In this document: positions 1-64,000 of the stretch, in pieces
Position numbering within the stretch: position 1 is the stretch's first letter
Layout: each line of letters opens with the position of its first letter
Translations under genes and position numbers: made by a program
The notes under the pieces: generated by a model
Databases searched by the model: none
What the model saw: the letters and a program-made list of their open reading frames with translations, nothing else
What the model was told of the DNA's origin: nothing
Assembly: GCA_016183065.1 (NCBI GenBank)
Contig: JACPFF010000019.1
Span: 105,351-169,350 of the forward strand
Length of the DNA stretch: 64,000 nucleotides
Source of the DNA: Deltaproteobacteria bacterium
Lineage (GTDB): Bacteria > UBA10199 > GCA-002796325 > JACPFF01
Reading direction: 5' to 3'

Positions 1-758
1 AGCGCAAAGGTTGCCGCATCGAGATAGGGCCGCCATTCTGGATCGGTGGCGTGGGCCTGTCGGAACGTCCCCCACTCGTTGTGCACTGCCGCCGGAATAA
101 CCGGGGGACGCCGTCGATTGGCCACCACAGGGCCGAGTGCCATCTGGACGGAAGTGCGCAGGGCCTGTGCAATGTCGAGTGTCTCCCTGACCGGGAGTTC
201 TTCGCAGAGCGTGACGATCAGGGCCCGGGTCTGTGCACGATCGTGCAGGGTGGAACGGATGGCCATTCCATGTTCATATAGGGGACCCCGCGGCACCGCA
301 TCCGTGACGACCCAGGGGGCCCGGAGAAATCCCAGGCCATGGCCGGTGGCCGGAAGATCGACCAGAATCCGGTCCCAGCGGGATGTTTGCGTCATGGACC
401 AGATTTTGCCAAGACACATCAGGGCATTGATGCCGGGAGTTGCATCGAGAAAATAGTGGACAAACCGGTTGTCAAACAGTGTGCGATAGAGTGCGTGGGA
501 TCCGAGTCGCCCGGTGGCATATTCGGTAAATGCATCATGGGCATTGATCGACGCGACCGTGAGGTGTGGCGCCACGGCGATTCCTTCGTACGAAAGCGGC
601 GTCTGATGAAAATACACCCCAAAGTCTTGCGTTTCGATTTCGACGAGGAGCACCTCTTCGGCGCAGCGTGCCCGCCAAAGTGCCGCCGCCGCGGCAACGA
701 CCGTCTTCCCCACGCCCCCCTTGCCAAGGATGAAAATGAGGCGGGCATCAGGAAACAT
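1..758 (-). CDS. ArsA/GET3-family ATPase, 3' part cut by window edge
   Basis: The minus-strand frame opens at an ATG (758-756) and runs off the left edge, giving 252 codons. Residues 12-19 are the deviant Walker A GKGGVGKT. Around residue 125 is DLPATGHG, which resembles the DTAPTGHT switch segment of ArsA/anion-transporting ATPases, so I place it there rather than with plain ParA/MinD. Family members are cytosolic ATPases that couple ATP hydrolysis to handing over metalloids or client proteins; the client here is unknown. It starts two bases after the PhaR gene stop, so the two are probably cotranscribed and translationally linked. The C-terminal half is outside the window. Confidence 0.8.
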   Translation of the reverse strand, partial: MFPDARLIFILGKGGVGKTVVAAAAALWRARCAEEVLLVEIETQDFGVYFHQTPLSYEGIAVAPHLTVASINAHDAFTEYATGRLGSHALYRTLFDNRFVHYFLDATPGINALMCLGKIWSMTQTSRWDRILVDLPATGHGLGFLRAPWVVTDAVPRGPLYEHGMAIRSTLHDRAQTRALIVTLCEELPVRETLDIAQALRTSVQMALGPVVANRRRPPVIPAAVHNEWGTFRQAHATDPEWRPYLDAATFA

Positions 759-760
759 GG

Positions 761-1300
761 TTATTCTTTTTCGCGCGCATGGAGACGACGCTCGAGATCT
801 TCTATGCGCTGCTGCAGCTGTCGGATGTCGGACTGTACAGTCGGGATATTCGACACGTTTTTCACGGTCGGACGCACCTTGGTGTCGACAAACTTCCTGA
901 TAATGGAGAGCAGGTCGTCGCGGGCCTCGTGCGAGATCTTTCCCTTGCGTACCAGGCCGTCCACCGCTTCGCTGACTTCATCGCGCACGTGCTCCAGCTC
1001 GCGCACGCCCGACTCGAAGGCCTTATGCGCAAAGCCCCGGAGGGTTTCGCCACCACTGCGAATGATATTGGTGAGGGTCGCCAGCGGGAGGACATTCTTC
1101 TGCCGTTTCTCTTCCTCGAAAATAATCTGGGAGAGCGTGACGCTCGTCAGATCTTCCTTGGTGGCATTGTCGACCACATGCACGTCTTCGCCCTGTTTGA
1201 CCAATTCGGCAATATCTTCCAGAGTGACATAACAACTGTCGACGGTATCGTAGAGCTTGCGATTCTGGTACCGCTTGATGGTGCGTATCCCCTTCGTCAT
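761..1300 (-). CDS. phaR: PhaR-type polyhydroxyalkanoate synthesis regulator
   Basis: 179 aa. The first ~65 residues match the PHB/PHA accumulation regulator DNA-binding domain: IKRYQNRKLYDT, then YVTLEDIAELVKQGEDV and TLSQIIFEEEK. In PHA-storing bacteria PhaR binds DNA and PHA granules and represses phasin and synthesis genes. Residues ~75-179 are helical with a coiled-coil-like end (IRQLQQRIEDLERRL), suggesting oligomerisation. It lies between a small unknown gene and the ArsA-like ATPase, both on the same strand. No PHA synthase is in the window, so a PHA role is inferred from the family. Confidence 0.85.
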   Translation of the reverse strand: MTKGIRTIKRYQNRKLYDTVDSCYVTLEDIAELVKQGEDVHVVDNATKEDLTSVTLSQIIFEEEKRQKNVLPLATLTNIIRSGGETLRGFAHKAFESGVRELEHVRDEVSEAVDGLVRKGKISHEARDDLLSIIRKFVDTKVRPTVKNVSNIPTVQSDIRQLQQRIEDLERRLHAREKE

Positions 1301-1310
1301 ACCGGTCCCC

Positions 1311-1628
1311 TTATCTCTTTCGCGAATGCTGTCGTTGTGGTTTTACAGTGCGCCTGCGGGTCGACCTTGCGGAGGGTGTCGTGTCGTGATCGGCGCCGTT
1401 CCCCGCATTTGTCCACTGGCGCAAGGTCTGCTGCAAATTCTGCAAGACCGATGGCAAATAGGGATACTGGTCCGCGAGTCCTGTCGTCGCAGCAGTCCCT
1501 TGCAGGGTGCCGAACGCGGCCTCCACCGCCGAGACGAGTGCGCGTCCCGCGGCCTGGAGATGGTACCGGATCTCCGGCGAGCTCCAGAGCGTCATCAGCA
1601 GTCCCTGTCGTGTCGATGGTGCGTCCAT
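1311..1628 (-). CDS. hypothetical small protein, helical with basic tail
   Basis: 105 aa, not recognised. The first ~75 residues are helix-forming and fairly hydrophobic; the last ~25 are rich in Arg, Lys and Ser/Thr. It sits directly upstream of phaR, so a phasin-like or DNA/granule-associated role is possible but purely contextual. Its start overlaps the end of the upstream 48-aa ORF by 34 bases. An overlapping longer frame (1297-1704) reads less like a protein and was not chosen. Confidence 0.55.
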   Translation of the reverse strand: MDAPSTRQGLLMTLWSSPEIRYHLQAAGRALVSAVEAAFGTLQGTAATTGLADQYPYLPSVLQNLQQTLRQWTNAGNGADHDTTPSARSTRRRTVKPQRQHSRKR

Positions 1629-1741
1629 AACCTGCGAATACGATGTCCTTCATGACTATACACGATGACACCGGCAATACTCCCCAGAATGAGCCACTCT
1701 GCAAGTCCTAAGTTATTCCATAATTCCGCGATCGTCGGCAT
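1595..1741 (-). CDS. small single-pass membrane protein (48 aa)
   Basis: A short frame from ATG 1741 to TGA 1595. Residues ~13-28 (LAEWLILGSIAGVIVY) form one hydrophobic segment followed by a His/Arg-rich tail, so N-out or N-in single-pass topology is possible. It fills the otherwise empty space between the membrane protein at 1783-2292 and the 105-aa gene in a same-strand run, which supports it. There is no clear Shine-Dalgarno. Function unknown. Confidence 0.45.
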   Translation of the reverse strand: MPTIAELWNNLGLAEWLILGSIAGVIVYSHEGHRIRRLWTHHRHDRDC

Positions 1742-1782
1742 GGCGCCCCATTAGTACTGGAAAGGGGTGGGGATCGCAATCG

Positions 1783-2292
1783 CTATGTCACCTGTGCCGC
1801 GCGTTGTGGCCGCGCGCCGGGCATGCTCCGGGGCGTGTGCGACAGTGTCGGCGCACGATGACTGAAGACATTGACTCGCAGCGCGCTGTCGTCCGTCAGA
1901 TGAAAATAGAGCAAAACACCCGAGACATAGACAAAAAACCCCTGCACGATTGCCAATCCCCACAGGAGTACGGGAGGGAGACCTCCCCAGAGGAGTGCTG
2001 TTGCCATTGCGAGCGAGTAACTGCCCAGGACGTTGATGCGGCGAAAGTGGTTTTCGATGCCGAGCGGTCTTGTGCCGCCGCGCTGATGGGGAAGGCGCCG
2101 ATACCAGCGGACCGAGCCGAAAAAACGGAGGACCAGATAGGTCACGACCAGCGCAAGCGGGCCACTCATTTCGAGGGCAGTCCAGGTCGTGGCACTGCCG
2201 CGCGTGCGGAAAAAACCGGCGAGTCCAACGACACTCGCCATCTCCAGAAAGAGGGGAAATGGGCTGCAGTAGTGAAAGAAAAAACGGAGCAT
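1783..2292 (-). CDS. multi-pass membrane protein of unknown function
   Basis: 169 aa. Hydrophobic segments lie near residues 5-27, 43-60, 92-108 and 110-130, with a basic loop between (SVRWYRRLPHQRGG). No enzyme signature that I recognise. It follows the phosphodiesterase gene by 14 bases on the same strand, so the two are likely cotranscribed; the product may act at the membrane alongside that exported enzyme. The last ~35 residues are polar and Arg/Pro-rich. Confidence 0.65.
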   Translation of the reverse strand: MLRFFFHYCSPFPLFLEMASVVGLAGFFRTRGSATTWTALEMSGPLALVVTYLVLRFFGSVRWYRRLPHQRGGTRPLGIENHFRRINVLGSYSLAMATALLWGGLPPVLLWGLAIVQGFFVYVSGVLLYFHLTDDSALRVNVFSHRAPTLSHTPRSMPGARPQRAAQVT

Positions 2293-2306
2293 AGCACTGG
2301 AACATA

Positions 2307-3875
2307 CTAAAAGAGCGGGGTACCGTCAATGCAGTGGCGGCAGACGCCAAGCCCGAACCATTGCAACATGGTCGGATAGAGATCGGTGACCTGTCCCACG
2401 GAGCGCGTGCCCACGGGAATGGAGGGCCCCCGGATCAGCAGGGGGATCTGCATGTCGATCGCGCGGTGGGTCCCATGCGTCGCGGCCTTCCGGGCATAAA
2501 ATCCCCACGGGAGTTTGGCGATCACCACCATGTCCCCGGCCCGGCCATCGTCAAAGATCTGGCCGAGTTGCGGAACGGCCCCCGGCGTGTCTGTGCGGGC
2601 CAGCGCCGCGTTCCATTGGGCCACCGTAAGTGGCCGCCCGTGACGATACGCGCGCAGATGACGGTGCCGTGCAAATTGCAGCGGATCGCCGCTGATCGCG
2701 CGATAGCGATAGTATGATCGGCCGTGGCGCCGTTCGTGCGTGACAACCGCTTCCGCAGTGGACGTTACCAGCCGGACCCGGTCATGATCGCGTACGAGCA
2801 CAAGGTCGGTCGGCGGGGCCTCGGTCAGCAGTGAGACGAGATCGAGCCGGAAGGTGCCGGTCACCGGATAATTGCGTAGCGTGGGGTAATCGATAGGGAC
2901 GGCCCATCCCTGTGGCGCCTTGACAGTGACTGTCGCCACGGAGACGCCGCGCTCGCCGATATAGACACGGGCATCACGTCTCGGATGATTGCCCACGGTC
3001 GGTAATCCGTGGGCCTCGAAGAGTGCCTCGATGTCGAACACGCCGTCGATGTCATGCATGCCATGGTCGCTGGTGACGATCAGATAGGTCTTTTCAAGGA
3101 TCCGGCGGCGCCGGAGGAGGTCGATGAAGTCGCCGAGAAAGGCATCGAACTGGATCAGATTGCGGCGGATGCGGATATGCTGCGGTCCGTATTTGTGTCC
3201 CAGGAGATCCGTGCCGAAGAGGGCCACGAGACTGAAGCGCGGCAGCGCGTCATCGTGACCGTGGAAGAGGTCGAGGAGATCGCGATACGCATGATGGTCG
3301 ATCTGTTCATACCGCTTGTCGATCAAGAGCGACCAGAGGGGCACGAGAGGACTTTTGGGGCGACGCACCGTGGCATTGCGGAAATACGGGGAAAAGACCG
3401 CAGCCGTTGGATAGCCGGCCAGGTCATCAAAGAGCGTACCGCCGGACGACTGTGTGGTTGCGCGGATGTCACCGAGATAAGAATTGCGAAAATCCCGGTT
3501 GAGCGTGAGCGCCCCCGTGAGATTGAGAAAATTATGGACCTCGACATGGACGCGATCGAACCATTGCAGATACGGAATGCCGGCATGGCCCGGAAAGAGG
3601 CCGGAGATCATTGTTTGGTAGGCTGACATGGTTGCAGACGGAAAGATGGTCAGCGCCTGCGTAAAGCGGGTCCCCTCATCCACCAGATATTTTTTCGTAT
3701 TCGGCAATATGCCGGCATCAATCAGCTGATAGAGCATGTCCGGACGACAACCGTCCAGTACGAGCAGGACGACGTAGACGTCCCGGATGGGTGTGGGAGA
3801 CGCCGGCGTCGCCAGCCCTGTGATGGCCCATCCTCCCACGACCAGTGCGCACATGGCAGAGATCCATCGTCGCAT
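2307..3875 (-). CDS. exported alkaline-phosphatase-superfamily phosphodiesterase
   Basis: 522 aa from the ATG at 3875; the frame stays open further upstream, but this start gives a clean signal peptide (residues 1-23, cleavage near GLATPA). The nucleotide pyrophosphatase/phosphodiesterase fold is clear: metal-binding LVLDG with Asp41; nucleophile Thr82 in FPSATMSAYQT; then FGTDLLGHKYGP, VTSDHGMHD, and late THGTHRAIDMQIPLL. The family hydrolyses phosphodiester or pyrophosphate bonds using two zinc ions, usually outside the cytoplasm; the substrate cannot be told. It is the first gene of the minus-strand run ending in the ArsA-like ATPase. Confidence 0.87.
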   Translation of the reverse strand: MRRWISAMCALVVGGWAITGLATPASPTPIRDVYVVLLVLDGCRPDMLYQLIDAGILPNTKKYLVDEGTRFTQALTIFPSATMSAYQTMISGLFPGHAGIPYLQWFDRVHVEVHNFLNLTGALTLNRDFRNSYLGDIRATTQSSGGTLFDDLAGYPTAAVFSPYFRNATVRRPKSPLVPLWSLLIDKRYEQIDHHAYRDLLDLFHGHDDALPRFSLVALFGTDLLGHKYGPQHIRIRRNLIQFDAFLGDFIDLLRRRRILEKTYLIVTSDHGMHDIDGVFDIEALFEAHGLPTVGNHPRRDARVYIGERGVSVATVTVKAPQGWAVPIDYPTLRNYPVTGTFRLDLVSLLTEAPPTDLVLVRDHDRVRLVTSTAEAVVTHERRHGRSYYRYRAISGDPLQFARHRHLRAYRHGRPLTVAQWNAALARTDTPGAVPQLGQIFDDGRAGDMVVIAKLPWGFYARKAATHGTHRAIDMQIPLLIRGPSIPVGTRSVGQVTDLYPTMLQWFGLGVCRHCIDGTPLF

Positions 3876-4101
3876 GGGCGCGGTGTAACGAAAAACAGGA
3901 CGTGTGTCCACTGTGAGCGCCGTGTCTGCAGCCGCATCAGGCGATATCGTGGGATGGCCGGAGGATCGCCTTTTTCTTGATCGGCGTGCGCAAACCCAAA
4001 TAGGCGCGTTTTTCAGAGGGTCCTATCGGCAGTGGCAAGAAAAAGTGAGATCCGCGAAGGGATGGACCCCGGAAGGGGATTTTGCCAACAGCTAGCCGGT
4101 T

Positions 4102-4117
4102 GGGGTATCGATACCCC
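4102..4117. promoter_or_regulatory. perfect 16-bp palindrome between divergent genes
   Basis: GGGGTATCGATACCCC is a perfect palindrome, framed further out by CGGTT and AACCG. It lies in the 385-bp space between the divergent phosphodiesterase (start 3875) and the giant protein (start 4261). That space otherwise holds only the sigma-54 elements. An operator or a dimeric-protein site is likely; the binding factor is unknown. Confidence 0.45.
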
Positions 4118-4230
4118 GCTGAGAACCGATTCCGAGAGAGTGTTGCCTCACTCATGCAGGCGTGGTACGTAATTACCGCAGTAAATTTCATGAGTTACTT
4201 CCAATTTACCATGTAGGAGCTGACCAACCT

Positions 4231-4246
4231 TGGCACGCAATATGCA
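4231..4246 (+). promoter_or_regulatory. sigma-54 (-24/-12) promoter of the giant protein
   Basis: TGGCACGCAATATGCA matches TGGCACGN4TTGCA at all but one fixed base, with GG and GC exactly 12 apart. The C of the -12 element is 4245, so transcription should start near 4257, four bases before ATG 4261. This decides the start codon of the next gene. An upstream ATTTCA (4185-4190) is a candidate activator site. Confidence 0.72.
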
Positions 4247-4260
4247 GTTATACGCCGTTT

Positions 4261-7200
4261 ATGGGTGGCCCTCCGACAAAAGTGGGTGGCGCGACTTCTC
4301 ACTTATCTTCAGCAAAGGCGACGCCGGTTGGGCGTACCACGGCCTCGAGCCCTGTCGTTTCCGCGTCCAAGGTATCATTAAATGCCCGTCATGATCCACA
4401 CGACACCAGCTGCCATGCCTCGGAGGCGCCGCTCTGTCGGGAAGCACGGCGGCGGGCACAACGGCCTCGCTCAATGACACAATGGCAGGCGTCGGCCACT
4501 CAGGTTTCATCGAAGGGGCCACCGCAGATACCCGTCTCTGGCACTCCTGAAGTCTGGGATCGTCCTATTGCGATCGCGGAATTGGACCGCTGCATCGCCA
4601 TGTTCGATCAAGGGGAATGTTCCCCGCTCGATCCCGACGGGGAGGTCCTCGTCACGTTGCGAGCTATGCAACATCAACTGACGATCGAAACAGATCCCGA
4701 CGAAATTGCCCGACTGATTGAGCGTACTGCCGTGGTGAAAGAGGGCCTTGAACAGTGGCATACGCTCGAGGCGCAGTTGGAAGCGTCGTTGCAAGATAGC
4801 GCGCGCGTGCAATCGATACGTCGTGCCTATGCCCAACAATTGCGCTCGGGCGACGTGCCTCAACTACGGGAGGTATTGCGTCGTGGAACACGTCTGCTCG
4901 CCGATCTTCACCTGATGACTCGTGCAGAGGCTGCGCACAAGCTCTTGGTCGCGGCCAGTAATGACATGGTGCAGTCCGATACCGTGCCGCTCCAGGTCGA
5001 ATATTCGCCTGAGAGTGGTCTCATCATGGGGGAGAGCTATCTGGGCGACAACGCCACGTTGTCACCAGCACGGCTCAACCGGAATGCATTGACGCGGACC
5101 TATCGGATGTTGGCGAACAGCGATGATCCAGCACATCGGGCACTGGCGACGTCGTTGCGTGCCGCAGTCGGATATTTTCGTAGTCGAGAGGCCATCGGAT
5201 TATTGGACGCCCAATCGGCAGAGCGCCGAACTCTTCGCGCAGCGCTTCAGCGACATCTGCGGACGATTGAGCAGGCGCTCCCGTATATTGAGCAGAAAGA
5301 GGTGGCAGAGGCCCCTGCCGACGTGGTGCCGTCCGCCACCGCAAAAGATTCCCTGGCCATGCAGCACGCCCTGCTGCGCGATCGCGCGCAGCAACTCTAC
5401 GCCGCACTGAATACGCTCAAAAAGGAATTGGCTGTGCAAGGGGCCGGATGGAACCTTGGTCAGGGAGATGCCAACATCAGTCTCGCGTTAGTCGATCAGC
5501 TCATTTCCGAGACCCGCGGGTTGTTACAGGGTGTGCATTGCCAAGGGATATGGGTGCCAGGCCTTGAGAGCCGCACCGTAAGTCCCGATGTATTAATCCA
5601 GCATGCCTCACGCTTTGCGCACTTAGTGGAATCGCGGGGATATGCCACGGCCCGGCATCGTCTAGAGGAACTCGGCTACTATATGGGCATCCGCGACATG
5701 ATCTACGAAGGGACGATTTTGGCCCCGTTGGGGCTTGTGGGTGCTGCTGTGGCGCGGGCTCGGGCCCTTACGTGGGTGGCCAAAATGGGGCTTGAAGGGA
5801 CACGGGCCGGTGGTGCCATAGTATTGCTCGCAGAGTCCTCAGGCCTCACCATTGGATCGCTTGTCGGTGAACAGGCCTTTGTCCTCGGTGAGCCACTCCC
5901 CGCTGGGCTGTGGGAGACAACAGAATATCTGGCCAAGCGGGTCCTCCTCGGCATGGGCATGCTCAAGACCTTTCATACGGTGATGGGGGCGCTGGGGCCT
6001 CGTATCCAACAGGTGGCCATGCGGACCGCCATTGCCACGCTGCGGCGCCGCGGCATCTCCTTGCAACACCTCTTGACAAACGAAGGCCAAGCCTTGCTGG
6101 CCCGGGAGTTGCAAACCAGTTTCCGCATTGCCTTGCAAAATGTGGGGATCCGTATGGCAGGGAGTTATGCAGGATTCACGGGGTGGGATTTTGTGGCGGT
6201 CAATATTGAACAGGGACTTGATGGACAATTTGCCCCGGACGCGGCGGCGGCACAGGTCTGCAGTGTGAAGGCGCTGGTGCATCGGGCGGTCATGGTTCCT
6301 GCCTTTGAACTGTATGGGGGCATCACACAGATGCGCCAGGCACGACAGCTGACCACGGCGTGGAACCAATATCTTGCCGAGCACACAGACGTTGCGAGTG
6401 AATATCGGCGCGTACAAACGGATGTGACAGATGCGGCGGAGGCGTTTGGTGCGCTGCTGCGCGACACCAAAGGCGGCATGGACGCGGACCCGGCGCACGT
6501 GAAGGCATGCAAAGATCGGATGCGTCAGACCTTGCGTCAAGCGTTGACCTTTTACGAGTCCTTGCCGGAGACATTTCGTGGGGAGGCAACCACAATTCGC
6601 GAGCGGTTGCACCGCGCGGAGTACGTGGAAGGCGAGATTGCCAAGATCGTGACAGTCATCGGTCCGCACAATGTACACGGCGTGATCGAATATGCCGCAG
6701 GCCGTTTCACCTACGATGTCACACGCGAGGCCCAACTGATCACAGCGCTCGAACAGAGCGGCGCCCGTGTGACGCAGGGGCGCGACGGGATACTTATCGT
6801 GAATGACGCGATCTATTTAGCCCCCAATGTGGTGCACGAAGGACCTATTGTCCGCGCACGGCGCGAAATGGAAGCCATTCAACGCGTACTCCCAGTGGCG
6901 ATCGCCACGCCATTCAGTCGTGGAGTGCCGGCAGACTCTGCGGGCGGACGCCAAGCGCACACGCCAGGTACGGGTCGCCGCACGCGATCCTCGGTGAGTG
7001 GCGTGAAGCAACCGACCGCTCGCATTGTACGTCGTGACGAGGTCGCATCGCCGGGAATAACGGAGTCTACGCGCCGTGAACCAGCGGAGGCCGGCGGTGG
7101 AGGTCATGGCGCCGATGCGCTCCAGCATCTGCATGCGAGGCTGTGGGATTGGGCGCGTCTGCATGGCGACGAGGCGGATTACCGTACCGAGTTCGTCCAA

Positions 7201-8910
7201 TTGCGGCGAGAGATTGAGCACTTGCAGCAAGACGGGGTGGGTGACCCACAGCATATCCGGAGTCGATTGGATATTTTATCCGATGAATTGGGTTGCGAGC
7301 CACCGGTTACTTCACCCCCCGCAGCGGAGGCCGCACAGCCTGTCGAACCAGCACGCGCAGATCCTCGGGATCCACGCACGGCCGAACCGCGATCCATTGT
7401 CGATGCGATTGAAGCGGCCGAGGCGGGGCTCTGCGAGCTCATCGGGGGGACCTTGTTCATTGTGGTGGAGGCCGGCAAGGTGATCACCGTGGCGGACCTC
7501 CTCCAGACGGTCCCGTTACAGGGGCTTCGGCGTATCGAAATTGAATTGCCCGAGGGGGAGGCCATTACAGCCGACACGACGTTGCGGATGCAATCGTTCC
7601 AGGATGCCGGCATTGATGTCGTGGTACGGGGTGGAGAGGCCGTACCGCCTTCAGTCGCTGTGGCCACAGCATCCGTAGCGGATCATGATGCACAGAACGT
7701 GACGGCTGCTGTGCCAGTGCCGACTGTCGAGCCCAAGGGACAAGGGCATGTGCCTTCGCATGGTGAAGATCCGGCCTCGGCACCGGACCGTCAGGTTGCG
7801 GTGACCATCCCGCAGCCGACTGCAGCAGCGGCTGAGAAGCGGGCACGGGCCATTTTTCGCGATCAGCCAAAGATCCTCCAAGTGATAGTGTGGCGCAGTA
7901 ATGGTCGGAAGAGTCTCTTTACACGGGACGCCCCGCGATCCGGTGTGGCGGAGACCGGCGAGGCTTCCAAGCCGGCCGCCGTGCAGTTACAGTCCACCGT
8001 CACAGCGGCTCTACGTCCATCACGCAACGCCTCTGTCTGGCCGGAGAAAATTCGTTCGGCAATGTGCAATGCGTTGGGTTCTCTGTCGGGACGCGAATGG
8101 AATCCGCAACAACTGGAACAGTCGGAACGCAGTGAAGATGCGCGTTTGGTCCGCAATTCGCTCATCGCCGAAGGCGATCTCCTTGCGCTGGCCGGGCGGC
8201 GCACTGCCGATGGCCGCCGCACGGTGGAAGGCCGCAATACCCTCAAGCTGCTCGCTCTCTTTGCGACCTCGAAGACGCCGGCCACGGCGTGGATGTGGGT
8301 GCGGGCCTTGGCGAACATGGCGCGGCGGACGGGGCAAGCCCATGTCTTTGATGCGATCGTCTCTGAGACCCTGGAGCTCTATCGTCGTGCCCGAGCCAAT
8401 GGTGTAGCGCTGCGCGGCAGCGTGGTGGAATCGGTGGCAAAGACGCATGAGACCGTGGTGCGGGATTTGAAATATCCCCCACACAAAGTCAGCGAGATGC
8501 GACAAAGCGCGCAAGGCGAATTGGCCGTGGTACGGGGACTCCTTGCACATAGTAACCATGTTGCCGTGGTCGATGTATTGCCACGGTCGGGGACGGGACA
8601 TAATACGACTCCTGATTTGCGGATCGTCTTTCGTGGAGCGTCCCCGTGGACAGAGCTTTGGGATGTCAAAACGTCAAGAGTTGGTCATCACCGGATTGAT
8701 TATGGCCAATTTGCGAGTGGGCTTTACGCCAACATCGATGGCTCTCGCGTGATACTGTTGGGCGGGGGATTGTCCACAGAAGTGATTGGCGAGATACGTC
8801 AGCCGCGTCGCGGGTTTCGTATTCATCATTTCCCAGATCTTGCACCGTCGCCAGCGGACTTTCGGCGCATTGCTACCCCGACACCAGCGCGGGAGGGAGG
8901 ATCCCGATAG
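4261..8910 (+). CDS. 1549-aa protein with C-terminal PD-(D/E)xK-like motif
   Basis: The frame extends back to a GTG at 4162, but the sigma-54 promoter puts the mRNA start at about 4257, so ATG 4261 is the start; there is no Shine-Dalgarno. No signal peptide is visible. The first ~100 residues are Ser/Thr/Ala-rich. A long helical region follows (~110-450), then a Gly/Ala-rich hydrophobic stretch (~480-580), more helices, a low-complexity linker (~920-1000 and again ~1060-1090) and a globular C-terminus. Near the end, TTPDLRI (Asp1452) and ELWDVKTS (Asp1468, Lys1470) fit a PD-(D/E)xK nuclease core, as in some contact-dependent inhibition and polymorphic toxins. Function is unproven. No same-strand immunity gene follows; the next gene is convergent and overlaps by 38 bp. 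Confidence 0.75.
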   Translation: MGGPPTKVGGATSHLSSAKATPVGRTTASSPVVSASKVSLNARHDPHDTSCHASEAPLCREARRRAQRPRSMTQWQASATQVSSKGPPQIPVSGTPEVWDRPIAIAELDRCIAMFDQGECSPLDPDGEVLVTLRAMQHQLTIETDPDEIARLIERTAVVKEGLEQWHTLEAQLEASLQDSARVQSIRRAYAQQLRSGDVPQLREVLRRGTRLLADLHLMTRAEAAHKLLVAASNDMVQSDTVPLQVEYSPESGLIMGESYLGDNATLSPARLNRNALTRTYRMLANSDDPAHRALATSLRAAVGYFRSREAIGLLDAQSAERRTLRAALQRHLRTIEQALPYIEQKEVAEAPADVVPSATAKDSLAMQHALLRDRAQQLYAALNTLKKELAVQGAGWNLGQGDANISLALVDQLISETRGLLQGVHCQGIWVPGLESRTVSPDVLIQHASRFAHLVESRGYATARHRLEELGYYMGIRDMIYEGTILAPLGLVGAAVARARALTWVAKMGLEGTRAGGAIVLLAESSGLTIGSLVGEQAFVLGEPLPAGLWETTEYLAKRVLLGMGMLKTFHTVMGALGPRIQQVAMRTAIATLRRRGISLQHLLTNEGQALLARELQTSFRIALQNVGIRMAGSYAGFTGWDFVAVNIEQGLDGQFAPDAAAAQVCSVKALVHRAVMVPAFELYGGITQMRQARQLTTAWNQYLAEHTDVASEYRRVQTDVTDAAEAFGALLRDTKGGMDADPAHVKACKDRMRQTLRQALTFYESLPETFRGEATTIRERLHRAEYVEGEIAKIVTVIGPHNVHGVIEYAAGRFTYDVTREAQLITALEQSGARVTQGRDGILIVNDAIYLAPNVVHEGPIVRARREMEAIQRVLPVAIATPFSRGVPADSAGGRQAHTPGTGRRTRSSVSGVKQPTARIVRRDEVASPGITESTRREPAEAGGGGHGADALQHLHARLWDWARLHGDEADYRTEFVQLRREIEHLQQDGVGDPQHIRSRLDILSDELGCEPPVTSPPAAEAAQPVEPARADPRDPRTAEPRSIVDAIEAAEAGLCELIGGTLFIVVEAGKVITVADLLQTVPLQGLRRIEIELPEGEAITADTTLRMQSFQDAGIDVVVRGGEAVPPSVAVATASVADHDAQNVTAAVPVPTVEPKGQGHVPSHGEDPASAPDRQVAVTIPQPTAAAAEKRARAIFRDQPKILQVIVWRSNGRKSLFTRDAPRSGVAETGEASKPAAVQLQSTVTAALRPSRNASVWPEKIRSAMCNALGSLSGREWNPQQLEQSERSEDARLVRNSLIAEGDLLALAGRRTADGRRTVEGRNTLKLLALFATSKTPATAWMWVRALANMARRTGQAHVFDAIVSETLELYRRARANGVALRGSVVESVAKTHETVVRDLKYPPHKVSEMRQSAQGELAVVRGLLAHSNHVAVVDVLPRSGTGHNTTPDLRIVFRGASPWTELWDVKTSRVGHHRIDYGQFASGLYANIDGSRVILLGGGLSTEVIGEIRQPRRGFRIHHFPDLAPSPADFRRIATPTPAREGGSR

Positions 8911-9538
8911 CCCCCGCGAGCGCGAGCTGATAGGCCGGGAATGCCGCGCCACCGCTGAACATGCGTACACGATAGAGCGGTTGGCCTTCGAGAAATGGGA
9001 AGAGTCTTGCCATCTCTAACGAATCACCAAAAATGTGTTCATAGGTCTGACTTAGTGTGTAGGCGGTAGTAGTGACTGTCGCTGGTTCCACCAACTCACT
9101 TCGTTCCTCAGTAAAAAATGTTGCAAAGGATGTGGTGAGTGGTGAGGGGAGCACCCCGAGATCGTCGAGGAAGGCCAAATATTGCTTTGCTGAGGCATCT
9201 GCGGGGAGATCATAGAGGGCGTAGGGTAGGGGGGTCGAACGGGCAGCAAGGGTCGCCATGAGTGTATCGTGTATCGCCGATGTCCATGGTCCGCGGAGTT
9301 TGTGCACTTCGGTTTGCACCCGCCGGACAACGCCGTCGAGAACCTGCTCTCGCGTCATCGTGACGCCATGGATCACAGTTCGGGCCGTGCGCTCTGCAGC
9401 AAGTGCATGCTGTTCCGAGGAGGGTTTCACCGAAGGCATCCGTTGCGTGGGCAACGGGCGCTGTCGCGGTGATGTCCAGACGGAGCGCAAACGTGATGTT
9501 GTGTGATGCGATCCACTCCCTGGCCGTCTTGCGCGCAT
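8873..9538 (-). CDS. hypothetical protein, 221 aa
   Basis: The start ATG at 9538 is preceded by AGGAGA at good spacing, so it is preferred. The first ~45 residues are Arg/Ser/Pro-rich and disordered; the rest is helical and ends in a hydrophobic C-terminus (residues ~195-220, Ala/Leu/Ile-rich). No family recognised. The 3' end overlaps the last codons of the giant gene on the opposite strand by 38 bp, a convergent arrangement. It is divergent from the 68-aa/537-aa/370-aa set to its right. It could be an inhibitor of the giant protein, but only position suggests this. Confidence 0.6.
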   Translation of the reverse strand: MRARRPGSGSHHTTSRLRSVWTSPRQRPLPTQRMPSVKPSSEQHALAAERTARTVIHGVTMTREQVLDGVVRRVQTEVHKLRGPWTSAIHDTLMATLAARSTPLPYALYDLPADASAKQYLAFLDDLGVLPSPLTTSFATFFTEERSELVEPATVTTTAYTLSQTYEHIFGDSLEMARLFPFLEGQPLYRVRMFSGGAAFPAYQLALAGAIGILPPALVSG

Positions 9539-9617
9539 GATCTCTCCTGTTGTTCTCTCATCGGCACCCAGCGGTAAACGTTGCGTCCACTCATTGCCCT
9601 GTCGGTGACAACATGTA

Positions 9618-9824
9618 GTGGATCATGAACTGATTCGTAAAGCGTTCGTCTCGCCCACTCTTCGTATTCTGCGAGAACACGGAAATCAGGAGGCCCGCGT
9701 TTATCGGAGTAGCGGTGCCCGGAACCTTACGTTAACACGTGGTCGTCATGGCACGATCGATATCACATCTCGTTCGAGCGCTATCCGTGTGTTGCTGCAG
9801 GGCATCCGTCGTAAGGTGATGTGA
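9618..9824 (+). CDS. small hypothetical protein, 68 aa
   Basis: A basic, strand-rich short protein of unknown function. Its stop codon overlaps a GTG (GTGA at 9821-9824) that is in frame with the next gene, suggesting translational coupling. Coding character is otherwise weak, and there is no strong ribosome-binding site. The interval 9539-9617 holds the divergent promoters; I saw no clear -35/-10 pair there. Confidence 0.4.
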   Translation: MDHELIRKAFVSPTLRILREHGNQEARVYRSSGARNLTLTRGRHGTIDITSRSSAIRVLLQGIRRKVM

Positions 9825-9826
9825 CT

Positions 9827-11440
9827 ATGGCGACTGCATCGACAGCGTTGGCAAAACTTCCTGCAACGGCCGCACCGTATGGGAAGCGACCCTTAACGCC
9901 GCTCTATCCCGGTGCGCCGGCCGCACCGGTGTATCCGGTGGCCTATGGCCACAAGGCAAAAGGATGGATGGCACTGCACATCGGGACGGCCGGGCTCTCA
10001 CGGGTGATCCTGCAGCGGGCGGCCAGGCGATTTGGTCTCGCCTTTCAAGAGGTTGCTCAGGCCATCATGACCGACGAGACCCGGTTACGGTCCCTCTACG
10101 GGCGGTGGCAGATCTGTCAGCGCCGGAATACTGAGATTTTCCACGCACGCGAGACGGTCGTGTGGAACGACCGTCGTGAGAGAGAGTGTGCGGGCCTTCT
10201 TGTGCGCCTCGAAGAGCTCGAAGACGTGTTCATGCAACTCTGGGACCGCTGTCAACAGGCACGCCTCGTTGCGGGCGCTGCCCACCTGGCAAATCTCGCC
10301 CCATGCGCCAGAGCGCGGGAGATGTTGGCCCTTGGGGCTTTTCTGATGACTCGCACCACCTCCGCGGCCTGTACCATTGCGTGGCTTGAAGAAGCCGTGG
10401 GTGATTGTGAGCGGACCCTCGAAGAGCTCGAGTCCTTCCTCCGGTGTCAAACCGCACCACTCGAGGCGTTGGTGCCGTGGAAAGAGTATCAGACATTGGC
10501 ACTCCGCTGTCATACCCTCCGCGTGACCCCGACGTTGTTGGGGACGTGCCTCGACCCGACCGATCCAGCACTCGGCGCGCTGCAACGGGCCGACCCCGAG
10601 GCGCTCTTGGAGCGCTGCACCGTGGCACGCCGTCATCTGGAGCACTGCGACGCCCTGTTGGAGCGTATCGCCCAGGCCCAGGTCCTGTGCGACCGGTCTG
10701 CGTCGCGGTTGCTGGCCTATACAGGACATCCGGGCTTCACCCCCCTGCAGGATGACGTGGCGCAGGCGATCGCCGGATTTCAATCGCTGCTCGACCAGGG
10801 AAGAGGGGATCGGCAGCAGATGGAGGTTGTCCTACACCAGCTGACGGCCAGACTCACGCTCTTTCACAACGCCTGCGATGCCCACACGGCACTGCAACGG
10901 CGATGGTATGACCTGGTGCACCTGCGGATACCACCCCTCTCCCCGCGCTGGACCGAGGTCGAAAAGGATGTCGGCGCATTGTTGCCAACCTACAGTCCAG
11001 ATTGTCCGCAGATCCAGGCGCTCAAGCAGGCCATGAACACCGCGCGCACGGCCTATGAACAGCTGCAGGCCGCAGCCCAGCATGCCGAGCAGCAGCTCGC
11101 CCAGCGCGGTTGGACCCTCGCTGCCCAACATCTCGACGACGCCGATCGTCTCTTCCGCATCTGGAGTGACACCATGCCGCGGACGCTGGCCAACCATTTG
11201 CGATCTATGCGGGGCAATGTCGTAAGGGCCATGGATCGGTATTCTGCTCATCTGAAGTATCCAGGATCGTTTGGAATGCACAACGGCCTTATCAGGTTGT
11301 CAGTATTTGTTGGCAAACGGACCTTTTATGCGCGGGCAGATCAGATGGCGCTCTACGCGCGGGAGGGTCGCTATGACCTTGCCACGAAATTGGCGGATTG
11401 GGTTGATGAGATGATGGTGACAACATGGGTTTCAGATTAG
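9827..11440 (+). CDS. long helical protein of unknown function, 537 aa
   Basis: The start is ATG 9827, or GTG 9821 two codons earlier; AAGG about ten bases upstream favours the ATG. The first ~50 residues are Pro/Ala-rich (PLTPLYPGAPAAPVYPVAYG) and probably disordered. The rest is almost entirely helical, with repeated Leu/Glu/Arg heptad-like segments and many Cys and His (e.g. CARAREML, CERTLEELESFL), resembling a spectrin- or coiled-coil-like rod. No catalytic motif seen. It is followed by the 370-aa membrane-anchored helical protein, so both may belong to one assembly. Confidence 0.65.
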   Translation: MATASTALAKLPATAAPYGKRPLTPLYPGAPAAPVYPVAYGHKAKGWMALHIGTAGLSRVILQRAARRFGLAFQEVAQAIMTDETRLRSLYGRWQICQRRNTEIFHARETVVWNDRRERECAGLLVRLEELEDVFMQLWDRCQQARLVAGAAHLANLAPCARAREMLALGAFLMTRTTSAACTIAWLEEAVGDCERTLEELESFLRCQTAPLEALVPWKEYQTLALRCHTLRVTPTLLGTCLDPTDPALGALQRADPEALLERCTVARRHLEHCDALLERIAQAQVLCDRSASRLLAYTGHPGFTPLQDDVAQAIAGFQSLLDQGRGDRQQMEVVLHQLTARLTLFHNACDAHTALQRRWYDLVHLRIPPLSPRWTEVEKDVGALLPTYSPDCPQIQALKQAMNTARTAYEQLQAAAQHAEQQLAQRGWTLAAQHLDDADRLFRIWSDTMPRTLANHLRSMRGNVVRAMDRYSAHLKYPGSFGMHNGLIRLSVFVGKRTFYARADQMALYAREGRYDLATKLADWVDEMMVTTWVSD

Positions 11441-11478
11441 AGAGAGGCCGACGCCGATGCAGGGGTGAGGAGGGTGCA

Positions 11479-12591
11479 ATGAAGACGGAGTTAGTGCACA
11501 ATGGGCCACCGAGAGGGGTTGCAGCCCGGGAGATGGGGCGCCACGTCGCCCGGTTGGGTGTCTCCACGGCCGCAGTGGCCGCACAGCCAGGACTGCTCAC
11601 CGAGTTTGTCCGGAGCGAGCCGAAGGTGCTGGCGGCCTTGCGTCAGGATCGACAACTGGCGGGGATCGGTGACTGTCACACGGAGGCGGAGCTCGAATTG
11701 CGTCTCGCCGAGCTGGTCGGGAGGGGGCCCCCGAGTCTGTGGCAATGGTTGGACGAGGAGGAAGGGATTGCCGAACCAGTTTTCATGTCCTCCGCCTTTC
11801 TTGGCCTGATGATCGCCGTAGTTACAGATTCGCCTATTCCCCTAGTCATAGGGTTGGGATGGTTGCCTACACTGCTCGGTATAGTCAAAGCGGGGCAGTG
11901 GTTGTGGTTCAAACGCAGTATCAACGTGCAGCTGAGCCGGGTCGTCTCCGCATACAACACCCTTGACAACGCCCTTGAGGCGCTCGCCGAGCCGGCCGAG
12001 CTCTCCGAGCTCTTTGTCCGTCATCCGACCATTGGCGATGGCTTCTTGATCGACTTCCTCCCCCGTACGCTCGCCGGTGGTCTCACGGCGTTGCGCGCCA
12101 GAGAGACCTCGTTGGCGCTCTCGCTCGCGCAACTCGAGGCCGATGCCGAGCGGATTCCCAGCCTGCGCGTTTCAGAAGAGCTCCGCACCGAGGCCCAGAG
12201 GGAGAATGCACTGGCCCATGATACCACGACCGCCATTCTCGCCGACATTCGCGCCGAGGGTATTGCTCCGGTCGAGCGCTTGATCGCCGAGCTGCCGCGT
12301 ATCCAGGTTGCGTGGGGCACGCTGCGCGACGAGATCCTTGCCGAGGCCAGCGATACCAGTCTGGCCAAGGCCATGATCGAGCGCGCCCTCGCGGCCAGCG
12401 GTCGCGCTCTCGACAGTGTGGAGCTCCTGGAGGCGACCCGGCAGCGTTTCCGGGATCGCGTCGACGAATTCGTCACGGTAATGGATACGGCTGCGGCCAT
12501 GGTGTACGGCCATCAGCGCCTCCTTGCCGAGGCCGATACCGTCTCCGCGACCTTGACCCGGGCCCTCTCCCCGACCACGAGCGCCGACTGA
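11479..12591 (+). CDS. membrane-anchored coiled-coil protein, 370 aa
   Basis: ATG 11479 is chosen because GAGGAGGG lies directly upstream; an in-frame earlier start at 11425 would overlap the preceding gene. Residues ~102-145 form a hydrophobic hairpin (FMSSAFLGLMIAVV ... IPLVIGLGWLPTLLGIV). The ~220 residues after it are long amphipathic helices rich in Ala, Glu, Leu and Arg, typical of coiled coil. No enzymatic motif. Genes at 9618, 9827 and 11479 form a same-strand set. The stop codon abuts the convergent acyltransferase gene with no spacer. Confidence 0.7.
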   Translation: MKTELVHNGPPRGVAAREMGRHVARLGVSTAAVAAQPGLLTEFVRSEPKVLAALRQDRQLAGIGDCHTEAELELRLAELVGRGPPSLWQWLDEEEGIAEPVFMSSAFLGLMIAVVTDSPIPLVIGLGWLPTLLGIVKAGQWLWFKRSINVQLSRVVSAYNTLDNALEALAEPAELSELFVRHPTIGDGFLIDFLPRTLAGGLTALRARETSLALSLAQLEADAERIPSLRVSEELRTEAQRENALAHDTTTAILADIRAEGIAPVERLIAELPRIQVAWGTLRDEILAEASDTSLAKAMIERALAASGRALDSVELLEATRQRFRDRVDEFVTVMDTAAAMVYGHQRLLAEADTVSATLTRALSPTTSAD

Positions 12592-13740
12592 TCAGCGGTC
12601 CCCGCCGTCAGTCATCTCCAGCCGTGTACGATGTGCCGCACGGATTGTTGCGAGCCATTGCTCCATCGTGGCCAGGGGATGCGCGGCCGGCATGAACGGA
12701 TCGAGGAACCTCCCCTGCACGTCGTAGGTCAGGAGGTCGAGGTCGGCACGTCCGGTGAAGAGCACGGGGAGGATGGTGGCGTTGGTGGCGGCCGCGATAT
12801 TCGCGAAGCCGGGATAGAGTGGCGCCAAGACATCGCGACCCACGGAATCAGGCCCATCCGCGGCGAGAAAGAAGATGCCGTCCGCCTCGCGCCGAAGGAA
12901 CTCAACACTCCGCGCGATCGCCTCCCGCCCGTTGAGGACGCGCCCGCGCGACTGCCGACCCGCACGTTCGAGCCCGATCATGTGCCGGGTAAAGTGGGGG
13001 TCCGTGTTCCACTCCGGGAAATAATGTGTCAACGAATTCGTATTGGCGAGGAACATCCACGGGCGGTCGGGAAACGCCGCAGTGACGATCTGCATGAGTG
13101 AAAAATCGTCGACAAATGGAAACGGATGATTGCAGGCCACCACCAACCGCCCTGTCGCGGGAATCTCCCCGGTCCCTGTGTACTCGACGCTCGAGGCAAA
13201 ATAGCGCAGTCCCATGGTGAAGAACGTCAGTAAGCGGTCGTCCGTCTGGGCCAGCTCCTGGCGAACCATATCGATGATGATGTCAATCTTGCGGTATGTG
13301 CGAATCCGAAGATCCGCAAAGGCCTCGGCGGACATCCGTGTGAGCAAGCCGGAGACGAATCCTCCTTCGATCACGTCTTGCACCATGGTTGCGTACGGCG
13401 AAGCCCCGTCCGCCGGGGTCTGCAGCGTGGACGCCACCATCGCCTTGTACCGGTCGAGCGTTGTCGGCATCGGTGCGAGGCCATGCTCGGCCATCGCTTC
13501 CCGCAGTCTCTCGTGGCTTTCTTCTGCATGCGATGACTGCTCGTGAAAATGGCGAAAGGCCCACAAGACCGGATCCGCTGTGACCAGACGTTGTGGCGGT
13601 TGGCTGTATGGATCACGCACGGTGAGTGCGCGCCGGAAGGACGCGGTATCGCCACGATACGACGTATCCCACTCGATCGCCCGGAGAAAGGCCGGGACCT
13701 TGCGGGGGCCACCAAAGAGTGCGGAGATCATGCGTGCCAT
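12592..13740 (-). CDS. LPLAT-superfamily acyltransferase
   Basis: 382 aa from ATG 13740; an in-frame ATG at 13830 is also possible, and neither has a good Shine-Dalgarno. Residues ~215-235 carry VACNHPFPFVDDFSLMQI, the Asn-His...Asp block of glycerophosphate and hemolysin-like acyltransferases. Further on, SVEFLRREADGIFFLAADGP takes the place of the usual FPEGTRS block, so the phosphate-binding motif is diverged. Such enzymes move acyl chains onto lysophospholipids or related glycolipids at the inner membrane; the substrate is unknown. It is the last gene before a convergent junction. The 190-bp interval 13741-13930 upstream holds no gene I can support. Confidence 0.68.
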   Translation of the reverse strand: MARMISALFGGPRKVPAFLRAIEWDTSYRGDTASFRRALTVRDPYSQPPQRLVTADPVLWAFRHFHEQSSHAEESHERLREAMAEHGLAPMPTTLDRYKAMVASTLQTPADGASPYATMVQDVIEGGFVSGLLTRMSAEAFADLRIRTYRKIDIIIDMVRQELAQTDDRLLTFFTMGLRYFASSVEYTGTGEIPATGRLVVACNHPFPFVDDFSLMQIVTAAFPDRPWMFLANTNSLTHYFPEWNTDPHFTRHMIGLERAGRQSRGRVLNGREAIARSVEFLRREADGIFFLAADGPDSVGRDVLAPLYPGFANIAAATNATILPVLFTGRADLDLLTYDVQGRFLDPFMPAAHPLATMEQWLATIRAAHRTRLEMTDGGDR

Positions 13741-13930
13741 CGAGGATCGACACTGACAGCCCGGCGCGGTGGCAGCAAGCGTTCCGCGATGTCGACCCGC
13801 GATTTCCGTGTTCTGGTGGTATACGGCCATTCTCCACCATATGCGTAATGTGCGAGTTGTGCCAACGACTCCCGGAGGCCTCAATTGGACCGGTGGCTCA
13901 TCGCTCCTCCCCACCCATACGGGAGGGACA

Positions 13931-14452
13931 TCACATTGTGAGTTGATGCCGTAGCAATGAGACGATCTCTGCGACGACTTTTTCTGCAGCCTGGTCCGTG
14001 GTCCCCGCAAAAATCGTCCCGCCCGAGGATTTGCCTTCGACGTGAAATTCTCCCACCGACCCCCGGGTCCGGGCATCGGTAAGCTGCACCGTGATCACGA
14101 TCTTTGATCGCCCTGCCAGGCCGCCAAACAAGATCCGTGCGGTTTTGCTCACACGGCGCACCTGGCCGATATTCCCCTGGAGAAGCAGCGCCGAGGATTT
14201 CGCATTGGCGTCGTGCGACAGAAAGACTTCACGAAATAACTGGGCTCTTTTGAGGTGGATGACAAGCGCCTCGGCCAGGTGTTCCGCTTCGCGGGCATAC
14301 TTTTCTTCGCTTGCTGTTACGGACACCGCGACCGTGGGATATTGTTTTGAGGTCACGTGCATCGGCGATGCCGAGACGACCCGACCACTCGAGGCACACC
14401 CACTGGCCAGCCATAGTACGCCGCAGATCAGTACCATCACACGCTTTGTCAT
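13931..14452 (-). CDS. DUF4410-like lipoprotein
   Basis: 173 aa from ATG 14452, which has AGAGGGA upstream. The lipobox LASGC lies near residue 19 after a short hydrophobic signal, so the protein is predicted to be lipid-anchored in the envelope. The mature part alternates strands and helices, with KIVITVQLTDARTRGSVGEFHVEGKS in two short conserved-looking blocks, as in small periplasmic DUF4410/GNA1162-like lipoproteins. Function unknown. It is followed on the same strand by the acyltransferase and preceded by another lipoprotein. Confidence 0.72.
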   Translation of the reverse strand: MTKRVMVLICGVLWLASGCASSGRVVSASPMHVTSKQYPTVAVSVTASEEKYAREAEHLAEALVIHLKRAQLFREVFLSHDANAKSSALLLQGNIGQVRRVSKTARILFGGLAGRSKIVITVQLTDARTRGSVGEFHVEGKSSGGTIFAGTTDQAAEKVVAEIVSLLRHQLTM

Positions 14453-14540
14453 AGGTCCCTCTTTGTGCGCGATGCTCACGCATTGCAATGACCGCTATCG
14501 AGGGTCACGCTCCGCCGTCCCCGCTCTCTCTGGCGGCCGT

Positions 14541-15395
14541 TTACTCACAGCGATCTGTTGCCAACACCGCCTGCAATTCGTCATACGAATAGTTCACCCC
14601 GTCTACTGCCACGGTGCCGATCACCTGCCATTCGTCGTCGTTAAATGGTTCCGGCGTGAAGATATCGACCGATTTCTCGAAATGCAATCCCAGGTCGTAC
14701 CCCACCTGATGCGATGCCTCGCCACGGACGAAATCCAACAACAGGTCAGCGTCCTGCGCGGTATTGCACACTGCATCGATGGTGACATGGGCCTGTGTCC
14801 CTTCGATCGCATTGGCGCGCAGCGTCGTGGTGCAGCCAAACACCCCACTGATCGTGTTGTGCTCTCCACACTCTGCATCCGTGAACTGATACTCGAGGAA
14901 GGTCAGCGTGGCCTCGACGGTCCCCGCAAATGTGGTGTTCGAAGACTCCGTCTGATGAATCGAGATCAACACCGTGAGTGTTCCTCCCAGCGGACCCGCC
15001 GCATCGCCGACACATTCAGCGTCGTTGGCATCGATCAGCTGGCACTGAATACCGGAGGTGCCGGCTTTCCCCACCACAACGCCCGCGGGGAAAAAGAGCG
15101 GCAGCCCCAATCCCGGACTCACAGGGAGTGCCTCTTTACCGGTGGTTATTTGCGTATTCCCATCGGATGACTTGGAGGTCTCCAAGTTGGATGACTGAGA
15201 GATCCCCAAGGCCATATCCGATCCCGCCAATGCCCAGGCCGCTTGGTTGACCTCCTCTGCCGAGCCGGATGACGCGTTGGTACTGAACAGCCCCAGTGGC
15301 TGGGATCCACTCCCACTCCCTCCCCCACAGCCACCCATTCCGATCAGTCCGATGAGGACCAGGGGAATAGACCAACGATACTGTGATACCTTCAT
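14541..15395 (-). CDS. lipoprotein of unknown function, 284 aa
   Basis: ATG 15395 follows an excellent AGGGAGGT ribosome-binding site. The signal peptide ends in the lipobox IGMGGC, followed by a Gly/Ser linker (GGGSGSGS), so it is a surface or periplasmic lipoprotein. The mature region (~100-284) is strand-rich, with five or six Cys probably paired. No family recognised. The 138-bp interval to the next lipoprotein (15396-15533) holds its promoter, but I could not place clear -35/-10 boxes. Confidence 0.72.
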   Translation of the reverse strand: MKVSQYRWSIPLVLIGLIGMGGCGGGSGSGSQPLGLFSTNASSGSAEEVNQAAWALAGSDMALGISQSSNLETSKSSDGNTQITTGKEALPVSPGLGLPLFFPAGVVVGKAGTSGIQCQLIDANDAECVGDAAGPLGGTLTVLISIHQTESSNTTFAGTVEATLTFLEYQFTDAECGEHNTISGVFGCTTTLRANAIEGTQAHVTIDAVCNTAQDADLLLDFVRGEASHQVGYDLGLHFEKSVDIFTPEPFNDDEWQVIGTVAVDGVNYSYDELQAVLATDRCE

Positions 15396-15533
15396 AGAAC
15401 CTCCCTTGGTGGACAATACGACGGTCAAACCACATTGTGAACGCGGAGCTACTCATACCTCCGTAAGTTACTCAAGCCCTTCATGGGACTGTCTCATAGA
15501 TTCCGTATTCTCGGAGTCAACAGCACCACACGC

Positions 15534-18500
15534 CTACGAACCGCCCGGCCAGTACGGGTGCAAATAGGCGCTGGCCGTGCCCAATATGGTCAATGCGTTG
15601 TCGTTCGTCATATCGATCTGACCCATCTGAAAGCCGTTACCGGACTGCTGACCAGAGAGATACCCGGAGAAAAAGAGCTGCTGATCTCTCCGGACGTAAA
15701 AATCCTCTATCGCCATGTCGTAATCCCCCAGGAGGTCGATGGTCACCTGCGATCCACTCAAGGGTCTGCGAAAGAGCCCATGTTTTCCGGTGGCATCCGT
15801 CCCCGCGAGATAGACCTCTGTGCCGACGATGCGAAAGAAGGAGAGTGTCTTGAGGGGGAGATCGATCAATTGGGCCGAGGTGTCCTTCAGCTCCACGAGC
15901 GCTCGCGGCCATGGCTGGTCGGACATCCACCACGGTGCATTGGCCAGCCACAGCGGGGGCGGGACGGTGGGCACGCCGATATCGAGGGTATAGTTGTGTC
16001 CCTGCGGTCCCGGCTGGATGTTGATGGCACGTCCCCAGTGGAGATGGCCTTGGTTGTCAAACAGTCCATCCTTCAATCCATCCTTCGCAGTCATGAGCGG
16101 GTGCGGTGTGCCGAAGCCTTGTGCGTCGAAGGTGCTGATGAAAAGCCCCTGACCGGCGGAAGAGGGGAAGACGACATGTTGCTGATCCACGACGTGAAAG
16201 GGGAGATCCCATCGTCCGAATTCGGGCACCACGAGCTCCACCCACGCGCCATCGGGTTGGACATAGCGCAGGACCGGCCACGCCCCGGCATCGGGATCCG
16301 CCAGATCGAACCCTGAGGCGAGCAGTGAGCCATTCTCCAGGGTGTGAAAACGGAATGGGCGGAAGGATCCGAGCGGATAGGTCGTGACCGCGTGGGTCGT
16401 TCGGTCCCAACGCCGGATCTCGGCCTGGGGATGCAGGGTGCCATGGACGTTCACGCCAGGCAGATCGGCGCCGCACGAGCCATCTGCCGGGATCCAGCGA
16501 TAATAGATATTCCCCTCGACATCGAACTGGATCGGCGCGCGCCGCAGCCATGGTGTCGACCCCCAATCATCCGGCAGCAAACCGAATGGCGTGAGTGTGG
16601 GGTCGATACATTCGACATGCTGGAGCCCGTCGGTGAGTACGAAAAATTCACAGGTGCCATCGGCATAGGGAATAGGGAGTGCGGTGTGAAAGGCCACCGC
16701 CCCGGTCGGATGGGTCGCGACATGGGAAGTCCAGGAATATGCGGAGACCAGTTGCAGGCCCAACATCGGCCAGATGACCGTATCGAGGTGTGCACTCAGG
16801 TCAATGAGTGTGGCATCATCGTCTTCAACATTAATAAGATAATGATCGGGACCTTTCGACTCTTCGACAGCATACTCCGCCAGACAGCCTACATTGGGTC
16901 CCGTGCTCTCGACCGGCGCGGGTGGGATGGCGGCATTGGCCTCCGGCCAGACCGGATAGATGTGAGGAAGTGCCTTCGGTGAGCTTGCCACGGGGCTGAC
17001 CTGATAGGCCTTTTGTGGATCGATGCGACCAATCCCATCCGTGCTAGCAAAAAAGAGATGATTGCCGACCGGGAGGAGATCCTTCACCTCAGTGTTGGTC
17101 TCGCCGAGCAAGTCAAGGCCATTGGCTGGTGCCGAGAGGTCCGCGCGAAAGAGCCCGAACATACCAGCCTCACTCTTGCCCACCACATAGAGCTCTTCCC
17201 CGATGAGGCGATAAAAGTTGACTGTGCTCGCCGCCGTGTCGATCGGTGTCGGTGGGGCTGGGAGCACCTGCAAGAGTCCGAGTGGATAGACGAAGTCGAA
17301 GGACTCGAACCACGGTGGCAGCGTGTATGACGAGAACAGTTTTTTTGCCAGCGGAGATAATGGTTTCCAGGCCACGTGGGTCTCCTGTGCATAGACGGCC
17401 CCATTGGGCCCCTGCTCGACATTGACCACATAATGGGCGTGGGGCATGTTCGCCATCAACACCTCGGGCGTGCCAAAGCCGGTCGGTCCAAACGAGACCC
17501 GATACAAGGTCGCCAGGCCCTCCGGCTCTGCGGAGACCGCAGTGAAGTGGAGGCTGTTGTCGGAGATGACATTGAGCGGACCCGCGACCGACTCGCCATT
17601 CGTCATCGTGAGTTGATGCCCATCGCCATTGGGCGCCACATAGCGGAGCACCAACGGGACCTTGCTTGTGCCGGTGGGGTTGTTCATCGGTGCGTCATCC
17701 CCCAGCACCAGGAGCGCGCCATCATCCAGGACGTGGAACCGATAGGGACGGAGCGTTCCCAGCGGATAGGTCGTGACCACGTGGGTCGTTCGGTCCCAGC
17801 GCCGGACCTCGGCCTTGGGATGCACGCCCTCCGTCTGTTCACAATACGCGCCCCACGCGCCCATCTCTTCTGGCACCCATCGATAGTAAAAATTCCCTGA
17901 GGCATCGAACTGGAGCGCGGTCCGGTGCAGCGAGGGGGGGAGACCCCAACCATGCGGCAACTGGCCGAAGCCAATGGCCGTGGGATCGACACAGTGAAGT
18001 GTCTGCAACGAGTTCTCGAGGAGAAAGAGCTGACAGCCCATCCCCTGAAACGGAATCCGCTTGGAGAGGAAAAAGGCGACCCCGCCCAAGGGGTGGGTGG
18101 CCACGATGGCGGGACGCAAGATGGCGCTGTAGGACGGTGCACCCAAGGGCCAGAGCAGTTCCATCAGGTGTTGTTCCAGATCGATGACGAGGTCACCTCC
18201 CCCTCGCGCGCCAATCAGATATTTCTGGGCAGACTGATTTTTGGGATCGATGTCGGCGCAGTCGTCAGAACTTGTCGGCACTGTCCCAGACTCGAAGAAA
18301 TTCCCATAATCGAAAGGATCGCCGAGTGGTGGCGTGGATGATGGTCCATCTGGTTCGCCCGGGCTCGCCGCTGGCAGGATATCCGGGCTGTCCGCGATTC
18401 CCTCTTCGAGGATCGGGTTCCCCGTCGAGGTTCCACCCCCATCGTGCAAATCTTGGAGCGGATCCGGGGGAGCCTGTTCCGACCCATCGTCGCCATCGAA

Positions 18501-18605
18501 TTCCGGTGGGAGTGCGTCGTTGGGGCCGACGTCTTGCGGTCCCCCGCAGGCCATCACGCAACAGGCCATCACGCAGATCGGCAAGGTGAAGAGACGTGGT
18601 CTCAT
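15534..18605 (-). CDS. large lipoprotein with internal duplication, 1023 aa
   Basis: A signal peptide with lipobox VMACG (Cys20) is followed by an acidic, Pro/Gly-rich linker (~20-115) that contains TSTGNPI, a short motif I associate with surface lipoproteins of related bacteria. The body consists of two homologous halves of about 430 residues: RRWDRTTHVVTTYPLG in the first recurs as RRWDRTTHAVTTYPLG in the second, with matching WGLPPSLHR/WGSTPWLRR and FYYRW/IYYRW blocks. Each half looks like a beta-propeller or sheet domain. The start overlaps the stop of the TIGR02147 gene (ATGA), so the two are translationally coupled. Ligand or role unknown. Confidence 0.8.
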   Translation of the reverse strand: MRPRLFTLPICVMACCVMACGGPQDVGPNDALPPEFDGDDGSEQAPPDPLQDLHDGGGTSTGNPILEEGIADSPDILPAASPGEPDGPSSTPPLGDPFDYGNFFESGTVPTSSDDCADIDPKNQSAQKYLIGARGGGDLVIDLEQHLMELLWPLGAPSYSAILRPAIVATHPLGGVAFFLSKRIPFQGMGCQLFLLENSLQTLHCVDPTAIGFGQLPHGWGLPPSLHRTALQFDASGNFYYRWVPEEMGAWGAYCEQTEGVHPKAEVRRWDRTTHVVTTYPLGTLRPYRFHVLDDGALLVLGDDAPMNNPTGTSKVPLVLRYVAPNGDGHQLTMTNGESVAGPLNVISDNSLHFTAVSAEPEGLATLYRVSFGPTGFGTPEVLMANMPHAHYVVNVEQGPNGAVYAQETHVAWKPLSPLAKKLFSSYTLPPWFESFDFVYPLGLLQVLPAPPTPIDTAASTVNFYRLIGEELYVVGKSEAGMFGLFRADLSAPANGLDLLGETNTEVKDLLPVGNHLFFASTDGIGRIDPQKAYQVSPVASSPKALPHIYPVWPEANAAIPPAPVESTGPNVGCLAEYAVEESKGPDHYLINVEDDDATLIDLSAHLDTVIWPMLGLQLVSAYSWTSHVATHPTGAVAFHTALPIPYADGTCEFFVLTDGLQHVECIDPTLTPFGLLPDDWGSTPWLRRAPIQFDVEGNIYYRWIPADGSCGADLPGVNVHGTLHPQAEIRRWDRTTHAVTTYPLGSFRPFRFHTLENGSLLASGFDLADPDAGAWPVLRYVQPDGAWVELVVPEFGRWDLPFHVVDQQHVVFPSSAGQGLFISTFDAQGFGTPHPLMTAKDGLKDGLFDNQGHLHWGRAINIQPGPQGHNYTLDIGVPTVPPPLWLANAPWWMSDQPWPRALVELKDTSAQLIDLPLKTLSFFRIVGTEVYLAGTDATGKHGLFRRPLSGSQVTIDLLGDYDMAIEDFYVRRDQQLFFSGYLSGQQSGNGFQMGQIDMTNDNALTILGTASAYLHPYWPGGS

Positions 18606-19444
18606 CGATTCAGCCCCTGCACGACGGGAAAGAGTTGAAAATTAAGCTGATACACATGCGACGGCCCGCCATTCACGCCGTGATGGAGCAAGGCCAGGAC
18701 CTCCTCGTGAAAGGTATGAATCTTCCGCTTGATGAGTCGAAACTCCTCCGAAGAGAGGGACATGGTCAGGCTCGAGACCTCGCGATGCCGGGCCGAGGTC
18801 TGCATACTGGCCTGGCCGAGGCGGATCATATCGCGATGAAATGCCGCGACGGCCAGCGAGCAGACCTCACGGCTCGTTGTGAGCGTCTTCTCCGTCTGGA
18901 TATAACGCCCGGGACCGTGTTGCTGAATGAGTCCGAGTCTTTCCAGGACGGCCAGCGCCCGGCCTGCCTCCGGAGCACGAATGGCAGGGTGTAATCTCGT
19001 GGCGATCCATGCGGGATCGGGTTGAAAATCGGGTAAAGCCACCATCTCGCGGACCACAGGATAATACCACCGCGAAAAATATTCGAACTGTTCCTGGCTC
19101 AACTGCCGCGCGGTGCAATATTCGCGGTAGGCCAGTAACGCCTCCAACGCCCGGACCCGTTCGTCGACATCTGTGGTCTGGCCAAAACGGACTAACTCCT
19201 CGAAAAATTTGGACTGGCGCGGGGTCAATCGCATGGAGCGGGCCAGGCGCCTGGCCGCGTCGGGGCTTAAGTTCCGCTTCCCCGTGATCACCAGTGAGAT
19301 AAAATTGGAGGACGAAAAATCCGCGCGCCGTGCCCAATAGCGATAGGAAAATTTCTGCGGTGCCGCTTCCTTGCAGGCCAGGTAATAGTCCTTGAGCAGC
19401 TGTCGATAGTCCTCGTAGGAATAGACCGGCAACGAGCACTTCAT
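18602..19444 (-). CDS. TIGR02147-family protein
   Basis: 280 aa from ATG 19444. The N-terminal part YSYEDYRQLLKDYY ... FSYRYWARRADFSSSNFISLVITGKRNLS and the C-terminal helical part are those of TIGR02147, a family expanded in Fibrobacter and Bdellovibrio. The first ~80 residues resemble a helix-turn-helix, so a DNA-binding regulator is the usual guess. Overlap with the 1023-aa lipoprotein start (ATGA) ties the pair together. A sigma-70-like promoter with a palindrome over its -35 box lies upstream. Confidence 0.82.
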   Translation of the reverse strand: MKCSLPVYSYEDYRQLLKDYYLACKEAAPQKFSYRYWARRADFSSSNFISLVITGKRNLSPDAARRLARSMRLTPRQSKFFEELVRFGQTTDVDERVRALEALLAYREYCTARQLSQEQFEYFSRWYYPVVREMVALPDFQPDPAWIATRLHPAIRAPEAGRALAVLERLGLIQQHGPGRYIQTEKTLTTSREVCSLAVAAFHRDMIRLGQASMQTSARHREVSSLTMSLSSEEFRLIKRKIHTFHEEVLALLHHGVNGGPSHVYQLNFQLFPVVQGLNR

Positions 19445-19489
19445 AGTCGCACCCCGCGAATCTTTGGGCAGTAGTGACGGTTCTTTCGG

Positions 19490-19519
19490 CGCATAACGCT
19501 TGATGCCCTCCCTTGTCAA
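19490..19519 (-). promoter_or_regulatory. sigma-70-like promoter with palindrome over -35
   Basis: On the minus strand TTGACA (19519-19514) is separated by 18 bp from TATGCG (19495-19490), about 45 bp before ATG 19444. The -35 box sits inside the perfect inverted repeat CCCTTGACAAGGG (or its complement), a plausible repressor site, perhaps for autoregulation by the TIGR02147 protein. The rest of the 19445-19681 interval is the divergent control region. Confidence 0.45.
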
Positions 19520-19681
19520 GGGAACGTCGCTGCAGGCGCTTGAGGCGTTCTCATTGATTGATAGACCTCGGCCGTCCACACGTGAAATGTTGCCAAACTC
19601 TTAATCACGATAATTCCATATGATTCGACTAGTTGAGTATTTTTTCTTGTCAATCGTCCTTGGGGGCGCTATCGAGCTTCT

Positions 19682-20800
19682 GTGATGATGAGGATGGGGA
19701 ATCTCGCACTCCAAGATGAAGTCGTGACACCAACGCCGGTGGCCATTGCGCAGGTGGGTGCACTCCTTGTCCCGTTTGTCGGCGTGTCGAAATGGACGAA
19801 GAGCACGTGGGAGAGACTCGGGATCCTCGCCATGGATGAGCAGCCACTCGCCTTTGTCGGAGAGAGCGGCAGCGGGAAGACGTATCTGGCGCGGCACGCC
19901 CATTGGCGCAGCCCCAGGGCCAGTGGCCCATTGCACATCATCAATCTCCGCGCCATGCCGGTCGAGATCATGGAAGCCGAGCTCTTTGGCTATTCGCGCA
20001 GCGGACTCCTTGGCGGGAGTGAGTCTCCGATCGGCGCTGTCGAGCGGGCCTCGGGCGGGAGTCTTATTGTGCAGGGGATCGAGCGACTCCCTGCCACCGG
20101 GCAGGAACGCCTCCTTGCGTGGCTCCTTGACAGTCGTGTATCGCCCGTTGGCAGCGAGGAGGTCCGGAACGTGAACACGCGGGCGGTGCTCGAGATGCGG
20201 GGACGGGAGTTGGTGCCACGGCGGGGGGCATCGCTCATTGCCCCACTCTATGCCCTCATTGAAAAACAGGTTATCGTGGTGGCGCCGTTACACGAACGTC
20301 GCGACGACATTCTCCCCCTGGTCGATTTCTTCCTCCAAACCTATGCCGATGCATGGGGTATGCCACTTCCCGAACTGACGGGCGAGGTCGCGCGCCTGTT
20401 GAAGCGTGCGCCGTGGGAGGAGAACGTCCGGACGCTCATGCGCGTCACCGCGCAGATGTTGCAGGAGGCAAAGGTCGGTCCGATCACCCCCCATCACCTT
20501 CCGCCAGCCTTGTTGGGCCGGTCGACCGAGGCCGCGGCCGTCGGGATTGAAGCCACGGCCCTCGAGGGGCTTGTCGAGGAAAAATTGCACCGTTTTTTTG
20601 ACCGGCTCAGCGGCTACGAGGTACAAGAGCTCCACGATGCGGTCATGTCCAAGGTCGAACGCCCGCTCATCCGTCTCGTGCTGGAACAGACACACGGGAA
20701 TCAGGTGCGCGCGGCGCGGATGCTCGGCCTCAATCGCAATACCTTGCGCACGCGCCTCCGGAAACTGGGGCTCGAGGGAAAACGGAGACGGAGTGCATGA
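19682..20800 (+). CDS. degenerate NtrC-family (Fis-type) regulator
   Basis: 372 aa. The AAA+ core is recognisable: Walker A GESGSGKT (~60-67), ELFGY and PLHERRDDI. The Fis-type helix-turn-helix at the C-terminus is intact (NQVRAARMLGLNRNTL). Key catalytic parts are changed: the GAFTGA loop that contacts sigma-54 reads GLLGGS, Walker B is LIVQGIE instead of LFLDEI, and the arginine-finger segment is SLIAPLY. By family knowledge it should neither hydrolyse ATP normally nor activate sigma-54, so it may be a repressor or accessory regulator. There is no receiver domain. Its stop overlaps thiE by four bases. The start may be any of three ATGs within 19682-19694. Confidence 0.82.
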   Translation: MMMRMGNLALQDEVVTPTPVAIAQVGALLVPFVGVSKWTKSTWERLGILAMDEQPLAFVGESGSGKTYLARHAHWRSPRASGPLHIINLRAMPVEIMEAELFGYSRSGLLGGSESPIGAVERASGGSLIVQGIERLPATGQERLLAWLLDSRVSPVGSEEVRNVNTRAVLEMRGRELVPRRGASLIAPLYALIEKQVIVVAPLHERRDDILPLVDFFLQTYADAWGMPLPELTGEVARLLKRAPWEENVRTLMRVTAQMLQEAKVGPITPHHLPPALLGRSTEAAAVGIEATALEGLVEEKLHRFFDRLSGYEVQELHDAVMSKVERPLIRLVLEQTHGNQVRAARMLGLNRNTLRTRLRKLGLEGKRRRSA

Positions 20801-21438
20801 CGCCGATTGCCGGGCTCTATACCATTGTTGATCCGCGCTTCCTCCCGCCATCGATGGAGGTCGCGACGTATCTGGCCGCGGTGTTGCGGGGCGGCTGTCG
20901 TGTCGTGCAACTCCGTGTCAAACCGTCAAGCGTGTCCGGTGACCCACAGTCCGTGCAGCATGAGCGGGAGACCTGTGCGCGGGTGTTTGCGCAGGCGAGG
21001 CGTCAGTGTGATTTTACCTGGATCATGAACGATGATGTGACCGCGGCGTGCGCGTTTGGGGCCGATGGCATCCACGTCGGGGCCGATGACCCGCGTGTGG
21101 ACGCGGTGCGGGCGACGCTCGGGCAGGGACGGCTCGTCGGCTATTCAGCACACTCGCTGGAAGAGGCGCAGGCCGCCGAGGCGGCGGGGGCGGATTACGT
21201 GGCGTTTGGCGCAATCTATCCCACGACCACCAAGGGCCCGGGGCATCCGGTGCAGGGACTCGAGCGGCTGCGTCGCGTCGTCCGCGCGGTATCAATCCCT
21301 GTGGTGGCGATCGGCGGGATCACGCGCGAACGCGTGGCGGCCGTGCGGGAGACCGGTGCAGCGGCCGTGGCCCTGATTACCGGGATTTCCGGGGCGGTCG
21401 ATGTCTGCCGCGAAGTGGCGTGGTATGTGGGGCAATGA
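20797..21438 (+). CDS. thiE: thiamine-phosphate synthase ThiE
   Basis: 213 aa, the usual ThiE length. It joins HMP-pyrophosphate and thiazole phosphate to give thiamine phosphate in the cytosol. Visible family blocks: GLYTIVDPRFLPP, VVQLRVKPS (diverged from QLRxK), MNDD (usually NDD), GADGIHVGADD, LVGYSAHSLEEA, ADYVAFGAIYPTTTKG (binding of substrate pyrophosphate) and VAIGGITRERV. It begins in a four-base overlap with the degenerate regulator and is followed 26 bp later by thiD, so the three form one operon. No TPP riboswitch is seen upstream. Confidence 0.93.
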   Translation: MTPIAGLYTIVDPRFLPPSMEVATYLAAVLRGGCRVVQLRVKPSSVSGDPQSVQHERETCARVFAQARRQCDFTWIMNDDVTAACAFGADGIHVGADDPRVDAVRATLGQGRLVGYSAHSLEEAQAAEAAGADYVAFGAIYPTTTKGPGHPVQGLERLRRVVRAVSIPVVAIGGITRERVAAVRETGAAAVALITGISGAVDVCREVAWYVGQ

Positions 21439-21464
21439 CAACCTGACCAGAGAGCGAGGAGCGC

Positions 21465-22247
21465 ATGACTGAGGCCATTCCGACGATTTTGACCATTGCC
21501 GGTTCCGATCCGAGCAGCGGCGCCGGGCTGCAGGCCGACCTCTATACGTTGCATGATTTGGGCTGCCGCGGACGATCCGTGGTGACGGCCATTACCGCGC
21601 AGACGAACGACCGTGTCCTCGGCGTATGGCCGACTTCTGCGGATGTCCTGACCCAGCAGTTGGCCACGGCGGCCGATGGCGTCGAACTGTCGGCGGTCAA
21701 GGTCGGCATGGTGGCGACGGCCGCGAATGTCTGGGCGACGATCTGGTTTCTCAAATCACGTCCGCACGGTGACGTGGTGATCGATCCGCTCCTCCATTCA
21801 TCGAGCGGTCTGCCACTGCTCGACAAAAGTGCCATTCCAATCTTTCGACAACAACTCCTCCCCTATGCCACGGTCATTACCCCCAATATTCCAGAGGCCA
21901 TGGCACTGGCCGGCATGCAGATCGCCACAGTAGAGGCCATGGAAGTGGCGGCCAAGTCCATTTACGAAGAGGTCTATCGCTTTCGCGGCGGCGGAGATCG
22001 GCCGTTGGTGATTGCCATCAAGGGGGGGCATCTCCGGAGAGACCCGGTCGACGTTGTCTACGATGGGACCCAGCATTATCGGCTTTCAGGCGAACGCCTG
22101 CCGGGCGGAATCCATGGGTCGGGATGTCGTTTTGCGACGGCCATTGCTGCAGGGATGGCCAAAAAAATGCCGGTGGTGGAAGCCATCGCGGCGGCCAAGG
22201 TCTATGTGACCGAGCTGGTCCGCAAAGGGGAGAAGGATCCGATTTAG
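21465..22247 (+). CDS. thiD: hydroxymethylpyrimidine/phosphomethylpyrimidine kinase ThiD
   Basis: 260 aa. Ribokinase-fold enzyme phosphorylating HMP and HMP-P with ATP. Motifs: TIAGSDPSSGAGLQADL at the N-terminus, VTAITAQT, VVIDPLLHSSSG, TPNIPEAMAL, and the anion-hole GIHGSGCRFATAIAAGMA near the C-terminus, where GSGC is the catalytic region. An AGAGCGAGGAG-type ribosome-binding site precedes the ATG. It directly follows thiE, consistent with thiamine synthesis. A strong hairpin lies just after its stop. Confidence 0.93.
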   Translation: MTEAIPTILTIAGSDPSSGAGLQADLYTLHDLGCRGRSVVTAITAQTNDRVLGVWPTSADVLTQQLATAADGVELSAVKVGMVATAANVWATIWFLKSRPHGDVVIDPLLHSSSGLPLLDKSAIPIFRQQLLPYATVITPNIPEAMALAGMQIATVEAMEVAAKSIYEEVYRFRGGGDRPLVIAIKGGHLRRDPVDVVYDGTQHYRLSGERLPGGIHGSGCRFATAIAAGMAKKMPVVEAIAAAKVYVTELVRKGEKDPI

Positions 22248-22250
22248 AGC

Positions 22251-22284
22251 CACCAAGATAGGGTCTCAAGACCCCATCTTGGTG
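22251..22284 (+). terminator. strong hairpin after thiD
   Basis: CACCAAGATAGGGTC and its complement form a ~15-bp stem with one A/C mismatch and a TCAA loop, four bases after the thiD stop. It has no T tract, so it may act as an mRNA-stabilising end or a Rho-assisted stop rather than a classical intrinsic terminator. Confidence 0.5.
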
Positions 22285-22291
22285 AGGAAAG

Positions 22292-22336
22292 AATTTCAGA
22301 GAGGGTACGTCATACGGTTTGCAACTGTCTGAAATT
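22292..22336. promoter_or_regulatory. inverted repeat around a lone copy of the MITE end
   Basis: AATTTCAGA (22292-22300) and TCTGAAATT (22328-22336) are perfect inverted copies. Between them lies GGGTACGTCATACG (22303-22316), identical to the terminal repeat of the MITE-like elements at 24548 and 26768. The ATTTCA/TGAAAT words may be activator sites for the sigma-54 promoter at 22404, about 95-137 bp before the predicted transcript start. Confidence 0.45.
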
Positions 22337-22370
22337 TAAAGTGTTTTTAGGGGTATTCTGAAAGATCTGG

Positions 22371-22390
22371 ATCCCGACTTTCGTCGGGAT
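22371..22390. repeat. short perfect hairpin
   Basis: ATCCCGAC, a TTTC loop and GTCGGGAT make a perfect 8-bp stem, 13 bp before the sigma-54 promoter. It looks like a REP-type interspersed element; no second copy was found in this window. Confidence 0.4.
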
Positions 22391-22403
22391 GACAATCTCC
22401 ACA

Positions 22404-22419
22404 TGGCATGAATATTGCT
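22404..22419 (+). promoter_or_regulatory. sigma-54 promoter of the transglutaminase-like gene
   Basis: TGGCATGAATATTGCT matches the -24/-12 consensus with exact spacing. The -12 C is 22418, so the mRNA should begin near 22430, three bases before ATG 22433. This excludes the in-frame TTG at 22415 as start and predicts a leaderless transcript. Confidence 0.75.
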
Positions 22420-22432
22420 TATTTTTTGGCCG

Positions 22433-24547
22433 ATGACCTCTCTTCTCTCAGGGATTGCCGGGAGTGGTGGCATTTCGCCCGGTCTGACCGGTGGACGACC
22501 CATTGAGCGGGCCTACCCCGGATGGTCGGCGTTGCAGGCCGGGAGTCGGGCGCTGGCCCACGGCGATGCCCTCTTAAGCGGGGCGCTCTTCTCAAGTTCT
22601 CTGCTTGGGATGGGGGCCATTCCCTTCTTTGCCCCATTAGGGGGGACGGTGTCATTCGGCGGGTATGCCTCAGGAATGGGCTTTTGGGGCCTTGGTAGCG
22701 GGTCGGTGGGTCCGTTTGCCAATGTGGGTGGATTTTGGCCCGGCATCATGGGTGGGGCCTTTTTTGCGCAGACCGGGCCGCTCGTCCCCATGCCGCAGCA
22801 GATCACCACGGCGGGGACGTTGGCGCGGCACGCGGCGCACGAGGCCAAAAAGAAGAAGGATTCTGCTGCTGCGGAAGCAACGCCCGGTGAGACCGCAGCG
22901 GCAGCGGCAAAAGAAGAGGCGAGGAAGGTGTGGGGGAGTGCCGCCGAGCAGGCCATGGCGCACGGCGGAGAGGGATTGGTCGCCACGCTCGATGCCGAGA
23001 AAAAGACGATCACGTTCAGCCTGCGGCCCCATGTACCAGTGCCGACACGCGCGGTCATGCAGCGGCACGTCCGCGCCGTGATCCGCGCGATGCGGCGGGA
23101 TTCGGCATTGGATGATGCGGTCATTGTGGTGGGAGGGCAACGGTTCGAGCACCCGACGAACCGTGACGTGCCTGCCATCACCGATGCGCTCCTCTCGACC
23201 GTTCCGCGATCAGCAGACGCGGGATTGGAGCGCGATGCCCCGCAGACGCCTTCGGCGCGGCGCAGTGATCGGCAACTGGCCGACCGCCTCTTGCGCGGGA
23301 CGGTGACCGATCTTCCGCATTTTCCCGTGTCATGGGATTTTGGCGCGGCCCGCCCGCTGGTGGAGGCCAAGATTGCACAGATTCGTGAGGCGCATGGGAT
23401 CGTGGCGGGCACACCAGTCCCTGTGGAGAAAGCGGAGGCCGTGGCGCGCGATCTCTTTGCCTTTGCCATGGCGCCGACCCCTGTGCGGTGGCCTGGAGAT
23501 GCGGCGGGTACGTCCGAGGCCCTGAGCGCCGGGAAGGGCCTGGGCCTGACATTCCCCGGCGTCCAGCCGACGAGCGAGGAGACGCGGCGCAGGCACCAAG
23601 AGAAGGGCGAGATTGCCGCTGTGATTGATCAACCGGCGGAGGCGGAAAAACAGGGTGAGTGCACGGAGCAGACCGCGGTGTTTTTGGCACTCTCACGGGC
23701 CGCGGGACTGGAACATCTCCATCCCATTCAGGTCACGCGCACAAAAACACGCGATGGTGGCACGGCGCCGATCATGCATGTGAGCGCCGTCTTGCGACGA
23801 CCCGGCCAGCACGATCTCCATTTTGATCTCGGCAACCATCGCATCACGACCGATGCCGACACACCGCATGCGGATTACACCCTTCTCTCGGTGGCGGAAT
23901 TTCTCGACCTGCAAGGCGGGAACAAGGCCGATCAGTTGATGCAGGCGGGACAGTTGGCCGAGGCGCGAGCGCTCTTGGAGGCCGTTGTGGAGCGGTCACC
24001 CATGCAACCGTTCCCGCGTTATATGCTGGGAGGACTGGAAGTGCGTGCCGCACGTGAGGCGTCAGTCGGTGAAGCGGCCGCCTGTTGGCGGCGAGGTCTT
24101 GCACATCTCGATTGGGCCATGGAATTGACCGGCACGGACACATTGGCCCGCGAGCCGATTTCTGCGGCGATGCTTACGTATTCGAACGAGGAATTGGCGC
24201 GCTCGCTCCCCGCACAGATTGTGTTGCGGGTCGTTCGCGTACACCGGGCCATGGCGCAGACGGCGCATGAGGCAGGCCAGAGCCAAGATGCGGTGTTCAG
24301 CAGCATGGCGGCAATGGCCGTGTTACAAAAGTGTGCCGCTGCACCAGATGCAACGGCCCTGATCCTTAATGAGATGGTGACGTATCTGCAACCCGGCATG
24401 AGAGACCAAACCACAGCAGCGTTGAACGCCCCAACCTTCGAAGAGCTGAAGCGAGACTATCTGGCCTGGCTCGATCAACGAATTGCGGAGTCATCGGTCA
24501 CGGAACGCGCCGCCTATCAGGAAGAGCGTACGCGTATAAGTAAGTAA
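22433..24547 (+). CDS. transglutaminase-like/TPR protein with Gly-rich N-terminus
   Basis: 704 aa from ATG 22433, set by the sigma-54 promoter; no Shine-Dalgarno. Residues 1-110 are strikingly Gly/Phe/Ser-rich and hydrophobic (FGGYASGMGFWGLGSGSVGP), possibly a membrane-interacting or export region; no standard signal peptide. Residues ~135-175 are Lys/Ala/Glu-rich. Around Cys410, GECTEQTAVFLALSRAAGL, then MHVSAVL (His449) and HFDLGNH (Asp465) give the Cys-His-Asp layout of the transglutaminase-like cysteine-peptidase fold. TPR-like helices follow (ADQLMQAGQLAEARALLEAV), an order also seen in SirB1-type proteins. Enzymatic activity is inference. The MITE-like element begins immediately after its stop. 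Confidence 0.72.
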   Translation: MTSLLSGIAGSGGISPGLTGGRPIERAYPGWSALQAGSRALAHGDALLSGALFSSSLLGMGAIPFFAPLGGTVSFGGYASGMGFWGLGSGSVGPFANVGGFWPGIMGGAFFAQTGPLVPMPQQITTAGTLARHAAHEAKKKKDSAAAEATPGETAAAAAKEEARKVWGSAAEQAMAHGGEGLVATLDAEKKTITFSLRPHVPVPTRAVMQRHVRAVIRAMRRDSALDDAVIVVGGQRFEHPTNRDVPAITDALLSTVPRSADAGLERDAPQTPSARRSDRQLADRLLRGTVTDLPHFPVSWDFGAARPLVEAKIAQIREAHGIVAGTPVPVEKAEAVARDLFAFAMAPTPVRWPGDAAGTSEALSAGKGLGLTFPGVQPTSEETRRRHQEKGEIAAVIDQPAEAEKQGECTEQTAVFLALSRAAGLEHLHPIQVTRTKTRDGGTAPIMHVSAVLRRPGQHDLHFDLGNHRITTDADTPHADYTLLSVAEFLDLQGGNKADQLMQAGQLAEARALLEAVVERSPMQPFPRYMLGGLEVRAAREASVGEAAACWRRGLAHLDWAMELTGTDTLAREPISAAMLTYSNEELARSLPAQIVLRVVRVHRAMAQTAHEAGQSQDAVFSSMAAMAVLQKCAAAPDATALILNEMVTYLQPGMRDQTTAALNAPTFEELKRDYLAWLDQRIAESSVTERAAYQEERTRISK

Positions 24548-24679
24548 GGGTACGTCATTCGCCTTCTAACACTTGAGAATTGCACATGTTTTTTGGCAGA
24601 TTCCAATGGCGCTCAGTTTGCGCAAATTCGTCAAAAATAACATTTGATTCCAATGGGTTGTGCCCCGTATGACGTACCC
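24548..24679. mobile_element. MITE-like element, 132 bp (copy 1)
   Basis: Bounded by GGGTACGTCATTCG (24548-24561) and CGTATGACGTACCC (24666-24679), near-perfect terminal inverted repeats, with no coding capacity. The interior is shared, in reverse orientation, with the 85-bp copy at 26768. This copy carries about 47 extra bases flanked by a direct repeat of the 10-base word GATTCCAATG. It lies between the stop of the preceding gene and the start of hemD. Confidence 0.75.
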
Positions 24680-24683
24680 GACT

Positions 24684-25439
24684 ATGGCCGAGATGACTTG
24701 CCTCACGACGAATCCGCAGCCAGGCAACGACCGGTTTCGTCGTGCACTGGAACAGACGGGGATGGAGGTCCTGCAACTCCCCTTGCATCATATCGCGGCG
24801 CCCAGCGACGGCGGTGCGCGCCTGCGTGCCGTGATCGCAACACTGCAGAGGAGAGACTGGCTCCTCTTTTCCACGCCGCGCAGTGTGCAGGTTTTTACGG
24901 AGACATTACAGGAGCATGGAAGTACGCCCCCTCCTCACGTCACGATTGCGGCCGTCGGGGGAGCAACGGCTTCATGCTTGCAACAGAGTGGCATGGTGCC
25001 GGACGTGGTCGGCGATGGGAGCGGTCGTTCCATGGCCAAGGCCCTCGTGGCCCGCGGTGTCGCGGGGATGCGCTGTTATTCATTGCAGGCCGAAGGGGGA
25101 CGGACCGACTGGCATGCGCGTTTGTTGAACGCCGGCGCGACGGTGACGATGGTGGCGACGCACCGACTCGTGCCGACCCCCCTCAATGTCGCATCATGCT
25201 GTATGACGTACCCTATTGCCGCGGTGCCGTTTACTGCGCCCTCCGCAGTCGAACGTTTTCATGACCTCTTCGGAGCGGTTTTGCATCGAGCGCCATTTGT
25301 TGGGGCGCGTTTTTTTGCCATTGGTGAGACGACCGCCATAGCTGTGCGCACAAGGAAGCTTCCCCTTGCCGGAATTTCTCCACGGGCGAATTTTCAAGAC
25401 TATGCGTGTTTCATTGGCACCACATTGTCAATAGTTTGA
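24684..25439 (+). CDS. hemD: uroporphyrinogen-III synthase HemD
   Basis: 251 aa. HemD closes hydroxymethylbilane to uroporphyrinogen III in haem and cobalamin synthesis. The two-domain pattern is visible: LTTNPQPGNDRFRRALEQTG, LLFSTPRSVQVF, IAAVGGATASCL, then VPFTAPSAVERF and FFAIGETTAIAVR. ATG 24684 or 24693 fits the family N-terminus; an earlier ATG at 24669 lies inside the MITE terminal repeat. So the gene's 5' region is directly bounded by the element, which may have reshaped its promoter. A further 13-of-14 match to the element end lies inside the gene at 25200. hemE and hemN are 18 kb away. Confidence 0.83.
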   Translation: MAEMTCLTTNPQPGNDRFRRALEQTGMEVLQLPLHHIAAPSDGGARLRAVIATLQRRDWLLFSTPRSVQVFTETLQEHGSTPPPHVTIAAVGGATASCLQQSGMVPDVVGDGSGRSMAKALVARGVAGMRCYSLQAEGGRTDWHARLLNAGATVTMVATHRLVPTPLNVASCCMTYPIAAVPFTAPSAVERFHDLFGAVLHRAPFVGARFFAIGETTAIAVRTRKLPLAGISPRANFQDYACFIGTTLSIV

Positions 25440-25559
25440 CGCATCTCTCAACTTGGATGTCAAAAATAGCGACTTTCACACGGTAGACCTTTGATCCGTC
25501 TGAATTTTCAGTCGTAATTATTATTATAAAATCGAGTAGTTATTCTATTTTTTCCCGAT

Positions 25560-25575
25560 TGGCACGAATTGTGCT
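25560..25575 (+). promoter_or_regulatory. sigma-54 promoter of the Cys-rich lipoprotein
   Basis: TGGCACGAATTGTGCT agrees with the -24/-12 consensus with correct spacing; transcript start near 25586, leaving a 15-nt leader with GGAGGAGG before ATG 25601. A very AT-rich tract precedes it (25517-25557), and CTGAATTTTCAG (25500-25511) is a candidate activator site. Confidence 0.75.
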
Positions 25576-25600
25576 TGCTCAAAATGGAGGAGGATATTCT

Positions 25601-26632
25601 ATGTCAAGATCAAGAACTCTCCAATACCTCTGCTCCATGTTACTCCTCATCGGAGCGGCAAGTTGCGATGAAGGCGCAAAGTCGTGTGCCGAGGGCCAGA
25701 CCCTCGTGGCCGGAAATTGCGTTGCTGGAGGTGGGGCATTGCCCGAGCCGGGGCCAGGCGGGGATCCTCTCCCGCCCGTTGAGGACCCTACAACCTGCCC
25801 CGAAGGTGAACTCCTGGTGAATGGTGTCTGTGCCCCAGGCTCGGACTTCTGTCTTGAGGGACAGGCCTTTATTGCCGGGGCCTGTGTCTGCCCGGATGGG
25901 ATGGCCCTGGAGAAGAGCGTTTGTGTGAAGGAGGAAGAGAAAAATGGACTGGTCCTCGTCTCGGAAGTACGGGCCACGGTTACGGCCTTGACGGCACTGA
26001 ATCCGGACAAACCTATGGCGACAGCGCGCTTTTATCTCTACGATGACCTGGGGCGTGCGACGCATGAATATAGTAACAATGCAATATCATTGCAGAATAC
26101 TGCTTACATTGCGAAATTTCTCAAGGGGAGTTACACCCTGTATGGGGGCGATGTGAAGAAATATGCCATCCAGCATTACGGGACCTGTGACCTGAGTGGC
26201 ACAGTCCAAAAGACCTCGCTCGTGACCCTGAATACCTTGGGACAGAAATCACAAGTCGAGGTGACCGATCCAGCAACAGGAACGGTGAGTGAGACCATTC
26301 TCTATACCTATCCATCGGCCGAGACCGAGGTCGAGACGACACAAAAAAATGGGGTAAATATCAGTAGCTTCACTCGGCATCTCGATGCAGAAGGCCTGGT
26401 GACCAAGCTCGAGCGTGATAACAAGGCGGACGGGACAGTAGAGATGACCTATAATTGTGCGGCGGAAAAGATGACGACCGATGGCGCAAAAAAGATCATC
26501 TGTAAATTCAACAATGAGAAATTGAGTGATAATTATGCATTCGTCTATCTCCCGCTCGACAAGGCCCTAGCGCACCAAGTACAATTCAGCTCCTTCTGCG
26601 ACAAGGTCATTGATACGTATTTGGTAAAATAG
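25601..26632 (+). CDS. lipoprotein with Cys-rich EB-like repeats
   Basis: 343 aa from ATG 25601, preceded by GGAGGAGG. The signal peptide ends in GAASC (Cys22), so it is a predicted lipoprotein. Residues ~28-125 contain four Cys-rich units of the form C-x-E/D-G-x(5-8)-C (CAEGQTLVAGNC, CPEGELLVNGVC, CLEGQAFIAGACVCPDG), reminiscent of small disulfide modules such as EB domains. The remaining ~210 residues are strand-rich with YD/Asn/Thr repeats. Driven by a sigma-54 promoter; unlike the other sigma-54 genes on the plus strand it has a normal ribosome-binding site. Function unknown, envelope-located. Confidence 0.78.
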   Translation: MSRSRTLQYLCSMLLLIGAASCDEGAKSCAEGQTLVAGNCVAGGGALPEPGPGGDPLPPVEDPTTCPEGELLVNGVCAPGSDFCLEGQAFIAGACVCPDGMALEKSVCVKEEEKNGLVLVSEVRATVTALTALNPDKPMATARFYLYDDLGRATHEYSNNAISLQNTAYIAKFLKGSYTLYGGDVKKYAIQHYGTCDLSGTVQKTSLVTLNTLGQKSQVEVTDPATGTVSETILYTYPSAETEVETTQKNGVNISSFTRHLDAEGLVTKLERDNKADGTVEMTYNCAAEKMTTDGAKKIICKFNNEKLSDNYAFVYLPLDKALAHQVQFSSFCDKVIDTYLVK

Positions 26633-26659
26633 CAGAGCATCGCGCAATCATTACAGAGG

Positions 26660-26908
26660 CTCACGTATTCTCCGGCTCCGCCTCCGCGGACTTCCTCGTC
26701 CACCCGCTTTGTGGGTGCACGGACTCGGTCGTCGCCACTGCCCCCTCCAGCGGCAAAGCTGATAGTCGGGTACGTCATACGTGGTGCAACCCATTGGAAT
26801 CTGCCAAAAAACATGTGCAATTCTCAAGTGTTAGAAAGCGTATGACGTACCCTCCGGCTCCTCGTCCACCCAGCTTTGCTGGTGCACGGACTTGGTCGTC
26901 ATCATCCG
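26660..26908. repeat. GC-rich interspersed repeat (copy A), split by a MITE
   Basis: 26660-26767 and 26853-26908 carry the module TCCTCGTCCACCC-GCTTTGTGGGTGCACGGACT-CGGTCGTC, found also at 60239-60487. The left part ends in CCCTCCAGCGGCAAAGC, the first arm of the hairpin that is complete in the other copies; the MITE-like element at 26768-26852 sits between the two parts. No coding capacity. This accounts for the 350-bp gap before ahcY. Confidence 0.65.
26768..26852. mobile_element. MITE-like element, 85 bp (copy 2)
   Basis: Perfect 14-bp terminal inverted repeats GGGTACGTCATACG and CGTATGACGTACCC. The interior is the reverse complement of copy 1 minus its ~47-bp extra segment; about 57 bases in a row match copy 1 almost exactly. 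It lies within the GC-rich repeat copy A upstream of ahcY. Beyond the end, GACTAT is shared with copy 1, so homology slightly exceeds the repeat. Confidence 0.75.
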
Positions 26909-26983
26909 TTCTCCATTGACGCCCACGGGGGGCTCCTCTATGAAGCCCTCCTCGTGAAACGCTCAACAGGAAAGGATGGCACC

Positions 26984-28312
26984 ATGGGGAGAGAGGCATT
27001 AGTCACACCGCTGTGTGCGGGGGATTGCAAGGTCAAAGACCCGGGATTGGCCGAGTTTGGTCGCCGGGAGATCACGCTGGCCGAGACCGAAATGCCGGGA
27101 CTCATGGCGTTGCGTGAGGAATATGCCGCCCGTAAGCCGCTCAATGGCGCCCGGATTGCCGGCTGCCTCCATATGACGATCCAGACCGCCGTCCTGATCG
27201 AAACGCTGCAGGCCTTGGGGGCCGATGTGCGCTGGAGCTCCTGCAATATCTTTTCCACGCAGGACCACGCCGCGGCGGCCATGGCCAGGGCCGGTATCCC
27301 CGTTTTTGCCTGGAAAGGGGAAACAGAGGGAGAATATTGGTGGTGTGTCGAGCAGACGCTGCGGTGGCCGGATGGATCAGGCCCCAACATGCTCTTGGAC
27401 GATGGCGGCGATCTGACCCTCGTGATCCACGAAAAGCACCCCGAACTCCTGAAAGAGATCCGGGGGCTCTCCGAAGAAACAACCACCGGTGTCCACCGGC
27501 TCTATCAAATGATGGAGGCGGGGACGCTGGGCTGCCCGGCGTTTAACGTCAATGACTCCGTGACCAAGTCGAAATTTGATAACCTGTACGGCTGCCGGGA
27601 ATCCCTCCTCGATGGGATCAAGCGCGCAACCGATGTCATGATCGCCGGGAAAGTCGCGGTGGTCTGCGGCTACGGCGATGTCGGCAAGGGCTGTTGCCAA
27701 TCGCTGCGGGGGCAGGGGGCACGGGTCTTGGTGACAGAGATCGACCCGATCTGCGCCTTGCAAGCGGCTATGGAAGGGTACGAGGTCGTCACCATGGAGG
27801 ACGCCGCGCCATTGGGCGATCTCTTCATCACGGCCACCGGCTGTTGCGATGTGATTCGGCGTGAACATCTCGATGTGATGAAGGATCAGGCGATTGTCTG
27901 TAACATCGGGCATTTCGATGCCGAAATTGCGGTGGCCTCGATCTTCCAGGATGCCAAGCTCACGCGGCTCGAGATCAAACCTCAGGTGGATCAGGTCACG
28001 TGGCCCGATGGCAAGCGTGTGATCGTTCTCGCCGAAGGGCGATTGGTGAATCTCGGTTGTGCCACCGGTCATCCGAGCTTTGTCATGTCCAACTCCTTCA
28101 CGAATCAGGTCATGGCGCAGATCGAACTCTTTACGAATCACGCGGCCTACGAACGGAAGGTCTACACGCTCCCGAAACATCTGGATGAACGGGTCGCACG
28201 CCTTCATCTGAAAAAACTCGGCGTCAAGTTGACCACGCTCAGTGCAGCACAGGCCACGTATTTGGGCATCACGGTCGGCGGTCCCTATAAGCCGGATTAT
28301 TACCGATATTAA
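26984..28312 (+). CDS. ahcY: adenosylhomocysteinase
   Basis: 442 aa. Reversibly hydrolyses S-adenosylhomocysteine to adenosine and homocysteine, keeping the methylation cycle running. Near-complete family sequence: [49 protein letters not shown] (catalytic Lys/Asp region), the NAD-binding [18 protein letters not shown], and the C-terminal KPDYYRY. ATG 26984 starts the conserved part and has AGGAAAGGA upstream; earlier in-frame codons run into the repeat region. No methionine-cycle genes are adjacent. No SAH riboswitch could be recognised. Confidence 0.97.
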
Positions 28313-28459
28313 ACGATCCCTTGATCTCGCCCAAAGAAAATGTGCGGATTGACGAGGTTGGAATTGACGCGTGCGCTCTCCCTTTGGTAACGAACACCCG
28401 CACGTGATCGTCTGCACCAGAATGGCCAGGAAAAATCGACGGTGACGCGAGGGGGAACC

Positions 28460-29545
28460 ATGTATACTGTTGCGATTGCCAATCACAAGGGGGGATCGGG
28501 CAAGACGACGACTGCAGTCAATCTCGCAGCCTCTCTTGCGGAGATGCAATATCAAGTCTTGTTGATCGACCTCGATCCGCAGTCGCATGCCACGCTCTCT
28601 TTTGGGGTCGAACTCGAGACCGATGAACCTTCAATCTTTTGGGCCATGGGGCAGGAGAATAATGACCGGGCCTTGTTGGCTGAGATTGCCATGCCGGTCG
28701 AGCGCGGACTCTCGCTCGTCCCGTCCGCGCCGCTGCCGATCCATGAAGAAGAGAGCCTTATGGGGCGCCGCGACCGCCTGCTCCGCTTGCGCGAGCTGGT
28801 GGCCCAAATCCAGAAATACGACTTTGTCGTCATCGATTGTCCGCCGGCCTTGGGTATCCTTACCTGCAATGCCTTTATGGCCAGCCAGGCCGTGTTGCTT
28901 CCGGTGGAGACGAGCTTCTATGCCATGCATGGGGTGGGGCGTGCGCTCGAGGCCATTGCAGACCTGGAAAAACGCTATGGCCATGCGGTGCGTCACATGG
29001 CGGTCGCCACGCTGTTCGATCGGCGCACGGCATTGGCCCGGGACATTTTGGAGGAACTGCGGCGCTATTTCCGCGGGGCGATGCTCGATACGGTCATCCA
29101 CCAATCGATCCATCTGCGGGAGGCCTCCAGCCATGGTAAGCCGGTCACGGCGTACGCGCCGAGTTCACGCGGGTGCCGGGACTATTGCGATCTGGCCGAG
29201 GAATTCCTTCAACGCATCGGCGTGACGACCGGAGAAGTGGCGAGCGGCTGCAGTGAAGAAGTCGTGCTGCTGGCGCAGATGTACGGCAATTCCCGTGAAA
29301 CGATTGAACGACTGCGCGATGCCGGCTACACGACGCTCGAGGGGTTGCGGCGTGCCCAGGCCAAGAAGCTGGCCCATCATGCGGGATTAAGCCAGCATGT
29401 TGCGCGGCAGATGATCCGTCATGCGACGCGGATGCAGGGATTTACGACGAGCACGCGGCATCGTGCACCACTCCCCGCAGAGCCACGAGCGGTGGATCTT
29501 GGCGAGGCATCGGTTTCACCGGACAATCTGCAGGCGGTGGGGTAG
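28460..29545 (+). CDS. ParA-family ATPase with C-terminal helix-hairpin-helix
   Basis: 361 aa from ATG 28460 (GAGGGGGA upstream). Residues 1-~255 are ParA/Soj: NHKGGSGKTTTAVNLA (deviant Walker A), LLIDLDPQSHAT, VVIDCPPALG, and the ...SSRG...Y block near the end. Residues ~285-325, ETIERLRDAGYTTLEGLRRA plus AKKLAHHAGLSQHVARQMI, form an HhH_5-like unit of the type that binds DNA without sequence specificity. No parB is adjacent, and this is not the usual oriC cluster. It may position or load on DNA directly. ahcY lies upstream across a 147-bp gap with nothing else recognised. Confidence 0.87.
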   Translation: MYTVAIANHKGGSGKTTTAVNLAASLAEMQYQVLLIDLDPQSHATLSFGVELETDEPSIFWAMGQENNDRALLAEIAMPVERGLSLVPSAPLPIHEEESLMGRRDRLLRLRELVAQIQKYDFVVIDCPPALGILTCNAFMASQAVLLPVETSFYAMHGVGRALEAIADLEKRYGHAVRHMAVATLFDRRTALARDILEELRRYFRGAMLDTVIHQSIHLREASSHGKPVTAYAPSSRGCRDYCDLAEEFLQRIGVTTGEVASGCSEEVVLLAQMYGNSRETIERLRDAGYTTLEGLRRAQAKKLAHHAGLSQHVARQMIRHATRMQGFTTSTRHRAPLPAEPRAVDLGEASVSPDNLQAVG

Positions 29546-29551
29546 CAGGCC

Positions 29552-29857
29552 CTACCGCGTCTTTTGTCCCCACTCCTCTGGCGTGTAGGCGTGGATCTGG
29601 ATGGCATGCAGTGTCGATGCCATGGCGCGGCTGAGCGCGGCATAGATCAGGCGATGTCGCGCGAGTCGTGCAAGCCCGAACAATCGCGTGCTCACGATCG
29701 TCAACTGACAGTGCATGCCACCATGCGCGCGTGCCTCACGATGGCCCGTGTGCAGATGACTGACATCCATCAGTTCCAGATAGGTCGGCTGAAAGGTGTC
29801 CCGGAGAGATTGCTCCATCTGTTGCATGGCGGAAGGTGCGGAGGTGGCCCGATGCAT
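29552..29857 (-). CDS. BolA-family protein
   Basis: 101 aa. BolA hallmarks: LELMDVSHLHTGH, HCQLTIVSTRLFGLARLARHRLIYAAL, and a C-terminal IQIHAYTPEEW. BolA proteins partner with CGFS glutaredoxins in Fe-S handling or act as regulators. ATG 29857 is supported by AAGGA nine bases upstream, which lies in the end of the SDR gene; the two are probably cotranscribed. A second BolA paralogue lies at 45836 next to grxD. The metal-ligand His in the HRL segment is present. Confidence 0.85.
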   Translation of the reverse strand: MHRATSAPSAMQQMEQSLRDTFQPTYLELMDVSHLHTGHREARAHGGMHCQLTIVSTRLFGLARLARHRLIYAALSRAMASTLHAIQIHAYTPEEWGQKTR

Positions 29858-29861
29858 GACG

Positions 29862-31592
29862 TTAATCCTTCATCCGCTCGCCTTGCTGCTCCGTGCGGAA
29901 GATCCAGCTCACAAATTTGCTGATCAATATCGGATGGTGCCCCTCGGCATCGACTTCCCAATAGCGATCCCCCTGGGCATTGTAGGAGCTCGTGTCGCGG
30001 GGATCGCTGCGCTGCAATTGCTCCAAAATACGTTGCGCGCGCGCCATCCATCGGGTCCAGTTCGTGGCGCGCAGGTCGACCCATCCTTCCGCGGCCCACT
30101 CCTCCAGATCGGCCTCTTCGGCGGACTGGGCGCCGCTTAAATGGCTCTTGGACGGGATGTGGATGGTCTGGCCGCGCAACAATCGCTGGCCATCGGGCAT
30201 GAGAATGGGAATGCCGATGGAGATGATCCGCGATCGCAGGGTCACGTCGGTCGTGATGAGCGCCGATGTCTTTTCACTGATCTGCTCCGGGGTCGCCTGC
30301 AGCATCTCTTCGCAATTGGGGAAGACGCGCGAGAGGAGATAGGCCTCATAGAGGTACTTCGCCACCGTGGGACCACCGGTCTCAAAGGTAATGCTCTCGA
30401 TGCCGGTTTCCTCCTCGAGTTGCCGGAGTTGGGCGAGGGCTTTCCCCCGCATATACCCGGCACGATAGGTCGGTCCCATGGTCGAGATGTCGAGGGCGGC
30501 AATAATATCATGACCGGTATTGCGGCCCTGGATCTCCCAGACCGCGACCTGGGCAATCTCTTCGGGGGTGATGAATTCCATTTGCGAGTGATCGGTCACC
30601 AGCGCGAATTCATGGTGCGACCACATGCCGTTTTCCCCCGTGTCGATGTAGGGGGCCTCGAGCGGCCGGGGCTGACCGGTATCATCGGTGAGATAGCGCG
30701 GTGTGAGGGAACCGGCACGGGCCATGGCGCCCTTGCGCACCGGGAGTGCGGCCTCCGGCGGACAGTCTTCGAGATAGAACGGTTTGCCGCGATAGACGAT
30801 CGGCCCGAACCCGATTTTTTTCCATCCGATATAGGCCGTGGGTTTCAACTCCTTGACAATGGGACCGCCCGGCGTTCGGGCAAGGAGAAAGAGGAGGAGC
30901 GAGTGTGCACCGGCAATCGCGGCCTTGGACAAGAGTAATTGCGAATCGCGGCCTTCACTGTGCGTGTAGGGGATGGTGATGCCGAGCCCGCCGGTGCCGC
31001 TGGTGCCAATCTTCAGATAAAAATCGGTCTTCGCCTCGAGCATCGATTGCCACAAGATCTGGATGTGACGAATGAGTTGGGGAATACCGAGGGCCAGACA
31101 GAGACGTTCGCTCATCCCCTCCAGGAGATCAAAGGATTGTTGCTCATCCACTGCCGAGCGGAGCTGTTGTGCCGCGCTGTAGACATCGGAATAGGCGAGC
31201 GCGGTCGCCGAATTGACACAATCGAGAATGATCTCGGGCCGGTACTCCATGCACCACTGATAGAGGGTCGCCTGTGTGAGAATGCTCTCACGCATCGGGT
31301 GCAAGAGGAGGTCGGTCAATCGGGCCCGGTGTACCGGGTCGGCGAGCCGTTCCGTGCGCGGGAGATCCTTCAGGTCGAGCGGGGCAAAGATGTCGCCGCC
31401 GAGCGGGGTCAATCGGCAGGCGGTGTCGGGGAATTGTGCGTGCAATTGGGCAATGCTGTCGATCGCATCCTCTTCAACCAGCGAGGCGATCATCAGTTCG
31501 GCCACCTCTTCGTCGATGAGATGGCGGCAGATGGCCTGGCCGACGAGCCCCGCACCCCCAAGGACCATCACGCGTTTTCCGTGCAGTTCCAC
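29862..31592 (-). CDS. large Rossmann-fold (SDR-like) protein, 576 aa
   Basis: The start is GTG 31592, with AAGGAGGT six bases upstream. Residues ~7-18, VMVLGGAGLVGQA, are an NAD(P)-binding GxGxxG-type motif of extended short-chain dehydrogenases. The protein is nearly twice the normal SDR length; the C-terminal ~300 residues are not recognised and contain conserved-looking blocks (GHDIIAALDISTMGPTYRAG, ETGGPTVAKYLYEAY). Role and substrate unknown. bolA follows four bases later. Confidence 0.72.
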   Translation of the reverse strand: MELHGKRVMVLGGAGLVGQAICRHLIDEEVAELMIASLVEEDAIDSIAQLHAQFPDTACRLTPLGGDIFAPLDLKDLPRTERLADPVHRARLTDLLLHPMRESILTQATLYQWCMEYRPEIILDCVNSATALAYSDVYSAAQQLRSAVDEQQSFDLLEGMSERLCLALGIPQLIRHIQILWQSMLEAKTDFYLKIGTSGTGGLGITIPYTHSEGRDSQLLLSKAAIAGAHSLLLFLLARTPGGPIVKELKPTAYIGWKKIGFGPIVYRGKPFYLEDCPPEAALPVRKGAMARAGSLTPRYLTDDTGQPRPLEAPYIDTGENGMWSHHEFALVTDHSQMEFITPEEIAQVAVWEIQGRNTGHDIIAALDISTMGPTYRAGYMRGKALAQLRQLEEETGIESITFETGGPTVAKYLYEAYLLSRVFPNCEEMLQATPEQISEKTSALITTDVTLRSRIISIGIPILMPDGQRLLRGQTIHIPSKSHLSGAQSAEEADLEEWAAEGWVDLRATNWTRWMARAQRILEQLQRSDPRDTSSYNAQGDRYWEVDAEGHHPILISKFVSWIFRTEQQGERMKD

Positions 31593-31631
31593 AGCGACCT
31601 CCTTGATGTCTCTTCGACGTCGAAGCAGGAC

Positions 31632-32735
31632 CTACTGTTTCTTGATGCGGGCGACAAGGAGGATTCGCAGCGCGAGCGGGAGGAATGCTGCGAGGAGGAA
31701 GAGGCTGAAGGTCTGCCATGCCCACGTCGCATGGCGCTGGATGAGTAGGGTGCAGCCTTCCTTATTGAGCGGTGGCGAAAATGGCATGGTGGGGGACACC
31801 TGCGAGACGCTTGGCGCAGGTTTCGTGGGGTCTTTGACTGCGCTCTTTGCGCACGTCTTGGTGAGGAAGTTGGGATATTCGGTTTGCGGATCGCAACAGA
31901 TCGTCATGCCGAGCTGGATCATCTGCGCCGTGCAACTGTAAGGATATGTTGCGCCTGGTGGGGGAGCGGGGTCAGGGGGGTCCTCTTTGCCCGTTCCATC
32001 AGTCGATGCCGCACAGGTGTTGTGGGCCACGCTCCCCGTGGTCGTGACCGTATTGGCATCGTGCACGCAGGTCAAGGTGTCCGGGAGGTAATAGATCCCG
32101 TAATTCCCATTGCTGCTGATGGTATTGTCTTTAATCGTATTCCCATTCTGCTTCAATGTCATGCCGGTGCTGACGGAACTGCTCGTAATGGTGTTTGCGG
32201 TGATGGAGTTTCCCGTGCCATCGATATAGATCCCGTGTCCCAACGTCGTTGAAATCGTGTTTTTCAGAATGATGTTATTGCTGCTCATGATGCAGAGGCC
32301 ATTCATCGATTTCTTCTGGACCTCGAGGGCGATGCCATCAATTTTATGGGCATTAGACTTGAGTGCCAGGGAGCAAAATGAGGAGCCCATCAATGCCATT
32401 CCGGTCGGGAAAATAATCCGGGCATTCTCGATTCCTTGCAGATGAATGCCCCAGTCCGCGGTGAGGACGATGAAGGATGGATAGATAATCGTCCCCTTGA
32501 TGGTGATGAGTGACTTCCCCGAGTCATCGAGACAAGTCGCCGTGTTGGCGGCATATTCCGTTTCGGGATAGTTGGGCGTGCTATGGGCCCACGTGAGGGC
32601 CTTTTGCAGTTGCTCGGCGGTGGTGACCACGCATTTTGGCACTGCGCTGCTGTTGCGACTGAGGAGCATGCACCCCGTACACAAGAGCATGATCATGAGC
32701 GTATCAAAACGTCGGTGCCACATCATCGACCTCAT
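31632..32735 (-). CDS. secreted beta-helix protein with Cys C-terminal tail
   Basis: 367 aa. ATG 32735 is chosen because it overlaps the stop of the 24-codon ORF (ATGA at 32732-32735); a second ATG pair lies four codons later. A signal peptide (MIMLLCTGCMLL) is followed by a right-handed beta-helix region with NosD-like repeats (SNNIILKNTISTTLGHGIYI, NSITANTITSSS, NTIKDNTISSNGNYGIYYL). Then comes a Cys module (CTAQMIQLGMTICCDPQTE), a linker and a tail: Glu-Gly-Cys328, hydrophobic helix, basic ARIKKQ. This matches tripartite C-terminal sorting signals. It is the third of three neighbouring genes with the same module and tail. Confidence 0.78.
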   Translation of the reverse strand: MRSMMWHRRFDTLMIMLLCTGCMLLSRNSSAVPKCVVTTAEQLQKALTWAHSTPNYPETEYAANTATCLDDSGKSLITIKGTIIYPSFIVLTADWGIHLQGIENARIIFPTGMALMGSSFCSLALKSNAHKIDGIALEVQKKSMNGLCIMSSNNIILKNTISTTLGHGIYIDGTGNSITANTITSSSVSTGMTLKQNGNTIKDNTISSNGNYGIYYLPDTLTCVHDANTVTTTGSVAHNTCAASTDGTGKEDPPDPAPPPGATYPYSCTAQMIQLGMTICCDPQTEYPNFLTKTCAKSAVKDPTKPAPSVSQVSPTMPFSPPLNKEGCTLLIQRHATWAWQTFSLFLLAAFLPLALRILLVARIKKQ

Positions 32736-32806
32736 TTGAAACGGTTCGGGATAAGCAGGTTCATCCCAACGGCCCAAATCGCAATGGCAATGAAGAACCA
32801 TGTCAT
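32732..32806 (-). CDS. 24-aa hydrophobic microprotein overlapped on both sides
   Basis: A 75-bp frame between two larger genes. Its ATG overlaps the upstream stop (ATGA at 32803-32806) and its TGA overlaps the downstream ATG (ATGA at 32732-32735). The peptide is a single hydrophobic helix, starting MTWFFIAIAIWAVG and ending in a short basic tail NRFK. Double overlap and strong hydrophobicity argue for a translated gene, or at least a translational relay. It may act in the membrane with the two neighbouring sorted proteins. No homologue recognised. Confidence 0.6.
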   Translation of the reverse strand: MTWFFIAIAIWAVGMNLLIPNRFK

Positions 32807-33696
32807 ACTGGGGGTCCCTTTGTCTGCCGTTGCCATGTCCAGAACGCTCCGAGCAACAATCCCATGCCGACAAGGAGGAGCCCGATGGCGATATGATCGG
32901 TCTGACCCTGTCCGGAGGTCTTGATCAGGAGACACCCGCCACCGCCAGCGCCATAGAGATCGCCGGTGTATTCAAGTGGTGCCACCTGTTCGAATGGCAC
33001 AGGCGTGCCGTCGTCGGGTGTTGGCGCATCAGGGAATGGCACGCAGGTTTCGGTTGCGGGATCGGCCATTTCGGTCGCCGGATCACAACATTGTGTCATC
33101 CCCAACAGGAGGTCCTCTTCCGTGCAATCGTAGGGCCCGACTACGGGGTCCTCTCCCTCTTCCGGGACGAAGAACGGGATAATCGGCACAACGGATACGG
33201 GGAGTGTCACCGCGTTTGCCAAGGAGACTTCGTATCCTGGCGGTATCCCTTTGCCGTCTTGCCACACTTTGGCGATCCACACGGTGGAAGAAGTCGTGAG
33301 TTGAGGATTGGCATCAAGGGTAAAGAGACAGGTGAACGCGTACTCTTGTGGCACAGCCTTGGCGGTCACGTCACATTGACTCGATTGTTCCCCATTTTGC
33401 GAGAGGAAGAGTGGTTGTGCATAGGAGATCTTGCCGTTTTGGGTCGGCGGGGGCGCATTTTTTTCCCTGTACAATGCCAGGAGTGGCTGTGTCACACTTT
33501 GGCTCTTGAACGTCCCTTTGATGGTAAACGTGGTAACGTCCGCCTCCACGCCTTTGGTAATGACGACATCGCTGTATTCCGAGGGGGGTTGGAGCGTGAG
33601 CGCGCGTGCGCCCGGAAGAGAGACAAGGCCCAAGATCGTCCAGACGGCGATCAGGGTCACGTAGCGGACTGAGAGAGCAAAGTGATCGTTCAACAT
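32803..33696 (-). CDS. secreted protein with CCDP module and Cys C-terminal tail
   Basis: 297 aa from ATG 33696, preceded by GGAGGA. The signal peptide ends near LPGARA. Residues ~35-190 are strand-rich and unrecognised. Then PYDCTEEDLLLGMTQCCDP shares the Cys module of the 31632 gene. The C-terminus has Gly-Gly-Gly-Gly-Cys255, a ~20-residue hydrophobic helix and the basic WQRQTK, a tripartite sorting signal. Driven by a consensus sigma-54 promoter 24-39 bp upstream. The stop overlaps the microprotein start. Confidence 0.78.
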   Translation of the reverse strand: MLNDHFALSVRYVTLIAVWTILGLVSLPGARALTLQPPSEYSDVVITKGVEADVTTFTIKGTFKSQSVTQPLLALYREKNAPPPTQNGKISYAQPLFLSQNGEQSSQCDVTAKAVPQEYAFTCLFTLDANPQLTTSSTVWIAKVWQDGKGIPPGYEVSLANAVTLPVSVVPIIPFFVPEEGEDPVVGPYDCTEEDLLLGMTQCCDPATEMADPATETCVPFPDAPTPDDGTPVPFEQVAPLEYTGDLYGAGGGGCLLIKTSGQGQTDHIAIGLLLVGMGLLLGAFWTWQRQTKGPPV

Positions 33697-33719
33697 AACA
33701 ATTCCTCCGCTCATTGTAC

Positions 33720-33735
33720 AGCAAACCGCGTGCCA
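33720..33735 (-). promoter_or_regulatory. sigma-54 promoter of the 32803-33696 gene
   Basis: The minus strand reads TGGCACGCGGTTTGCT, a perfect -24/-12 match. Transcript start near 33709, leader ~13 nt including GGAGGA. Directly upstream is TTGTCGTATAAT, similar to TTGTCGCATAAC ahead of the 35052 promoter. ATTTCA lies at 33760-33765. Confidence 0.82.
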
Positions 33736-33868
33736 ATTATACGACAAAATAGGGCCGCTATTTCAGTGGGTTATGCGTCGTTTTTTGAGTACTCCTTAAA
33801 AGTGAGGCATTTGCTCCCCAGTCGATCCGTCCACAGTATCCACGTCAATCAAAACCAGGGAACAATGG

Positions 33869-34021
33869 AGACGGAGCAAACGGGATGTTGCCACTGTTGG
33901 AGGGGCTCGCGTCGCCCCCTCCAGCGGCAAAGCCGCTGGAGCCTCCCCCTCAGCGCCGCGGTGCGGCTGGGCCGTGGGGCCCCGGACTGACGTCCGGGGC
34001 CCCACTCCATTTGCTCCGTCT
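33869..34021. repeat. GC-rich interspersed repeat (copy B), multi-hairpin
   Basis: Outer arms AGACGGAGCAAA (33869-33880) and TTTGCTCCGTCT (34010-34021) are perfect inverted copies. Inside are CTCCAGCGGC/GCCGCTGGAG, GCCGC/GCGGC and GGGGCCCCGGAC/GTCCGGGGCCCC hairpins. The inner part matches copy C at 60239. It fills the 352-bp gap between two sorted-protein genes. No coding potential. Confidence 0.7.
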
Positions 34022-34048
34022 GACCGTATCTGACTGTCACTCACATCG

Positions 34049-34984
34049 TTATTTGTCGTCGTGTCCCGATTCTCGGCGGAGACGGATGAGGCCGAAGAGG
34101 CTCAAGGCCGCGATGCCGGAGAGGAGGAGGTAGAAGCCGTCGGAGTGTTGAAGTTCGCTCTGGAGCGAGCAACCGCCGCCGCCACCTTTGGCTGGCGTGC
34201 CAGCGGGGTCACCATCACCAGGCTCGTCACCTCCGTCTTCGGTCGCCGCAGGCGGATCGACTATCAGCGTGCTCGGGTCGTAGCACCCGTTGGTGGCATC
34301 GTACGCCTGACCCGCCGGGCAGCAGAGGGCCGGGTTGAATGCCACGATGGTCGGGTCACAGGTGCTGGCCGGATCAGGAGTCTCCTCGGGATCTGGCTTG
34401 GGATCAGGATCCGCAATCGGATCCGGTGTTGCCGCCTTCACCGCAGTCGCCTTCTCAATCGCCGTGGCAAAGAGCTCTAGTGGGCAATCGTTCAGTTTTG
34501 AACAGCCACCGCTACTCTTGTACCAATCACACTGCACCTTTGCTTTCTCGGCGGTAGGAAGATCACTGGCACTCTTGAGAGGAAGGCCACCCATCGAATA
34601 GCGGCAAGCTGTTTGGCCATCATGGAGGTCAAAGTTGATCGCGGTCTTTCCATCGTTATTAGCGTCGAGATTCTTCGGTGTGCAGGCATAGATATGTTGT
34701 GTGTTGGATCCGACATCCTGGCAGGTCCACCAACTTGGATTTTCCAGCGTCCCCTGCATGCCAGCGATGGTGACGCCGAACAGATATTTGACTGCATTCG
34801 TATTTTCCACATCCGTATATTTATAGAGCGTTACCAGTGGCATTGTTATTGTAAGCTGTGTATCTGTACATTTTTGCAGTGACGAAGTCGCTGTTGCATT
34901 CCCAGCGAAGATGAGTGCGCATGATGCCGCCATGATCACTATGCCACTCTTCCCCATCAGGCACTTCTGAATTTTCCGTAACAT
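34049..34984 (-). CDS. secreted Cys-rich protein with GGGGGC C-terminal tail
   Basis: 311 aa from ATG 34984 (GGAGGAG upstream). Signal peptide to about residue 31 (CALIFAGNATA). Residues ~35-185 are Cys-rich and probably disulfide-bonded; ~190-215 is an Asp/Pro linker; CDPTIVAFNPALCCPAGQ is a variant of the Cys module in the two neighbours. The tail is Gly5-Cys272-Ser-Leu, then a hydrophobic helix and RLRRE. Separate sigma-54 promoter at 35052. Probably a surface protein processed at the Cys. Confidence 0.78.
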   Translation of the reverse strand: MLRKIQKCLMGKSGIVIMAASCALIFAGNATATSSLQKCTDTQLTITMPLVTLYKYTDVENTNAVKYLFGVTIAGMQGTLENPSWWTCQDVGSNTQHIYACTPKNLDANNDGKTAINFDLHDGQTACRYSMGGLPLKSASDLPTAEKAKVQCDWYKSSGGCSKLNDCPLELFATAIEKATAVKAATPDPIADPDPKPDPEETPDPASTCDPTIVAFNPALCCPAGQAYDATNGCYDPSTLIVDPPAATEDGGDEPGDGDPAGTPAKGGGGGCSLQSELQHSDGFYLLLSGIAALSLFGLIRLRRESGHDDK

Positions 34985-35051
34985 ATCAGCTCCTCCATTC
35001 TGCGGTTGTTCGCCGAAAACGTCCGATTCATTGCAGACGGAGTCACGATAC

Positions 35052-35067
35052 AGCAAGAGGAATGCCA
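35052..35067 (-). promoter_or_regulatory. sigma-54 promoter of the 34049-34984 gene
   Basis: The minus strand reads TGGCATTCCTCTTGCT, with correct -24/-12 spacing. Transcript start near 35041, giving a ~57-nt leader. TTGTCGCATAAC lies just upstream; TGAAAT on the plus strand at 35117-35122 is a candidate activator site. The remainder of 34985-35179 is AT-rich and carries no gene. Confidence 0.7.
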
Positions 35068-35179
35068 TGTTATGCGACAATTATTGTTAAATAATATTGA
35101 TTAGTTATCTATCTGCTGAAATTTCTTCCCGATGATTGTGAGGTCTCAGCACCCCAACGAAGTCGGATAAGTGGGGATT

Positions 35180-36340
35180 TTATGCGCTCTCAAAACAGCC
35201 GATCTGCCGGGCGATGACGAGGCGCTGGACCTCGTTGGTCCCCTCGCCGATTTCCAGGAGCTTTGCGTCCCGATAGAACCTGGCGACCGGGTACTCCTCC
35301 ATGCATCCGTAGCCGCCATGGAGCTGCACGGCGTGGTCGGCCACCAGTTTCATGGTCTGGGCGCAAAAGAGTTTGGCCATGGCGGCCTCCTTGCCAAAGG
35401 GATGCCCGGCGTCTTTCAACCAGCAGGCCTTGTAGAGCAAGGCGCGCGCGGCCTCGATCTGCATGGCGCAATCGGCCAACTTGAAGGCATTGCCTTGAAA
35501 ACTGGCGACCGATTGGCCGAAGGCCTTCCGCGATTTGGCATACGCCAGTGCGGCATCATATGCGCCCTGCGCGCCACCGAGACCCATGGCCGCGATCCCC
35601 AACCGCCCGCTGTCGAGCGTCTGGAGCATGTATTTGTAGCCCATGCCACGGGTCCCGAGCAAGTGGTCTTCCGGGACACGGACGTTGTCGAAGAAGAGCT
35701 CTGCCGTATTTGACGCGCGCCAGAGCATTTTCCGTTTCATCGTCCGTGTTGTGAACCCCGGTGTCCCTTGTGGCACGAGGAGACAGCTCATCTCCTTTCG
35801 GCCCGACGCGTCAGTCCCGGTCACACACTGCACTGTGGAGCCAGCCGTGATGGTTGTTGCGGCATTGGTGATGAAGATCTTTGCCCCATTGATCGTCCAT
35901 TGGCCGTCTCGCAGCGAGGCGGTGGTTCTCGAATTCCCCGCGTCTGAACCGGCGTCCGGTTCGGTCAGCCCGAATCCCCAGAGCCGCCTGCCGCTGCAGA
36001 GGTCGGGAAGATAGCACTCCTTTTGGGCCTCAGAGCCGAATCGGGCAATGGGACCCACGCCGAGGGTATTGTGTGCCGCGACCGTGGCCGCATGCGAGGC
36101 ATGGACTCGCGCGAGTTCCTCGACGATGAGGAGATACGACAGCGTGTCGAGACCAAGCCCGCCGTATTGCTGCGGCGCCATCACGCCCATCAACCCGAGT
36201 TCCCCCATTTTTTGGGTCAACTCGGTGGAAAACCGTTCTTCCCGTTCGAGCGCCTCTGCGGCTGGAGCGAGTTCTCCTTCGGCAAAGTCGCGCACCATCT
36301 GACGGAGTTGTTGCTGCTCTGGGGTCAGTGCGCAGTCCAT
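35180..36340 (-). CDS. acyl-CoA dehydrogenase
   Basis: 386 aa, standard family length. Flavoenzyme that introduces a 2,3-double bond into acyl-CoA. Motifs: GFGLTEPDAGSDAGNSRTTA (FAD region), KIFITNA, SRKAFGQSVASFQ, and GEGTNEVQRLVIARQI, where the Glu of GEGT aligns with the catalytic base of short/medium-chain and butyryl-CoA types. Single gene between the sorted proteins and the arabinose cassette. Closest to short-chain types by eye; the electron acceptor ETF is not in the window. Confidence 0.9.
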   Translation of the reverse strand: MDCALTPEQQQLRQMVRDFAEGELAPAAEALEREERFSTELTQKMGELGLMGVMAPQQYGGLGLDTLSYLLIVEELARVHASHAATVAAHNTLGVGPIARFGSEAQKECYLPDLCSGRRLWGFGLTEPDAGSDAGNSRTTASLRDGQWTINGAKIFITNAATTITAGSTVQCVTGTDASGRKEMSCLLVPQGTPGFTTRTMKRKMLWRASNTAELFFDNVRVPEDHLLGTRGMGYKYMLQTLDSGRLGIAAMGLGGAQGAYDAALAYAKSRKAFGQSVASFQGNAFKLADCAMQIEAARALLYKACWLKDAGHPFGKEAAMAKLFCAQTMKLVADHAVQLHGGYGCMEEYPVARFYRDAKLLEIGEGTNEVQRLVIARQIGCFESA

Positions 36341-36406
36341 GGCATGCTGCTAGCGGATTGGTGCGCCTCTGCCAAGCGCTTTCCACCCATCTGGCCATTG
36401 TGCGCT

Positions 36407-37135
36407 CTAAAAAGTCATCCGCTTGAAAAGGCCTTCGGGGAGGCTCTTCACGGCCAACATGATCCATCGCCAATACCAGGGTGTGTAGAGGAGATTTTTT
36501 TTGCGATGGATGGCGCAGACGATGTCGCGGGCCACACGCTGTGGAGAGACAAAGAGCCGGCCCTGCGAAAAATGGGCCGTCATGGGGGTGCGGACAAATC
36601 CTGGCTTGATGGTCAGCAGATGGACGCCATGGCGAAAGAGTCGACGGCGCAGGCCCTGGCAAAAAATAGCGGTCGCCCCTTTGGCCGCGCAATAGACATA
36701 GGCCGTCCGCCCGCGATCGCCTGCAACAGAACCGACGACGGCAATGGTCCCGTGACGTTGCGTGATCAAACGGTTGGCGAGTGTCGTCAGGAGTGAGACA
36801 ACGCTCAAAAAGTTCGTCCGGAGTTCGCGCTCGGTCTCTGCAAACGACATCTCACAGGCCTGTTGATCGCCAAGGGTCCCATGAGAGAGGAGGATGAGAT
36901 CCACCTTGCCCAATGTCTGAAAGGCGCGATCAAGCGTTGCGTCATGTTGTGCAAAGTCGAGGAGATCGACCACATGCGTTGTCACGGCGCGCGCGCCGCG
37001 TACGGAAAGGTCGGTGGCAACGGCCTGCAACCTCTTCTCCGATCGTGCCACAAGAAAGAACTGGGCCTGCGGCGCCAGACGTTGTGCCACGGCCTGGGCA
37101 ATGGCCGAAGTGGCCCCAATGATGACAATATTCAT
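36407..37135 (-). CDS. DprE2-like SDR, 2-keto sugar reductase
   Basis: 242 aa from ATG 37135 (AAAGGAG upstream). NAD(P)-binding IIGATSAIAQAVA, then LSHG, catalytic Ser in VVGSVAGDRGR, and YVYCAAKGA, where Tyr-x-x-x-Lys is the active pair. Directly after DprE1 with an ATGA overlap, it should reduce the 2-keto intermediate to polyprenyl-phosphoryl arabinose, as DprE2 does in mycobacteria. The C-terminus has a hydrophobic stretch (WYWRWIMLAV) like mycobacterial DprE2. Confidence 0.85.
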   Translation of the reverse strand: MNIVIIGATSAIAQAVAQRLAPQAQFFLVARSEKRLQAVATDLSVRGARAVTTHVVDLLDFAQHDATLDRAFQTLGKVDLILLSHGTLGDQQACEMSFAETERELRTNFLSVVSLLTTLANRLITQRHGTIAVVGSVAGDRGRTAYVYCAAKGATAIFCQGLRRRLFRHGVHLLTIKPGFVRTPMTAHFSQGRLFVSPQRVARDIVCAIHRKKNLLYTPWYWRWIMLAVKSLPEGLFKRMTF

Positions 37136-38445
37136 GATACAGCTCCTTTGTCTGTCGCGGTGACTCGTTGCCAAAACTCCGAGGAAAAGGCCGGATCGAT
37201 AAACGGCACAAACTGTGGCCAGTGGGGAAATGAGGCCGTGAAGAGTCGTGGCGGCATGCGCGCATCCTTGGCCGGGTAGAGGGCGCCATTGTCCGCCAGC
37301 ACCAATTCGTCAAGCGTCTGCAAGAGGGAGAAGAGGCGGTGACCGCGATTGGGAAAATCGAGTGCCAGCGTGATCCCGGGCCTGGCAAAGGAGAGGAGGC
37401 CCGGCGCCGGATGGTTGCCGAAGACCTTCAACACCGCCAGCGATGATCCGCCGCTGCGGACGACCCATCGCAGGATTTCCTCCACAACCGCGGGTTGTGT
37501 GACGACGCATTGGTATTGAAAAAACCCCCGTGGACCATAAAGCCGATTCCACGCCGCGAGGCCATCGAGCGGATAAAAAAAATGCCGGTAATGCACCTCG
37601 CAGTGGTGTCGTCGCGCCCGTTGGCGGTGCCAGTAGAGATGATTGAAGCACCGCATCGTCGTGCGGTTGATGAGTCCGCGCGGCATGGTGCAGGGGATCT
37701 GCCAGGGGCGTGCGGCTGGGGCAGGGCGGGTGTTGCCACCGGAGGCGATGGCATGATTACCGCGCAGGAAAAGCCCGCGGCCTGTTTTGGATCCGCATGA
37801 TGCGGCATCAATCCAGGCCACAGTATATTCGTGGCCGGCATCCGATTCACGCGTGAGGGTGAAATATTCCGCGAGCGTATCGAAGCGGATCGACTCCATG
37901 GCGATCATTGGTGAGGTGATGGGGAGCAGGGTGAACTCCGCAGAGAGGATCAGGCCGGTCAGGCCAAGGCCGCCCACCGTGGCGCGAAAGAGGTCTCCAT
38001 GTGTTGTCGCGGTGCAATGATATGTGAGGCCATCGGAGCGGCGGAGGGCAAGGCGTTGAAGATGCGCCCCAAATGATCCGGCTCGGTGATGGTTTTTTCC
38101 GTGGACATCGTTCGCAATGGCGCCACCCACCGTCACGTGTTGTGTCCCGGGAGTGACCGGGAGAAACCAGCCATGGGGGACAATAACGTCGAGCACCTCG
38201 CCGAGCGTGACGCCGGCCTCGCACGTCATGCAGCCGGCAACGGGATCAAACGCTATGAATCGATTCAGGGGACGGGTGAGGAGCAATGTCCCGCCGTGGT
38301 TGAGGCAGACGTCGCCATAGCTGCGGCCCATCCCGACGGCGAGCATGGGCTCCCCTGTTGGGGGGAGCGGATCCTCCTGCCAATGAAGCGGATAGAGCAC
38401 CGCCTCACTGCGTGGATATCGCCCCCATGATCGAAACTGTGCCAT
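37132..38445 (-). CDS. DprE1-like polyprenylphosphoryl-ribose oxidase
   Basis: 437 aa from ATG 38445. VAO/PCMH-type FAD enzyme: GMGRSYGD, TPGTQHVTVGGAIANDVHGK, GSFGAHLQRLAL and FRATVGGLGLTGLI match DprE1. It oxidises the 2'-OH of decaprenylphosphoryl-ribose, the first of two epimerisation steps to the arabinose donor. ATG 38445 lies four bases after the UbiA stop, and its own stop overlaps DprE2. The longer upstream frame lacks similarity and was dropped. Confidence 0.87.
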   Translation of the reverse strand: MAQFRSWGRYPRSEAVLYPLHWQEDPLPPTGEPMLAVGMGRSYGDVCLNHGGTLLLTRPLNRFIAFDPVAGCMTCEAGVTLGEVLDVIVPHGWFLPVTPGTQHVTVGGAIANDVHGKNHHRAGSFGAHLQRLALRRSDGLTYHCTATTHGDLFRATVGGLGLTGLILSAEFTLLPITSPMIAMESIRFDTLAEYFTLTRESDAGHEYTVAWIDAASCGSKTGRGLFLRGNHAIASGGNTRPAPAARPWQIPCTMPRGLINRTTMRCFNHLYWHRQRARRHHCEVHYRHFFYPLDGLAAWNRLYGPRGFFQYQCVVTQPAVVEEILRWVVRSGGSSLAVLKVFGNHPAPGLLSFARPGITLALDFPNRGHRLFSLLQTLDELVLADNGALYPAKDARMPPRLFTASFPHWPQFVPFIDPAFSSEFWQRVTATDKGAVS

Positions 38446-38449
38446 GGAT

Positions 38450-39319
38450 CTATCTTGCCCACAGGAGGACGAGGAAAACAAGTGCGGCCACGAGATAGGT
38501 CTGGGGATCGCGCAGGGCAAAGAGAATGGGATCATCGTCGACACGCCGACGACCGGCGAGATGCCAGATGCGCGCGAGCCAGTAACCGAGCAGGGGAAGG
38601 ATTGCCCAGAGTCGCGAGGGCGTCTGGTAGAGCGCCACCACCTCCGCGCTCCGGAGATAAAAAACAAAAATTACGACGACGGCAATGGCGCTCCCAATCC
38701 CGAGACCGGAGAGAAATTGACGGTCGGTGAGGTGATAACTGCGCGCCTGATGAAAACGCTGAATCGTCTCGGTGTGCAATTCGGTCACGCGTTTGACGAG
38801 CGCGAGACTGAAAAAGAAAAAGACGGCAAAGAGGAGCAGCCAGCGGGACAGCGGGATATTGCCGGCCACGCCGCCGGCGAAGACGCGGAGCGTATAGAAC
38901 ATCGCCAGGGTGAGGACATCGACCAGAAAGAGACGCTTCAGCAACAGTGAATAGACGATGGTCAATGCCAGATAACCGGTCAGAATGAGGCTGAAGGCCA
39001 TGCCGATCGGATAGGCCATGACGGCGGCGGCGCCGAGCAGGAGCACGATGGCCGTGCTGATGGTGAGACCGCCAATCTGCCCCGCCGCAATGGGTCGCCG
39101 CCGCTTCGTGGGATGGGAGCGGTCGTAGGGGCGATCGAGCCAGTCGTTAAGCAGATAGACGGCAGAGGCCGTGCAACTGAAGGCAAGAAACGCGCGGGCA
39201 ATGGGGCCCACGATTGCAACATCTGTGAGCCTGTAGGCCGTCAGTGCCGGAAAAAAGAGGATCAGATTCTTGACCCAATGATGGAGGCGGAGGCTCGTAA
39301 TCAATGGTCGCCAAGTCAT
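38450..39319 (-). CDS. UbiA-type decaprenyl-phosphate phosphoribosyltransferase
   Basis: 289 aa, about nine membrane helices. The NDWLDRPYDRSHPTKRRRP block matches the Asp-rich, PRPP-binding motif of Rv3806c-type enzymes, which attach 5-phosphoribose to polyprenyl phosphate. The second loop (LLLKRLFLVDVLTLA) is also present. There is no fused phosphatase domain, and no separate 5-phosphoribosyl phosphatase is adjacent. It overlaps the GT-C gene start by four bases and precedes DprE1. Confidence 0.87.
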   Translation of the reverse strand: MTWRPLITSLRLHHWVKNLILFFPALTAYRLTDVAIVGPIARAFLAFSCTASAVYLLNDWLDRPYDRSHPTKRRRPIAAGQIGGLTISTAIVLLLGAAAVMAYPIGMAFSLILTGYLALTIVYSLLLKRLFLVDVLTLAMFYTLRVFAGGVAGNIPLSRWLLLFAVFFFFSLALVKRVTELHTETIQRFHQARSYHLTDRQFLSGLGIGSAIAVVVIFVFYLRSAEVVALYQTPSRLWAILPLLGYWLARIWHLAGRRRVDDDPILFALRDPQTYLVAALVFLVLLWAR

Positions 39320-40728
39320 CGCCGCGCCATCCGGTAAATGCGGACCAATGGCGCCCCCGGCGCCTCGTCGCCGATGAGCGCGACGATCTCGCCATGACGA
39401 TCCGCAAAGCGTTCCACCTCCGGTGCAATCCGTTTTCGCCCGAGCACGATATAATCCGCCTTGCGCAGTTCCCCGGCATACTGTGCAGCATCGACAGGGA
39501 CCGGCGAAAAATGGCGCACCGTCAGGTCATCGCGCCGGAGCAGATGGAGCGTGGGATCGGGGATGCTTGCCACGACAACGCGGCTCTGTGGTGGTAGTGC
39601 CTCACTGATGCGCTCGCTCCACGCGGCATAGGCAAGGGCCGATGGCGTATCCAGTGCCTGGCAGGAGCGTTCTCCCAGTTGGTGGATGTGGATGCCCATC
39701 AATATGACGGTAGCCAAAAATCCGAGACGGGGGAGGCGCTCGACCCATGCACCCCACCCGAGTGCGGCGACCGGCAGGAGATAGACCGGATACCACATCT
39801 CCTGACTCCAGAGGTATAAGAGCAGACTTGTACATTGCATGGCAAGCAATATGCGCCATGCTGGAGAGCGAAATGCGCCCACGATAAGGCCAAGAGAACC
39901 GAGACTAAAGAAGGCAATGTTGCTCCACCTCGCGATGTCGAACCCATGTTTGATCGTGGCAAGGCCATTGTTGACATTTTGCAATGGAACGCGCGCGGCC
40001 TTGCGTGCAAATTGTCCCCCCATCTGGGCCAGAAAGGCGTCGAAATGCGGGAAGACGTAAAGGGCATATCCAAGGAGGACGAGAAGGCCGCCATAGAGGA
40101 AATACTGGAATTGGTGTTCGCAACGGAAGCGGAGGGCGCGGAACAGTCCGATGAGACCCAGGGTGAGTGGGGCCACAATGCCAAACGGATGCGCCATGAC
40201 CGCCAGTCCGCTGCATGTCCCTGCAAAAAAATTGCTCCATGGTGATTGCTGTCGGCGCAGTGTCAGCACGACGGCTGCCAGCATGAGTGTGAGGGCCAGG
40301 AGATCCATGCGCCCCACGAGCGCGCCCCGGAGAAAGAGTGGCGTCGTTGCCAGCAGCGCGAGCGCGATCCATCCCCCGTGACGCAATGTCAGACGACGGC
40401 CCAGATGCCATACGAGGCCCATGAGAACCAACGCCACGCCAACGGATGCCAGTCGCATGACGATCAAGGTCGGACCGAACAATGAGAAGGGAATGGTCAG
40501 ATAGAGAAAATAGAGCGGCGGCATCCAATAGGTCTTCGTGGCAATCTTGGGGAGATACCCTTCCATCAGTGTCGTACCGAGGTGACCATGGCGGAGGAGA
40601 TTCATCGCGGGTTCGGCAAAGAGGGCCTCATCCGGCCACGGCGGCGGATAGGTGATCAGCAAGATGGAGGAAAACATCCCGAACCCGATCAAGGCAATGA
40701 TTGCCAGCAGCGTCGCAAACCGTGTCAT
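39316..40728 (-). CDS. GT-C glycosyltransferase (ArnT/GT39-like), likely arabinosyltransferase
   Basis: 470 aa with ~10-11 predicted membrane helices and an acidic Asp-Glu in the first outer loop (PPPWPDEALFAEPAMN), as in dolichyl-P-mannose- or polyprenyl-P-sugar-using enzymes. As first gene of the UbiA-DprE1-DprE2 operon, it is the probable user of polyprenyl-phosphoryl arabinose; the acceptor (LPS, pilin or another glycan) is unknown. A soluble C-terminal domain of ~110 residues follows the last helix. Confidence 0.8.
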   Translation of the reverse strand: MTRFATLLAIIALIGFGMFSSILLITYPPPWPDEALFAEPAMNLLRHGHLGTTLMEGYLPKIATKTYWMPPLYFLYLTIPFSLFGPTLIVMRLASVGVALVLMGLVWHLGRRLTLRHGGWIALALLATTPLFLRGALVGRMDLLALTLMLAAVVLTLRRQQSPWSNFFAGTCSGLAVMAHPFGIVAPLTLGLIGLFRALRFRCEHQFQYFLYGGLLVLLGYALYVFPHFDAFLAQMGGQFARKAARVPLQNVNNGLATIKHGFDIARWSNIAFFSLGSLGLIVGAFRSPAWRILLAMQCTSLLLYLWSQEMWYPVYLLPVAALGWGAWVERLPRLGFLATVILMGIHIHQLGERSCQALDTPSALAYAAWSERISEALPPQSRVVVASIPDPTLHLLRRDDLTVRHFSPVPVDAAQYAGELRKADYIVLGRKRIAPEVERFADRHGEIVALIGDEAPGAPLVRIYRMARR

Positions 40729-40794
40729 GGAGGCCCATTAGCGGGGAGAAGACGAGGGGTCAACAGTGCACTTTGCCGGCACAGACGATGTTTT

Positions 40795-42240
40795 TTACTC
40801 CGGCGGCACCAGAATATTGCCACGACCGAGGATCCAGTGCGGATCATACTGTTGTTTGAGCGCTCGCATGGTGTCAATCACCGGTGTCGGATGCTGAATG
40901 GCCAGAAGATCCCGCTTCAATTTTCCAAGGCCGTGTTCGCCCGCCACACCCCCGCCGAGTGCCACCGCCTTGCGGCAGCAATCGTCCACTGCCTGGATGG
41001 CCATCTGGCGTTCCTTGGCATTGCGCGCGAGATAATTGACATGCGGATGGCCATTCCCGAGGTGTCCGAACGCAAGATACGGCACATGGATGGCGTCCGA
41101 AAGGTGATACATGTAGGCCATCATTGCGGGCATCTGCCCGATCGGGACCCACCAATCCGAGCCGACTTTGCCACCGTCATCCCCTTCGAGGCGGTGGCCG
41201 ATCTCATTGACGTGGGCCGGGATATGATGGCGCCAAGTGCGCAACCGCTCTTCGTCGGCAGGGTGTTCCGCGACGATTGTCGCATCGAGGAGCGCGTGCA
41301 TTTCCGGCGCAGCACGCTCCAGCAGCGCAAACCAGGCCTCCATGAAGGGATCGCGCATCTCTTCGGCATATTCCTGATAGCAGAGGACGGCGGCCTGGGC
41401 AGCGGCTGGCGGCGACGGAAAGGTCGGGTGCGTGGCCATGATTTGGAGGGCCGCCTGGTCAATATATTCCAGGGCAGATGGGGAAACGGCGGCATCACGG
41501 TGGGCCTCTCCGATGATGGAAAGTGCGACATCGTTCGATGGACAGAAGATCAGGAGCCCGAAATGGGGTTGTGGTTGCGGGAGAAGATCGACGGTGACCT
41601 CGACAATGAGGCCAAGCGTCCCTTCGGATCCGATGAAATGATCGATCGGCGTGCCGAGCAAAAAATAGCCGGCCGTATTTTTTAATTCGGAAATCTGTTG
41701 ATCAGCGGGGCGTTCAAGGAGGCGTTGGGTGCCGTCCGCCATGATGACCCGCATGGCACGGACGTATCGGCGAGTGGTGCCATATTTGTACGTGTTATCG
41801 CCCGTCGCATTTGTCGCAATCGTGGCCCCCAACATGGCTTCATTGCGGCTGGTCGGCGATGGCGGATAGAAAAAGCCTTCGCTGGCAACCGCGCGCTGAA
41901 AATCGCCGAGAAACACGCCCGGTGCAGCTGTGGCCTGCGGGCGACCGTTGTGGAGACCGATATCGCGGATGCCGGTCAGGTGCTCGATGGAGAGGAGTAA
42001 TCCGGACTGTGCCACCGAACTCCCTGTCATGGCCGTGTGCCCCGCACAAAATGTCACCGGAAGACGATGGGCGTGACAGTAGGCGAGTATCTCCCGACAT
42101 TCCTGGATATCGCGAGGACGCACCAGGGCGTCTGGATCGCCGGTGAGCATCGTGTCGTGATTATATGGGGTCAGCCGAGCGTCGCCACGAAAAAGGATTT
42201 CGCCGCGCGAGGGGATATGTCGCAGTGCATCGATCACCAT
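40795..42240 (-). CDS. FAD-linked oxidase (D-lactate/glycolate dehydrogenase type)
   Basis: 481 aa. FAD-binding type 4 domain: AGHTAMTGSSVA, PSPTSRNEAMLGATIATNATG, HFIGSEGTLGLI; and FAD-oxidase C-terminal domain: HLGNGHPHVNYL, GGGVAGEHGLGKLKRDLL. It belongs to the GlcD/Dld family that oxidises 2-hydroxy acids, passing electrons to the respiratory chain. Substrate not determined; partner subunits GlcE/GlcF are absent, favouring a single-subunit D-lactate-type enzyme. Confidence 0.88.
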   Translation of the reverse strand: MVIDALRHIPSRGEILFRGDARLTPYNHDTMLTGDPDALVRPRDIQECREILAYCHAHRLPVTFCAGHTAMTGSSVAQSGLLLSIEHLTGIRDIGLHNGRPQATAAPGVFLGDFQRAVASEGFFYPPSPTSRNEAMLGATIATNATGDNTYKYGTTRRYVRAMRVIMADGTQRLLERPADQQISELKNTAGYFLLGTPIDHFIGSEGTLGLIVEVTVDLLPQPQPHFGLLIFCPSNDVALSIIGEAHRDAAVSPSALEYIDQAALQIMATHPTFPSPPAAAQAAVLCYQEYAEEMRDPFMEAWFALLERAAPEMHALLDATIVAEHPADEERLRTWRHHIPAHVNEIGHRLEGDDGGKVGSDWWVPIGQMPAMMAYMYHLSDAIHVPYLAFGHLGNGHPHVNYLARNAKERQMAIQAVDDCCRKAVALGGGVAGEHGLGKLKRDLLAIQHPTPVIDTMRALKQQYDPHWILGRGNILVPPE

Positions 42241-42249
42241 GTCACACTC

Positions 42250-43692
42250 CTACACCGTGCGGGAATAGCGCTGCTGCTGCGCCAGATCGCGGTCGAGATA
42301 GGCGTCGAAGCGCATCGCGATATTGCGCGCAAAGAGGCGTCCCAGTGGGGTGAGCGTGAGGGAGTCCGACGCGATCGTGATCAGGCCATCTTCCATCATC
42401 GGACCGAGAGCAGCCAATTCGGAGGCAAAGTAGGTGCGCAACTCGATGCCGAACTGGTCACGGAGCCGACCGCCATCGAGATGTCCATTGCACAACAGTT
42501 CCCGGATGACATGACGGCGGATGCGATCGTCCCCGGAAAGATGGCAGCCGCGCTCGACCGGCAATGCTCCCGCAGCCAGGGCCTGCTGATACGTGGTCAG
42601 TTTTTTGCCATTCTGGATGTAATGCCCGTTGATGTCACTGATGGCGGTGATGCCGCAGCCGATCAGATCCGTCCCCCCCTTGGTCGAATATCCCTGGAAA
42701 TTCCGCCACAACGTCCGCTCGCGGAGCGCAAGACTCAGCTCGTCGTCATGGCGCGCGAAGTGATCAAACCCGATCATTTCATAGCCGGCACGACAGAAAC
42801 GCGTGATCGTATTGCACAGCACTGCAAGCTTCGTTTCTGGCGGTGGCAGTGTGGACGGATCAATGGCGCGCTGTTGTGCCTTGAGCCAGGGGACAAAGGC
42901 AAAATTGTAGCAGGCAACACGGTCCGGACTGAAGGCGATAATGCTGTCAACGGTCTCGGCAAAACTCCCGGGCGTCTGGTGGGGGAGGCCGTAAATAAGA
43001 TCGACATTGATGCTGGCGAACCCCAGCTGACGCGCGGCGAGAATGATGCGTTCTGTTTGCTCGCGCGGCTGGATGCGATGGATCGCCTGCTGTACCATCG
43101 GATGCAGGTCTTGCACGCCCATGCTGAGGCGGTTGAAGCCGAGCCGTCGCAGGGTCTCGAGCTGTGCCGGTGTGGTGACGCGCGGATCGACTTCAATGCC
43201 GATTTCCGCGTCCGCGGCACAATGGAAATGCGCGACAATGGAGCCCCAGAGGCGTTCAATTTCCGCGCAGGTGAGATACGTCGGCGTGCCGCCGCCCCAA
43301 TGGAGTTGCGTCACCGGCCTGGAGGTGTCGAGATGCCGGGCGAGATGGGCCAACTCGAGCGCCACGGCGTCGACGTAGGGGTCTGCCACGGTTTTTTTTC
43401 GCGTGATGATCGTGTTGCATCCGCAGAACGTGCAATGCTCCTCGCAGAAGGGAATGTGCACATAGAGTGACAGCGGGCGCTGCTGCGGATTGCTCTCGGC
43501 CAGGACCCGATGCATGGCGGCAGTATCAATCACTTCGTGCCACTGAGGCGCGGTGGGATAACTGGTGTATCGCGGGCCCGGCCGGTCGTATTTTGCGACG
43601 AGCGTTGTCCCAAAAGAGATTTCCTGACCATTCAGATAGGCCTGATATCTCTCGCGCCGGGTGTTTGCGGGATTAGTGGATGGTGCGCTCAT
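42250..43692 (-). CDS. hemN: oxygen-independent coproporphyrinogen III oxidase HemN
   Basis: 480 aa. Radical-SAM enzyme decarboxylating coproporphyrinogen III without O2. PRYTSYPTA marks true HemN, the Cys motif CEEHCTFCGC binds the 4Fe-4S cluster, then LHWGGGTPTYL, GVQDLHPMVQQAI, and GFDHFARHDDEL and YSTKGGTDLIGCGITAIS. The start overlaps hemE's stop by four bases, so haem steps are cotranscribed. Members involved only in other radical chemistry lack the PRYTSYP start. Confidence 0.94.
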   Translation of the reverse strand: MSAPSTNPANTRRERYQAYLNGQEISFGTTLVAKYDRPGPRYTSYPTAPQWHEVIDTAAMHRVLAESNPQQRPLSLYVHIPFCEEHCTFCGCNTIITRKKTVADPYVDAVALELAHLARHLDTSRPVTQLHWGGGTPTYLTCAEIERLWGSIVAHFHCAADAEIGIEVDPRVTTPAQLETLRRLGFNRLSMGVQDLHPMVQQAIHRIQPREQTERIILAARQLGFASINVDLIYGLPHQTPGSFAETVDSIIAFSPDRVACYNFAFVPWLKAQQRAIDPSTLPPPETKLAVLCNTITRFCRAGYEMIGFDHFARHDDELSLALRERTLWRNFQGYSTKGGTDLIGCGITAISDINGHYIQNGKKLTTYQQALAAGALPVERGCHLSGDDRIRRHVIRELLCNGHLDGGRLRDQFGIELRTYFASELAALGPMMEDGLITIASDSLTLTPLGRLFARNIAMRFDAYLDRDLAQQQRYSRTV

Positions 43693-44720
43693 GTGAACGC
43701 CTGGACCGTCTCGACAAACGCGCCGACGTTTTCCATCGGCGTCTCTTTGATGACGCCGTGACCGAGATTGGCGATATAGCCGGTGGTACCACCGCTTTTA
43801 CACATGCGCATGGTCGCTGTGCGAATCGCATCGGGCGTGCCATTGCAGAGGAGTGCCGGATCGAGGTTGCCTTGCAATGCCGCATCGGTGTGTGTGCGCG
43901 CCACATGGAGATCGGTCTCGTGATCGATACTCAGTACATCCGCGCCTGTAGTGGCAAGCTCGGTCATGAGGTGGGCGGAGCCGTTGCAATAGAGGATGGT
44001 CGGTGCACGACGGTCTGTGGCCGAATGGACGTGGTCAATGATCGTGCGGAGTGGTGGAACGGCAATGTCCGCAAATTCTGCAGCAGTCAGGACGCCCCCC
44101 CAACTCTCGAAGATCTGCACCACCTGCGCGCCGGCACGCATTTGTTCCACAAGGTATTCCGAGAGCATCGGGGTGATTTTTTCGATGAGGGCATCGAGTA
44201 ACGGACGGTGCTGAAGGAGCGCCCGTTTCACCGCCGTCCGATCGTGCAGACGGCCTCCGGCAAAGAGATACATGGCCACGGTCCATGGGCCGCCCGCAAA
44301 ACCAATGACCGCCGCTTGTTCTCCGAGCGTGGTGCGCAATTCCTGCAGGGCGACTTTCACATAATGGTATTCGTGCTTGGCCGTCGGAACGCGAAGTCGC
44401 GCTGCGGCCTCACGTGTGGTGACGGCCGGCGAGAGAGATGGTCCCTCGCCGTCATCGATCGAAAACTCGATGCCCATGGCCGTGAGCGGCATCAAAATGT
44501 CGCAAAAAACGACGACGCCATCCATCCCAAAACGGCGCCATGGTTGCAGGGAAATCTCTTGCGCGAGTGCCGGCGTGGTGCAGCACTCGACAAAACTGTG
44601 CTCTTTGCGCAGGGCCTGGTACTCCGGGAGATAACGTCCCGCCTGTCGCATGAGCCAGACGGGCGGTCGATCCACTCTCCCTCCCCTGGCAGCCCGCAAG
44701 AACCGCTCGGCGCCGTTCAT
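43689..44720 (-). CDS. hemE: uroporphyrinogen decarboxylase
   Basis: 343 aa. Converts uroporphyrinogen III to coproporphyrinogen III. Signatures: PPVWLMRQAGRYLPEY near the N-terminus, catalytic Asp in FCDILMPLTAMG, and GFAGGPWTVAMYLFAG. ATGA overlaps on both sides (galU upstream, hemN downstream). With hemN and distant hemD it shows a classical haem route. Confidence 0.95.
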   Translation of the reverse strand: MNGAERFLRAARGGRVDRPPVWLMRQAGRYLPEYQALRKEHSFVECCTTPALAQEISLQPWRRFGMDGVVVFCDILMPLTAMGIEFSIDDGEGPSLSPAVTTREAAARLRVPTAKHEYHYVKVALQELRTTLGEQAAVIGFAGGPWTVAMYLFAGGRLHDRTAVKRALLQHRPLLDALIEKITPMLSEYLVEQMRAGAQVVQIFESWGGVLTAAEFADIAVPPLRTIIDHVHSATDRRAPTILYCNGSAHLMTELATTGADVLSIDHETDLHVARTHTDAALQGNLDPALLCNGTPDAIRTATMRMCKSGGTTGYIANLGHGVIKETPMENVGAFVETVQAFT

Positions 44721-45490
44721 GGGAGGAAGCCCTCCCGTCGGCCGTAGTAGATATTGGCGGCCAGCCAGCCGGGGAGTTGTCCGGCGTCGAACATCGCGTG
44801 TTCTTCATATTCGAGGGCGGAGAGCCCGTCATCTCTTGCCACACAGCATAGCGCATCGGTGAGCTGGATCTCTCCATTGGCGCCCGGGGCGATCTCGCGT
44901 AAATAGTGGAATATTTTTGCGGGGAGAATGTATTGGCCCACGGCAACATAGCGCGATGGGGCTCTTCCCGGGCGCGGTTTCTCAATGAGATCTTCGACCT
45001 GCATCAACGCCCCATCGCGTTTTCCAGGTGCAATGACCCCATAGTGCACCAATTTCTCCTGTGGTTCTTGCCGTGTGGCGATCAGCCCGGCGGTCTCGAT
45101 GGCCTGAAAGGCCCGACAGAGCTGCGCCGGGACGGACGGGGCGGCTTCGATCAACACATCGGGAAGGACGACCAGAAAATAGTCGTCGGTGATAGCACCC
45201 TGTGCGCACGCGATCGCGTGACCGAGGCCTTTCTGTTCTTCCTGGAGTACGGTGATGATCGTCATCCGGCGCTCTATCTTTTCCACGTAGGGGGTCGCCA
45301 GATCCCGACCTGGCGCAATGACGCAAATGATCTCCTCCACACCGGCAGACTGGAGCTGGTCGAGGATGTAATGAAAGAGTGGCCGATTCAAAATGGGGAG
45401 AAATTCTTTGGGGACCACATGCGTGATAGGATAGAATCGCGTCCCTTTTCCCGCCATGGGGATGACGGCCTGGCGAATGTTACGAGACAT
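44717..45490 (-). CDS. galU: UTP-glucose-1-phosphate uridylyltransferase
   Basis: 257 aa. VIPMAGKGTRFYPITHVVPKE is the GalU nucleotide-binding start, with EEQKGLGHAIACA and FLVVLPDVLI (metal Asp) and VEKPRPG-like LIEKPRPG. It makes UDP-glucose for glycans. Slightly shorter than E. coli GalU (~300 aa) but complete by motif. Overlaps hemE by four bases and grxD's end by 11 bases. Confidence 0.88.
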   Translation of the reverse strand: MSRNIRQAVIPMAGKGTRFYPITHVVPKEFLPILNRPLFHYILDQLQSAGVEEIICVIAPGRDLATPYVEKIERRMTIITVLQEEQKGLGHAIACAQGAITDDYFLVVLPDVLIEAAPSVPAQLCRAFQAIETAGLIATRQEPQEKLVHYGVIAPGKRDGALMQVEDLIEKPRPGRAPSRYVAVGQYILPAKIFHYLREIAPGANGEIQLTDALCCVARDDGLSALEYEEHAMFDAGQLPGWLAANIYYGRREGFLP

Positions 45491-45809
45491 CTCCGCATTT
45501 CTCCTTCAGGAGGGTCTGCAACTCCCCACTCTGATACATTTCCGTGATAATATCGCATCCGCCGATGAATTCGCCCGCAACATAGACCTGCGGGATCGTC
45601 GGCCAGTTGGCATATTCTTTGATCCCATCGCGAAGGGTCTGATCCTCGAGGACGTTGCTCGTTGCAAAGGGAACGTCCAGCGTCTTGAAGATCTGCACGA
45701 CTTGGTTGGAAAAACCGCATTGGGGCATTTCCCTGGTTCCCTTCATGTAGATCATGATCGGACTGGACGTGATTTCCTGCATGATACGATTTTTGAGCGC
45801 TGCATCCAT
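45480..45809 (-). CDS. grxD: monothiol glutaredoxin (Grx4 type)
   Basis: 109 aa. CGFS active site (residues 31-34) in MKGTREMPQCGFSNQVV, then WPTIPQVYVAGEFIGGCDI. These proteins bind and pass on 2Fe-2S clusters, often paired with BolA. bolA (45836) is directly upstream on the same strand, giving a BolA-Grx pair. Ends overlapping galU. Confidence 0.93.
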   Translation of the reverse strand: MDAALKNRIMQEITSSPIMIYMKGTREMPQCGFSNQVVQIFKTLDVPFATSNVLEDQTLRDGIKEYANWPTIPQVYVAGEFIGGCDIITEMYQSGELQTLLKEKCGDVS

Positions 45810-45835
45810 CTCTGATAATCTCCTTCGCTTGATTT

Positions 45836-46087
45836 TTATGGGACGTTCTCGTTTTCGACCGGTGTTTTTGTCACCAAGGCGAGCGCATGCACCTCACCAC
45901 TTGAAAAATGCTCACGCAGCGCCGCATAGACCATCTGATGCTGCATGACCCGACTCTTTCCAATGAAGGCCGCCGAGGTCACCTCCACCTGGAAGTGATC
46001 GCCGCCATTGGCAAATTCCCGAATAGTTACAATGGCATCCGGAAGAACCTGTTGAATCATGTCGCGCAATGCATTCTGTGATAGCAT
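45836..46087 (-). CDS. BolA/IbaG-family protein
   Basis: 83 aa from ATG 46087, preceded by GGAG. GGDHFQVEVTSAAFIGKSRVMQHQMVYAAL is split by family spacing, with His in MQHQMVY. Together with grxD it likely forms a Fe-S carrier complex; the gene order bolA-grxD-galU-hemE-hemN suggests one operon supplying Fe-S and haem metabolism. The upstream in-frame extension is not conserved-looking. Confidence 0.87.
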   Translation of the reverse strand: MLSQNALRDMIQQVLPDAIVTIREFANGGDHFQVEVTSAAFIGKSRVMQHQMVYAALREHFSSGEVHALALVTKTPVENENVP

Positions 46088-46200
46088 CTCGGGCTCCGTC
46101 CGCATTGACTCTGCGAGCCCCGTATACTGCATCACAACGTGATTGCAAGCGTGCAGACGGCGTCCAAGGTGCGTGTCATCTGGAGAGGACCATGCCATGC

Positions 46201-46229
46201 TCGACGCCGGGGACTAATCATAGTATAAT
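46201..46229 (+). promoter_or_regulatory. sigma-70 promoter, leaderless
   Basis: TCGACG (46201-46206) and TATAAT (46224-46229) are 17 bp apart. Seven bases follow before ATG 46237, so the transcript should begin at or next to the start codon. Confidence 0.55.
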
Positions 46230-46236
46230 GTTTGAT

Positions 46237-46446
46237 ATGAGTGCGCAGTTTACTATAGAAAAGCAGTCCTTTTCTGTGACAACGCTTGCTGGTGCCGATG
46301 CAGAAGAACGTGCATATTGGGCCAGTGTGACGCCTTCGGAGCGCCTGCGGGCCCTCGAAACGAATCGACAAATCATCTATGGTTACAATCCAACTACCGC
46401 CCGATTTCAAAGAATTCTTGAAATTACTCCATTCCCACCAGGTTGA
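46237..46446 (+). CDS. antitoxin-like partner of nucleotidyltransferase (69 aa)
   Basis: A short acidic/helical protein: ERAYWASVTPSERLRALETN, then QIIYGYNPTTARFQRILEI. I recognise this pattern as a small protein commonly encoded just ahead of a nucleotidyltransferase of the AbiEii-like/DUF6036 type. It overlaps that gene by 68 bp. ATG 46237 is set by the TATAAT box; ATG 46228 lies in the promoter. Antitoxin function is inference. Confidence 0.72.
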   Translation: MSAQFTIEKQSFSVTTLAGADAEERAYWASVTPSERLRALETNRQIIYGYNPTTARFQRILEITPFPPG

Positions 46447-46852
46447 GTACCTCCTGATCGGTGGGTATGCAGTAGGGTATTACGGCTATCCGCGCGCCAC
46501 GGCCGACATGGACGTGTGGATTGCCATAAGTCCAACGAATGCGGAAAAACTGTGCGCGGTGTTACACGAATTTGGTATGACTATGCCCCAACTCGTCCCC
46601 GCTCTTTTTCTTGAGCGGGACAAGATTATTCGCATGGGTGTTCCACCGCTCCGTATTGAAATTCTGACATCTATTTCCGGTGTGACCTTCGAAGACTGTT
46701 TTGCGCGACGGCAGACGGTCATGATTGAAGACGTGCCGACCCTTCTCATTAGTATGGATGACTTGCGGCAGAACAAACAGGCAAGTGGGCGGCACAAGGC
46801 TCTCGATGATCTGGAACAACTACCGCGCGCCACCAAGTCGTCCTTTTCATGA
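46379..46852 (+). CDS. nucleotidyltransferase (AbiEii/DUF6036-like), putative toxin
   Basis: 157 aa. LLIGGYAVGYYGYPRATADMDVW carries the polymerase-beta-type nucleotidyltransferase core: Gly-Gly, then Asp-x-Asp (DMD) as metal ligands, and a later Asp/Glu in RIEILTSI. Such enzymes can nucleotidylate tRNA or proteins as toxins. It overlaps the upstream 69-aa gene, as in toxin-antitoxin pairs. Ends with KALDDLEQLP, the typical family C-terminus. Confidence 0.82.
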   Translation: MVTIQLPPDFKEFLKLLHSHQVEYLLIGGYAVGYYGYPRATADMDVWIAISPTNAEKLCAVLHEFGMTMPQLVPALFLERDKIIRMGVPPLRIEILTSISGVTFEDCFARRQTVMIEDVPTLLISMDDLRQNKQASGRHKALDDLEQLPRATKSSFS

Positions 46853-46954
46853 ATCATCTCGCCAGAGGTTGACGTGGCACCGTCGGACTTTTATACCGTT
46901 CACGGGCGTTATTATTGATTTACGTGTGGCATTGAGATCACGAAAGGATATCCT

Positions 46955-48124
46955 ATGGGGGTGCAGGGGTTCGACTTTGCATTGTTTGGTACGCAGCTTT
47001 CGTCGGATGAAGTGATGATCCAGAATATGGCCCGTGAGTTTGTCGATTCGGCCGTCCTCCCCATCATTCGCGGACATTATGCGCAGGGAACGTTCCCTGT
47101 CGATCTGGTTCCGCGCATGGGATCCTTGGGTTTTTTCGGACCGACACTCCCGGAACAGTATGGGGGATCCAACTTAAGTCACGTGGCCTACGGGCTCCTC
47201 ATGCAGGAACTGGAGCGGGGAGACAGCGGCATTCGCAGTTTTGCCTCGGTCCAGGGGGCCCTGGTCATGTATCCGATCTTTGCCTTTGGGAGTGAGGCGC
47301 AAAAACAACAGTGGTTGCCGCCGCTCGCCCGTGGAGACAAGATCGGCTGTTTCGGATTGACGGAGCCAGATCACGGGTCGGATCCCGCGGGGATGACGAC
47401 CCGCGCCCGTCGTGACGGTGGCAGATGGATACTCAACGGGACGAAGATGTGGATCACCAATGGGACCATTGCCGATATCGCCGTCGTCTGGGCACGCGAT
47501 GAAAAGGATATGGTGCAGGGATTTTTGGTCGAGCGTGGGATGCCGGGGTTTTCCGCGCCGGAAATGACCGGAAAACTGAGTTTGCGCGCGTCGGTCACTT
47601 CAGAGCTGGTGCTGCAGGATGTCCGGGTCCCCGAGTCACAGCGACTCCCGAAGACCGACGGCATCAAATCGGCCCTGCAATGTCTCTCGCAGGCGCGATA
47701 CGGGATCGCGTGGGGCGGCCTCGGTGCCGCGATCGCGTGTTACGAGGCGGCGCTCGCCTACAGCCAGTCGCGGATCCAGTTCGGCAAACCGATCGGCGCA
47801 TTTCAGCTCACCCAACGGAAATTGGTCGACATGCTCGAGGGGATTACGGCGGGGCAATTGCTGGTGCTTCATATCGGGCGGCTCAAGGACCGTGGTGAGA
47901 TTCGATTCGAGCATATTTCGCTCGGCAAGATGCACAGCATGCGGGTCGCGCGTCGCTGTGCACGTCTTGCCCGTGAAATTCTCGGCGCCAACGGCATCCT
48001 CGACGAATATCCGGTCATGCGCCACATGATGAACATCGAGTCCGTCTTCACCTACGAAGGGACCGACGATATCCACACGCTCATCCTTGGGGAGGCAATT
48101 ACAGGTTACGCAGCGTTTGCCTAG
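46955..48124 (+). CDS. glutaryl-CoA dehydrogenase-like enzyme
   Basis: 389 aa acyl-CoA dehydrogenase fold. QGTFPVDLVPRMGSLGFFGPTLPEQYGG, GCFGLTEPDHGSDPAGMTTRA, TKMWITNGTIADIAVVWA, and YEGTDDIHTLILG near the end match glutaryl-CoA dehydrogenases, which oxidise and decarboxylate glutaryl-CoA to crotonyl-CoA. The Glu of YEGT is the catalytic base. This fits the adjoining lysine-related genes. Confidence 0.87.
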   Translation: MGVQGFDFALFGTQLSSDEVMIQNMAREFVDSAVLPIIRGHYAQGTFPVDLVPRMGSLGFFGPTLPEQYGGSNLSHVAYGLLMQELERGDSGIRSFASVQGALVMYPIFAFGSEAQKQQWLPPLARGDKIGCFGLTEPDHGSDPAGMTTRARRDGGRWILNGTKMWITNGTIADIAVVWARDEKDMVQGFLVERGMPGFSAPEMTGKLSLRASVTSELVLQDVRVPESQRLPKTDGIKSALQCLSQARYGIAWGGLGAAIACYEAALAYSQSRIQFGKPIGAFQLTQRKLVDMLEGITAGQLLVLHIGRLKDRGEIRFEHISLGKMHSMRVARRCARLAREILGANGILDEYPVMRHMMNIESVFTYEGTDDIHTLILGEAITGYAAFA

Positions 48125-48185
48125 AGGGGACCTCCCACAACTTTTTTCTCTCTGCACCGATAATAGTGGGGAGGGGAGAGCCAGG

Positions 48186-49778
48186 ATGGGCAGGGACGCT
48201 ATGTCGGTCAAATCACTCGGTATCTACCGGTTTGCACAGCAGCTCCGCAAATGTTGCGGAGCAAAGAATGGAGAGGGGTTGCGGGAGGCCTATTCGCGCG
48301 TTGCGACCTCACGAAATCGACTCCTCGCCGAACTGGGCGCCGTCCGGGGCGAGACTCACCATCTGCGCACCGTGGCCGAATTCATTCGGAGTGGCCTCCC
48401 CGGTTTTGACACAGCAGTCCCCCTCCTTGCGCGTCCCGTGTCGCCAGAGGCGTTGAATACAGCAGTAGCAGCACTCTTTCCCGCAGAGCGCGATGCAGCG
48501 CTCCGCATGACAGATCCTCAACACGTCTTTGCTGCGTCTGCATCACAGAGAAACATTGTGCCAGATGAACATCTCGTGGGATCGATCTTTGGGTCTCACG
48601 TCACGACAATGGATGACCTCCGTGGTCGCTTACAGGATGCGATGGGTGACGACGGAGGACTCCAGGTTGGGACTCCCACGGTACAACAGGATGGGGCTGT
48701 TGCGTATCTATCGATACCAATCACCGATGGTGATACATCCCTTGCCTCGTTCACTCTCGCCTTTCGTGGTTCCGTAGGGTCTCCTGCCATTCCCTCAGAG
48801 GTTGTGATCGGGACAGAGATCGCGCCCATGTCGGAACAACACGTGCGCGTCCTGGGTCCGCTCCTGCGGCTCCTGGCAGACGGAGAGAGTGTGGAGTCAG
48901 CGCAGGTCATTGCTACCGGTGCCGCCCGCTTTGCGCTCGCCAGTCACGATTTTGTCACCTGGGCGCCGGAACAGGTCATGTTTGCCCAGATGATCGATGC
49001 CATGCGCCGCTGGGAACTTGCAACACGGGAGGCAAACGTGACGCCAACAGTGGTGTTGCCAGAGGATGAAGAAGCCTTGCAGGCCATGTCCCCCCAGAGG
49101 GTGCTTCGTCTACAGGATGCAGCAAGCTTGGGCGGGATGGAGCAGATGCTTGTTGATCTGAATTTGCAAGATCAATTCCCCACCGTATCGGCGACGTGCC
49201 TTACCAATGCGCGCCAATTGCCAGGGCGCATTGCGTTGAAGACGCTTCCGTACGTTGCGTATGCCATTTCGTTGCGGGAGATACATGCGGCCGGCCGTGC
49301 GGAGGAATTGGAGGAACTCGGTCGCCATCGTGCGCCGGCAAAGTCCCAGTGGTATGAGCTGTGGCTTCGGTTGCCAGAGTCGTACCGAATCATGACCAAT
49401 AATCATCTGGTGGTTGCCGATCTTCCCGGATATTTTTTCTCTGCTGAACGACTCATTGCACACCTTGCCCGGATGGTAACGATTTATTGGTCGCCAATTT
49501 GTCAATATGCAGAATTGTTTCCGGAACCACGCAGTGAGTCGGACCAAGCAGAGTTGGCAACCTATGTCGATGGTCTGCTCCCCAAAGTGGTTCCAGTCAT
49601 CGATTTTTTTGCCGCGGCGCATGATCCGGCATTGAATCTTTCCGTACTGCGAGAACGGCTAAGAAACGCGTTTCCAAAATCGCCAAACTATTTCCAACAC
49701 TTACTCGATCAATTCCCCGGACTTGCCAATACATCTCCACCAGCAGATGCGTCAGACGAAGCACCGCCCTCCTCATAG
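48186..49778 (+). CDS. hypothetical protein, 530 aa
   Basis: ATG 48186 follows GAGGGGAGAG; the frame is open further back into the preceding gene but that part is not used. Mostly alternating helix and strand, cytosolic in character, no signal peptide or membrane segment. Not recognised. It interrupts an otherwise lysine/acyl-CoA-related cluster and resembles, in being large and lineage-specific, the proteins at 4261 and 22433. The 118-bp gap after it holds no feature I can name. Confidence 0.65.
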   Translation: MGRDAMSVKSLGIYRFAQQLRKCCGAKNGEGLREAYSRVATSRNRLLAELGAVRGETHHLRTVAEFIRSGLPGFDTAVPLLARPVSPEALNTAVAALFPAERDAALRMTDPQHVFAASASQRNIVPDEHLVGSIFGSHVTTMDDLRGRLQDAMGDDGGLQVGTPTVQQDGAVAYLSIPITDGDTSLASFTLAFRGSVGSPAIPSEVVIGTEIAPMSEQHVRVLGPLLRLLADGESVESAQVIATGAARFALASHDFVTWAPEQVMFAQMIDAMRRWELATREANVTPTVVLPEDEEALQAMSPQRVLRLQDAASLGGMEQMLVDLNLQDQFPTVSATCLTNARQLPGRIALKTLPYVAYAISLREIHAAGRAEELEELGRHRAPAKSQWYELWLRLPESYRIMTNNHLVVADLPGYFFSAERLIAHLARMVTIYWSPICQYAELFPEPRSESDQAELATYVDGLLPKVVPVIDFFAAAHDPALNLSVLRERLRNAFPKSPNYFQHLLDQFPGLANTSPPADASDEAPPSS

Positions 49779-49896
49779 TACTCACACTGAATCACTACAG
49801 AAACGTGCGCCCTCCATGGAGTACGGCCAACTTGCCTTTGCGAGCCAGATCTGATCTAAGGCGGATCGAGACGGAGCAACAGTCGAGGGGGGGGAT

Positions 49897-51237
49897 ATGG
49901 CACTGGAATGCCCAAAAATTCAGACGGAGTTGCCGGGACCAAAGGCCAAGGTCTGGTTGCAACGCGATCGGGACTCCGTCTCCCCATCCTATACCCGTGC
50001 CTATCCACTCGTGGCCGACCGCGGCGAAGGGTGTCAAATTATTGACGTTGACGGGAACCGGTTTCTTGACATGACCGCTGGCATCGCCGTGACGGCAACG
50101 GGGCACTGCCATCCTGAGGTCGTGGCCGCGATCAAAATGCAGGCGGAAAAACTCCTCCACATGTCCGGGACCGATTTTTATTATGCCCCGCAAATTGAAC
50201 TGGCGGAGCGCCTCGGCGAATTCATGCCCGGTCCTGGGCCCAAGAAGGTCTTTTTCTGTAATAGCGGGGCCGAGGCCATTGAAGGGGCGATCAAATTGGC
50301 CCGATTTCAGACGAAGCGCCAGAATATTATCGGATTCTATGGGGCCTTTCATGGACGGACCCTTGGCGCCCTCTCCGTGACCGCGAGCAAGGCCGTCCAG
50401 CGGGAATATTTCTTTCCCCTCCTCACCGGCGTCTACCATGCGCCCTATCCCGACCCCTATCGCATTCCCGGTGGCATGACTCCCGAAGCCTATGCGACCT
50501 ATTGCGTCGACTGGATTCGCGACACGCTCCTTGGCCGCATGGTCCCGCCCAGCAGTGTTGCGGCGATTTTGGTCGAGCCGATGCAGGGGGAAGGCGGATA
50601 CGTCGTTCCGCCACACAATTTCCATCGGGAGTTGAAGGCCCTCTGCGAGGAACACGGGATTCTCTATATTGCGGACGAGATTCAATCAGGCATCGGCCGG
50701 ACCGGGACGTTTTTTGCCATCGAACAATTCGGGGTGGTGCCCGACATCATAACCGTGGCCAAGGGGATTGCCTCGGGTCTGCCGCTCGGGGCCATTCTCA
50801 GTCGCGCCGAGATCATGCAGTGGCCGCCGGGCGCGCATGCCTCGACCTTCGGCGGGAATCCCGTGGCGTGCATGGCTGCCCTTGTCACCGCACGCCTGGT
50901 GACCGACCATCTCATGCGCAACGCCGCGACGCAGGGGGAATATCTCCGCGCGCAGTTGCGTTCCCTGCAATCGCGGCATCGATTGATCGGCGATGTGCGC
51001 GGCCTGGGGTTGATGACCGGTGCGGAATTGGTCCGCAATCCGGCAACCAAGACACGGGCCACCGATGAACGGAACGCCGTGATCGAGACGGCCTTTCACC
51101 AGGGGCTGCTTCTGCTCGGTTGTGGGGCAAATGCGATCCGCTGGAGTCCTCCCCTCACGGTGACGCGTGAAGAGTTGGATGTGGCGCTCCGCATTTTTGC
51201 CTCAGCACTCGAAACCGTCGAACGTAGGATGCCATGA
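49897..51237 (+). CDS. class III PLP aminotransferase (GabT/lysine-type)
   Basis: 446 aa. PLP Lys in ITVAKGIASGLPLGA; GSEAIEGAIKLAR-like NSGAEAIEGAIKLAR, FYGAFHGRTLGALS, ILVEPMQGEGGYVVPP, YIADEIQSGIGRTG, ASTFGGNPVACMAAL. Fold type I omega-aminotransferase. With the next gene (aldehyde dehydrogenase) and the aminomutase homologue it probably removes an omega-amino group, for example lysine 6-amination product, though 4-aminobutyrate or ornithine are also possible substrates. Confidence 0.88.
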   Translation: MALECPKIQTELPGPKAKVWLQRDRDSVSPSYTRAYPLVADRGEGCQIIDVDGNRFLDMTAGIAVTATGHCHPEVVAAIKMQAEKLLHMSGTDFYYAPQIELAERLGEFMPGPGPKKVFFCNSGAEAIEGAIKLARFQTKRQNIIGFYGAFHGRTLGALSVTASKAVQREYFFPLLTGVYHAPYPDPYRIPGGMTPEAYATYCVDWIRDTLLGRMVPPSSVAAILVEPMQGEGGYVVPPHNFHRELKALCEEHGILYIADEIQSGIGRTGTFFAIEQFGVVPDIITVAKGIASGLPLGAILSRAEIMQWPPGAHASTFGGNPVACMAALVTARLVTDHLMRNAATQGEYLRAQLRSLQSRHRLIGDVRGLGLMTGAELVRNPATKTRATDERNAVIETAFHQGLLLLGCGANAIRWSPPLTVTREELDVALRIFASALETVERRMP

Positions 51238-51294
51238 CCGCATGCCAGAGGTGGCATCAGAGACCTTGTGTCGCGACAATGGGGGAGAACGACA

Positions 51295-52878
51295 ATGGAC
51301 GGAGAGGAGAGCGTGGTCAACAACAACATCGCCTGGCAGATCGGCAGTGCGCAGGAGAGATCGACCGAAATCTTTGAATCCCGCAACCCCGCGTGCCACG
51401 CGGACGTCCTCGGGGTCTTTGGTTGTGCCACGCGCGAACAGATTGCCAAGGCTGGCGCCCGTGCAGAGCAGGCGTTCACGGCATGGCGCAAAACGCCGGC
51501 CCCGGTGCGTGCAGGCGTCGTTGCCAATTTTGGCCGACTGCTGGAGGCGAACAAGGAATCGCTGGCCCGCCTCGTGACTCGGGAGATGGGCAAGCCGATT
51601 CGCGAGGCGCGGGGCGATGTACAGGAAGCGATCGACACGTGCAGTTTTTTTGTCGGTGAAGGCCGCCGTCTCTATGGCATGACTGTCCCGTCGGAGATGC
51701 CGAACAAGGAATTATATACCTATCGCCGGCCAGTTGGCGTCTTTGCCTGCATGACTGCCGGCAATTTCCCGGTCGCGGTCCCCTCGTGGTATTTTGTCCC
51801 CGCGCTTGTCGCCGGGAATGTCTGCCTCTGGAAACCGTCGGAAGATGCTCCGCTCACTTCGTATTACTTTGCCATGCTGTTGGAGAAGGCGGGGTGCCCT
51901 GCCGGCGTCTTTCAGGTTGTGTACGGAAAGGGCGCTGATTCCACGGGGGCCTGGTTGATCGAGGCTATTGATGCCGGCTGGATCAGCGCGTTCGGTTTTA
52001 CCGGTTCGTCGCAGGTCGGCGCGCGCATTGGCGAGGTCTGTGGCCGCAACCTGATCACGCCCTGTCTGGAGCTCGGTGGAAAGAACCCCATGGTGGTGAT
52101 GCCCGATGCCGATCTTGCCTTGGCTGTCGAGGGTGCGCTCTGGTCGGGATTTGGCACGGCCGGCCAGCGGTGTACCAGCCTCGGCAACCTCATTGTGCAC
52201 GAAAAAATTCGCAACCGGTTTGTCGAACGGTTGCTGGAAAAAGTTGCGACGATCACCATTGGAGATCCGCTCGATGAATCGGTGTTGTACGGCCCCATGA
52301 TCAGCGAAAAATTTCTTCACACACATCTGCATCACCTGGAGACACTGATTGCCCCGCATCATACGGTGCTCACGAGGTCCAATGGGCGTATTACCGCGCA
52401 ATCCCCCTGGCCCCGTTGGCGGGGGAAAATGGCTCCGGACGATGGATGGTTCGCGGCGCCGACGGTCGTGGATGGCGTGCGGTCGACCGATCCGATTTAT
52501 GCACAAGAGACCTTCGGGCCCCTGATCAACGTGATGACCTGTCGGGATCTCGACGAGGCCATTGCACTGGCCAATGGGACCGGCTATGGACTGTCGTCCG
52601 CCCTCTATACCAATACGCCGTCATACGTGTATCACTGGAAAGAGGAGATCACCGCGGGGATGACGAGTATCAATAATTCGACCACGGGTGCGGAGGCGCA
52701 TCTCCCTTTTGGGGGCAACGGGCGTTCCGGCAATGGTTCGCGGCAGTCCGGCGTATGGGTCCTCGATCAATGTACGCGGTGGCAGGCCGTGAACTGGGAC
52801 TTGAGCGGCGCATTGCAGCACGCGCAAATAGAGACGGGGTATATTGCCGCAGATGTGCAGTATCGCCTGCCATGTTGA
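51295..52878 (+). CDS. aldehyde dehydrogenase, aminoadipate-semialdehyde-like
   Basis: 527 aa from ATG 51295 (GGGGGAGA upstream). Glu in LELGGKNP and catalytic Cys in GTAGQRCTS, then TFGPLINVM and INNSTTGAEAHLPFGG. Overall closest by eye to aminoadipate semialdehyde (ALDH7-like) enzymes. It oxidises the aldehyde made by the aminotransferase, using NAD(P). The 57-bp gap between the two genes and shared strand suggest an operon. Confidence 0.85.
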   Translation: MDGEESVVNNNIAWQIGSAQERSTEIFESRNPACHADVLGVFGCATREQIAKAGARAEQAFTAWRKTPAPVRAGVVANFGRLLEANKESLARLVTREMGKPIREARGDVQEAIDTCSFFVGEGRRLYGMTVPSEMPNKELYTYRRPVGVFACMTAGNFPVAVPSWYFVPALVAGNVCLWKPSEDAPLTSYYFAMLLEKAGCPAGVFQVVYGKGADSTGAWLIEAIDAGWISAFGFTGSSQVGARIGEVCGRNLITPCLELGGKNPMVVMPDADLALAVEGALWSGFGTAGQRCTSLGNLIVHEKIRNRFVERLLEKVATITIGDPLDESVLYGPMISEKFLHTHLHHLETLIAPHHTVLTRSNGRITAQSPWPRWRGKMAPDDGWFAAPTVVDGVRSTDPIYAQETFGPLINVMTCRDLDEAIALANGTGYGLSSALYTNTPSYVYHWKEEITAGMTSINNSTTGAEAHLPFGGNGRSGNGSRQSGVWVLDQCTRWQAVNWDLSGALQHAQIETGYIAADVQYRLPC

Positions 52879-52924
52879 TGAGTGATGATCGCTTACTAAG
52901 GAGTTCATAATCCACTATGAGGAA

Positions 52925-54448
52925 ATGGTGACTGTTATGCAATTTCGTCTGATACTTGACCGGGATCACATCGACCAATGCCGCAAGATGGGGCGGGAAA
53001 TTGCCGCACATCTGGAGCGTTATGCGGGCCGCCATACCTCGACCGCTGTGGAACGGGCCACATTGCGCGCTTTGGGGGTCGAGGGAGCGGTCAAGGGAGC
53101 GTCGTTGGTCGGCGCCGTGGTCGATGCGCTGGGCCGCGAGCGCCTGCGGGATGGCGCGGCGTATTGGCTCGGCTTTGTCATGCAGGAGAAACAGTGCGAT
53201 CCGACCCAGGCCGCACAACACATTGTACGCGCGGGTATGCCGGAAAAAAGTGGACGGATCCCGCATGGCGACATCCGAAAAGTGACCCGTGCCGCGGCAA
53301 CACCCTTTATGGACGCCGTGGCGACCATGGCGGGGCGGCGCGCTGTGCGGCGTCGCACGCGGAGCGGATACAAGGCGCCGCAACTTCACGTCCGCCTGAT
53401 GACCGGCGTGGTCGATCATGACCTCCGGCAGGCGAAGGAGCTGCTCCAGCGTCCGGAAATTTCCGGCATCACCATTGTCCCGCCGTTGCAAAGTGCGGAC
53501 GAACAGCTGAGCACCCACGGTCGCGGATGGCGCACCCGGTACGATGTCACGGAGGCCATGCGCTGCGCGGTCGATCTGTGCGGGAAGGAAGAGGAGGTGG
53601 AAAAACACGTTGCCCCGCTCTATTGGGCAGCGCACTCCCTCGCCGCGCCCGAAATGAGTGTCATGATGCTGCCCGGACCCTCTGCGGGCATTGAATACGA
53701 CGCGGTCACGATGGCGAGTTGTGAGCAGATCGCCTTAAAACGCGTGATTGTCGATCAATGGTTCGTCTACCGACTCATGGCCCGCGGTGGTGCAAGCATG
53801 GTCATGGGGAGCGATCGATGGTGGAGTCGGTGCAGTCATGAGGGCCAGTCGCATGAAGTGCTCTGTGCGACGTTGCTCGTGGAGGCGATGGCCGCGCACG
53901 CGGGGATCCGGCATGAACATATCGGGCAGCGCCATCAATTCCCGTTGAGCGTTGACGACGGCGCCGGAGAGGATGTCGTCCTCAATGCCATTGCCTTTGC
54001 CCAATTGGTGCGCGAGCTTTTTCCGCAGGTACCGCTCAGTTATCTCCTCTCCCAGGCGCCACAAACCGGATATGTCGGAGCTGTGTTGTCGTTGCTTTGC
54101 GAGTTTTCCGCATCGGTGATTGACTGGGGCCGTGAGAAATCAAGTGCAAAGGATTTCGACGCGATGGTGCACCGTGCGAAGGAGCTGAGTCATATGCTCG
54201 GCGGCATCGGCGCAGAACTGGTGTTTATGCCCAACGGTCGGATCAATCGCCGTGCTGCGACCTTGCTGGACCGGATTGCCAAAACGCTGCGGACACTGCA
54301 TCGGCGGGATTTCTTGAAGGCGGCTGCCGATGCGTCCCGGAAAGGCCTCTTGGCAATGCCGGAGGAAGGGATCGGTTTTGACGGCGTGATACAGACCAAC
54401 AAATATTACTGGAATCCGCTGGCCGATTGGCTGGGCAAAACGGAGTGA
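52925..54448 (+). CDS. lysine 5,6-aminomutase alpha-subunit homologue (KamD-like)
   Basis: 507 aa, near the usual KamD length. Collinear similarity by eye: HTSTAVERATLRALGVEG at the N-terminus, VIVDQWFVYRLMARGGASMV in the middle, LVRELFPQVPLSYLL, and KYYWNPLADWL at the C-terminus. KamDE shifts the terminal amino group of lysine using B12 and PLP; PLP-lysine and B12-binding domains are in KamE. No KamE lies nearby and no DxHxxG B12 motif is visible, so activity needs a distant partner. Start may be ATG 52925, GTG 52928 or ATG 52937. Confidence 0.8.
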   Translation: MVTVMQFRLILDRDHIDQCRKMGREIAAHLERYAGRHTSTAVERATLRALGVEGAVKGASLVGAVVDALGRERLRDGAAYWLGFVMQEKQCDPTQAAQHIVRAGMPEKSGRIPHGDIRKVTRAAATPFMDAVATMAGRRAVRRRTRSGYKAPQLHVRLMTGVVDHDLRQAKELLQRPEISGITIVPPLQSADEQLSTHGRGWRTRYDVTEAMRCAVDLCGKEEEVEKHVAPLYWAAHSLAAPEMSVMMLPGPSAGIEYDAVTMASCEQIALKRVIVDQWFVYRLMARGGASMVMGSDRWWSRCSHEGQSHEVLCATLLVEAMAAHAGIRHEHIGQRHQFPLSVDDGAGEDVVLNAIAFAQLVRELFPQVPLSYLLSQAPQTGYVGAVLSLLCEFSASVIDWGREKSSAKDFDAMVHRAKELSHMLGGIGAELVFMPNGRINRRAATLLDRIAKTLRTLHRRDFLKAAADASRKGLLAMPEEGIGFDGVIQTNKYYWNPLADWLGKTE

Positions 54449-54451
54449 CAC

Positions 54452-55390
54452 GTGGCAGGGATTGGCGTGATTCTCAATCCGCATTCGCGCAGCAACCGGC
54501 ATAATCCGGAGCGCATCCGCCGGTTGGCCTTTATTGTCGGCGACAAGGGCTCCTGTCATGCGACACAGGATGTCTTCGATGTCCGGACGATTGCCGAGGG
54601 TTTTGCCCAGCGCGCCATCGACGTGCTCTGTATCAGCGGCGGGGATGGCACCATCCATCACACGCTGACCGCCGTCATCAATGTGTACGGCAGCCGGCCA
54701 CTCCCGAAGATTGCCTTGTTGCGGGGCGGCACCGTGAATAATGTGGCCGGGTGCCTCAAAATCCGCGGTACGCCGGAGTCGATCCTCTCGCAGCTCATTT
54801 TGCAGTATCACAGCGACGAACCGCTCCGGACGATTCCGCTCCACTGTATTGCCGTGGAGCAGCGCTACGGGTTTCTCTTTGGGAACGGCTTTGTCTACAA
54901 TTTTATCCAGGATTATATCAGCGTGGGGGAGGGTGGAACCAAGAATCTTCTGCCGCTCGTGGTGCGGATGTGCTGTTCCGGCCTCTTCAATCGGGAATAC
55001 ATGTTGCAGTTGAACCTGCGCTTTGATGCCGAGGTGATCGTTGATGGCAAGCGGTGGCCATTTCGTAATTATTCTGGGATCGGTATTGCGACCGTGGAAA
55101 CCTGCGGAATGGGTTTTGCCCCCTTTTTCCTGGCGCGCAAAGAAACGGGCCAGTGCCACGTTGTCGGGTATTCGATGACCCCGAGGGGAGTGTTTTTGGA
55201 GGCCATGCGGGTCTGGTTGAAACAGATCCGACCGCATGCCGACCGGTGCGATGCCACAGCACGGGAAGTGGTCATCAGGACGCGGGATCCGCTCCCCTAT
55301 ACGATTGATGGCGAATTGTATCCGCCAACGGACGCGCTCGTGATTCGCTGTGGACCGGTACTCCAGATCGTCCATACGCAAGTGCCGTAA
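54452..55390 (+). CDS. diacylglycerol-kinase-fold lipid kinase
   Basis: 312 aa, GTG start at 54452, three bases after the aminomutase stop. ILNPHSRSNRHNP (nucleotide-binding start), GGDGTIHH (core motif), and a YegS/BmrU-like second domain with DGE near the C-terminus (TIDGELYPP). Phosphorylates a lipid such as diacylglycerol or sphingosine-like alcohol at the membrane. Convergent with murU. Confidence 0.85.
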   Translation: MAGIGVILNPHSRSNRHNPERIRRLAFIVGDKGSCHATQDVFDVRTIAEGFAQRAIDVLCISGGDGTIHHTLTAVINVYGSRPLPKIALLRGGTVNNVAGCLKIRGTPESILSQLILQYHSDEPLRTIPLHCIAVEQRYGFLFGNGFVYNFIQDYISVGEGGTKNLLPLVVRMCCSGLFNREYMLQLNLRFDAEVIVDGKRWPFRNYSGIGIATVETCGMGFAPFFLARKETGQCHVVGYSMTPRGVFLEAMRVWLKQIRPHADRCDATAREVVIRTRDPLPYTIDGELYPPTDALVIRCGPVLQIVHTQVP

Positions 55391-55408
55391 ATCCGTGGAG
55401 TCCCACCG

Positions 55409-56101
55409 TTACCCAGCTGGCCATTCGCGTTGTGCGGCCGCATACCGCTCCGGTGTGCCGATATCGTTCCAATAGCCTTCATGGACGTATGTCATGATCC
55501 GGCCGCCGGCGGCGAGCAACGGCCTGAGCCCGTCGGCCACGAGGCAGGAGATGCCGGGCGGTAGCTGGGCTAACAGCCGTGACGTGCCGATCATGACTCC
55601 CGTGTAATGAAAGTCACCGCGCCCGAATGCGCGCAATGTGCCATCAGCGGCCACATCAAGTGCCGTATAGGAGGATGTGCGCGGACGGCGACGCACAACG
55701 AGCGTGGCAGCGGCATCGCACGGCATCCCGTCCCTTTGCAGCACGTGGTGCAGTGAAAGATCGCTCAACGTGTCCCCGTTCACCACCAGAAACGGGTCAT
55801 TGCGGAGAAAGGACTCGGCGGCCTTGAGTCCCCCGCCAGTCCCGAGCATCGTCGATTCCCGCGAGTATCGGACAGCGAGCCCAAATCGGTGTCCATCGCC
55901 GATGTGCTCTGCAATCTGTTCTCCGAGATGGTGGAGATTGATCATCACCTCGGTGACACCGGCAGCGGAGAGTTGCTGCAGCGCATAGTCAATCAGGGGC
56001 CGACCGCACACGGGGAGGAGCGGCTTTGGTGTGGTGAGCGTCAGCGGGCGCAGCCGTGTCCCCAACCCGGCGGCCAGAATCATGGCCCTGCTCGCGCTCA
56101 T
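55409..56101 (-). CDS. murU: MurU-like nucleotidyltransferase
   Basis: 230 aa from ATG 56101 (AGGAAA upstream; overlaps the amgK stop, ATGA). MILAAGLGTRLRPLTLTTPKPLLPV is split motif of sugar-1-phosphate nucleotidyltransferases; LVVNGDTLSD carries the metal Asp. Coupled to the kinase AmgK it should make UDP-N-acetylmuramic acid from salvaged sugar, bypassing MurA and conferring fosfomycin tolerance in Pseudomonas. Confidence 0.86.
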   Translation of the reverse strand: MSASRAMILAAGLGTRLRPLTLTTPKPLLPVCGRPLIDYALQQLSAAGVTEVMINLHHLGEQIAEHIGDGHRFGLAVRYSRESTMLGTGGGLKAAESFLRNDPFLVVNGDTLSDLSLHHVLQRDGMPCDAAATLVVRRRPRTSSYTALDVAADGTLRAFGRGDFHYTGVMIGTSRLLAQLPPGISCLVADGLRPLLAAGGRIMTYVHEGYWNDIGTPERYAAAQREWPAG

Positions 56102-57123
56102 GGTGTTTCCTGCCATTCGGGAAGGGAGGGCCGCAATGTGGCAATGAGTGGCGCAAAGCGGGGGATGGCCGCAAGCGCGTCATGGACGTAGGTCAGTGAG
56201 GTGGGGAGATATTGGAGAAAGTTCGGATTGCCTTTGACCCGGTCGATGTAGAGAAAGCGGCCGGCATCCTTCATTTTCCGCTGGATTGTCATCACGTGAA
56301 AGTGTTCCGTGACGGAAGAGAGGTCGCGTCGGGTGGCGTCTGCAAAATACCGCAACAAGGTGGTCAGTTCATCGGTCGTGAGGGGCACATACGAATCCCG
56401 CAGGAGGGAGACCAGGTCGTAAATATACGGCCCGCACAGGGCGTCCTGAAAGTCGATGAGACAGAGACGCTCCCCATGCCACATCAGATTGCGACTCTGA
56501 AAATCACGGTGGGTGAACGCGGAGGGGAGGGCCAGCAGGATCTGCGTGATACAGCGCGAGGCCTCCTGGAAATGGCGTGCGGCGTCGGCACGCAACGGGG
56601 CCCCGCGTGCCGCCAGCGCATATTCCGCAAAATGGTCGAATTCCCAGTTGAGGAGTGCGGCATCAAAGGAGCGCTGTGCCGCAAGGGATTGCGCGGCAGG
56701 GACCGCAGCCATCGCGGCCTGCATGGTGACGAGCAGATCGATCGCGCGCTGATACCAGGCAATGCGTTCTGCAGAGGTTGCCTGGAGCACAAGGGTGGCA
56801 AGCGGGGTGTCGCCGAGGTCTTCGAGAAAGAGGCGTCGCTCTGCGCGATCGTCATGCAGCAGCGCGGGTGTCGGCAGGGCGGCAGCCGTCAAGACGCGAT
56901 GCATGGCGATGAAGGGCGGCTCATCGCACGTCCCCCGAAAATTGGTGATCTCCTCCGAGACACTCGCTGCGCCGACCGGCATCTGCATCATGATGATCGT
57001 CCGTCCGTCGGCACAGCGGATGCGGAAATATTGCCGCGCAGAGGCGTCGCCATGCAGTTGCGTGATCATGCGTGGTTGCGACCATTGAAGATCGCGAAAC
57101 AGTCGCTCGAGTTCTGCCATCAT
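56098..57123 (-). CDS. amgK: AmgK-like anomeric sugar kinase
   Basis: 341 aa aminoglycoside-phosphotransferase fold. LHGDASARQYFRI (nucleotide loop), LEDLGDTPL, catalytic THRDFQSRNLMW, and LIDFQDALCGPYIYDL (metal Asp). Together with murU it phosphorylates N-acetylmuramate/N-acetylglucosamine at C1 during cell-wall recycling. Overlaps the IPT lipoprotein stop by ATGA. Confidence 0.88.
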   Translation of the reverse strand: MMAELERLFRDLQWSQPRMITQLHGDASARQYFRIRCADGRTIIMMQMPVGAASVSEEITNFRGTCDEPPFIAMHRVLTAAALPTPALLHDDRAERRLFLEDLGDTPLATLVLQATSAERIAWYQRAIDLLVTMQAAMAAVPAAQSLAAQRSFDAALLNWEFDHFAEYALAARGAPLRADAARHFQEASRCITQILLALPSAFTHRDFQSRNLMWHGERLCLIDFQDALCGPYIYDLVSLLRDSYVPLTTDELTTLLRYFADATRRDLSSVTEHFHVMTIQRKMKDAGRFLYIDRVKGNPNFLQYLPTSLTYVHDALAAIPRFAPLIATLRPSLPEWQETP

Positions 57124-57518
57124 GGGTCCACCGTAAAGGCGATATCCGCGTTGCTGGTGTTGTCATACACCGAGAGGAATGTTGTGGTCACGCCGGTTGC
57201 TGCCGTTGCGGGGATCGTGAAGGTCAGCTGTTCCAATTCGCCATCGACCGGTGGGATGACGAGACTGTACGAATCCGCAAGGGCCGTGGTCCCGGCACAG
57301 TGTACAATGTTCTCCTCCGGTACGAGCGAAAAACCAAATCCAAGAATGGTGATGGAGTCGCCCGCACGTCCATGTGTGGGATCAACCCGCGAAATCACGG
57401 GAGGGAGTTGCGTGGCGACTTGGGGATCAAAGACGAGTTCATCCACATTCCCGCAGGTGGCGCAGCAGAAGAGTGTCATGCACAACAGCACGCGCGACAT
57501 GGACATGGCGGTGGGCAT
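57120..57518 (-). CDS. IPT/TIG-domain lipoprotein
   Basis: 132 aa. A signal with Cys-rich end (LLCMTLFCCATCGN) suggests lipid attachment. Residues ~45-132 form one IPT/TIG immunoglobulin-like domain: PPVISRVDPTHGRAGDSITILGFGF is split here as PTHGRAGDSITILG plus FGFSL. ATG 57518 is chosen; two in-frame ATGs follow within 18 bp. Cotranscribed with amgK-murU; perhaps an envelope adhesin or binding module. Confidence 0.75.
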   Translation of the reverse strand: MPTAMSMSRVLLCMTLFCCATCGNVDELVFDPQVATQLPPVISRVDPTHGRAGDSITILGFGFSLVPEENIVHCAGTTALADSYSLVIPPVDGELEQLTFTIPATAATGVTTTFLSVYDNTSNADIAFTVDP

Positions 57519-57642
57519 ACTGAAGCGCTGCCACTCCTGCAAGTCTCTTCCTGGGACGGCTCCTCCCTTTGCCATCTCCTCGAGATCCGGAGAGCACTCG
57601 TCGGGTACGCGGTCGGCTTGCCCTTGAGGCTCGCCGCCGTCT

Positions 57643-58293
57643 TCAGGAGGAATATCGCGCGCCGAGCCGTCGCAGCTTTTGCCAGTGCGTCAGGCGGTAA
57701 AAGTCGCGGACCACCGGTGGAATGGCCGACAGGCGATGGCGGCGGAAAAATCGGGCATTGATGGTGCGACAATAGTGCCATGCCAGAAAGGCGGCGCGGT
57801 CGTACCGCTCCGCGGCCTCGGCATCCATCCCGCCACACAGGGTATAGTGGTGAAAGAGGTCTGCCAGAATCTCCGTCGTTCTCCCCTGGCGGTGGAGCCA
57901 TCGTGCGCAGAGGAGATACTTGTCGATTTCGGCCTGCAGCTCCAGTTCCAACTGTGTGAACGGCATGTCATGGGCCAATTTCCATGTCGCACAGAGGAGA
58001 TGGCTGACCCCCTCAATGGCTACACACGTGGCATCCAGGTTGGTCCGGTCGAGTTGCGTGATCGGAGGTTGTGCGATCAGCCGTTCAAGGATTGCGGGCG
58101 CAATATAGAGTCCCAGATAAGTGACATTGTCCTGCCGGGCAATCAAGAGGGTCTCTCGTCGGTGGGGGGCTCCATCCCCACCGCGGGGACAATGGGCCGC
58201 ATAGGCGGCGGGCGAGATCAGAAAATCGCGGATCTCCGTCCGTTCGAGGCAATACAGGTCCTGCAGGGCATTGGCGATCCCTTGCACGGTCAT
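57643..58293 (-). CDS. conserved-looking hypothetical protein, 216 aa
   Basis: All-helical in character, cytosolic, with Cys, His and Tyr-rich segments (LFHHYTLCGG, HYCRTINARFF). Not recognised. It overlaps the upstream 201-aa gene by four bases (ATGA), so the two act together. It leads the run into the IPT lipoprotein, amgK and murU; the 124-bp gap (57519-57642) has no further gene. Confidence 0.72.
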   Translation of the reverse strand: MTVQGIANALQDLYCLERTEIRDFLISPAAYAAHCPRGGDGAPHRRETLLIARQDNVTYLGLYIAPAILERLIAQPPITQLDRTNLDATCVAIEGVSHLLCATWKLAHDMPFTQLELELQAEIDKYLLCARWLHRQGRTTEILADLFHHYTLCGGMDAEAAERYDRAAFLAWHYCRTINARFFRRHRLSAIPPVVRDFYRLTHWQKLRRLGARYSS

Positions 58294-58895
58294 TGGGACG
58301 ATGGCTTTCGCTCGGACAACGGGATCCCTGCCTTCTGGAGGATGTGCGCCAGTCGCTCACACCCAGTGGCAAGCCACGTCTCGTAGTAGCGGAGGAGATC
58401 GCGATTGTTCTCCCCGCGTCCCGCGCGTTGCACTTCATCGATCAGGAGCACGCAGTCGGGGAATTTCCCCCCCAATTCGGTATAGACCTCGGCAAAGGCA
58501 TCGCGGACGTGAAAGAGGGTCGCCAGACTCTGGTAGGCTCCACTTCCCATCTGGATGAAGTAGTCCCGGTTGACCACCCGATTCGTCCGTTCGGGAAAAT
58601 ACCCGGCAACAAAGAGGGCACGATCCCCCAACTGTCGCAGGGAGCGAATCTTCGTCGGCAGGTGATCGCCGTGGACCGCCCGTTCGAGCAGTACCGCGAG
58701 CGGGACGTCTTCCAGGGTCTCACCGACCAGTTCAAAGAGCTGCTCGGTCCGTCGAAATTCGTCGAGGAGATTGACGAGGTAAAATTCTGCATGGTCGGCC
58801 AATTGGACTTGGAGTCGCTCCGCCGCGGTGTTCACCTCCGTACGAAAATATTCCCGCAGGCTCGCATGATCACTCACTAGCTGCCGCACGTTCAT
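58290..58895 (-). CDS. conserved-looking hypothetical protein, 201 aa
   Basis: Mixed helix/strand, cytosolic: ends of the protein are polar, with YLVNLLDEFRRTEQLF and FPDCVLLIDEVQRAGRGENN. Not recognised. First gene of the operon that runs through 57643, the IPT lipoprotein and amgK-murU; translationally coupled to the next gene. A sigma-70-like promoter lies just upstream. Confidence 0.72.
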   Translation of the reverse strand: MNVRQLVSDHASLREYFRTEVNTAAERLQVQLADHAEFYLVNLLDEFRRTEQLFELVGETLEDVPLAVLLERAVHGDHLPTKIRSLRQLGDRALFVAGYFPERTNRVVNRDYFIQMGSGAYQSLATLFHVRDAFAEVYTELGGKFPDCVLLIDEVQRAGRGENNRDLLRYYETWLATGCERLAHILQKAGIPLSERKPSSQ

Positions 58896-58908
58896 ATCTT
58901 GGATGTCA

Positions 58909-58936
58909 TTATACGGTTTCCCCAGAGGGAGAACAA
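58909..58936 (-). promoter_or_regulatory. sigma-70 promoter of the amgK-murU operon
   Basis: The minus strand has a perfect TATAAT (58914-58909) and TTGTTC (58936-58931) 16 bp upstream. Transcript start near 58902, a few bases before ATG 58895. Confidence 0.5.
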
Positions 58937-58973
58937 ACGCTAATTTCCGGCGGCTGGTGTGAAAAATCCGTAA

Positions 58974-59999
58974 CTAATTGAGAAATATCGTGTTTTTTGT
59001 TTTTTTCGTCGTCGACTGCACGTGACGGAGTGTCAGAAGACCGATCAGGAGTTTGAAGAGATAATTGGTAAACATCCAGAGGAGACTGACTGCCAGGATC
59101 AGTTCAGGGGCGGAGACCGGATGCGTTGCCGTGGGAAGAAGGGCAACATGGGGGGCCAAGAGGTCAATCAGGGCCTTGTTCGACGTCCCGATCCCTCCCC
59201 AACTGATGGGGATCACGCCGATCAGGATCGCAATGGGGACATTGCCGGCCGCGGCCAGAAAAGGGATCGTCCCATGGAAGGCGTGAATAATCACATAAAT
59301 GGAGATGACCAGGAGGAGATGAATGGGGGCACGCCAGAGCGCCAAACGGCAGTAATCGCCCAACCGGGCCACGTGAAAGATGCGAAAGAGACGCTTGCGC
59401 TGGAGCCAGGCAAATGCGTGCTGCCAGGATCGACCTTGCAGGCGATTTTCCCAATGCATCAGCCAAAAAAGGAGGTGGGCTGCAACGAGGCAGTAGGTGA
59501 TGATCCCGACGAGCCGAACGGTCGGCGTGATGTTCACGCCGAGAATAGCATGGTGCCCGATAAACGAGCCGAAAAACGCCAATGTCACCACCCACACAAG
59601 GTCCATGACGGTGATCAATGTGAAGAGCCCGATGACATCGCCCACAGGGATCTGCAGCCGTCGTCTGAGATAATAGGCAAAACTTAACTGGCCTGCGCCG
59701 TAATTGATCAGGCTCAAGGGGTAGGTGGCGGCCCGCAGGGGGAGGACGGTGCGGCCCGTGGCCGGATGCCCGAATCGTGTAAGGAGGGCGGAAACGCCAA
59801 AGGTATCGATGGCCAAAACCGCGGCAAAATAGAAGAGAGCAAAGGCAAAAAAATTGAATAAATTCGCTAATTTAAAGGCATTTGCGATCTGGTCGATCGG
59901 GTAGAGACGAAAGAGCCAGACCAAGATCCCCCCGGCGATGGCCCACGGCAACACCCGCAGCGCAAGCCCGCCGCATTTTTTTTCCAAAAAAAGACGCAA
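58974..59999 (-). CDS. lysylphosphatidylglycerol synthase/flippase-like membrane protein
   Basis: 341 aa from TTG 59999 (GGAG upstream), with about eight membrane helices. Helix patterns PLRAATYPLSLINYGAGQLS and GVIPISWGGIGTSNKAL match the UPF0104/LPG-synthase transmembrane family. Often linked to lipid modification or flipping. Single gene, separately transcribed. Confidence 0.8.
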   Translation of the reverse strand: MRLFLEKKCGGLALRVLPWAIAGGILVWLFRLYPIDQIANAFKLANLFNFFAFALFYFAAVLAIDTFGVSALLTRFGHPATGRTVLPLRAATYPLSLINYGAGQLSFAYYLRRRLQIPVGDVIGLFTLITVMDLVWVVTLAFFGSFIGHHAILGVNITPTVRLVGIITYCLVAAHLLFWLMHWENRLQGRSWQHAFAWLQRKRLFRIFHVARLGDYCRLALWRAPIHLLLVISIYVIIHAFHGTIPFLAAAGNVPIAILIGVIPISWGGIGTSNKALIDLLAPHVALLPTATHPVSAPELILAVSLLWMFTNYLFKLLIGLLTLRHVQSTTKKTKNTIFLN

Positions 60000-60029
60000 C
60001 TTTTTCTCCGTCGTGCCGATATTATCTAT

Positions 60030-60197
60030 GAGGAATGGGGCAGCAGATGCACATGATCATAATTGGGGAGACTTTGCAAAGCGGAAAACTTCGACCTTGG
60101 TGAGGGCGCGGGAGAAGGCAGTAGCCTTCACCTCTCCAATCCCCCACTCCTTCTCCCAACATGGCCGGCTGTCCGCAAGGACAGCCGGTTTTTTTTG
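60030..60197 (+). ncRNA. possible small RNA ending at an intrinsic terminator
   Basis: A plus-strand terminator at 60165-60196 is not preceded by any plus-strand gene. The ~130 bases before it contain the hairpin GAAGGC-AGTA-GCCTTC. No promoter is clear, so the 5' end is a guess. It lies in the 524-bp gap between the flippase gene and the toxin-antitoxin pair. Confidence 0.3.
60165..60196 (+). terminator. intrinsic terminator
   Basis: CCGGCTGTCC and GGACAGCCGG form a perfect 10-bp stem with a GCAA loop, followed by eight T. Strong Rho-independent terminator on the plus strand. Confidence 0.85.
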
Positions 60198-60238
60198 GCA
60201 GTATTGTGGTTTCCGCGACTTTCAAAATACGGCGTCTT

Positions 60239-60487
60239 CACTATTGGAGGGGCTCACGTACCCTGCGGCTCCGCCTCCGGGTACTTCCTCGTCCACCCGC
60301 TTCGCGGGTGCCCGGACTCGGTCGTCGCCACACCCCCCTCCAGCGGCAGAGCCGCTGGAGCCTCCCCTTCAACGCCGCGGTGCGGCTGGGGCGTGGGGCC
60401 CCGGGCGTCAGTCCGGGGGGTGTCGTTCTCAGGCGAAGCCTCCTCCCAAGGTGCCACGGGCGTGAGCCCGTGAGGCCCCACTATTGG
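60239..60487. repeat. GC-rich interspersed repeat (copy C), flanked by 9-bp direct repeats
   Basis: CACTATTGG flanks the element at 60239-60247 and 60479-60487, like a target-site duplication. Inside are the TCCTCGTCCACCC module seen at 26660, the CTCCAGCGGC/GCCGCTGGAG hairpin and the GC-rich part seen at 33869, and a CACGGGC/GCCCGTG hairpin. It is the most complete copy of the family. No open frame. Confidence 0.72.
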
Positions 60488-60488
60488 T

Positions 60489-60525
60489 TTGACACAGAAT
60501 TAAAATGATCCCATAATGATCCCAT
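60489..60525 (+). promoter_or_regulatory. sigma-70 promoter with tandem operator repeats, leaderless
   Basis: TTGACA (60489-60494), 17 bp, CATAAT (60512-60517), then six bases to ATG 60524: the transcript should start at the ATG. AATGATCCCAT occurs twice in tandem (60504-60514, 60515-60525) over the -10 box, one helical turn apart, a likely operator for the ribbon-helix-helix antitoxin. Confidence 0.75.
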
Positions 60526-60769
60526 GACAAATCTCAATATTCGCGGCATCCCCGATGATCTCTATGCCCTTCTCAAGTTCCAAGCCAAGCAGGAGGCACG
60601 CTCGCTCAATCAAGAAGTGCTCTGGCTGCTCCGGAAAAGTCTGGCGGAAATGCCTGTGGATCCACATCTCTGGGGACGGATCGACAACCGTCGCCACAAG
60701 TCGTCGCGTCAAAAGCGGCATTCGAACAGCGTGTCTCTCTTGCGGAAAGACCGTGGCCGGTTGTCATGA
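60524..60769 (+). CDS. ribbon-helix-helix antitoxin (VapB/FitA-like)
   Basis: 81 aa. LNIRGIPDDLYALLKFQAKQ and ARSLNQEVLWLL form a ribbon-helix-helix like FitA antitoxins. The C-terminal half is Arg/Lys-rich and probably wraps the toxin. Overlaps vapC by four bases. It should bind the tandem operator over its own promoter. Confidence 0.85.
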   Translation: MTNLNIRGIPDDLYALLKFQAKQEARSLNQEVLWLLRKSLAEMPVDPHLWGRIDNRRHKSSRQKRHSNSVSLLRKDRGRLS

Positions 60770-61185
60770 CGCCAGCGGTTCTCGACTGTAGTGTCCTGCT
60801 CAAATGGTTTTTTGAAGAATCGGGAACGGTATCTGCATTACACATTCGTGATCGTGTCATTGCACGAGAGATCGAAATGTGGGCCCCCGCGCTCGTGCTT
60901 GCTGAATTCACAAACATTGTGTGGCATAAAACCGAGCGGCTTGAGATCGACGAAACAACGGCCTGTGCCCATGTCGAAGATTTCCTGCAATTACCCTTGC
61001 TGTGCATGGCGCTCGAACAACTCGCACTCCCCGCCTTACGCCTCGCCCATACTTGGCACATTACCGTGTATGATGCGTGCTATATGGCACTGGCCGACCA
61101 CCTGAGTGCCCCACTCATTACCGCTGACCGTCGTCTTGCCAATGTCATCCGCAATGGACCGGTGGCGGTGGAGGTCATTGCCTAA
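60766..61185 (+). CDS. vapC: PIN-domain toxin (VapC family)
   Basis: 139 aa. PIN acidic residues: Asp7 (LDCSVLLKW), Glu47 (LAEFTN), Asp98 (YDACYMALA) and Asp117 (TADRRLA). VapC toxins are Mg-dependent RNases that cleave tRNA or rRNA. Preceded by the cognate antitoxin in an ATGA overlap. The following 61186-61310 has no gene. Confidence 0.9.
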   Translation: MTPAVLDCSVLLKWFFEESGTVSALHIRDRVIAREIEMWAPALVLAEFTNIVWHKTERLEIDETTACAHVEDFLQLPLLCMALEQLALPALRLAHTWHITVYDACYMALADHLSAPLITADRRLANVIRNGPVAVEVIA

Positions 61186-61310
61186 AACCGGTGCAGTCAC
61201 CTCCCACTATGGCCTGAGTGTCCTCGCAGATGCGGGGACTTCATTACCCATTTTCGTGAAGGGCATCGCCGCCAACCGTAGTATTTCATTGAAGATTTGG
61301 TGTGACTGAC

Positions 61311-61326
61311 TGGCATGGATGTTGCT
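61311..61326 (+). promoter_or_regulatory. sigma-54 promoter of the metalloprotease gene
   Basis: TGGCATGGATGTTGCT is a full consensus match. The -12 C is 61325, transcript start near 61337, three bases before ATG 61340. TTTCATTGAA (61284-61293) lies upstream. Confidence 0.78.
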
Positions 61327-61339
61327 GTCAATGAACATA

Positions 61340-63723
61340 ATGTCGAATAGAATAATCCTTTGCTCCATTCTTCTCACACTCACCGCAACGACTCGCGCCA
61401 CGGCGACACCAGATCCCTCCATCGTCCAGGCCGTACAAAACCGGCCGGAAATGGCTGGAGTCACGCTCCTTCCACGGGAAGAGCGGAGGATCAATATCTC
61501 GACGGATTTTTCCCGCTGGAACTCTGTCATGCGGACGAAGAATATTTCCTCTTTGCCACACCGCCGGCATCAACACCGTATCAAACCGGACTGGTGAAAA
61601 GTCATTTCGATCTTCCCGCCGGCCTTCCCATGTCCTGGCCGTCGAAGATCTTCCATTGGTGGGAGGGGCCGACCGTTAATTATGGTGAACCGAGCGAGGT
61701 GGTGGCATTGCAGGGAAGTGTCAACCGTGTGCATGCCTATTTGGGGATGGTTCTCGATATCTGGGATGCAGAATATGACCTGCCGTGGAAGCCGTTGGAA
61801 ACCGATGCGAGCGGGGAGGAGGGGGCATCTTTGTTGATGCGACAATATGTCGGTATGGAAGGGGAAGAATCCATTGGGGAAACGGCCTGGACCAACAGCA
61901 GAGACCTCATTGTCTACAACGTGACGATCCAGGAGTATGGAAAATATCTCAAAGACTATGGGACGCTCAGCGTGGTCGGCCATGAAGTGGGCCATATCAT
62001 CCACGAGATATATGCGGGTGACGTCCACGCGTGGGACATCCCTGAAACCTGCGTCGATGGGGAATCCGGCGAAGTCGCCAAGGCGTGCATCGAGTTCTAT
62101 ATTGCCCAGGGCACGAACGAGGCATGGGGAGACCTGCTCTCCAATATCGCTGCCAATGCGATCACCCCCCAGGTTCCCGCAGCGTTCGTGATGTTTGGGA
62201 AGAAACCGTGGGATTGGAATACCCCGCTGCCGCTCTCCGCAACACAAAAAACAGAGGCCTACGCGATGCTCCACGACACCGTGGAAGAAAAATTTCTGGT
62301 CGCTGCCGCGGGGAAATCGGAAGAAGTCTCGTTTGGTTGGAGCCACGATGCCGGCGCGCTCTTCAAGGAGTGGGTGGCGTTGTAGGTCTCTGGCACAGCG
62401 GACAATTTTTTAAATGGCGCGGGTGAACCATTCATACCGGGAACAGGGTATGCCACTTTTCGCGAGATCGTCATGTTCGCCTTGCAAGGGGGGTACCTCA
62501 CCAAGAGTGCAGCGCTCAAGGAACAGGTCGCCGATCTGATCATCGCGTGCCAAGATCTGGCGGATGCCACCTCCACGAAGAAATCACCGCCCATTGCCGC
62601 TGCCACCTGTGCAACCTTGATCAAGGCCGCACAATATTATGGCATTCCGCTATCCAAGGGGCTGGCAAGTGGCATCAGCCTGAATCCGATCGCCTCGAGA
62701 GTCTATGACCTGTCGGTCGATCAGATCCGTGCGGTCGGCACATGCTCACAGAAGAGCATTCACTGTCAGATAACGGGGTCAATCAATGACCATTACACCT
62801 ATGCCGTCGATGTGACCAATCATGGACCCGACGTGGTGACCGAACAGGTGGTCTTATCGCGCACCATGGTGGACACTAATCTCTCCGGGTCACCCAAGAT
62901 TTTCGAAGGGACGATCCCGCGGGGAAACATGCCGGAGGGCGTGGCACTGCTCTGCGAGGTGCCATCGCCCATCCTGGTCGGAGAAACGCGCTCGTGTTCA
63001 TTCGCATGGGCGCCGACGCCGGCAGCGTTACAGGGGAACCAGAAGATTGTCCTCTTCGGGTTGGTGAAAGAAGAAGTGCTGGGAGTCGATAAAGAGACCA
63101 TGCTGGAGAAATTCAACAATAGTGCAGGAGGAAATTGGTCGGCAGTCCTCCCGTATCCCGTGACGGAGCTGGAGGAAGGGAACAATAGCATCGTCATTTC
63201 GTTACAGCCCGATATCCGTCCATGGCAGTTCAGCGCGACGTGGACTCCGTCCATTGCTTTTGGACCAAAACAGGGTGCGACGTCCCCGGCGCAGTGGAAT
63301 TTTGAGGCCATTCCCTACAATGGGGGCGATGCCTTTGTCATGAAATCCGTGACCGTGCACGTGTTTGCCATGCCACAGATTGCCGATGCCCTTGCGCAAT
63401 ACGCGAAGAACGTGCAATCGGCGGAAAACAAAGTCAATGAGATGGCCGCCGGCACGCCGGGCCCCGGGGCTTTTTTTGGAGTGGATGACGTGAAAAACGT
63501 TGGCGCCAATATGGTGCCCGCCTGTACCGGCATTGCTCATACGGATGGGGCGATCAATGCGGGTGAACACTGGAAGGGAGCAACAATGGAGTGCCCGCTT
63601 CCGCAGACCGACCTCTTCCTCGTCATCTATGATTATCCCGATGTCATTGCTGAAACCGACGAGTGGAACAATCTTGCATTCTATAGTATTTCAACGTTTA
63701 ATGAGTACAAATGTGCTCGTTAA
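61340..63723 (+). pseudogene. interrupted secreted gluzincin (M4-like) metalloprotease
   Basis: The signal peptide (MSNRIILCSILLTLTATTRA) is in one frame up to about 61507; similarity continues in another frame. A single missing T in the T run 61507-61511 (5 T, 6 expected) would restore one frame. Downstream the frame holds HEVGH (61981-61995) and NEAWGD (Glu at 62119-62121), the metal ligands of M4-type proteases, with a ~22-residue insert containing two Cys between them. An in-frame TAG at 62383-62385 then interrupts the ~795-residue product, whose C-terminal part (to 63723) has strand-rich, CARDB-like features (VDVTNHGPDVV, IAETDEWNN). Either a decaying gene, sequence errors, or read-through. 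Sigma-54 promoter intact. Confidence 0.72.
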
Positions 63724-63894
63724 ACGTTAGAAATACTTATGGTACCGTAAGATGCATGTACTCAGGAAAAGTTAACGCACCATATTCCATTGGTCAGGAA
63801 TCAGGAGAACCAGTCATCGTGACGGGATCCGCCCTCGCACAGCTTCTCCCCAAAAAAATCCCTGCATTGTTACTCTCGGAGCTTTGGGAGAAAA

Positions 63895-64000
63895 GCCCTC
63901 GCCTTTAGGCGATCCCTTTAGGTAAGAAGTGGGGCATGCAGCTGTATCGTCGGGGCGCCCATACGGTCTATGATTTAAAGTATCACGTGGTGTGGAGCAC
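63895..64000 (+). mobile_element. IS200/IS605-family element, left end, cut by window edge
   Basis: The hairpin TCGCC-TTTA-GGCGA (63899-63912) resembles the left-end structures recognised by IS200/IS605 TnpA. The transposase frame begins 24 bases later. The exact left boundary cannot be placed, and the right end is outside the window. Confidence 0.7.
63936..64000 (+). CDS. tnpA: IS200/IS605 transposase TnpA, N-terminal fragment
   Basis: The first 21 codons, with HTVYDLKYHVVWST, are the conserved start of Y1 (HUH) transposases of IS200 type. These move single-stranded DNA in a peel-and-paste manner. The GTAAG ahead may be the ribosome site. Truncated by the window edge. Confidence 0.85.
   Translation, partial: MQLYRRGAHTVYDLKYHVVWS

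Follow-up and report, generated by a model that had tools for sequence, protein, structure and literature searches.

In the deltaproteobacterial genome analysed here, sigma-54 promoters of the -24/-12 type stand directly before the start codons of a set of genes that have no Shine-Dalgarno sequence (SD). This pairing is real and conserved, and it is apparently undescribed so far. Very probably these elements are genuine sigma-54 promoters set against the coding sequence, with mRNAs that would be leaderless, and the sequence comparisons point to an arrangement conserved in the class to which the genome belongs and in Myxococcota.

The window (the whole stretch of DNA that was analysed, 64,000 nucleotides) contains the following elements and genes. 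Leader lengths here and below are counted from the canonical +1, which is the usual 12-nt step past the -12 C.

4231..4246, plus strand: -24/-12 element TGGCACGCAATATGCA, one mismatch (ATGC for TTGC), -12 C at 4245; canonical +1 at 4257, leader 4 nt, ATG at 4261
4261..8910, plus strand: open reading frame (ORF) of 1549 aa, no Pfam family
19682..20800, plus strand: enhancer-binding-protein-like gene (Sigma54_activat, AAA lid, Fis-type HTH), candidate activator
22404..22419, plus strand: -24/-12 element TGGCATGAATATTGCT, exact, -12 C at 22418; canonical +1 at 22430, leader 3 nt, ATG at 22433
22433..24547, plus strand: ORF of 704 aa, codon-position GC coding-like
33720..33735, minus strand: -24/-12 element, exact, with a 13-nt leader and SD (GGAGG), before an exported 297-aa protein
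35052..35067, minus strand: -24/-12 element, exact, with a 57-nt leader and SD, before an exported 311-aa protein
61311..61326, plus strand: -24/-12 element TGGCATGGATGTTGCT, exact, -12 C at 61325; canonical +1 at 61337, leader 3 nt, ATG at 61340
61340..61597, plus strand: frame of 85 aa with a signal peptide at its start; the protein apparently carries on in another frame
61360..62385, plus strand: remainder of the 61340 gene, with a zinc-metallopeptidase-like motif (HEVGHIIHE), no Pfam match

An initial annotation of this DNA had described the three plus-strand elements, and direct reading of the sequence finds all of them in place, with 16, 15 and 15 nt from the -12 C to the ATGs at 4261, 22433 and 61340, respectively, and no SD at any of the three. 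The spacing given there has to be corrected: TGGCAYN6TTGCW has 0 exact matches, and the true pattern is TGGCAY-N5-TTGCW, the standard sigma-54 spacing. The consensus is matched exactly at 22404 and 61311, and with one mismatch at 4231; the same ATGC variant of the -12 box is also found 2 nt 5' of yifB in one Kofleriaceae genome. With the N5 pattern the window has four exact sites, and 14 with at most one mismatch where 4.9 are expected, a count attained in 0 of 100 shuffles. The GG and GC elements in this spacing thus exceed chance. The other two exact sites, at 33735 and 35067 on the minus strand, were absent from the initial annotation, and the site at 33720..33735 represents an SD-led class within the same sigma-54 regulon.

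Judging from base composition, the ATG at 4261 is likely the start of the 1549-aa ORF: the extension upstream of it (4162-4260) is not coding-like, with a third-position GC of 0.33 vs 0.63 in the gene. The 704-aa protein matches no Pfam or NCBIfam family and, in an orthology test, has 0 relatives in 45 other genomes of the class, which makes it an orphan. The frame at 61340 stops after 85 aa and the remainder lies in another frame, so the gene looks frameshifted by assembly error or decay; the first ~50 residues of the frame 61360..62385 resemble non-coding sequence. Site by site, 22404 is well supported, though its protein is an orphan, 61311 is supported as a promoter ahead of a frameshifted gene, and 4231 is plausible. 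As a side observation, the C-terminal stretch of the 1549-aa protein (ELWDVKT) resembles by eye a nuclease core of the kind seen in polymorphic interbacterial toxins. The activator-like gene at 19682-20800 lies ~1.6 kb ahead of the 22404 site.

The genome assembly (1.97 Mb in 30 contigs, 89% complete) contains rpoN (PF04552, E 7.5e-66), so that one refutation named in the initial annotation, the lack of this gene, does not apply. The best named match of this RpoN is 63% identical and comes from a groundwater 'Deltaproteobacteria' metagenome-assembled genome (MAG; JACPFG01). The yifB hit in this MAG agrees in coordinates, score and E-value with the one in G001, a relative from the same family, and the class may be UBA10199 of GTDB. 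There are eight strong matches (>200 bits) to AAA+ enhancer-binding proteins in the genome, and the window holds another activator-like gene. Exact -24/-12 sites number 49 in the whole genome, vs 4 for a reversed-pattern control. The anti-Shine-Dalgarno sequence of the 16S rRNA is canonical, and the absence of an SD is therefore a choice made at the level of the gene.

The genome-wide search that had been proposed, run with N5, shows how often start codons pile up next to these promoters. At the 49 sites of the genome, 15 ATGs of frames of at least 80 aa lie at a leader of 2-6 nt, where the counts at other distances predict 2.6 (P 1e-7). In 46 class genomes, 485 ATGs are found at leaders of 2-7 nt vs 221 at the six positions just before +1, a comparison between counts that are non-independent, as they are drawn from related genomes, and with a control that also includes genuine sigma-54 sites and is thus an impure null. 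The excess has the same direction in 42 of 45 informative genomes. Among the 149 matches listed, which come from related genomes, leader length is bimodal: most leaders in a peak at 3 nt have no SD, and most of those in a second mode at 12-20 nt have one. Of the 25 ATGs listed for a Kofleriaceae genome, 11 lie at leaders of 2-4 nt (2.4 expected, P 8.5e-6); C precedes 10 of these 11, and at most of them a lipoprotein or signal peptide begins with that very ATG. The same method finds no excess in Geobacter and Desulfobacterota genomes (8 of 86 ATGs vs 8.3 expected). The recurrence of the sigma-54 and near-leaderless pairing that had been suggested from the window thus appears strongly supported by sequence genome-wide, class-wide and in the Myxococcota genomes tested.

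For the yifB (comM) gene the start is set by alignment, and 43 orthologues were examined. A -24/-12 site lies 2-6 nt before the start in 24 of them (13 at 2 nt, 9 at 3 nt, one at 4 nt and one at 6 nt), while the background rate of such sites elsewhere upstream is 2.4e-4 per position. These 24 comprise 21 of the 30 class members examined (11 families) and three Myxococcota-like genomes, which are all that were tested in this group: Anaeromyxobacter oryzae, a Kofleriaceae MAG and the 'Chersky' MAG, the last of which groups with the other two in the yifB tree. An SD is found in 0 of the 24 copies with an adjacent promoter vs 13 of the 19 others (Fisher P 7e-7). The start codon is AUG in 23 of the 24, and GTG in one (L190). 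In the protein tree of yifB, the adjacency label requires 6 changes vs 14.4 for shuffled labels. The promoter is absent from yifB of Geobacter and Desulfobacterales, where all seven copies examined have an SD-like stretch. A few further copies (L191, L204, L209, L221 and L224) have neither SD nor promoter, so the absence of an SD is not diagnostic by itself. Promoter and homology agree on the yifB start, which together with the composition upstream of 4261 supports the earlier proposal that the promoter settles start codons. In the genome analysed here, both yifB and radC have the leaderless sigma-54 arrangement.

The base before the start codon gives a hint of where transcription begins. C occupies position -1 of the ATG at 51 of 84 sites listed with leaders of 2-3 nt, vs 15 of 66 at 4-7 nt (P 3e-6), and in yifB it does so in 19 of the 24 copies with an adjacent promoter vs 6 of the 19 others. 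A pyrimidine-purine step is typical of transcription start sites. Together, these observations suggest that the A of the AUG is itself the transcription start; this +1 would lie 14-15 nt past the -12 C. At the three window sites the base preceding the ATG is T, G or A and never C, which counts against this explanation.

The mechanism we propose builds on what is established directly, namely promoter sequence, spacing, statistics, homology-anchored starts and the absence of SD, from which the actual 5' end, the activator and the mode of translation are deduced. RpoN polymerase would bind the -24/-12 element, and a bacterial enhancer-binding protein would open the promoter. Transcription would set in 12 to ~15 nt past the -12 C, either on the A of the AUG or 2-4 nt before it. 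Ribosomes would read the resulting mRNA, which has no SD, as a leaderless message beginning with the AUG at its 5' end, and initiation would probably be 70S or initiator-tRNA-dependent, as known elsewhere. A single genome would hold two kinds of sigma-54 genes, a leaderless kind (leader 2-6 nt, no SD) and an SD-led kind (leader of ~12 nt or more), and the leaderless kind is conserved across the class as well as in Myxococcota. A wider reading can be offered tentatively, and is possible rather than probable: that the class and Myxococcota have in common a conserved regulon whose activator-gated sigma-54 transcripts enter a translation route of their own, independent of an SD, so that one signal would switch both synthesis and the kind of initiation for envelope lipoproteins and for genes of DNA processing, yifB/comM among them.

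Several other explanations have to be weighed against a leaderless message. Sigma-54-like strings could fall near ATGs by chance in such a large search space, and single sites are indistinguishable from this; about five of the 14 window sites with at most one mismatch are expected anyway. For the site set as a whole, chance is refuted by the excess in the genome itself and in the class, by the low background at yifB, and by Geobacter and Desulfobacterota showing no excess by the same method, which leaves it a negligible probability; the site at 4231, taken singly, is excepted. It is also conceivable that the promoters are real and that translation begins further downstream, at a start codon served by a separate ribosome-binding site, which would give ordinary leaders. 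This is possible for single genes, as in locus L006 of the genome analysed here, where the ATG at a leader of 2-6 nt competes with a downstream ATG that has an SD (leader 63 nt), and in L017 and L018, which have second in-frame ATGs. As a general account it is very improbable, as homology places the yifB start of 24 orthologues, all SD-less, on the adjacent ATG, and lipoprotein and signal peptides open exactly at the adjacent ATG. Among the Myxococcota-like cases, lipoprotein or Sec-type hydrophobic N-termini do so in 13 of 17.

In other bacteria sigma-54 is known to bind within transcribed regions as well, and this precedent would allow for genes that are driven by promoters further upstream, with sigma-54 at the adjacent site acting as a block or switch and not marking the start of the message. 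Such a role would leave the SD-less leaders without a clear reason, and occlusion does not fit the spacing of 14-15 nt or the C/A step at the AUG, whereas initiation does, so that we consider it highly unlikely. Finally, leaderless initiation might be general in the lineage, as in Deinococcota, with the sigma-54 genes merely sharing in it. No recognisable SD is found at any candidate start in 104 of 172 ORFs of the genome (from a crude gene pick), which would agree with this. SD-less ATGs of the same sequence, in a small sample with crude gene calls, show no peak of TANNNT ahead of them, and sigma-70 leaderlessness of the Deinococcus type, with genes adjoining a -10 box, was rejected on that basis; general leaderlessness is unlikely. 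The leaderless sigma-54 message is the explanation we prefer.

Leaderless genes next to a promoter have been described in other bacteria. In Deinococcota they adjoin a -10 box, TANNNT (PMC12340547). As here, a promoter element stands at a fixed short spacing before the ATG, the mRNA is leaderless with no ribosome-binding site, and the promoter is used to correct starts; the element there is a -10 box, whereas here it is the activator-requiring -24/-12 element. In Campylobacter jejuni and Helicobacter pylori, leaderless mRNAs have sigma-70 -10 boxes ahead of them and are poorly conserved between species (PMC3847290). They share with the present genes the ATG starts lacking a ribosome-binding site, and that one gene can be leaderless or leadered depending on species, but differ in having a -10 box in place of the sigma-54 element. 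For sigma-54 in C. jejuni, mapped starts fall 8-13 nt past the motif (PMC3847290), a distance that at the present sites would extend to the AUG. Bradyrhizobium and Sinorhizobium have mapped starts on the AUG as well as mapped RpoN promoters (PMC4842269, PMC3616915), and thus combine in one organism the same two features, of which the AUG starts are predicted here. The leaderless motif of Bradyrhizobium is an extended -10 box, unlike the -24/-12 element here, and the study that reports it remarks that specific promoters have not been described for such genes (PMC4842269). Classical sigma-54 promoters have the same consensus and spacing, with activators present, and the SD-led half of the regulon matches them; their leaders hold an SD, which the leaderless half lacks. 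The open-access papers searched, including Myxococcus start-site maps and work on sigma-54 with ComM, yielded no report of the pairing, and the text of a 2025 survey of sigma-54 regulons does not mention start codons.

The leaderless genes of the literature surveyed are tied to sigma-70-type -10 boxes, from which a sigma-54 version is a departure. It would mean that a tightly activator-controlled promoter can do entirely without a leader, and that leaderless translation can come under one specific signal. Start codons in Myxococcota and in the class could be corrected from the promoter. Myxococcota are culturable, so the prediction is directly testable there.

It is worth looking at which proteins are encoded. 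The initial annotation had spoken of giant or exported proteins. The leaderless genes start from 91 aa and most are of ordinary size, the 1549-aa ORF being an exception, so the word giant finds no support. Among the sigma-54 genes of the genome, export, scored by a crude hydrophobicity test, is predicted for 8 of the 14 that are leaderless and 13 of the 18 that are SD-led (P 0.47), with a window background of 11 of 47. The export claim holds for the sigma-54 regulon as a whole, and a special link between leaderlessness and export is rejected: export is enriched in both kinds and tracks sigma-54, and being leaderless is a further trait independent of it. In the genome, lipoproteins, an L,D-transpeptidase and a PEGA-domain protein are among the leaderless genes; in the class, inspection by eye adds Ser/Thr kinases, transposase-like proteins and lipoproteins of a ComEC-like metallo-beta-lactamase kind. 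In several class members the transposase-like proteins (MAYLPRYEII...HVTWQCHN) repeatedly come with a leaderless sigma-54 promoter (L057, L163, L165, L166 and L272), and the lipoproteins resembling the ComEC metallo-beta-lactamase domain do so in two lineages (L056 and L168/L279). In the genome analysed here, radC lies close to yifB/comM (locus L026, G000 C15:293676-296100), each with a separate leaderless sigma-54 promoter. Both genes are linked to competence or recombination elsewhere, which hints at sigma-54 control of DNA processing.

Follow-up and report, generated by a model that had tools for sequence, protein, structure and literature searches.

KdpF and CydX are small proteins that serve larger complexes; like AcrZ, TorE and NapE, they are single-helix small membrane proteins. 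Termination-reinitiation occurs at ATGA overlaps (PMC6728339, PMC10666635); its range is about -8 to +10 nt, and beyond 20-40 nt little of it remains (PMC10666635). Sorting tails of the MYXO-CTERM type are processed by CPBP proteases, that is, by myxosortase (PMC11980579). Here we compare these systems with a 24-codon frame, the micro-ORF, that is found in a window of 64,000 nucleotides (the whole stretch of DNA that was analysed). On balance, we lean towards the reading that this is a lineage-restricted frame, possibly translated by termination-reinitiation and perhaps carrying ribosomes onwards, whose peptide is functionally incidental.

The micro-ORF lies on the minus strand at 32806-32732 (24 codons and a TGA, ATG...TGA) and encodes the peptide MTWFFIAIAIWAVGMNLLIPNRFK, exactly as located and described in the sequence-only reading. 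As also claimed there, the peptide would form one hydrophobic membrane helix with a basic end (..PNRFK). With a single transmembrane helix in less than 50 aa it has the make-up of a small membrane protein, and it resembles KdpF, CydX, AcrZ, TorE and NapE in its position between co-directional genes. On the other hand, unlike these proteins, it has no family match (a search of Pfam and NCBIfam with the peptide gave none), and no conserved copy beside a partner gene was seen in the 46 genomes compared, where P2 too is without a full-length homologue. A search of plasmid records with the peptide gave no match.

The neighbouring genes, all on the minus strand, encode exported proteins. Upstream lies P2 (33696-32803, stop TGA at 32805-32803), a protein of 297 aa with an N-terminal signal peptide, for which ATG 33696 with its GGAGG site is the best start. 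Downstream is P3 (32735-31632), a NosD-like beta-helix protein with Pfam scores of 39.5 bits for NosD and 31.4 bits for Beta_helix. P1 (34049..34986) is situated upstream, about 350 nt before P2, and an acyl-CoA dehydrogenase assigned by Pfam (35180..36340) provides a syntenic marker common to a relative from the same family. The claim that both flanking proteins bear C-terminal sorting tails proved correct: P2 ends in GGGGC, a helix and a basic tail, and P3 in GC, a helix and a basic tail. P1 carries GGGGGC in the same arrangement, and the aligned tails of the three proteins consist of G-C, helix and basic end. Among the reference genome contigs, neither P2 nor the 576-aa gene downstream has a relative. 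Furthermore, P2 and P3 have in common a segment that contains a CC motif (GMTQCCDPATE and GMTICCDPQTE, 40% identity over 57 aa, window 31632-33696), which has so far been seen only in this genome. Between P1 and P2, at 33880-34020 of the window, there are GC-rich inverted repeats, CCAGCGGCAAAGCCGCTGG and GGGGCCCCGGACTGACGTCCGGGGCCCC, perhaps a terminator or a repeat element.

At its upstream end, the ATG of the micro-ORF overlaps the P2 stop by four bases (ATGA); at the downstream end, the stop of the micro-ORF (32734-32732) overlaps the in-frame P3 ATG at 32735, again by four bases. While both ATGA tetramers are present, the claim of an exact four-base overlap at both ends could be upheld only in part, since P3 probably starts elsewhere. 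Of the three candidate starts, ATG 32735 inside the second ATGA is without Shine-Dalgarno pairing (+0.1 kcal/mol), and ATG 32726 reaches -5.0 kcal/mol at a very short spacing. ATG 32723 is preceded by GAGGT at good spacing, and its -6.3 kcal/mol equals the median for genes here. Most likely, P3 starts at ATG 32723 rather than at 32735, which would leave an 8-nt gap after the micro-ORF and no overlap. The second "overlap" is then more likely a stop codon within a ribosome-binding site: in ATGAGGTCGATG (32724..32735, minus strand), directly before ATG 32723, the stop of the micro-ORF falls inside the GAGGT of P3.

Chance levels were taken from the window joined to the rest of its own contig (169,350 bases), on which 140 genes were called with a simple script based on codon usage instead of a full gene finder. 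Among 104 same-strand pairs we observed one double ATGA bridge, compared with 0.77 expected per contig from dinucleotide shuffling of the regions after stops, so the double overlap alone is not significant. When the length and the two tetramers are kept constant, the shuffled gap stays open in 49% of cases. Note that about one exact double overlap is expected per 170 kb, and that by itself it is no evidence. On the contig, 30 called genes end in ATGA, and for 20 of them another called gene starts at the overlapping ATG, which means that this genome uses such restarts. Among the remaining ten ends, only the short frame behind P2 terminates on a start codon of the next gene. Potentially, the micro-ORF could be an untranslated chance frame, with P3 starting independently at ATG 32723 from its GAGGT and P2 merely ending in ATGA. 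We consider this very unlikely: the double overlap is at chance level, ATG 32723 has a binding site and a TGA is natural inside ATGAGG, but of the genes that end in ATGA here, two thirds lead into a real restart, and the hydrophobicity of the frame is unusual.

The mean hydropathy over 18 residues of the peptide is 2.02, which places it in the top 0.3%. The contig has 675 micro-ORFs with lengths of 18-40 codons, of which 0.3% are equally hydrophobic (none of the 50 intergenic ones is), and the share is again 0.3% among the open shuffles in which the ATGA tetramers and the length were fixed. The coding score of the micro-ORF is mid-range among real coding windows and above that of about 99% of off-frame windows. 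Both values exceed those of a usual random frame and thus speak against our preferred reading. However, in the synonymous-codon component an equally high score is reached by 23% of the micro-ORFs overall and by 12% of the intergenic ones. Since synonymous codon choice is unremarkable, the coding signal mostly restates the hydrophobic amino acids, and codon choice is no independent support for the micro-ORF as coding. We also considered whether the gap extends P3 at its N-terminus (the P3 frame is open to 32873), but rejected this, as that frame has a coding score of -0.9 over the gap, compared with +5.3 for the micro-frame, and its residues look non-coding.

The distance between P2 and P3 is 67-79 nt and is too long for direct coupling. 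With the micro-frame, both junctions come within the reinitiation range (start-stop distances of -4 nt between P2 and the micro-ORF, 32806/32803, and of -4, +5 or +8 nt between the micro-ORF and P3), so that a translation relay is possible. In such a relay, ribosomes ending P2 would restart at the overlapping ATG 32806, aided by the upstream AAAGGGA. This is a moderate ribosome-binding site of the AAGG type, and its -5.0 kcal/mol comes close to the median for real ATGA pairs on the contig (-5.6). The ribosomes would then translate the 24 codons and halt within the ribosome-binding site of P3, and a stop inside that site could deliver them to P3 across the 67-nt gap. We infer that the micro-ORF may be translated and may carry ribosomes in this way; its product, a short N-out/C-in helix, is itself most likely incidental. 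The relay that had been proposed is therefore possible, as the junction distances show, but P3 can do without it, as an ordinary ribosome-binding site precedes its start. The -4 overlap of P2 and the micro-ORF, the spacing of the second junction and the wide use of ATGA restarts in this genome are all as in known termination-reinitiation pairs. What differs is that, at the second junction, the first of the two cistrons has just 24 codons, and that P3 has its own binding site.

Two further explanations of the gap were rejected. One is an RNA element: the fold of its RNA is nothing unusual (z 0.01), and in 31400-35300 there is neither a match in Rfam nor a terminator-like site on the minus strand. 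The other is a programmed frameshift. At the C-run (GGA CCC CCA GTA TGA), a +1 shift would join P2 to the frame of P3, but only the run itself speaks for it.

We compared the locus across 46 genomes of the phylum, own genome included. No homologue of the micro-ORF peptide was found in the 45 other genomes; a weak match in one of them (G045, L021, E 0.49) is most likely a random agreement of hydrophobic letters. P2 itself has no full-length homologue in these genomes. In G001, the only same-family genome besides the own one, the acyl-CoA dehydrogenase gene is present too (L011:2281-3519), and behind it comes a single frame of 620 aa (L011:3671-5533). This frame begins with a module ending in GGC, a helix and RGRR, which is followed by a hydrophobic segment resembling a signal peptide, a beta-helix with 33-37% identity to that of P3, and a second tail of GGGGC and a helix. 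An internal tail before a signal-like segment could possibly mean that a common precursor gives rise to two surface proteins, or that the two have been fused. At the equivalent junction, the sorting-tail module is fused directly to the beta-helix module and there is no micro-frame, but the relative is distant and no homology of its first module to P2 could be detected. The refuting condition named in the sequence-only reading, relatives that lack the frame or carry stops or indels in it while keeping both neighbours, is thus answered only in part. The distance of G001, together with the binding site of P3 that makes a relay unnecessary, weakens our preferred reading.

The sorting tails are a wider feature of the phylum. 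Both a tail profile and an inspection of C-termini showed tails of GGCSL, a helix and RRK on many exported proteins. These tails score below the cut-offs of the MYXO-CTERM and JDVT-CTERM models: P2 and P3 have no match to either, and P1 reaches 9.4 bits against a cut-off of 27 for JDVT-CTERM. A CPBP protease of the own genome, with EExxxR and HxxxN present, scores 113 bits against the curated myxosortase-core cut-off of 100, and an Lgt-family gene lies directly before it (L062:366-1827; G000:C15, about 78.2 kb). The myxosortase-core model is above its cut-off in 37 of the 46 genomes, compared with none of 14 controls. The Lgt-protease neighbourhood is kept in all three other loci that we read (L066, L067 and L068), where we assigned Lgt by eye, judging by the likeness to the own-genome protein; in L068 the two genes overlap by four bases. 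Together with the tails, this has the look of a system for lipidation and sorting that extends across the phylum. By analogy with the Myxococcus xanthus model (PMC11980579), P1-P3 would be lipidated and cleaved by Lgt and the protease. They share with MYXO-CTERM proteins the Cys motif, the helix and the basic end, in a genome with a myxosortase-family protease beside an Lgt-family enzyme. In contrast, the micro-ORF is no such substrate: it has no exported domain, and its peptide is free of Cys, including the invariant one ahead of the helix.

Could the peptide instead be a true membrane microprotein with a single helix, produced in concert with P2 and P3 and acting as a partner in their export or processing? 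The strong helix, the gene-like coding score, the usable start site and the tight packing all agree with this, and the myxosortase system of the genome could handle the tails of the neighbours. On the other hand, there is no homologue in the phylum, the frame is absent in the same-family relative, synonymous codon choice is uninformative, and in about 20 other genes of the phylum with sorting tails, no hydrophobic micro-frame overlaps the stop. We regard a microprotein of this type as unlikely. The more specific idea that a 24-aa helix peptide assists the membrane processing of two myxosortase-type substrates in one lineage of the phylum seems highly improbable to us, and the suggestion of a helper in membrane processing was not borne out by the comparison. 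In G014 (L055:114-3596) there are three tandem sorting-tail genes, as in P1-P2-P3; behind those that were scanned there is no hydrophobic micro-frame.

The order of helix, basic end and stop is also that of a sorting tail, and three tail genes follow each other at the locus. Hence, the micro-ORF could be a remnant that has lost its outer domain: either the final 24 codons of what was once a sorting-tail gene, or a copy of the P2 tail that has decayed. At the protein level there is a likeness to the P2 tail (IAIxxxxVGMxLL), with a shuffle p of about 0.001-0.0025 before correction for six comparisons. However, the Cys motif is gone and there is no DNA similarity to the tails of P2, P1 or P3 (codon-shuffle p of 0.88, 0.99 and 0.08, respectively), and we find a remnant quite unlikely. 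For the same lack of DNA similarity, we rejected the idea that the frame arose when the P2 tail was duplicated in tandem.

If the micro-ORF is translated, as our preferred reading allows, a tiny frame would convert an uncoupled gap to a coupled junction, which would be a cheap route to new microproteins. The surroundings matter more than the micro-ORF, for they place myxosortase-Lgt surface sorting in a small phylum outside the one in which it was described.
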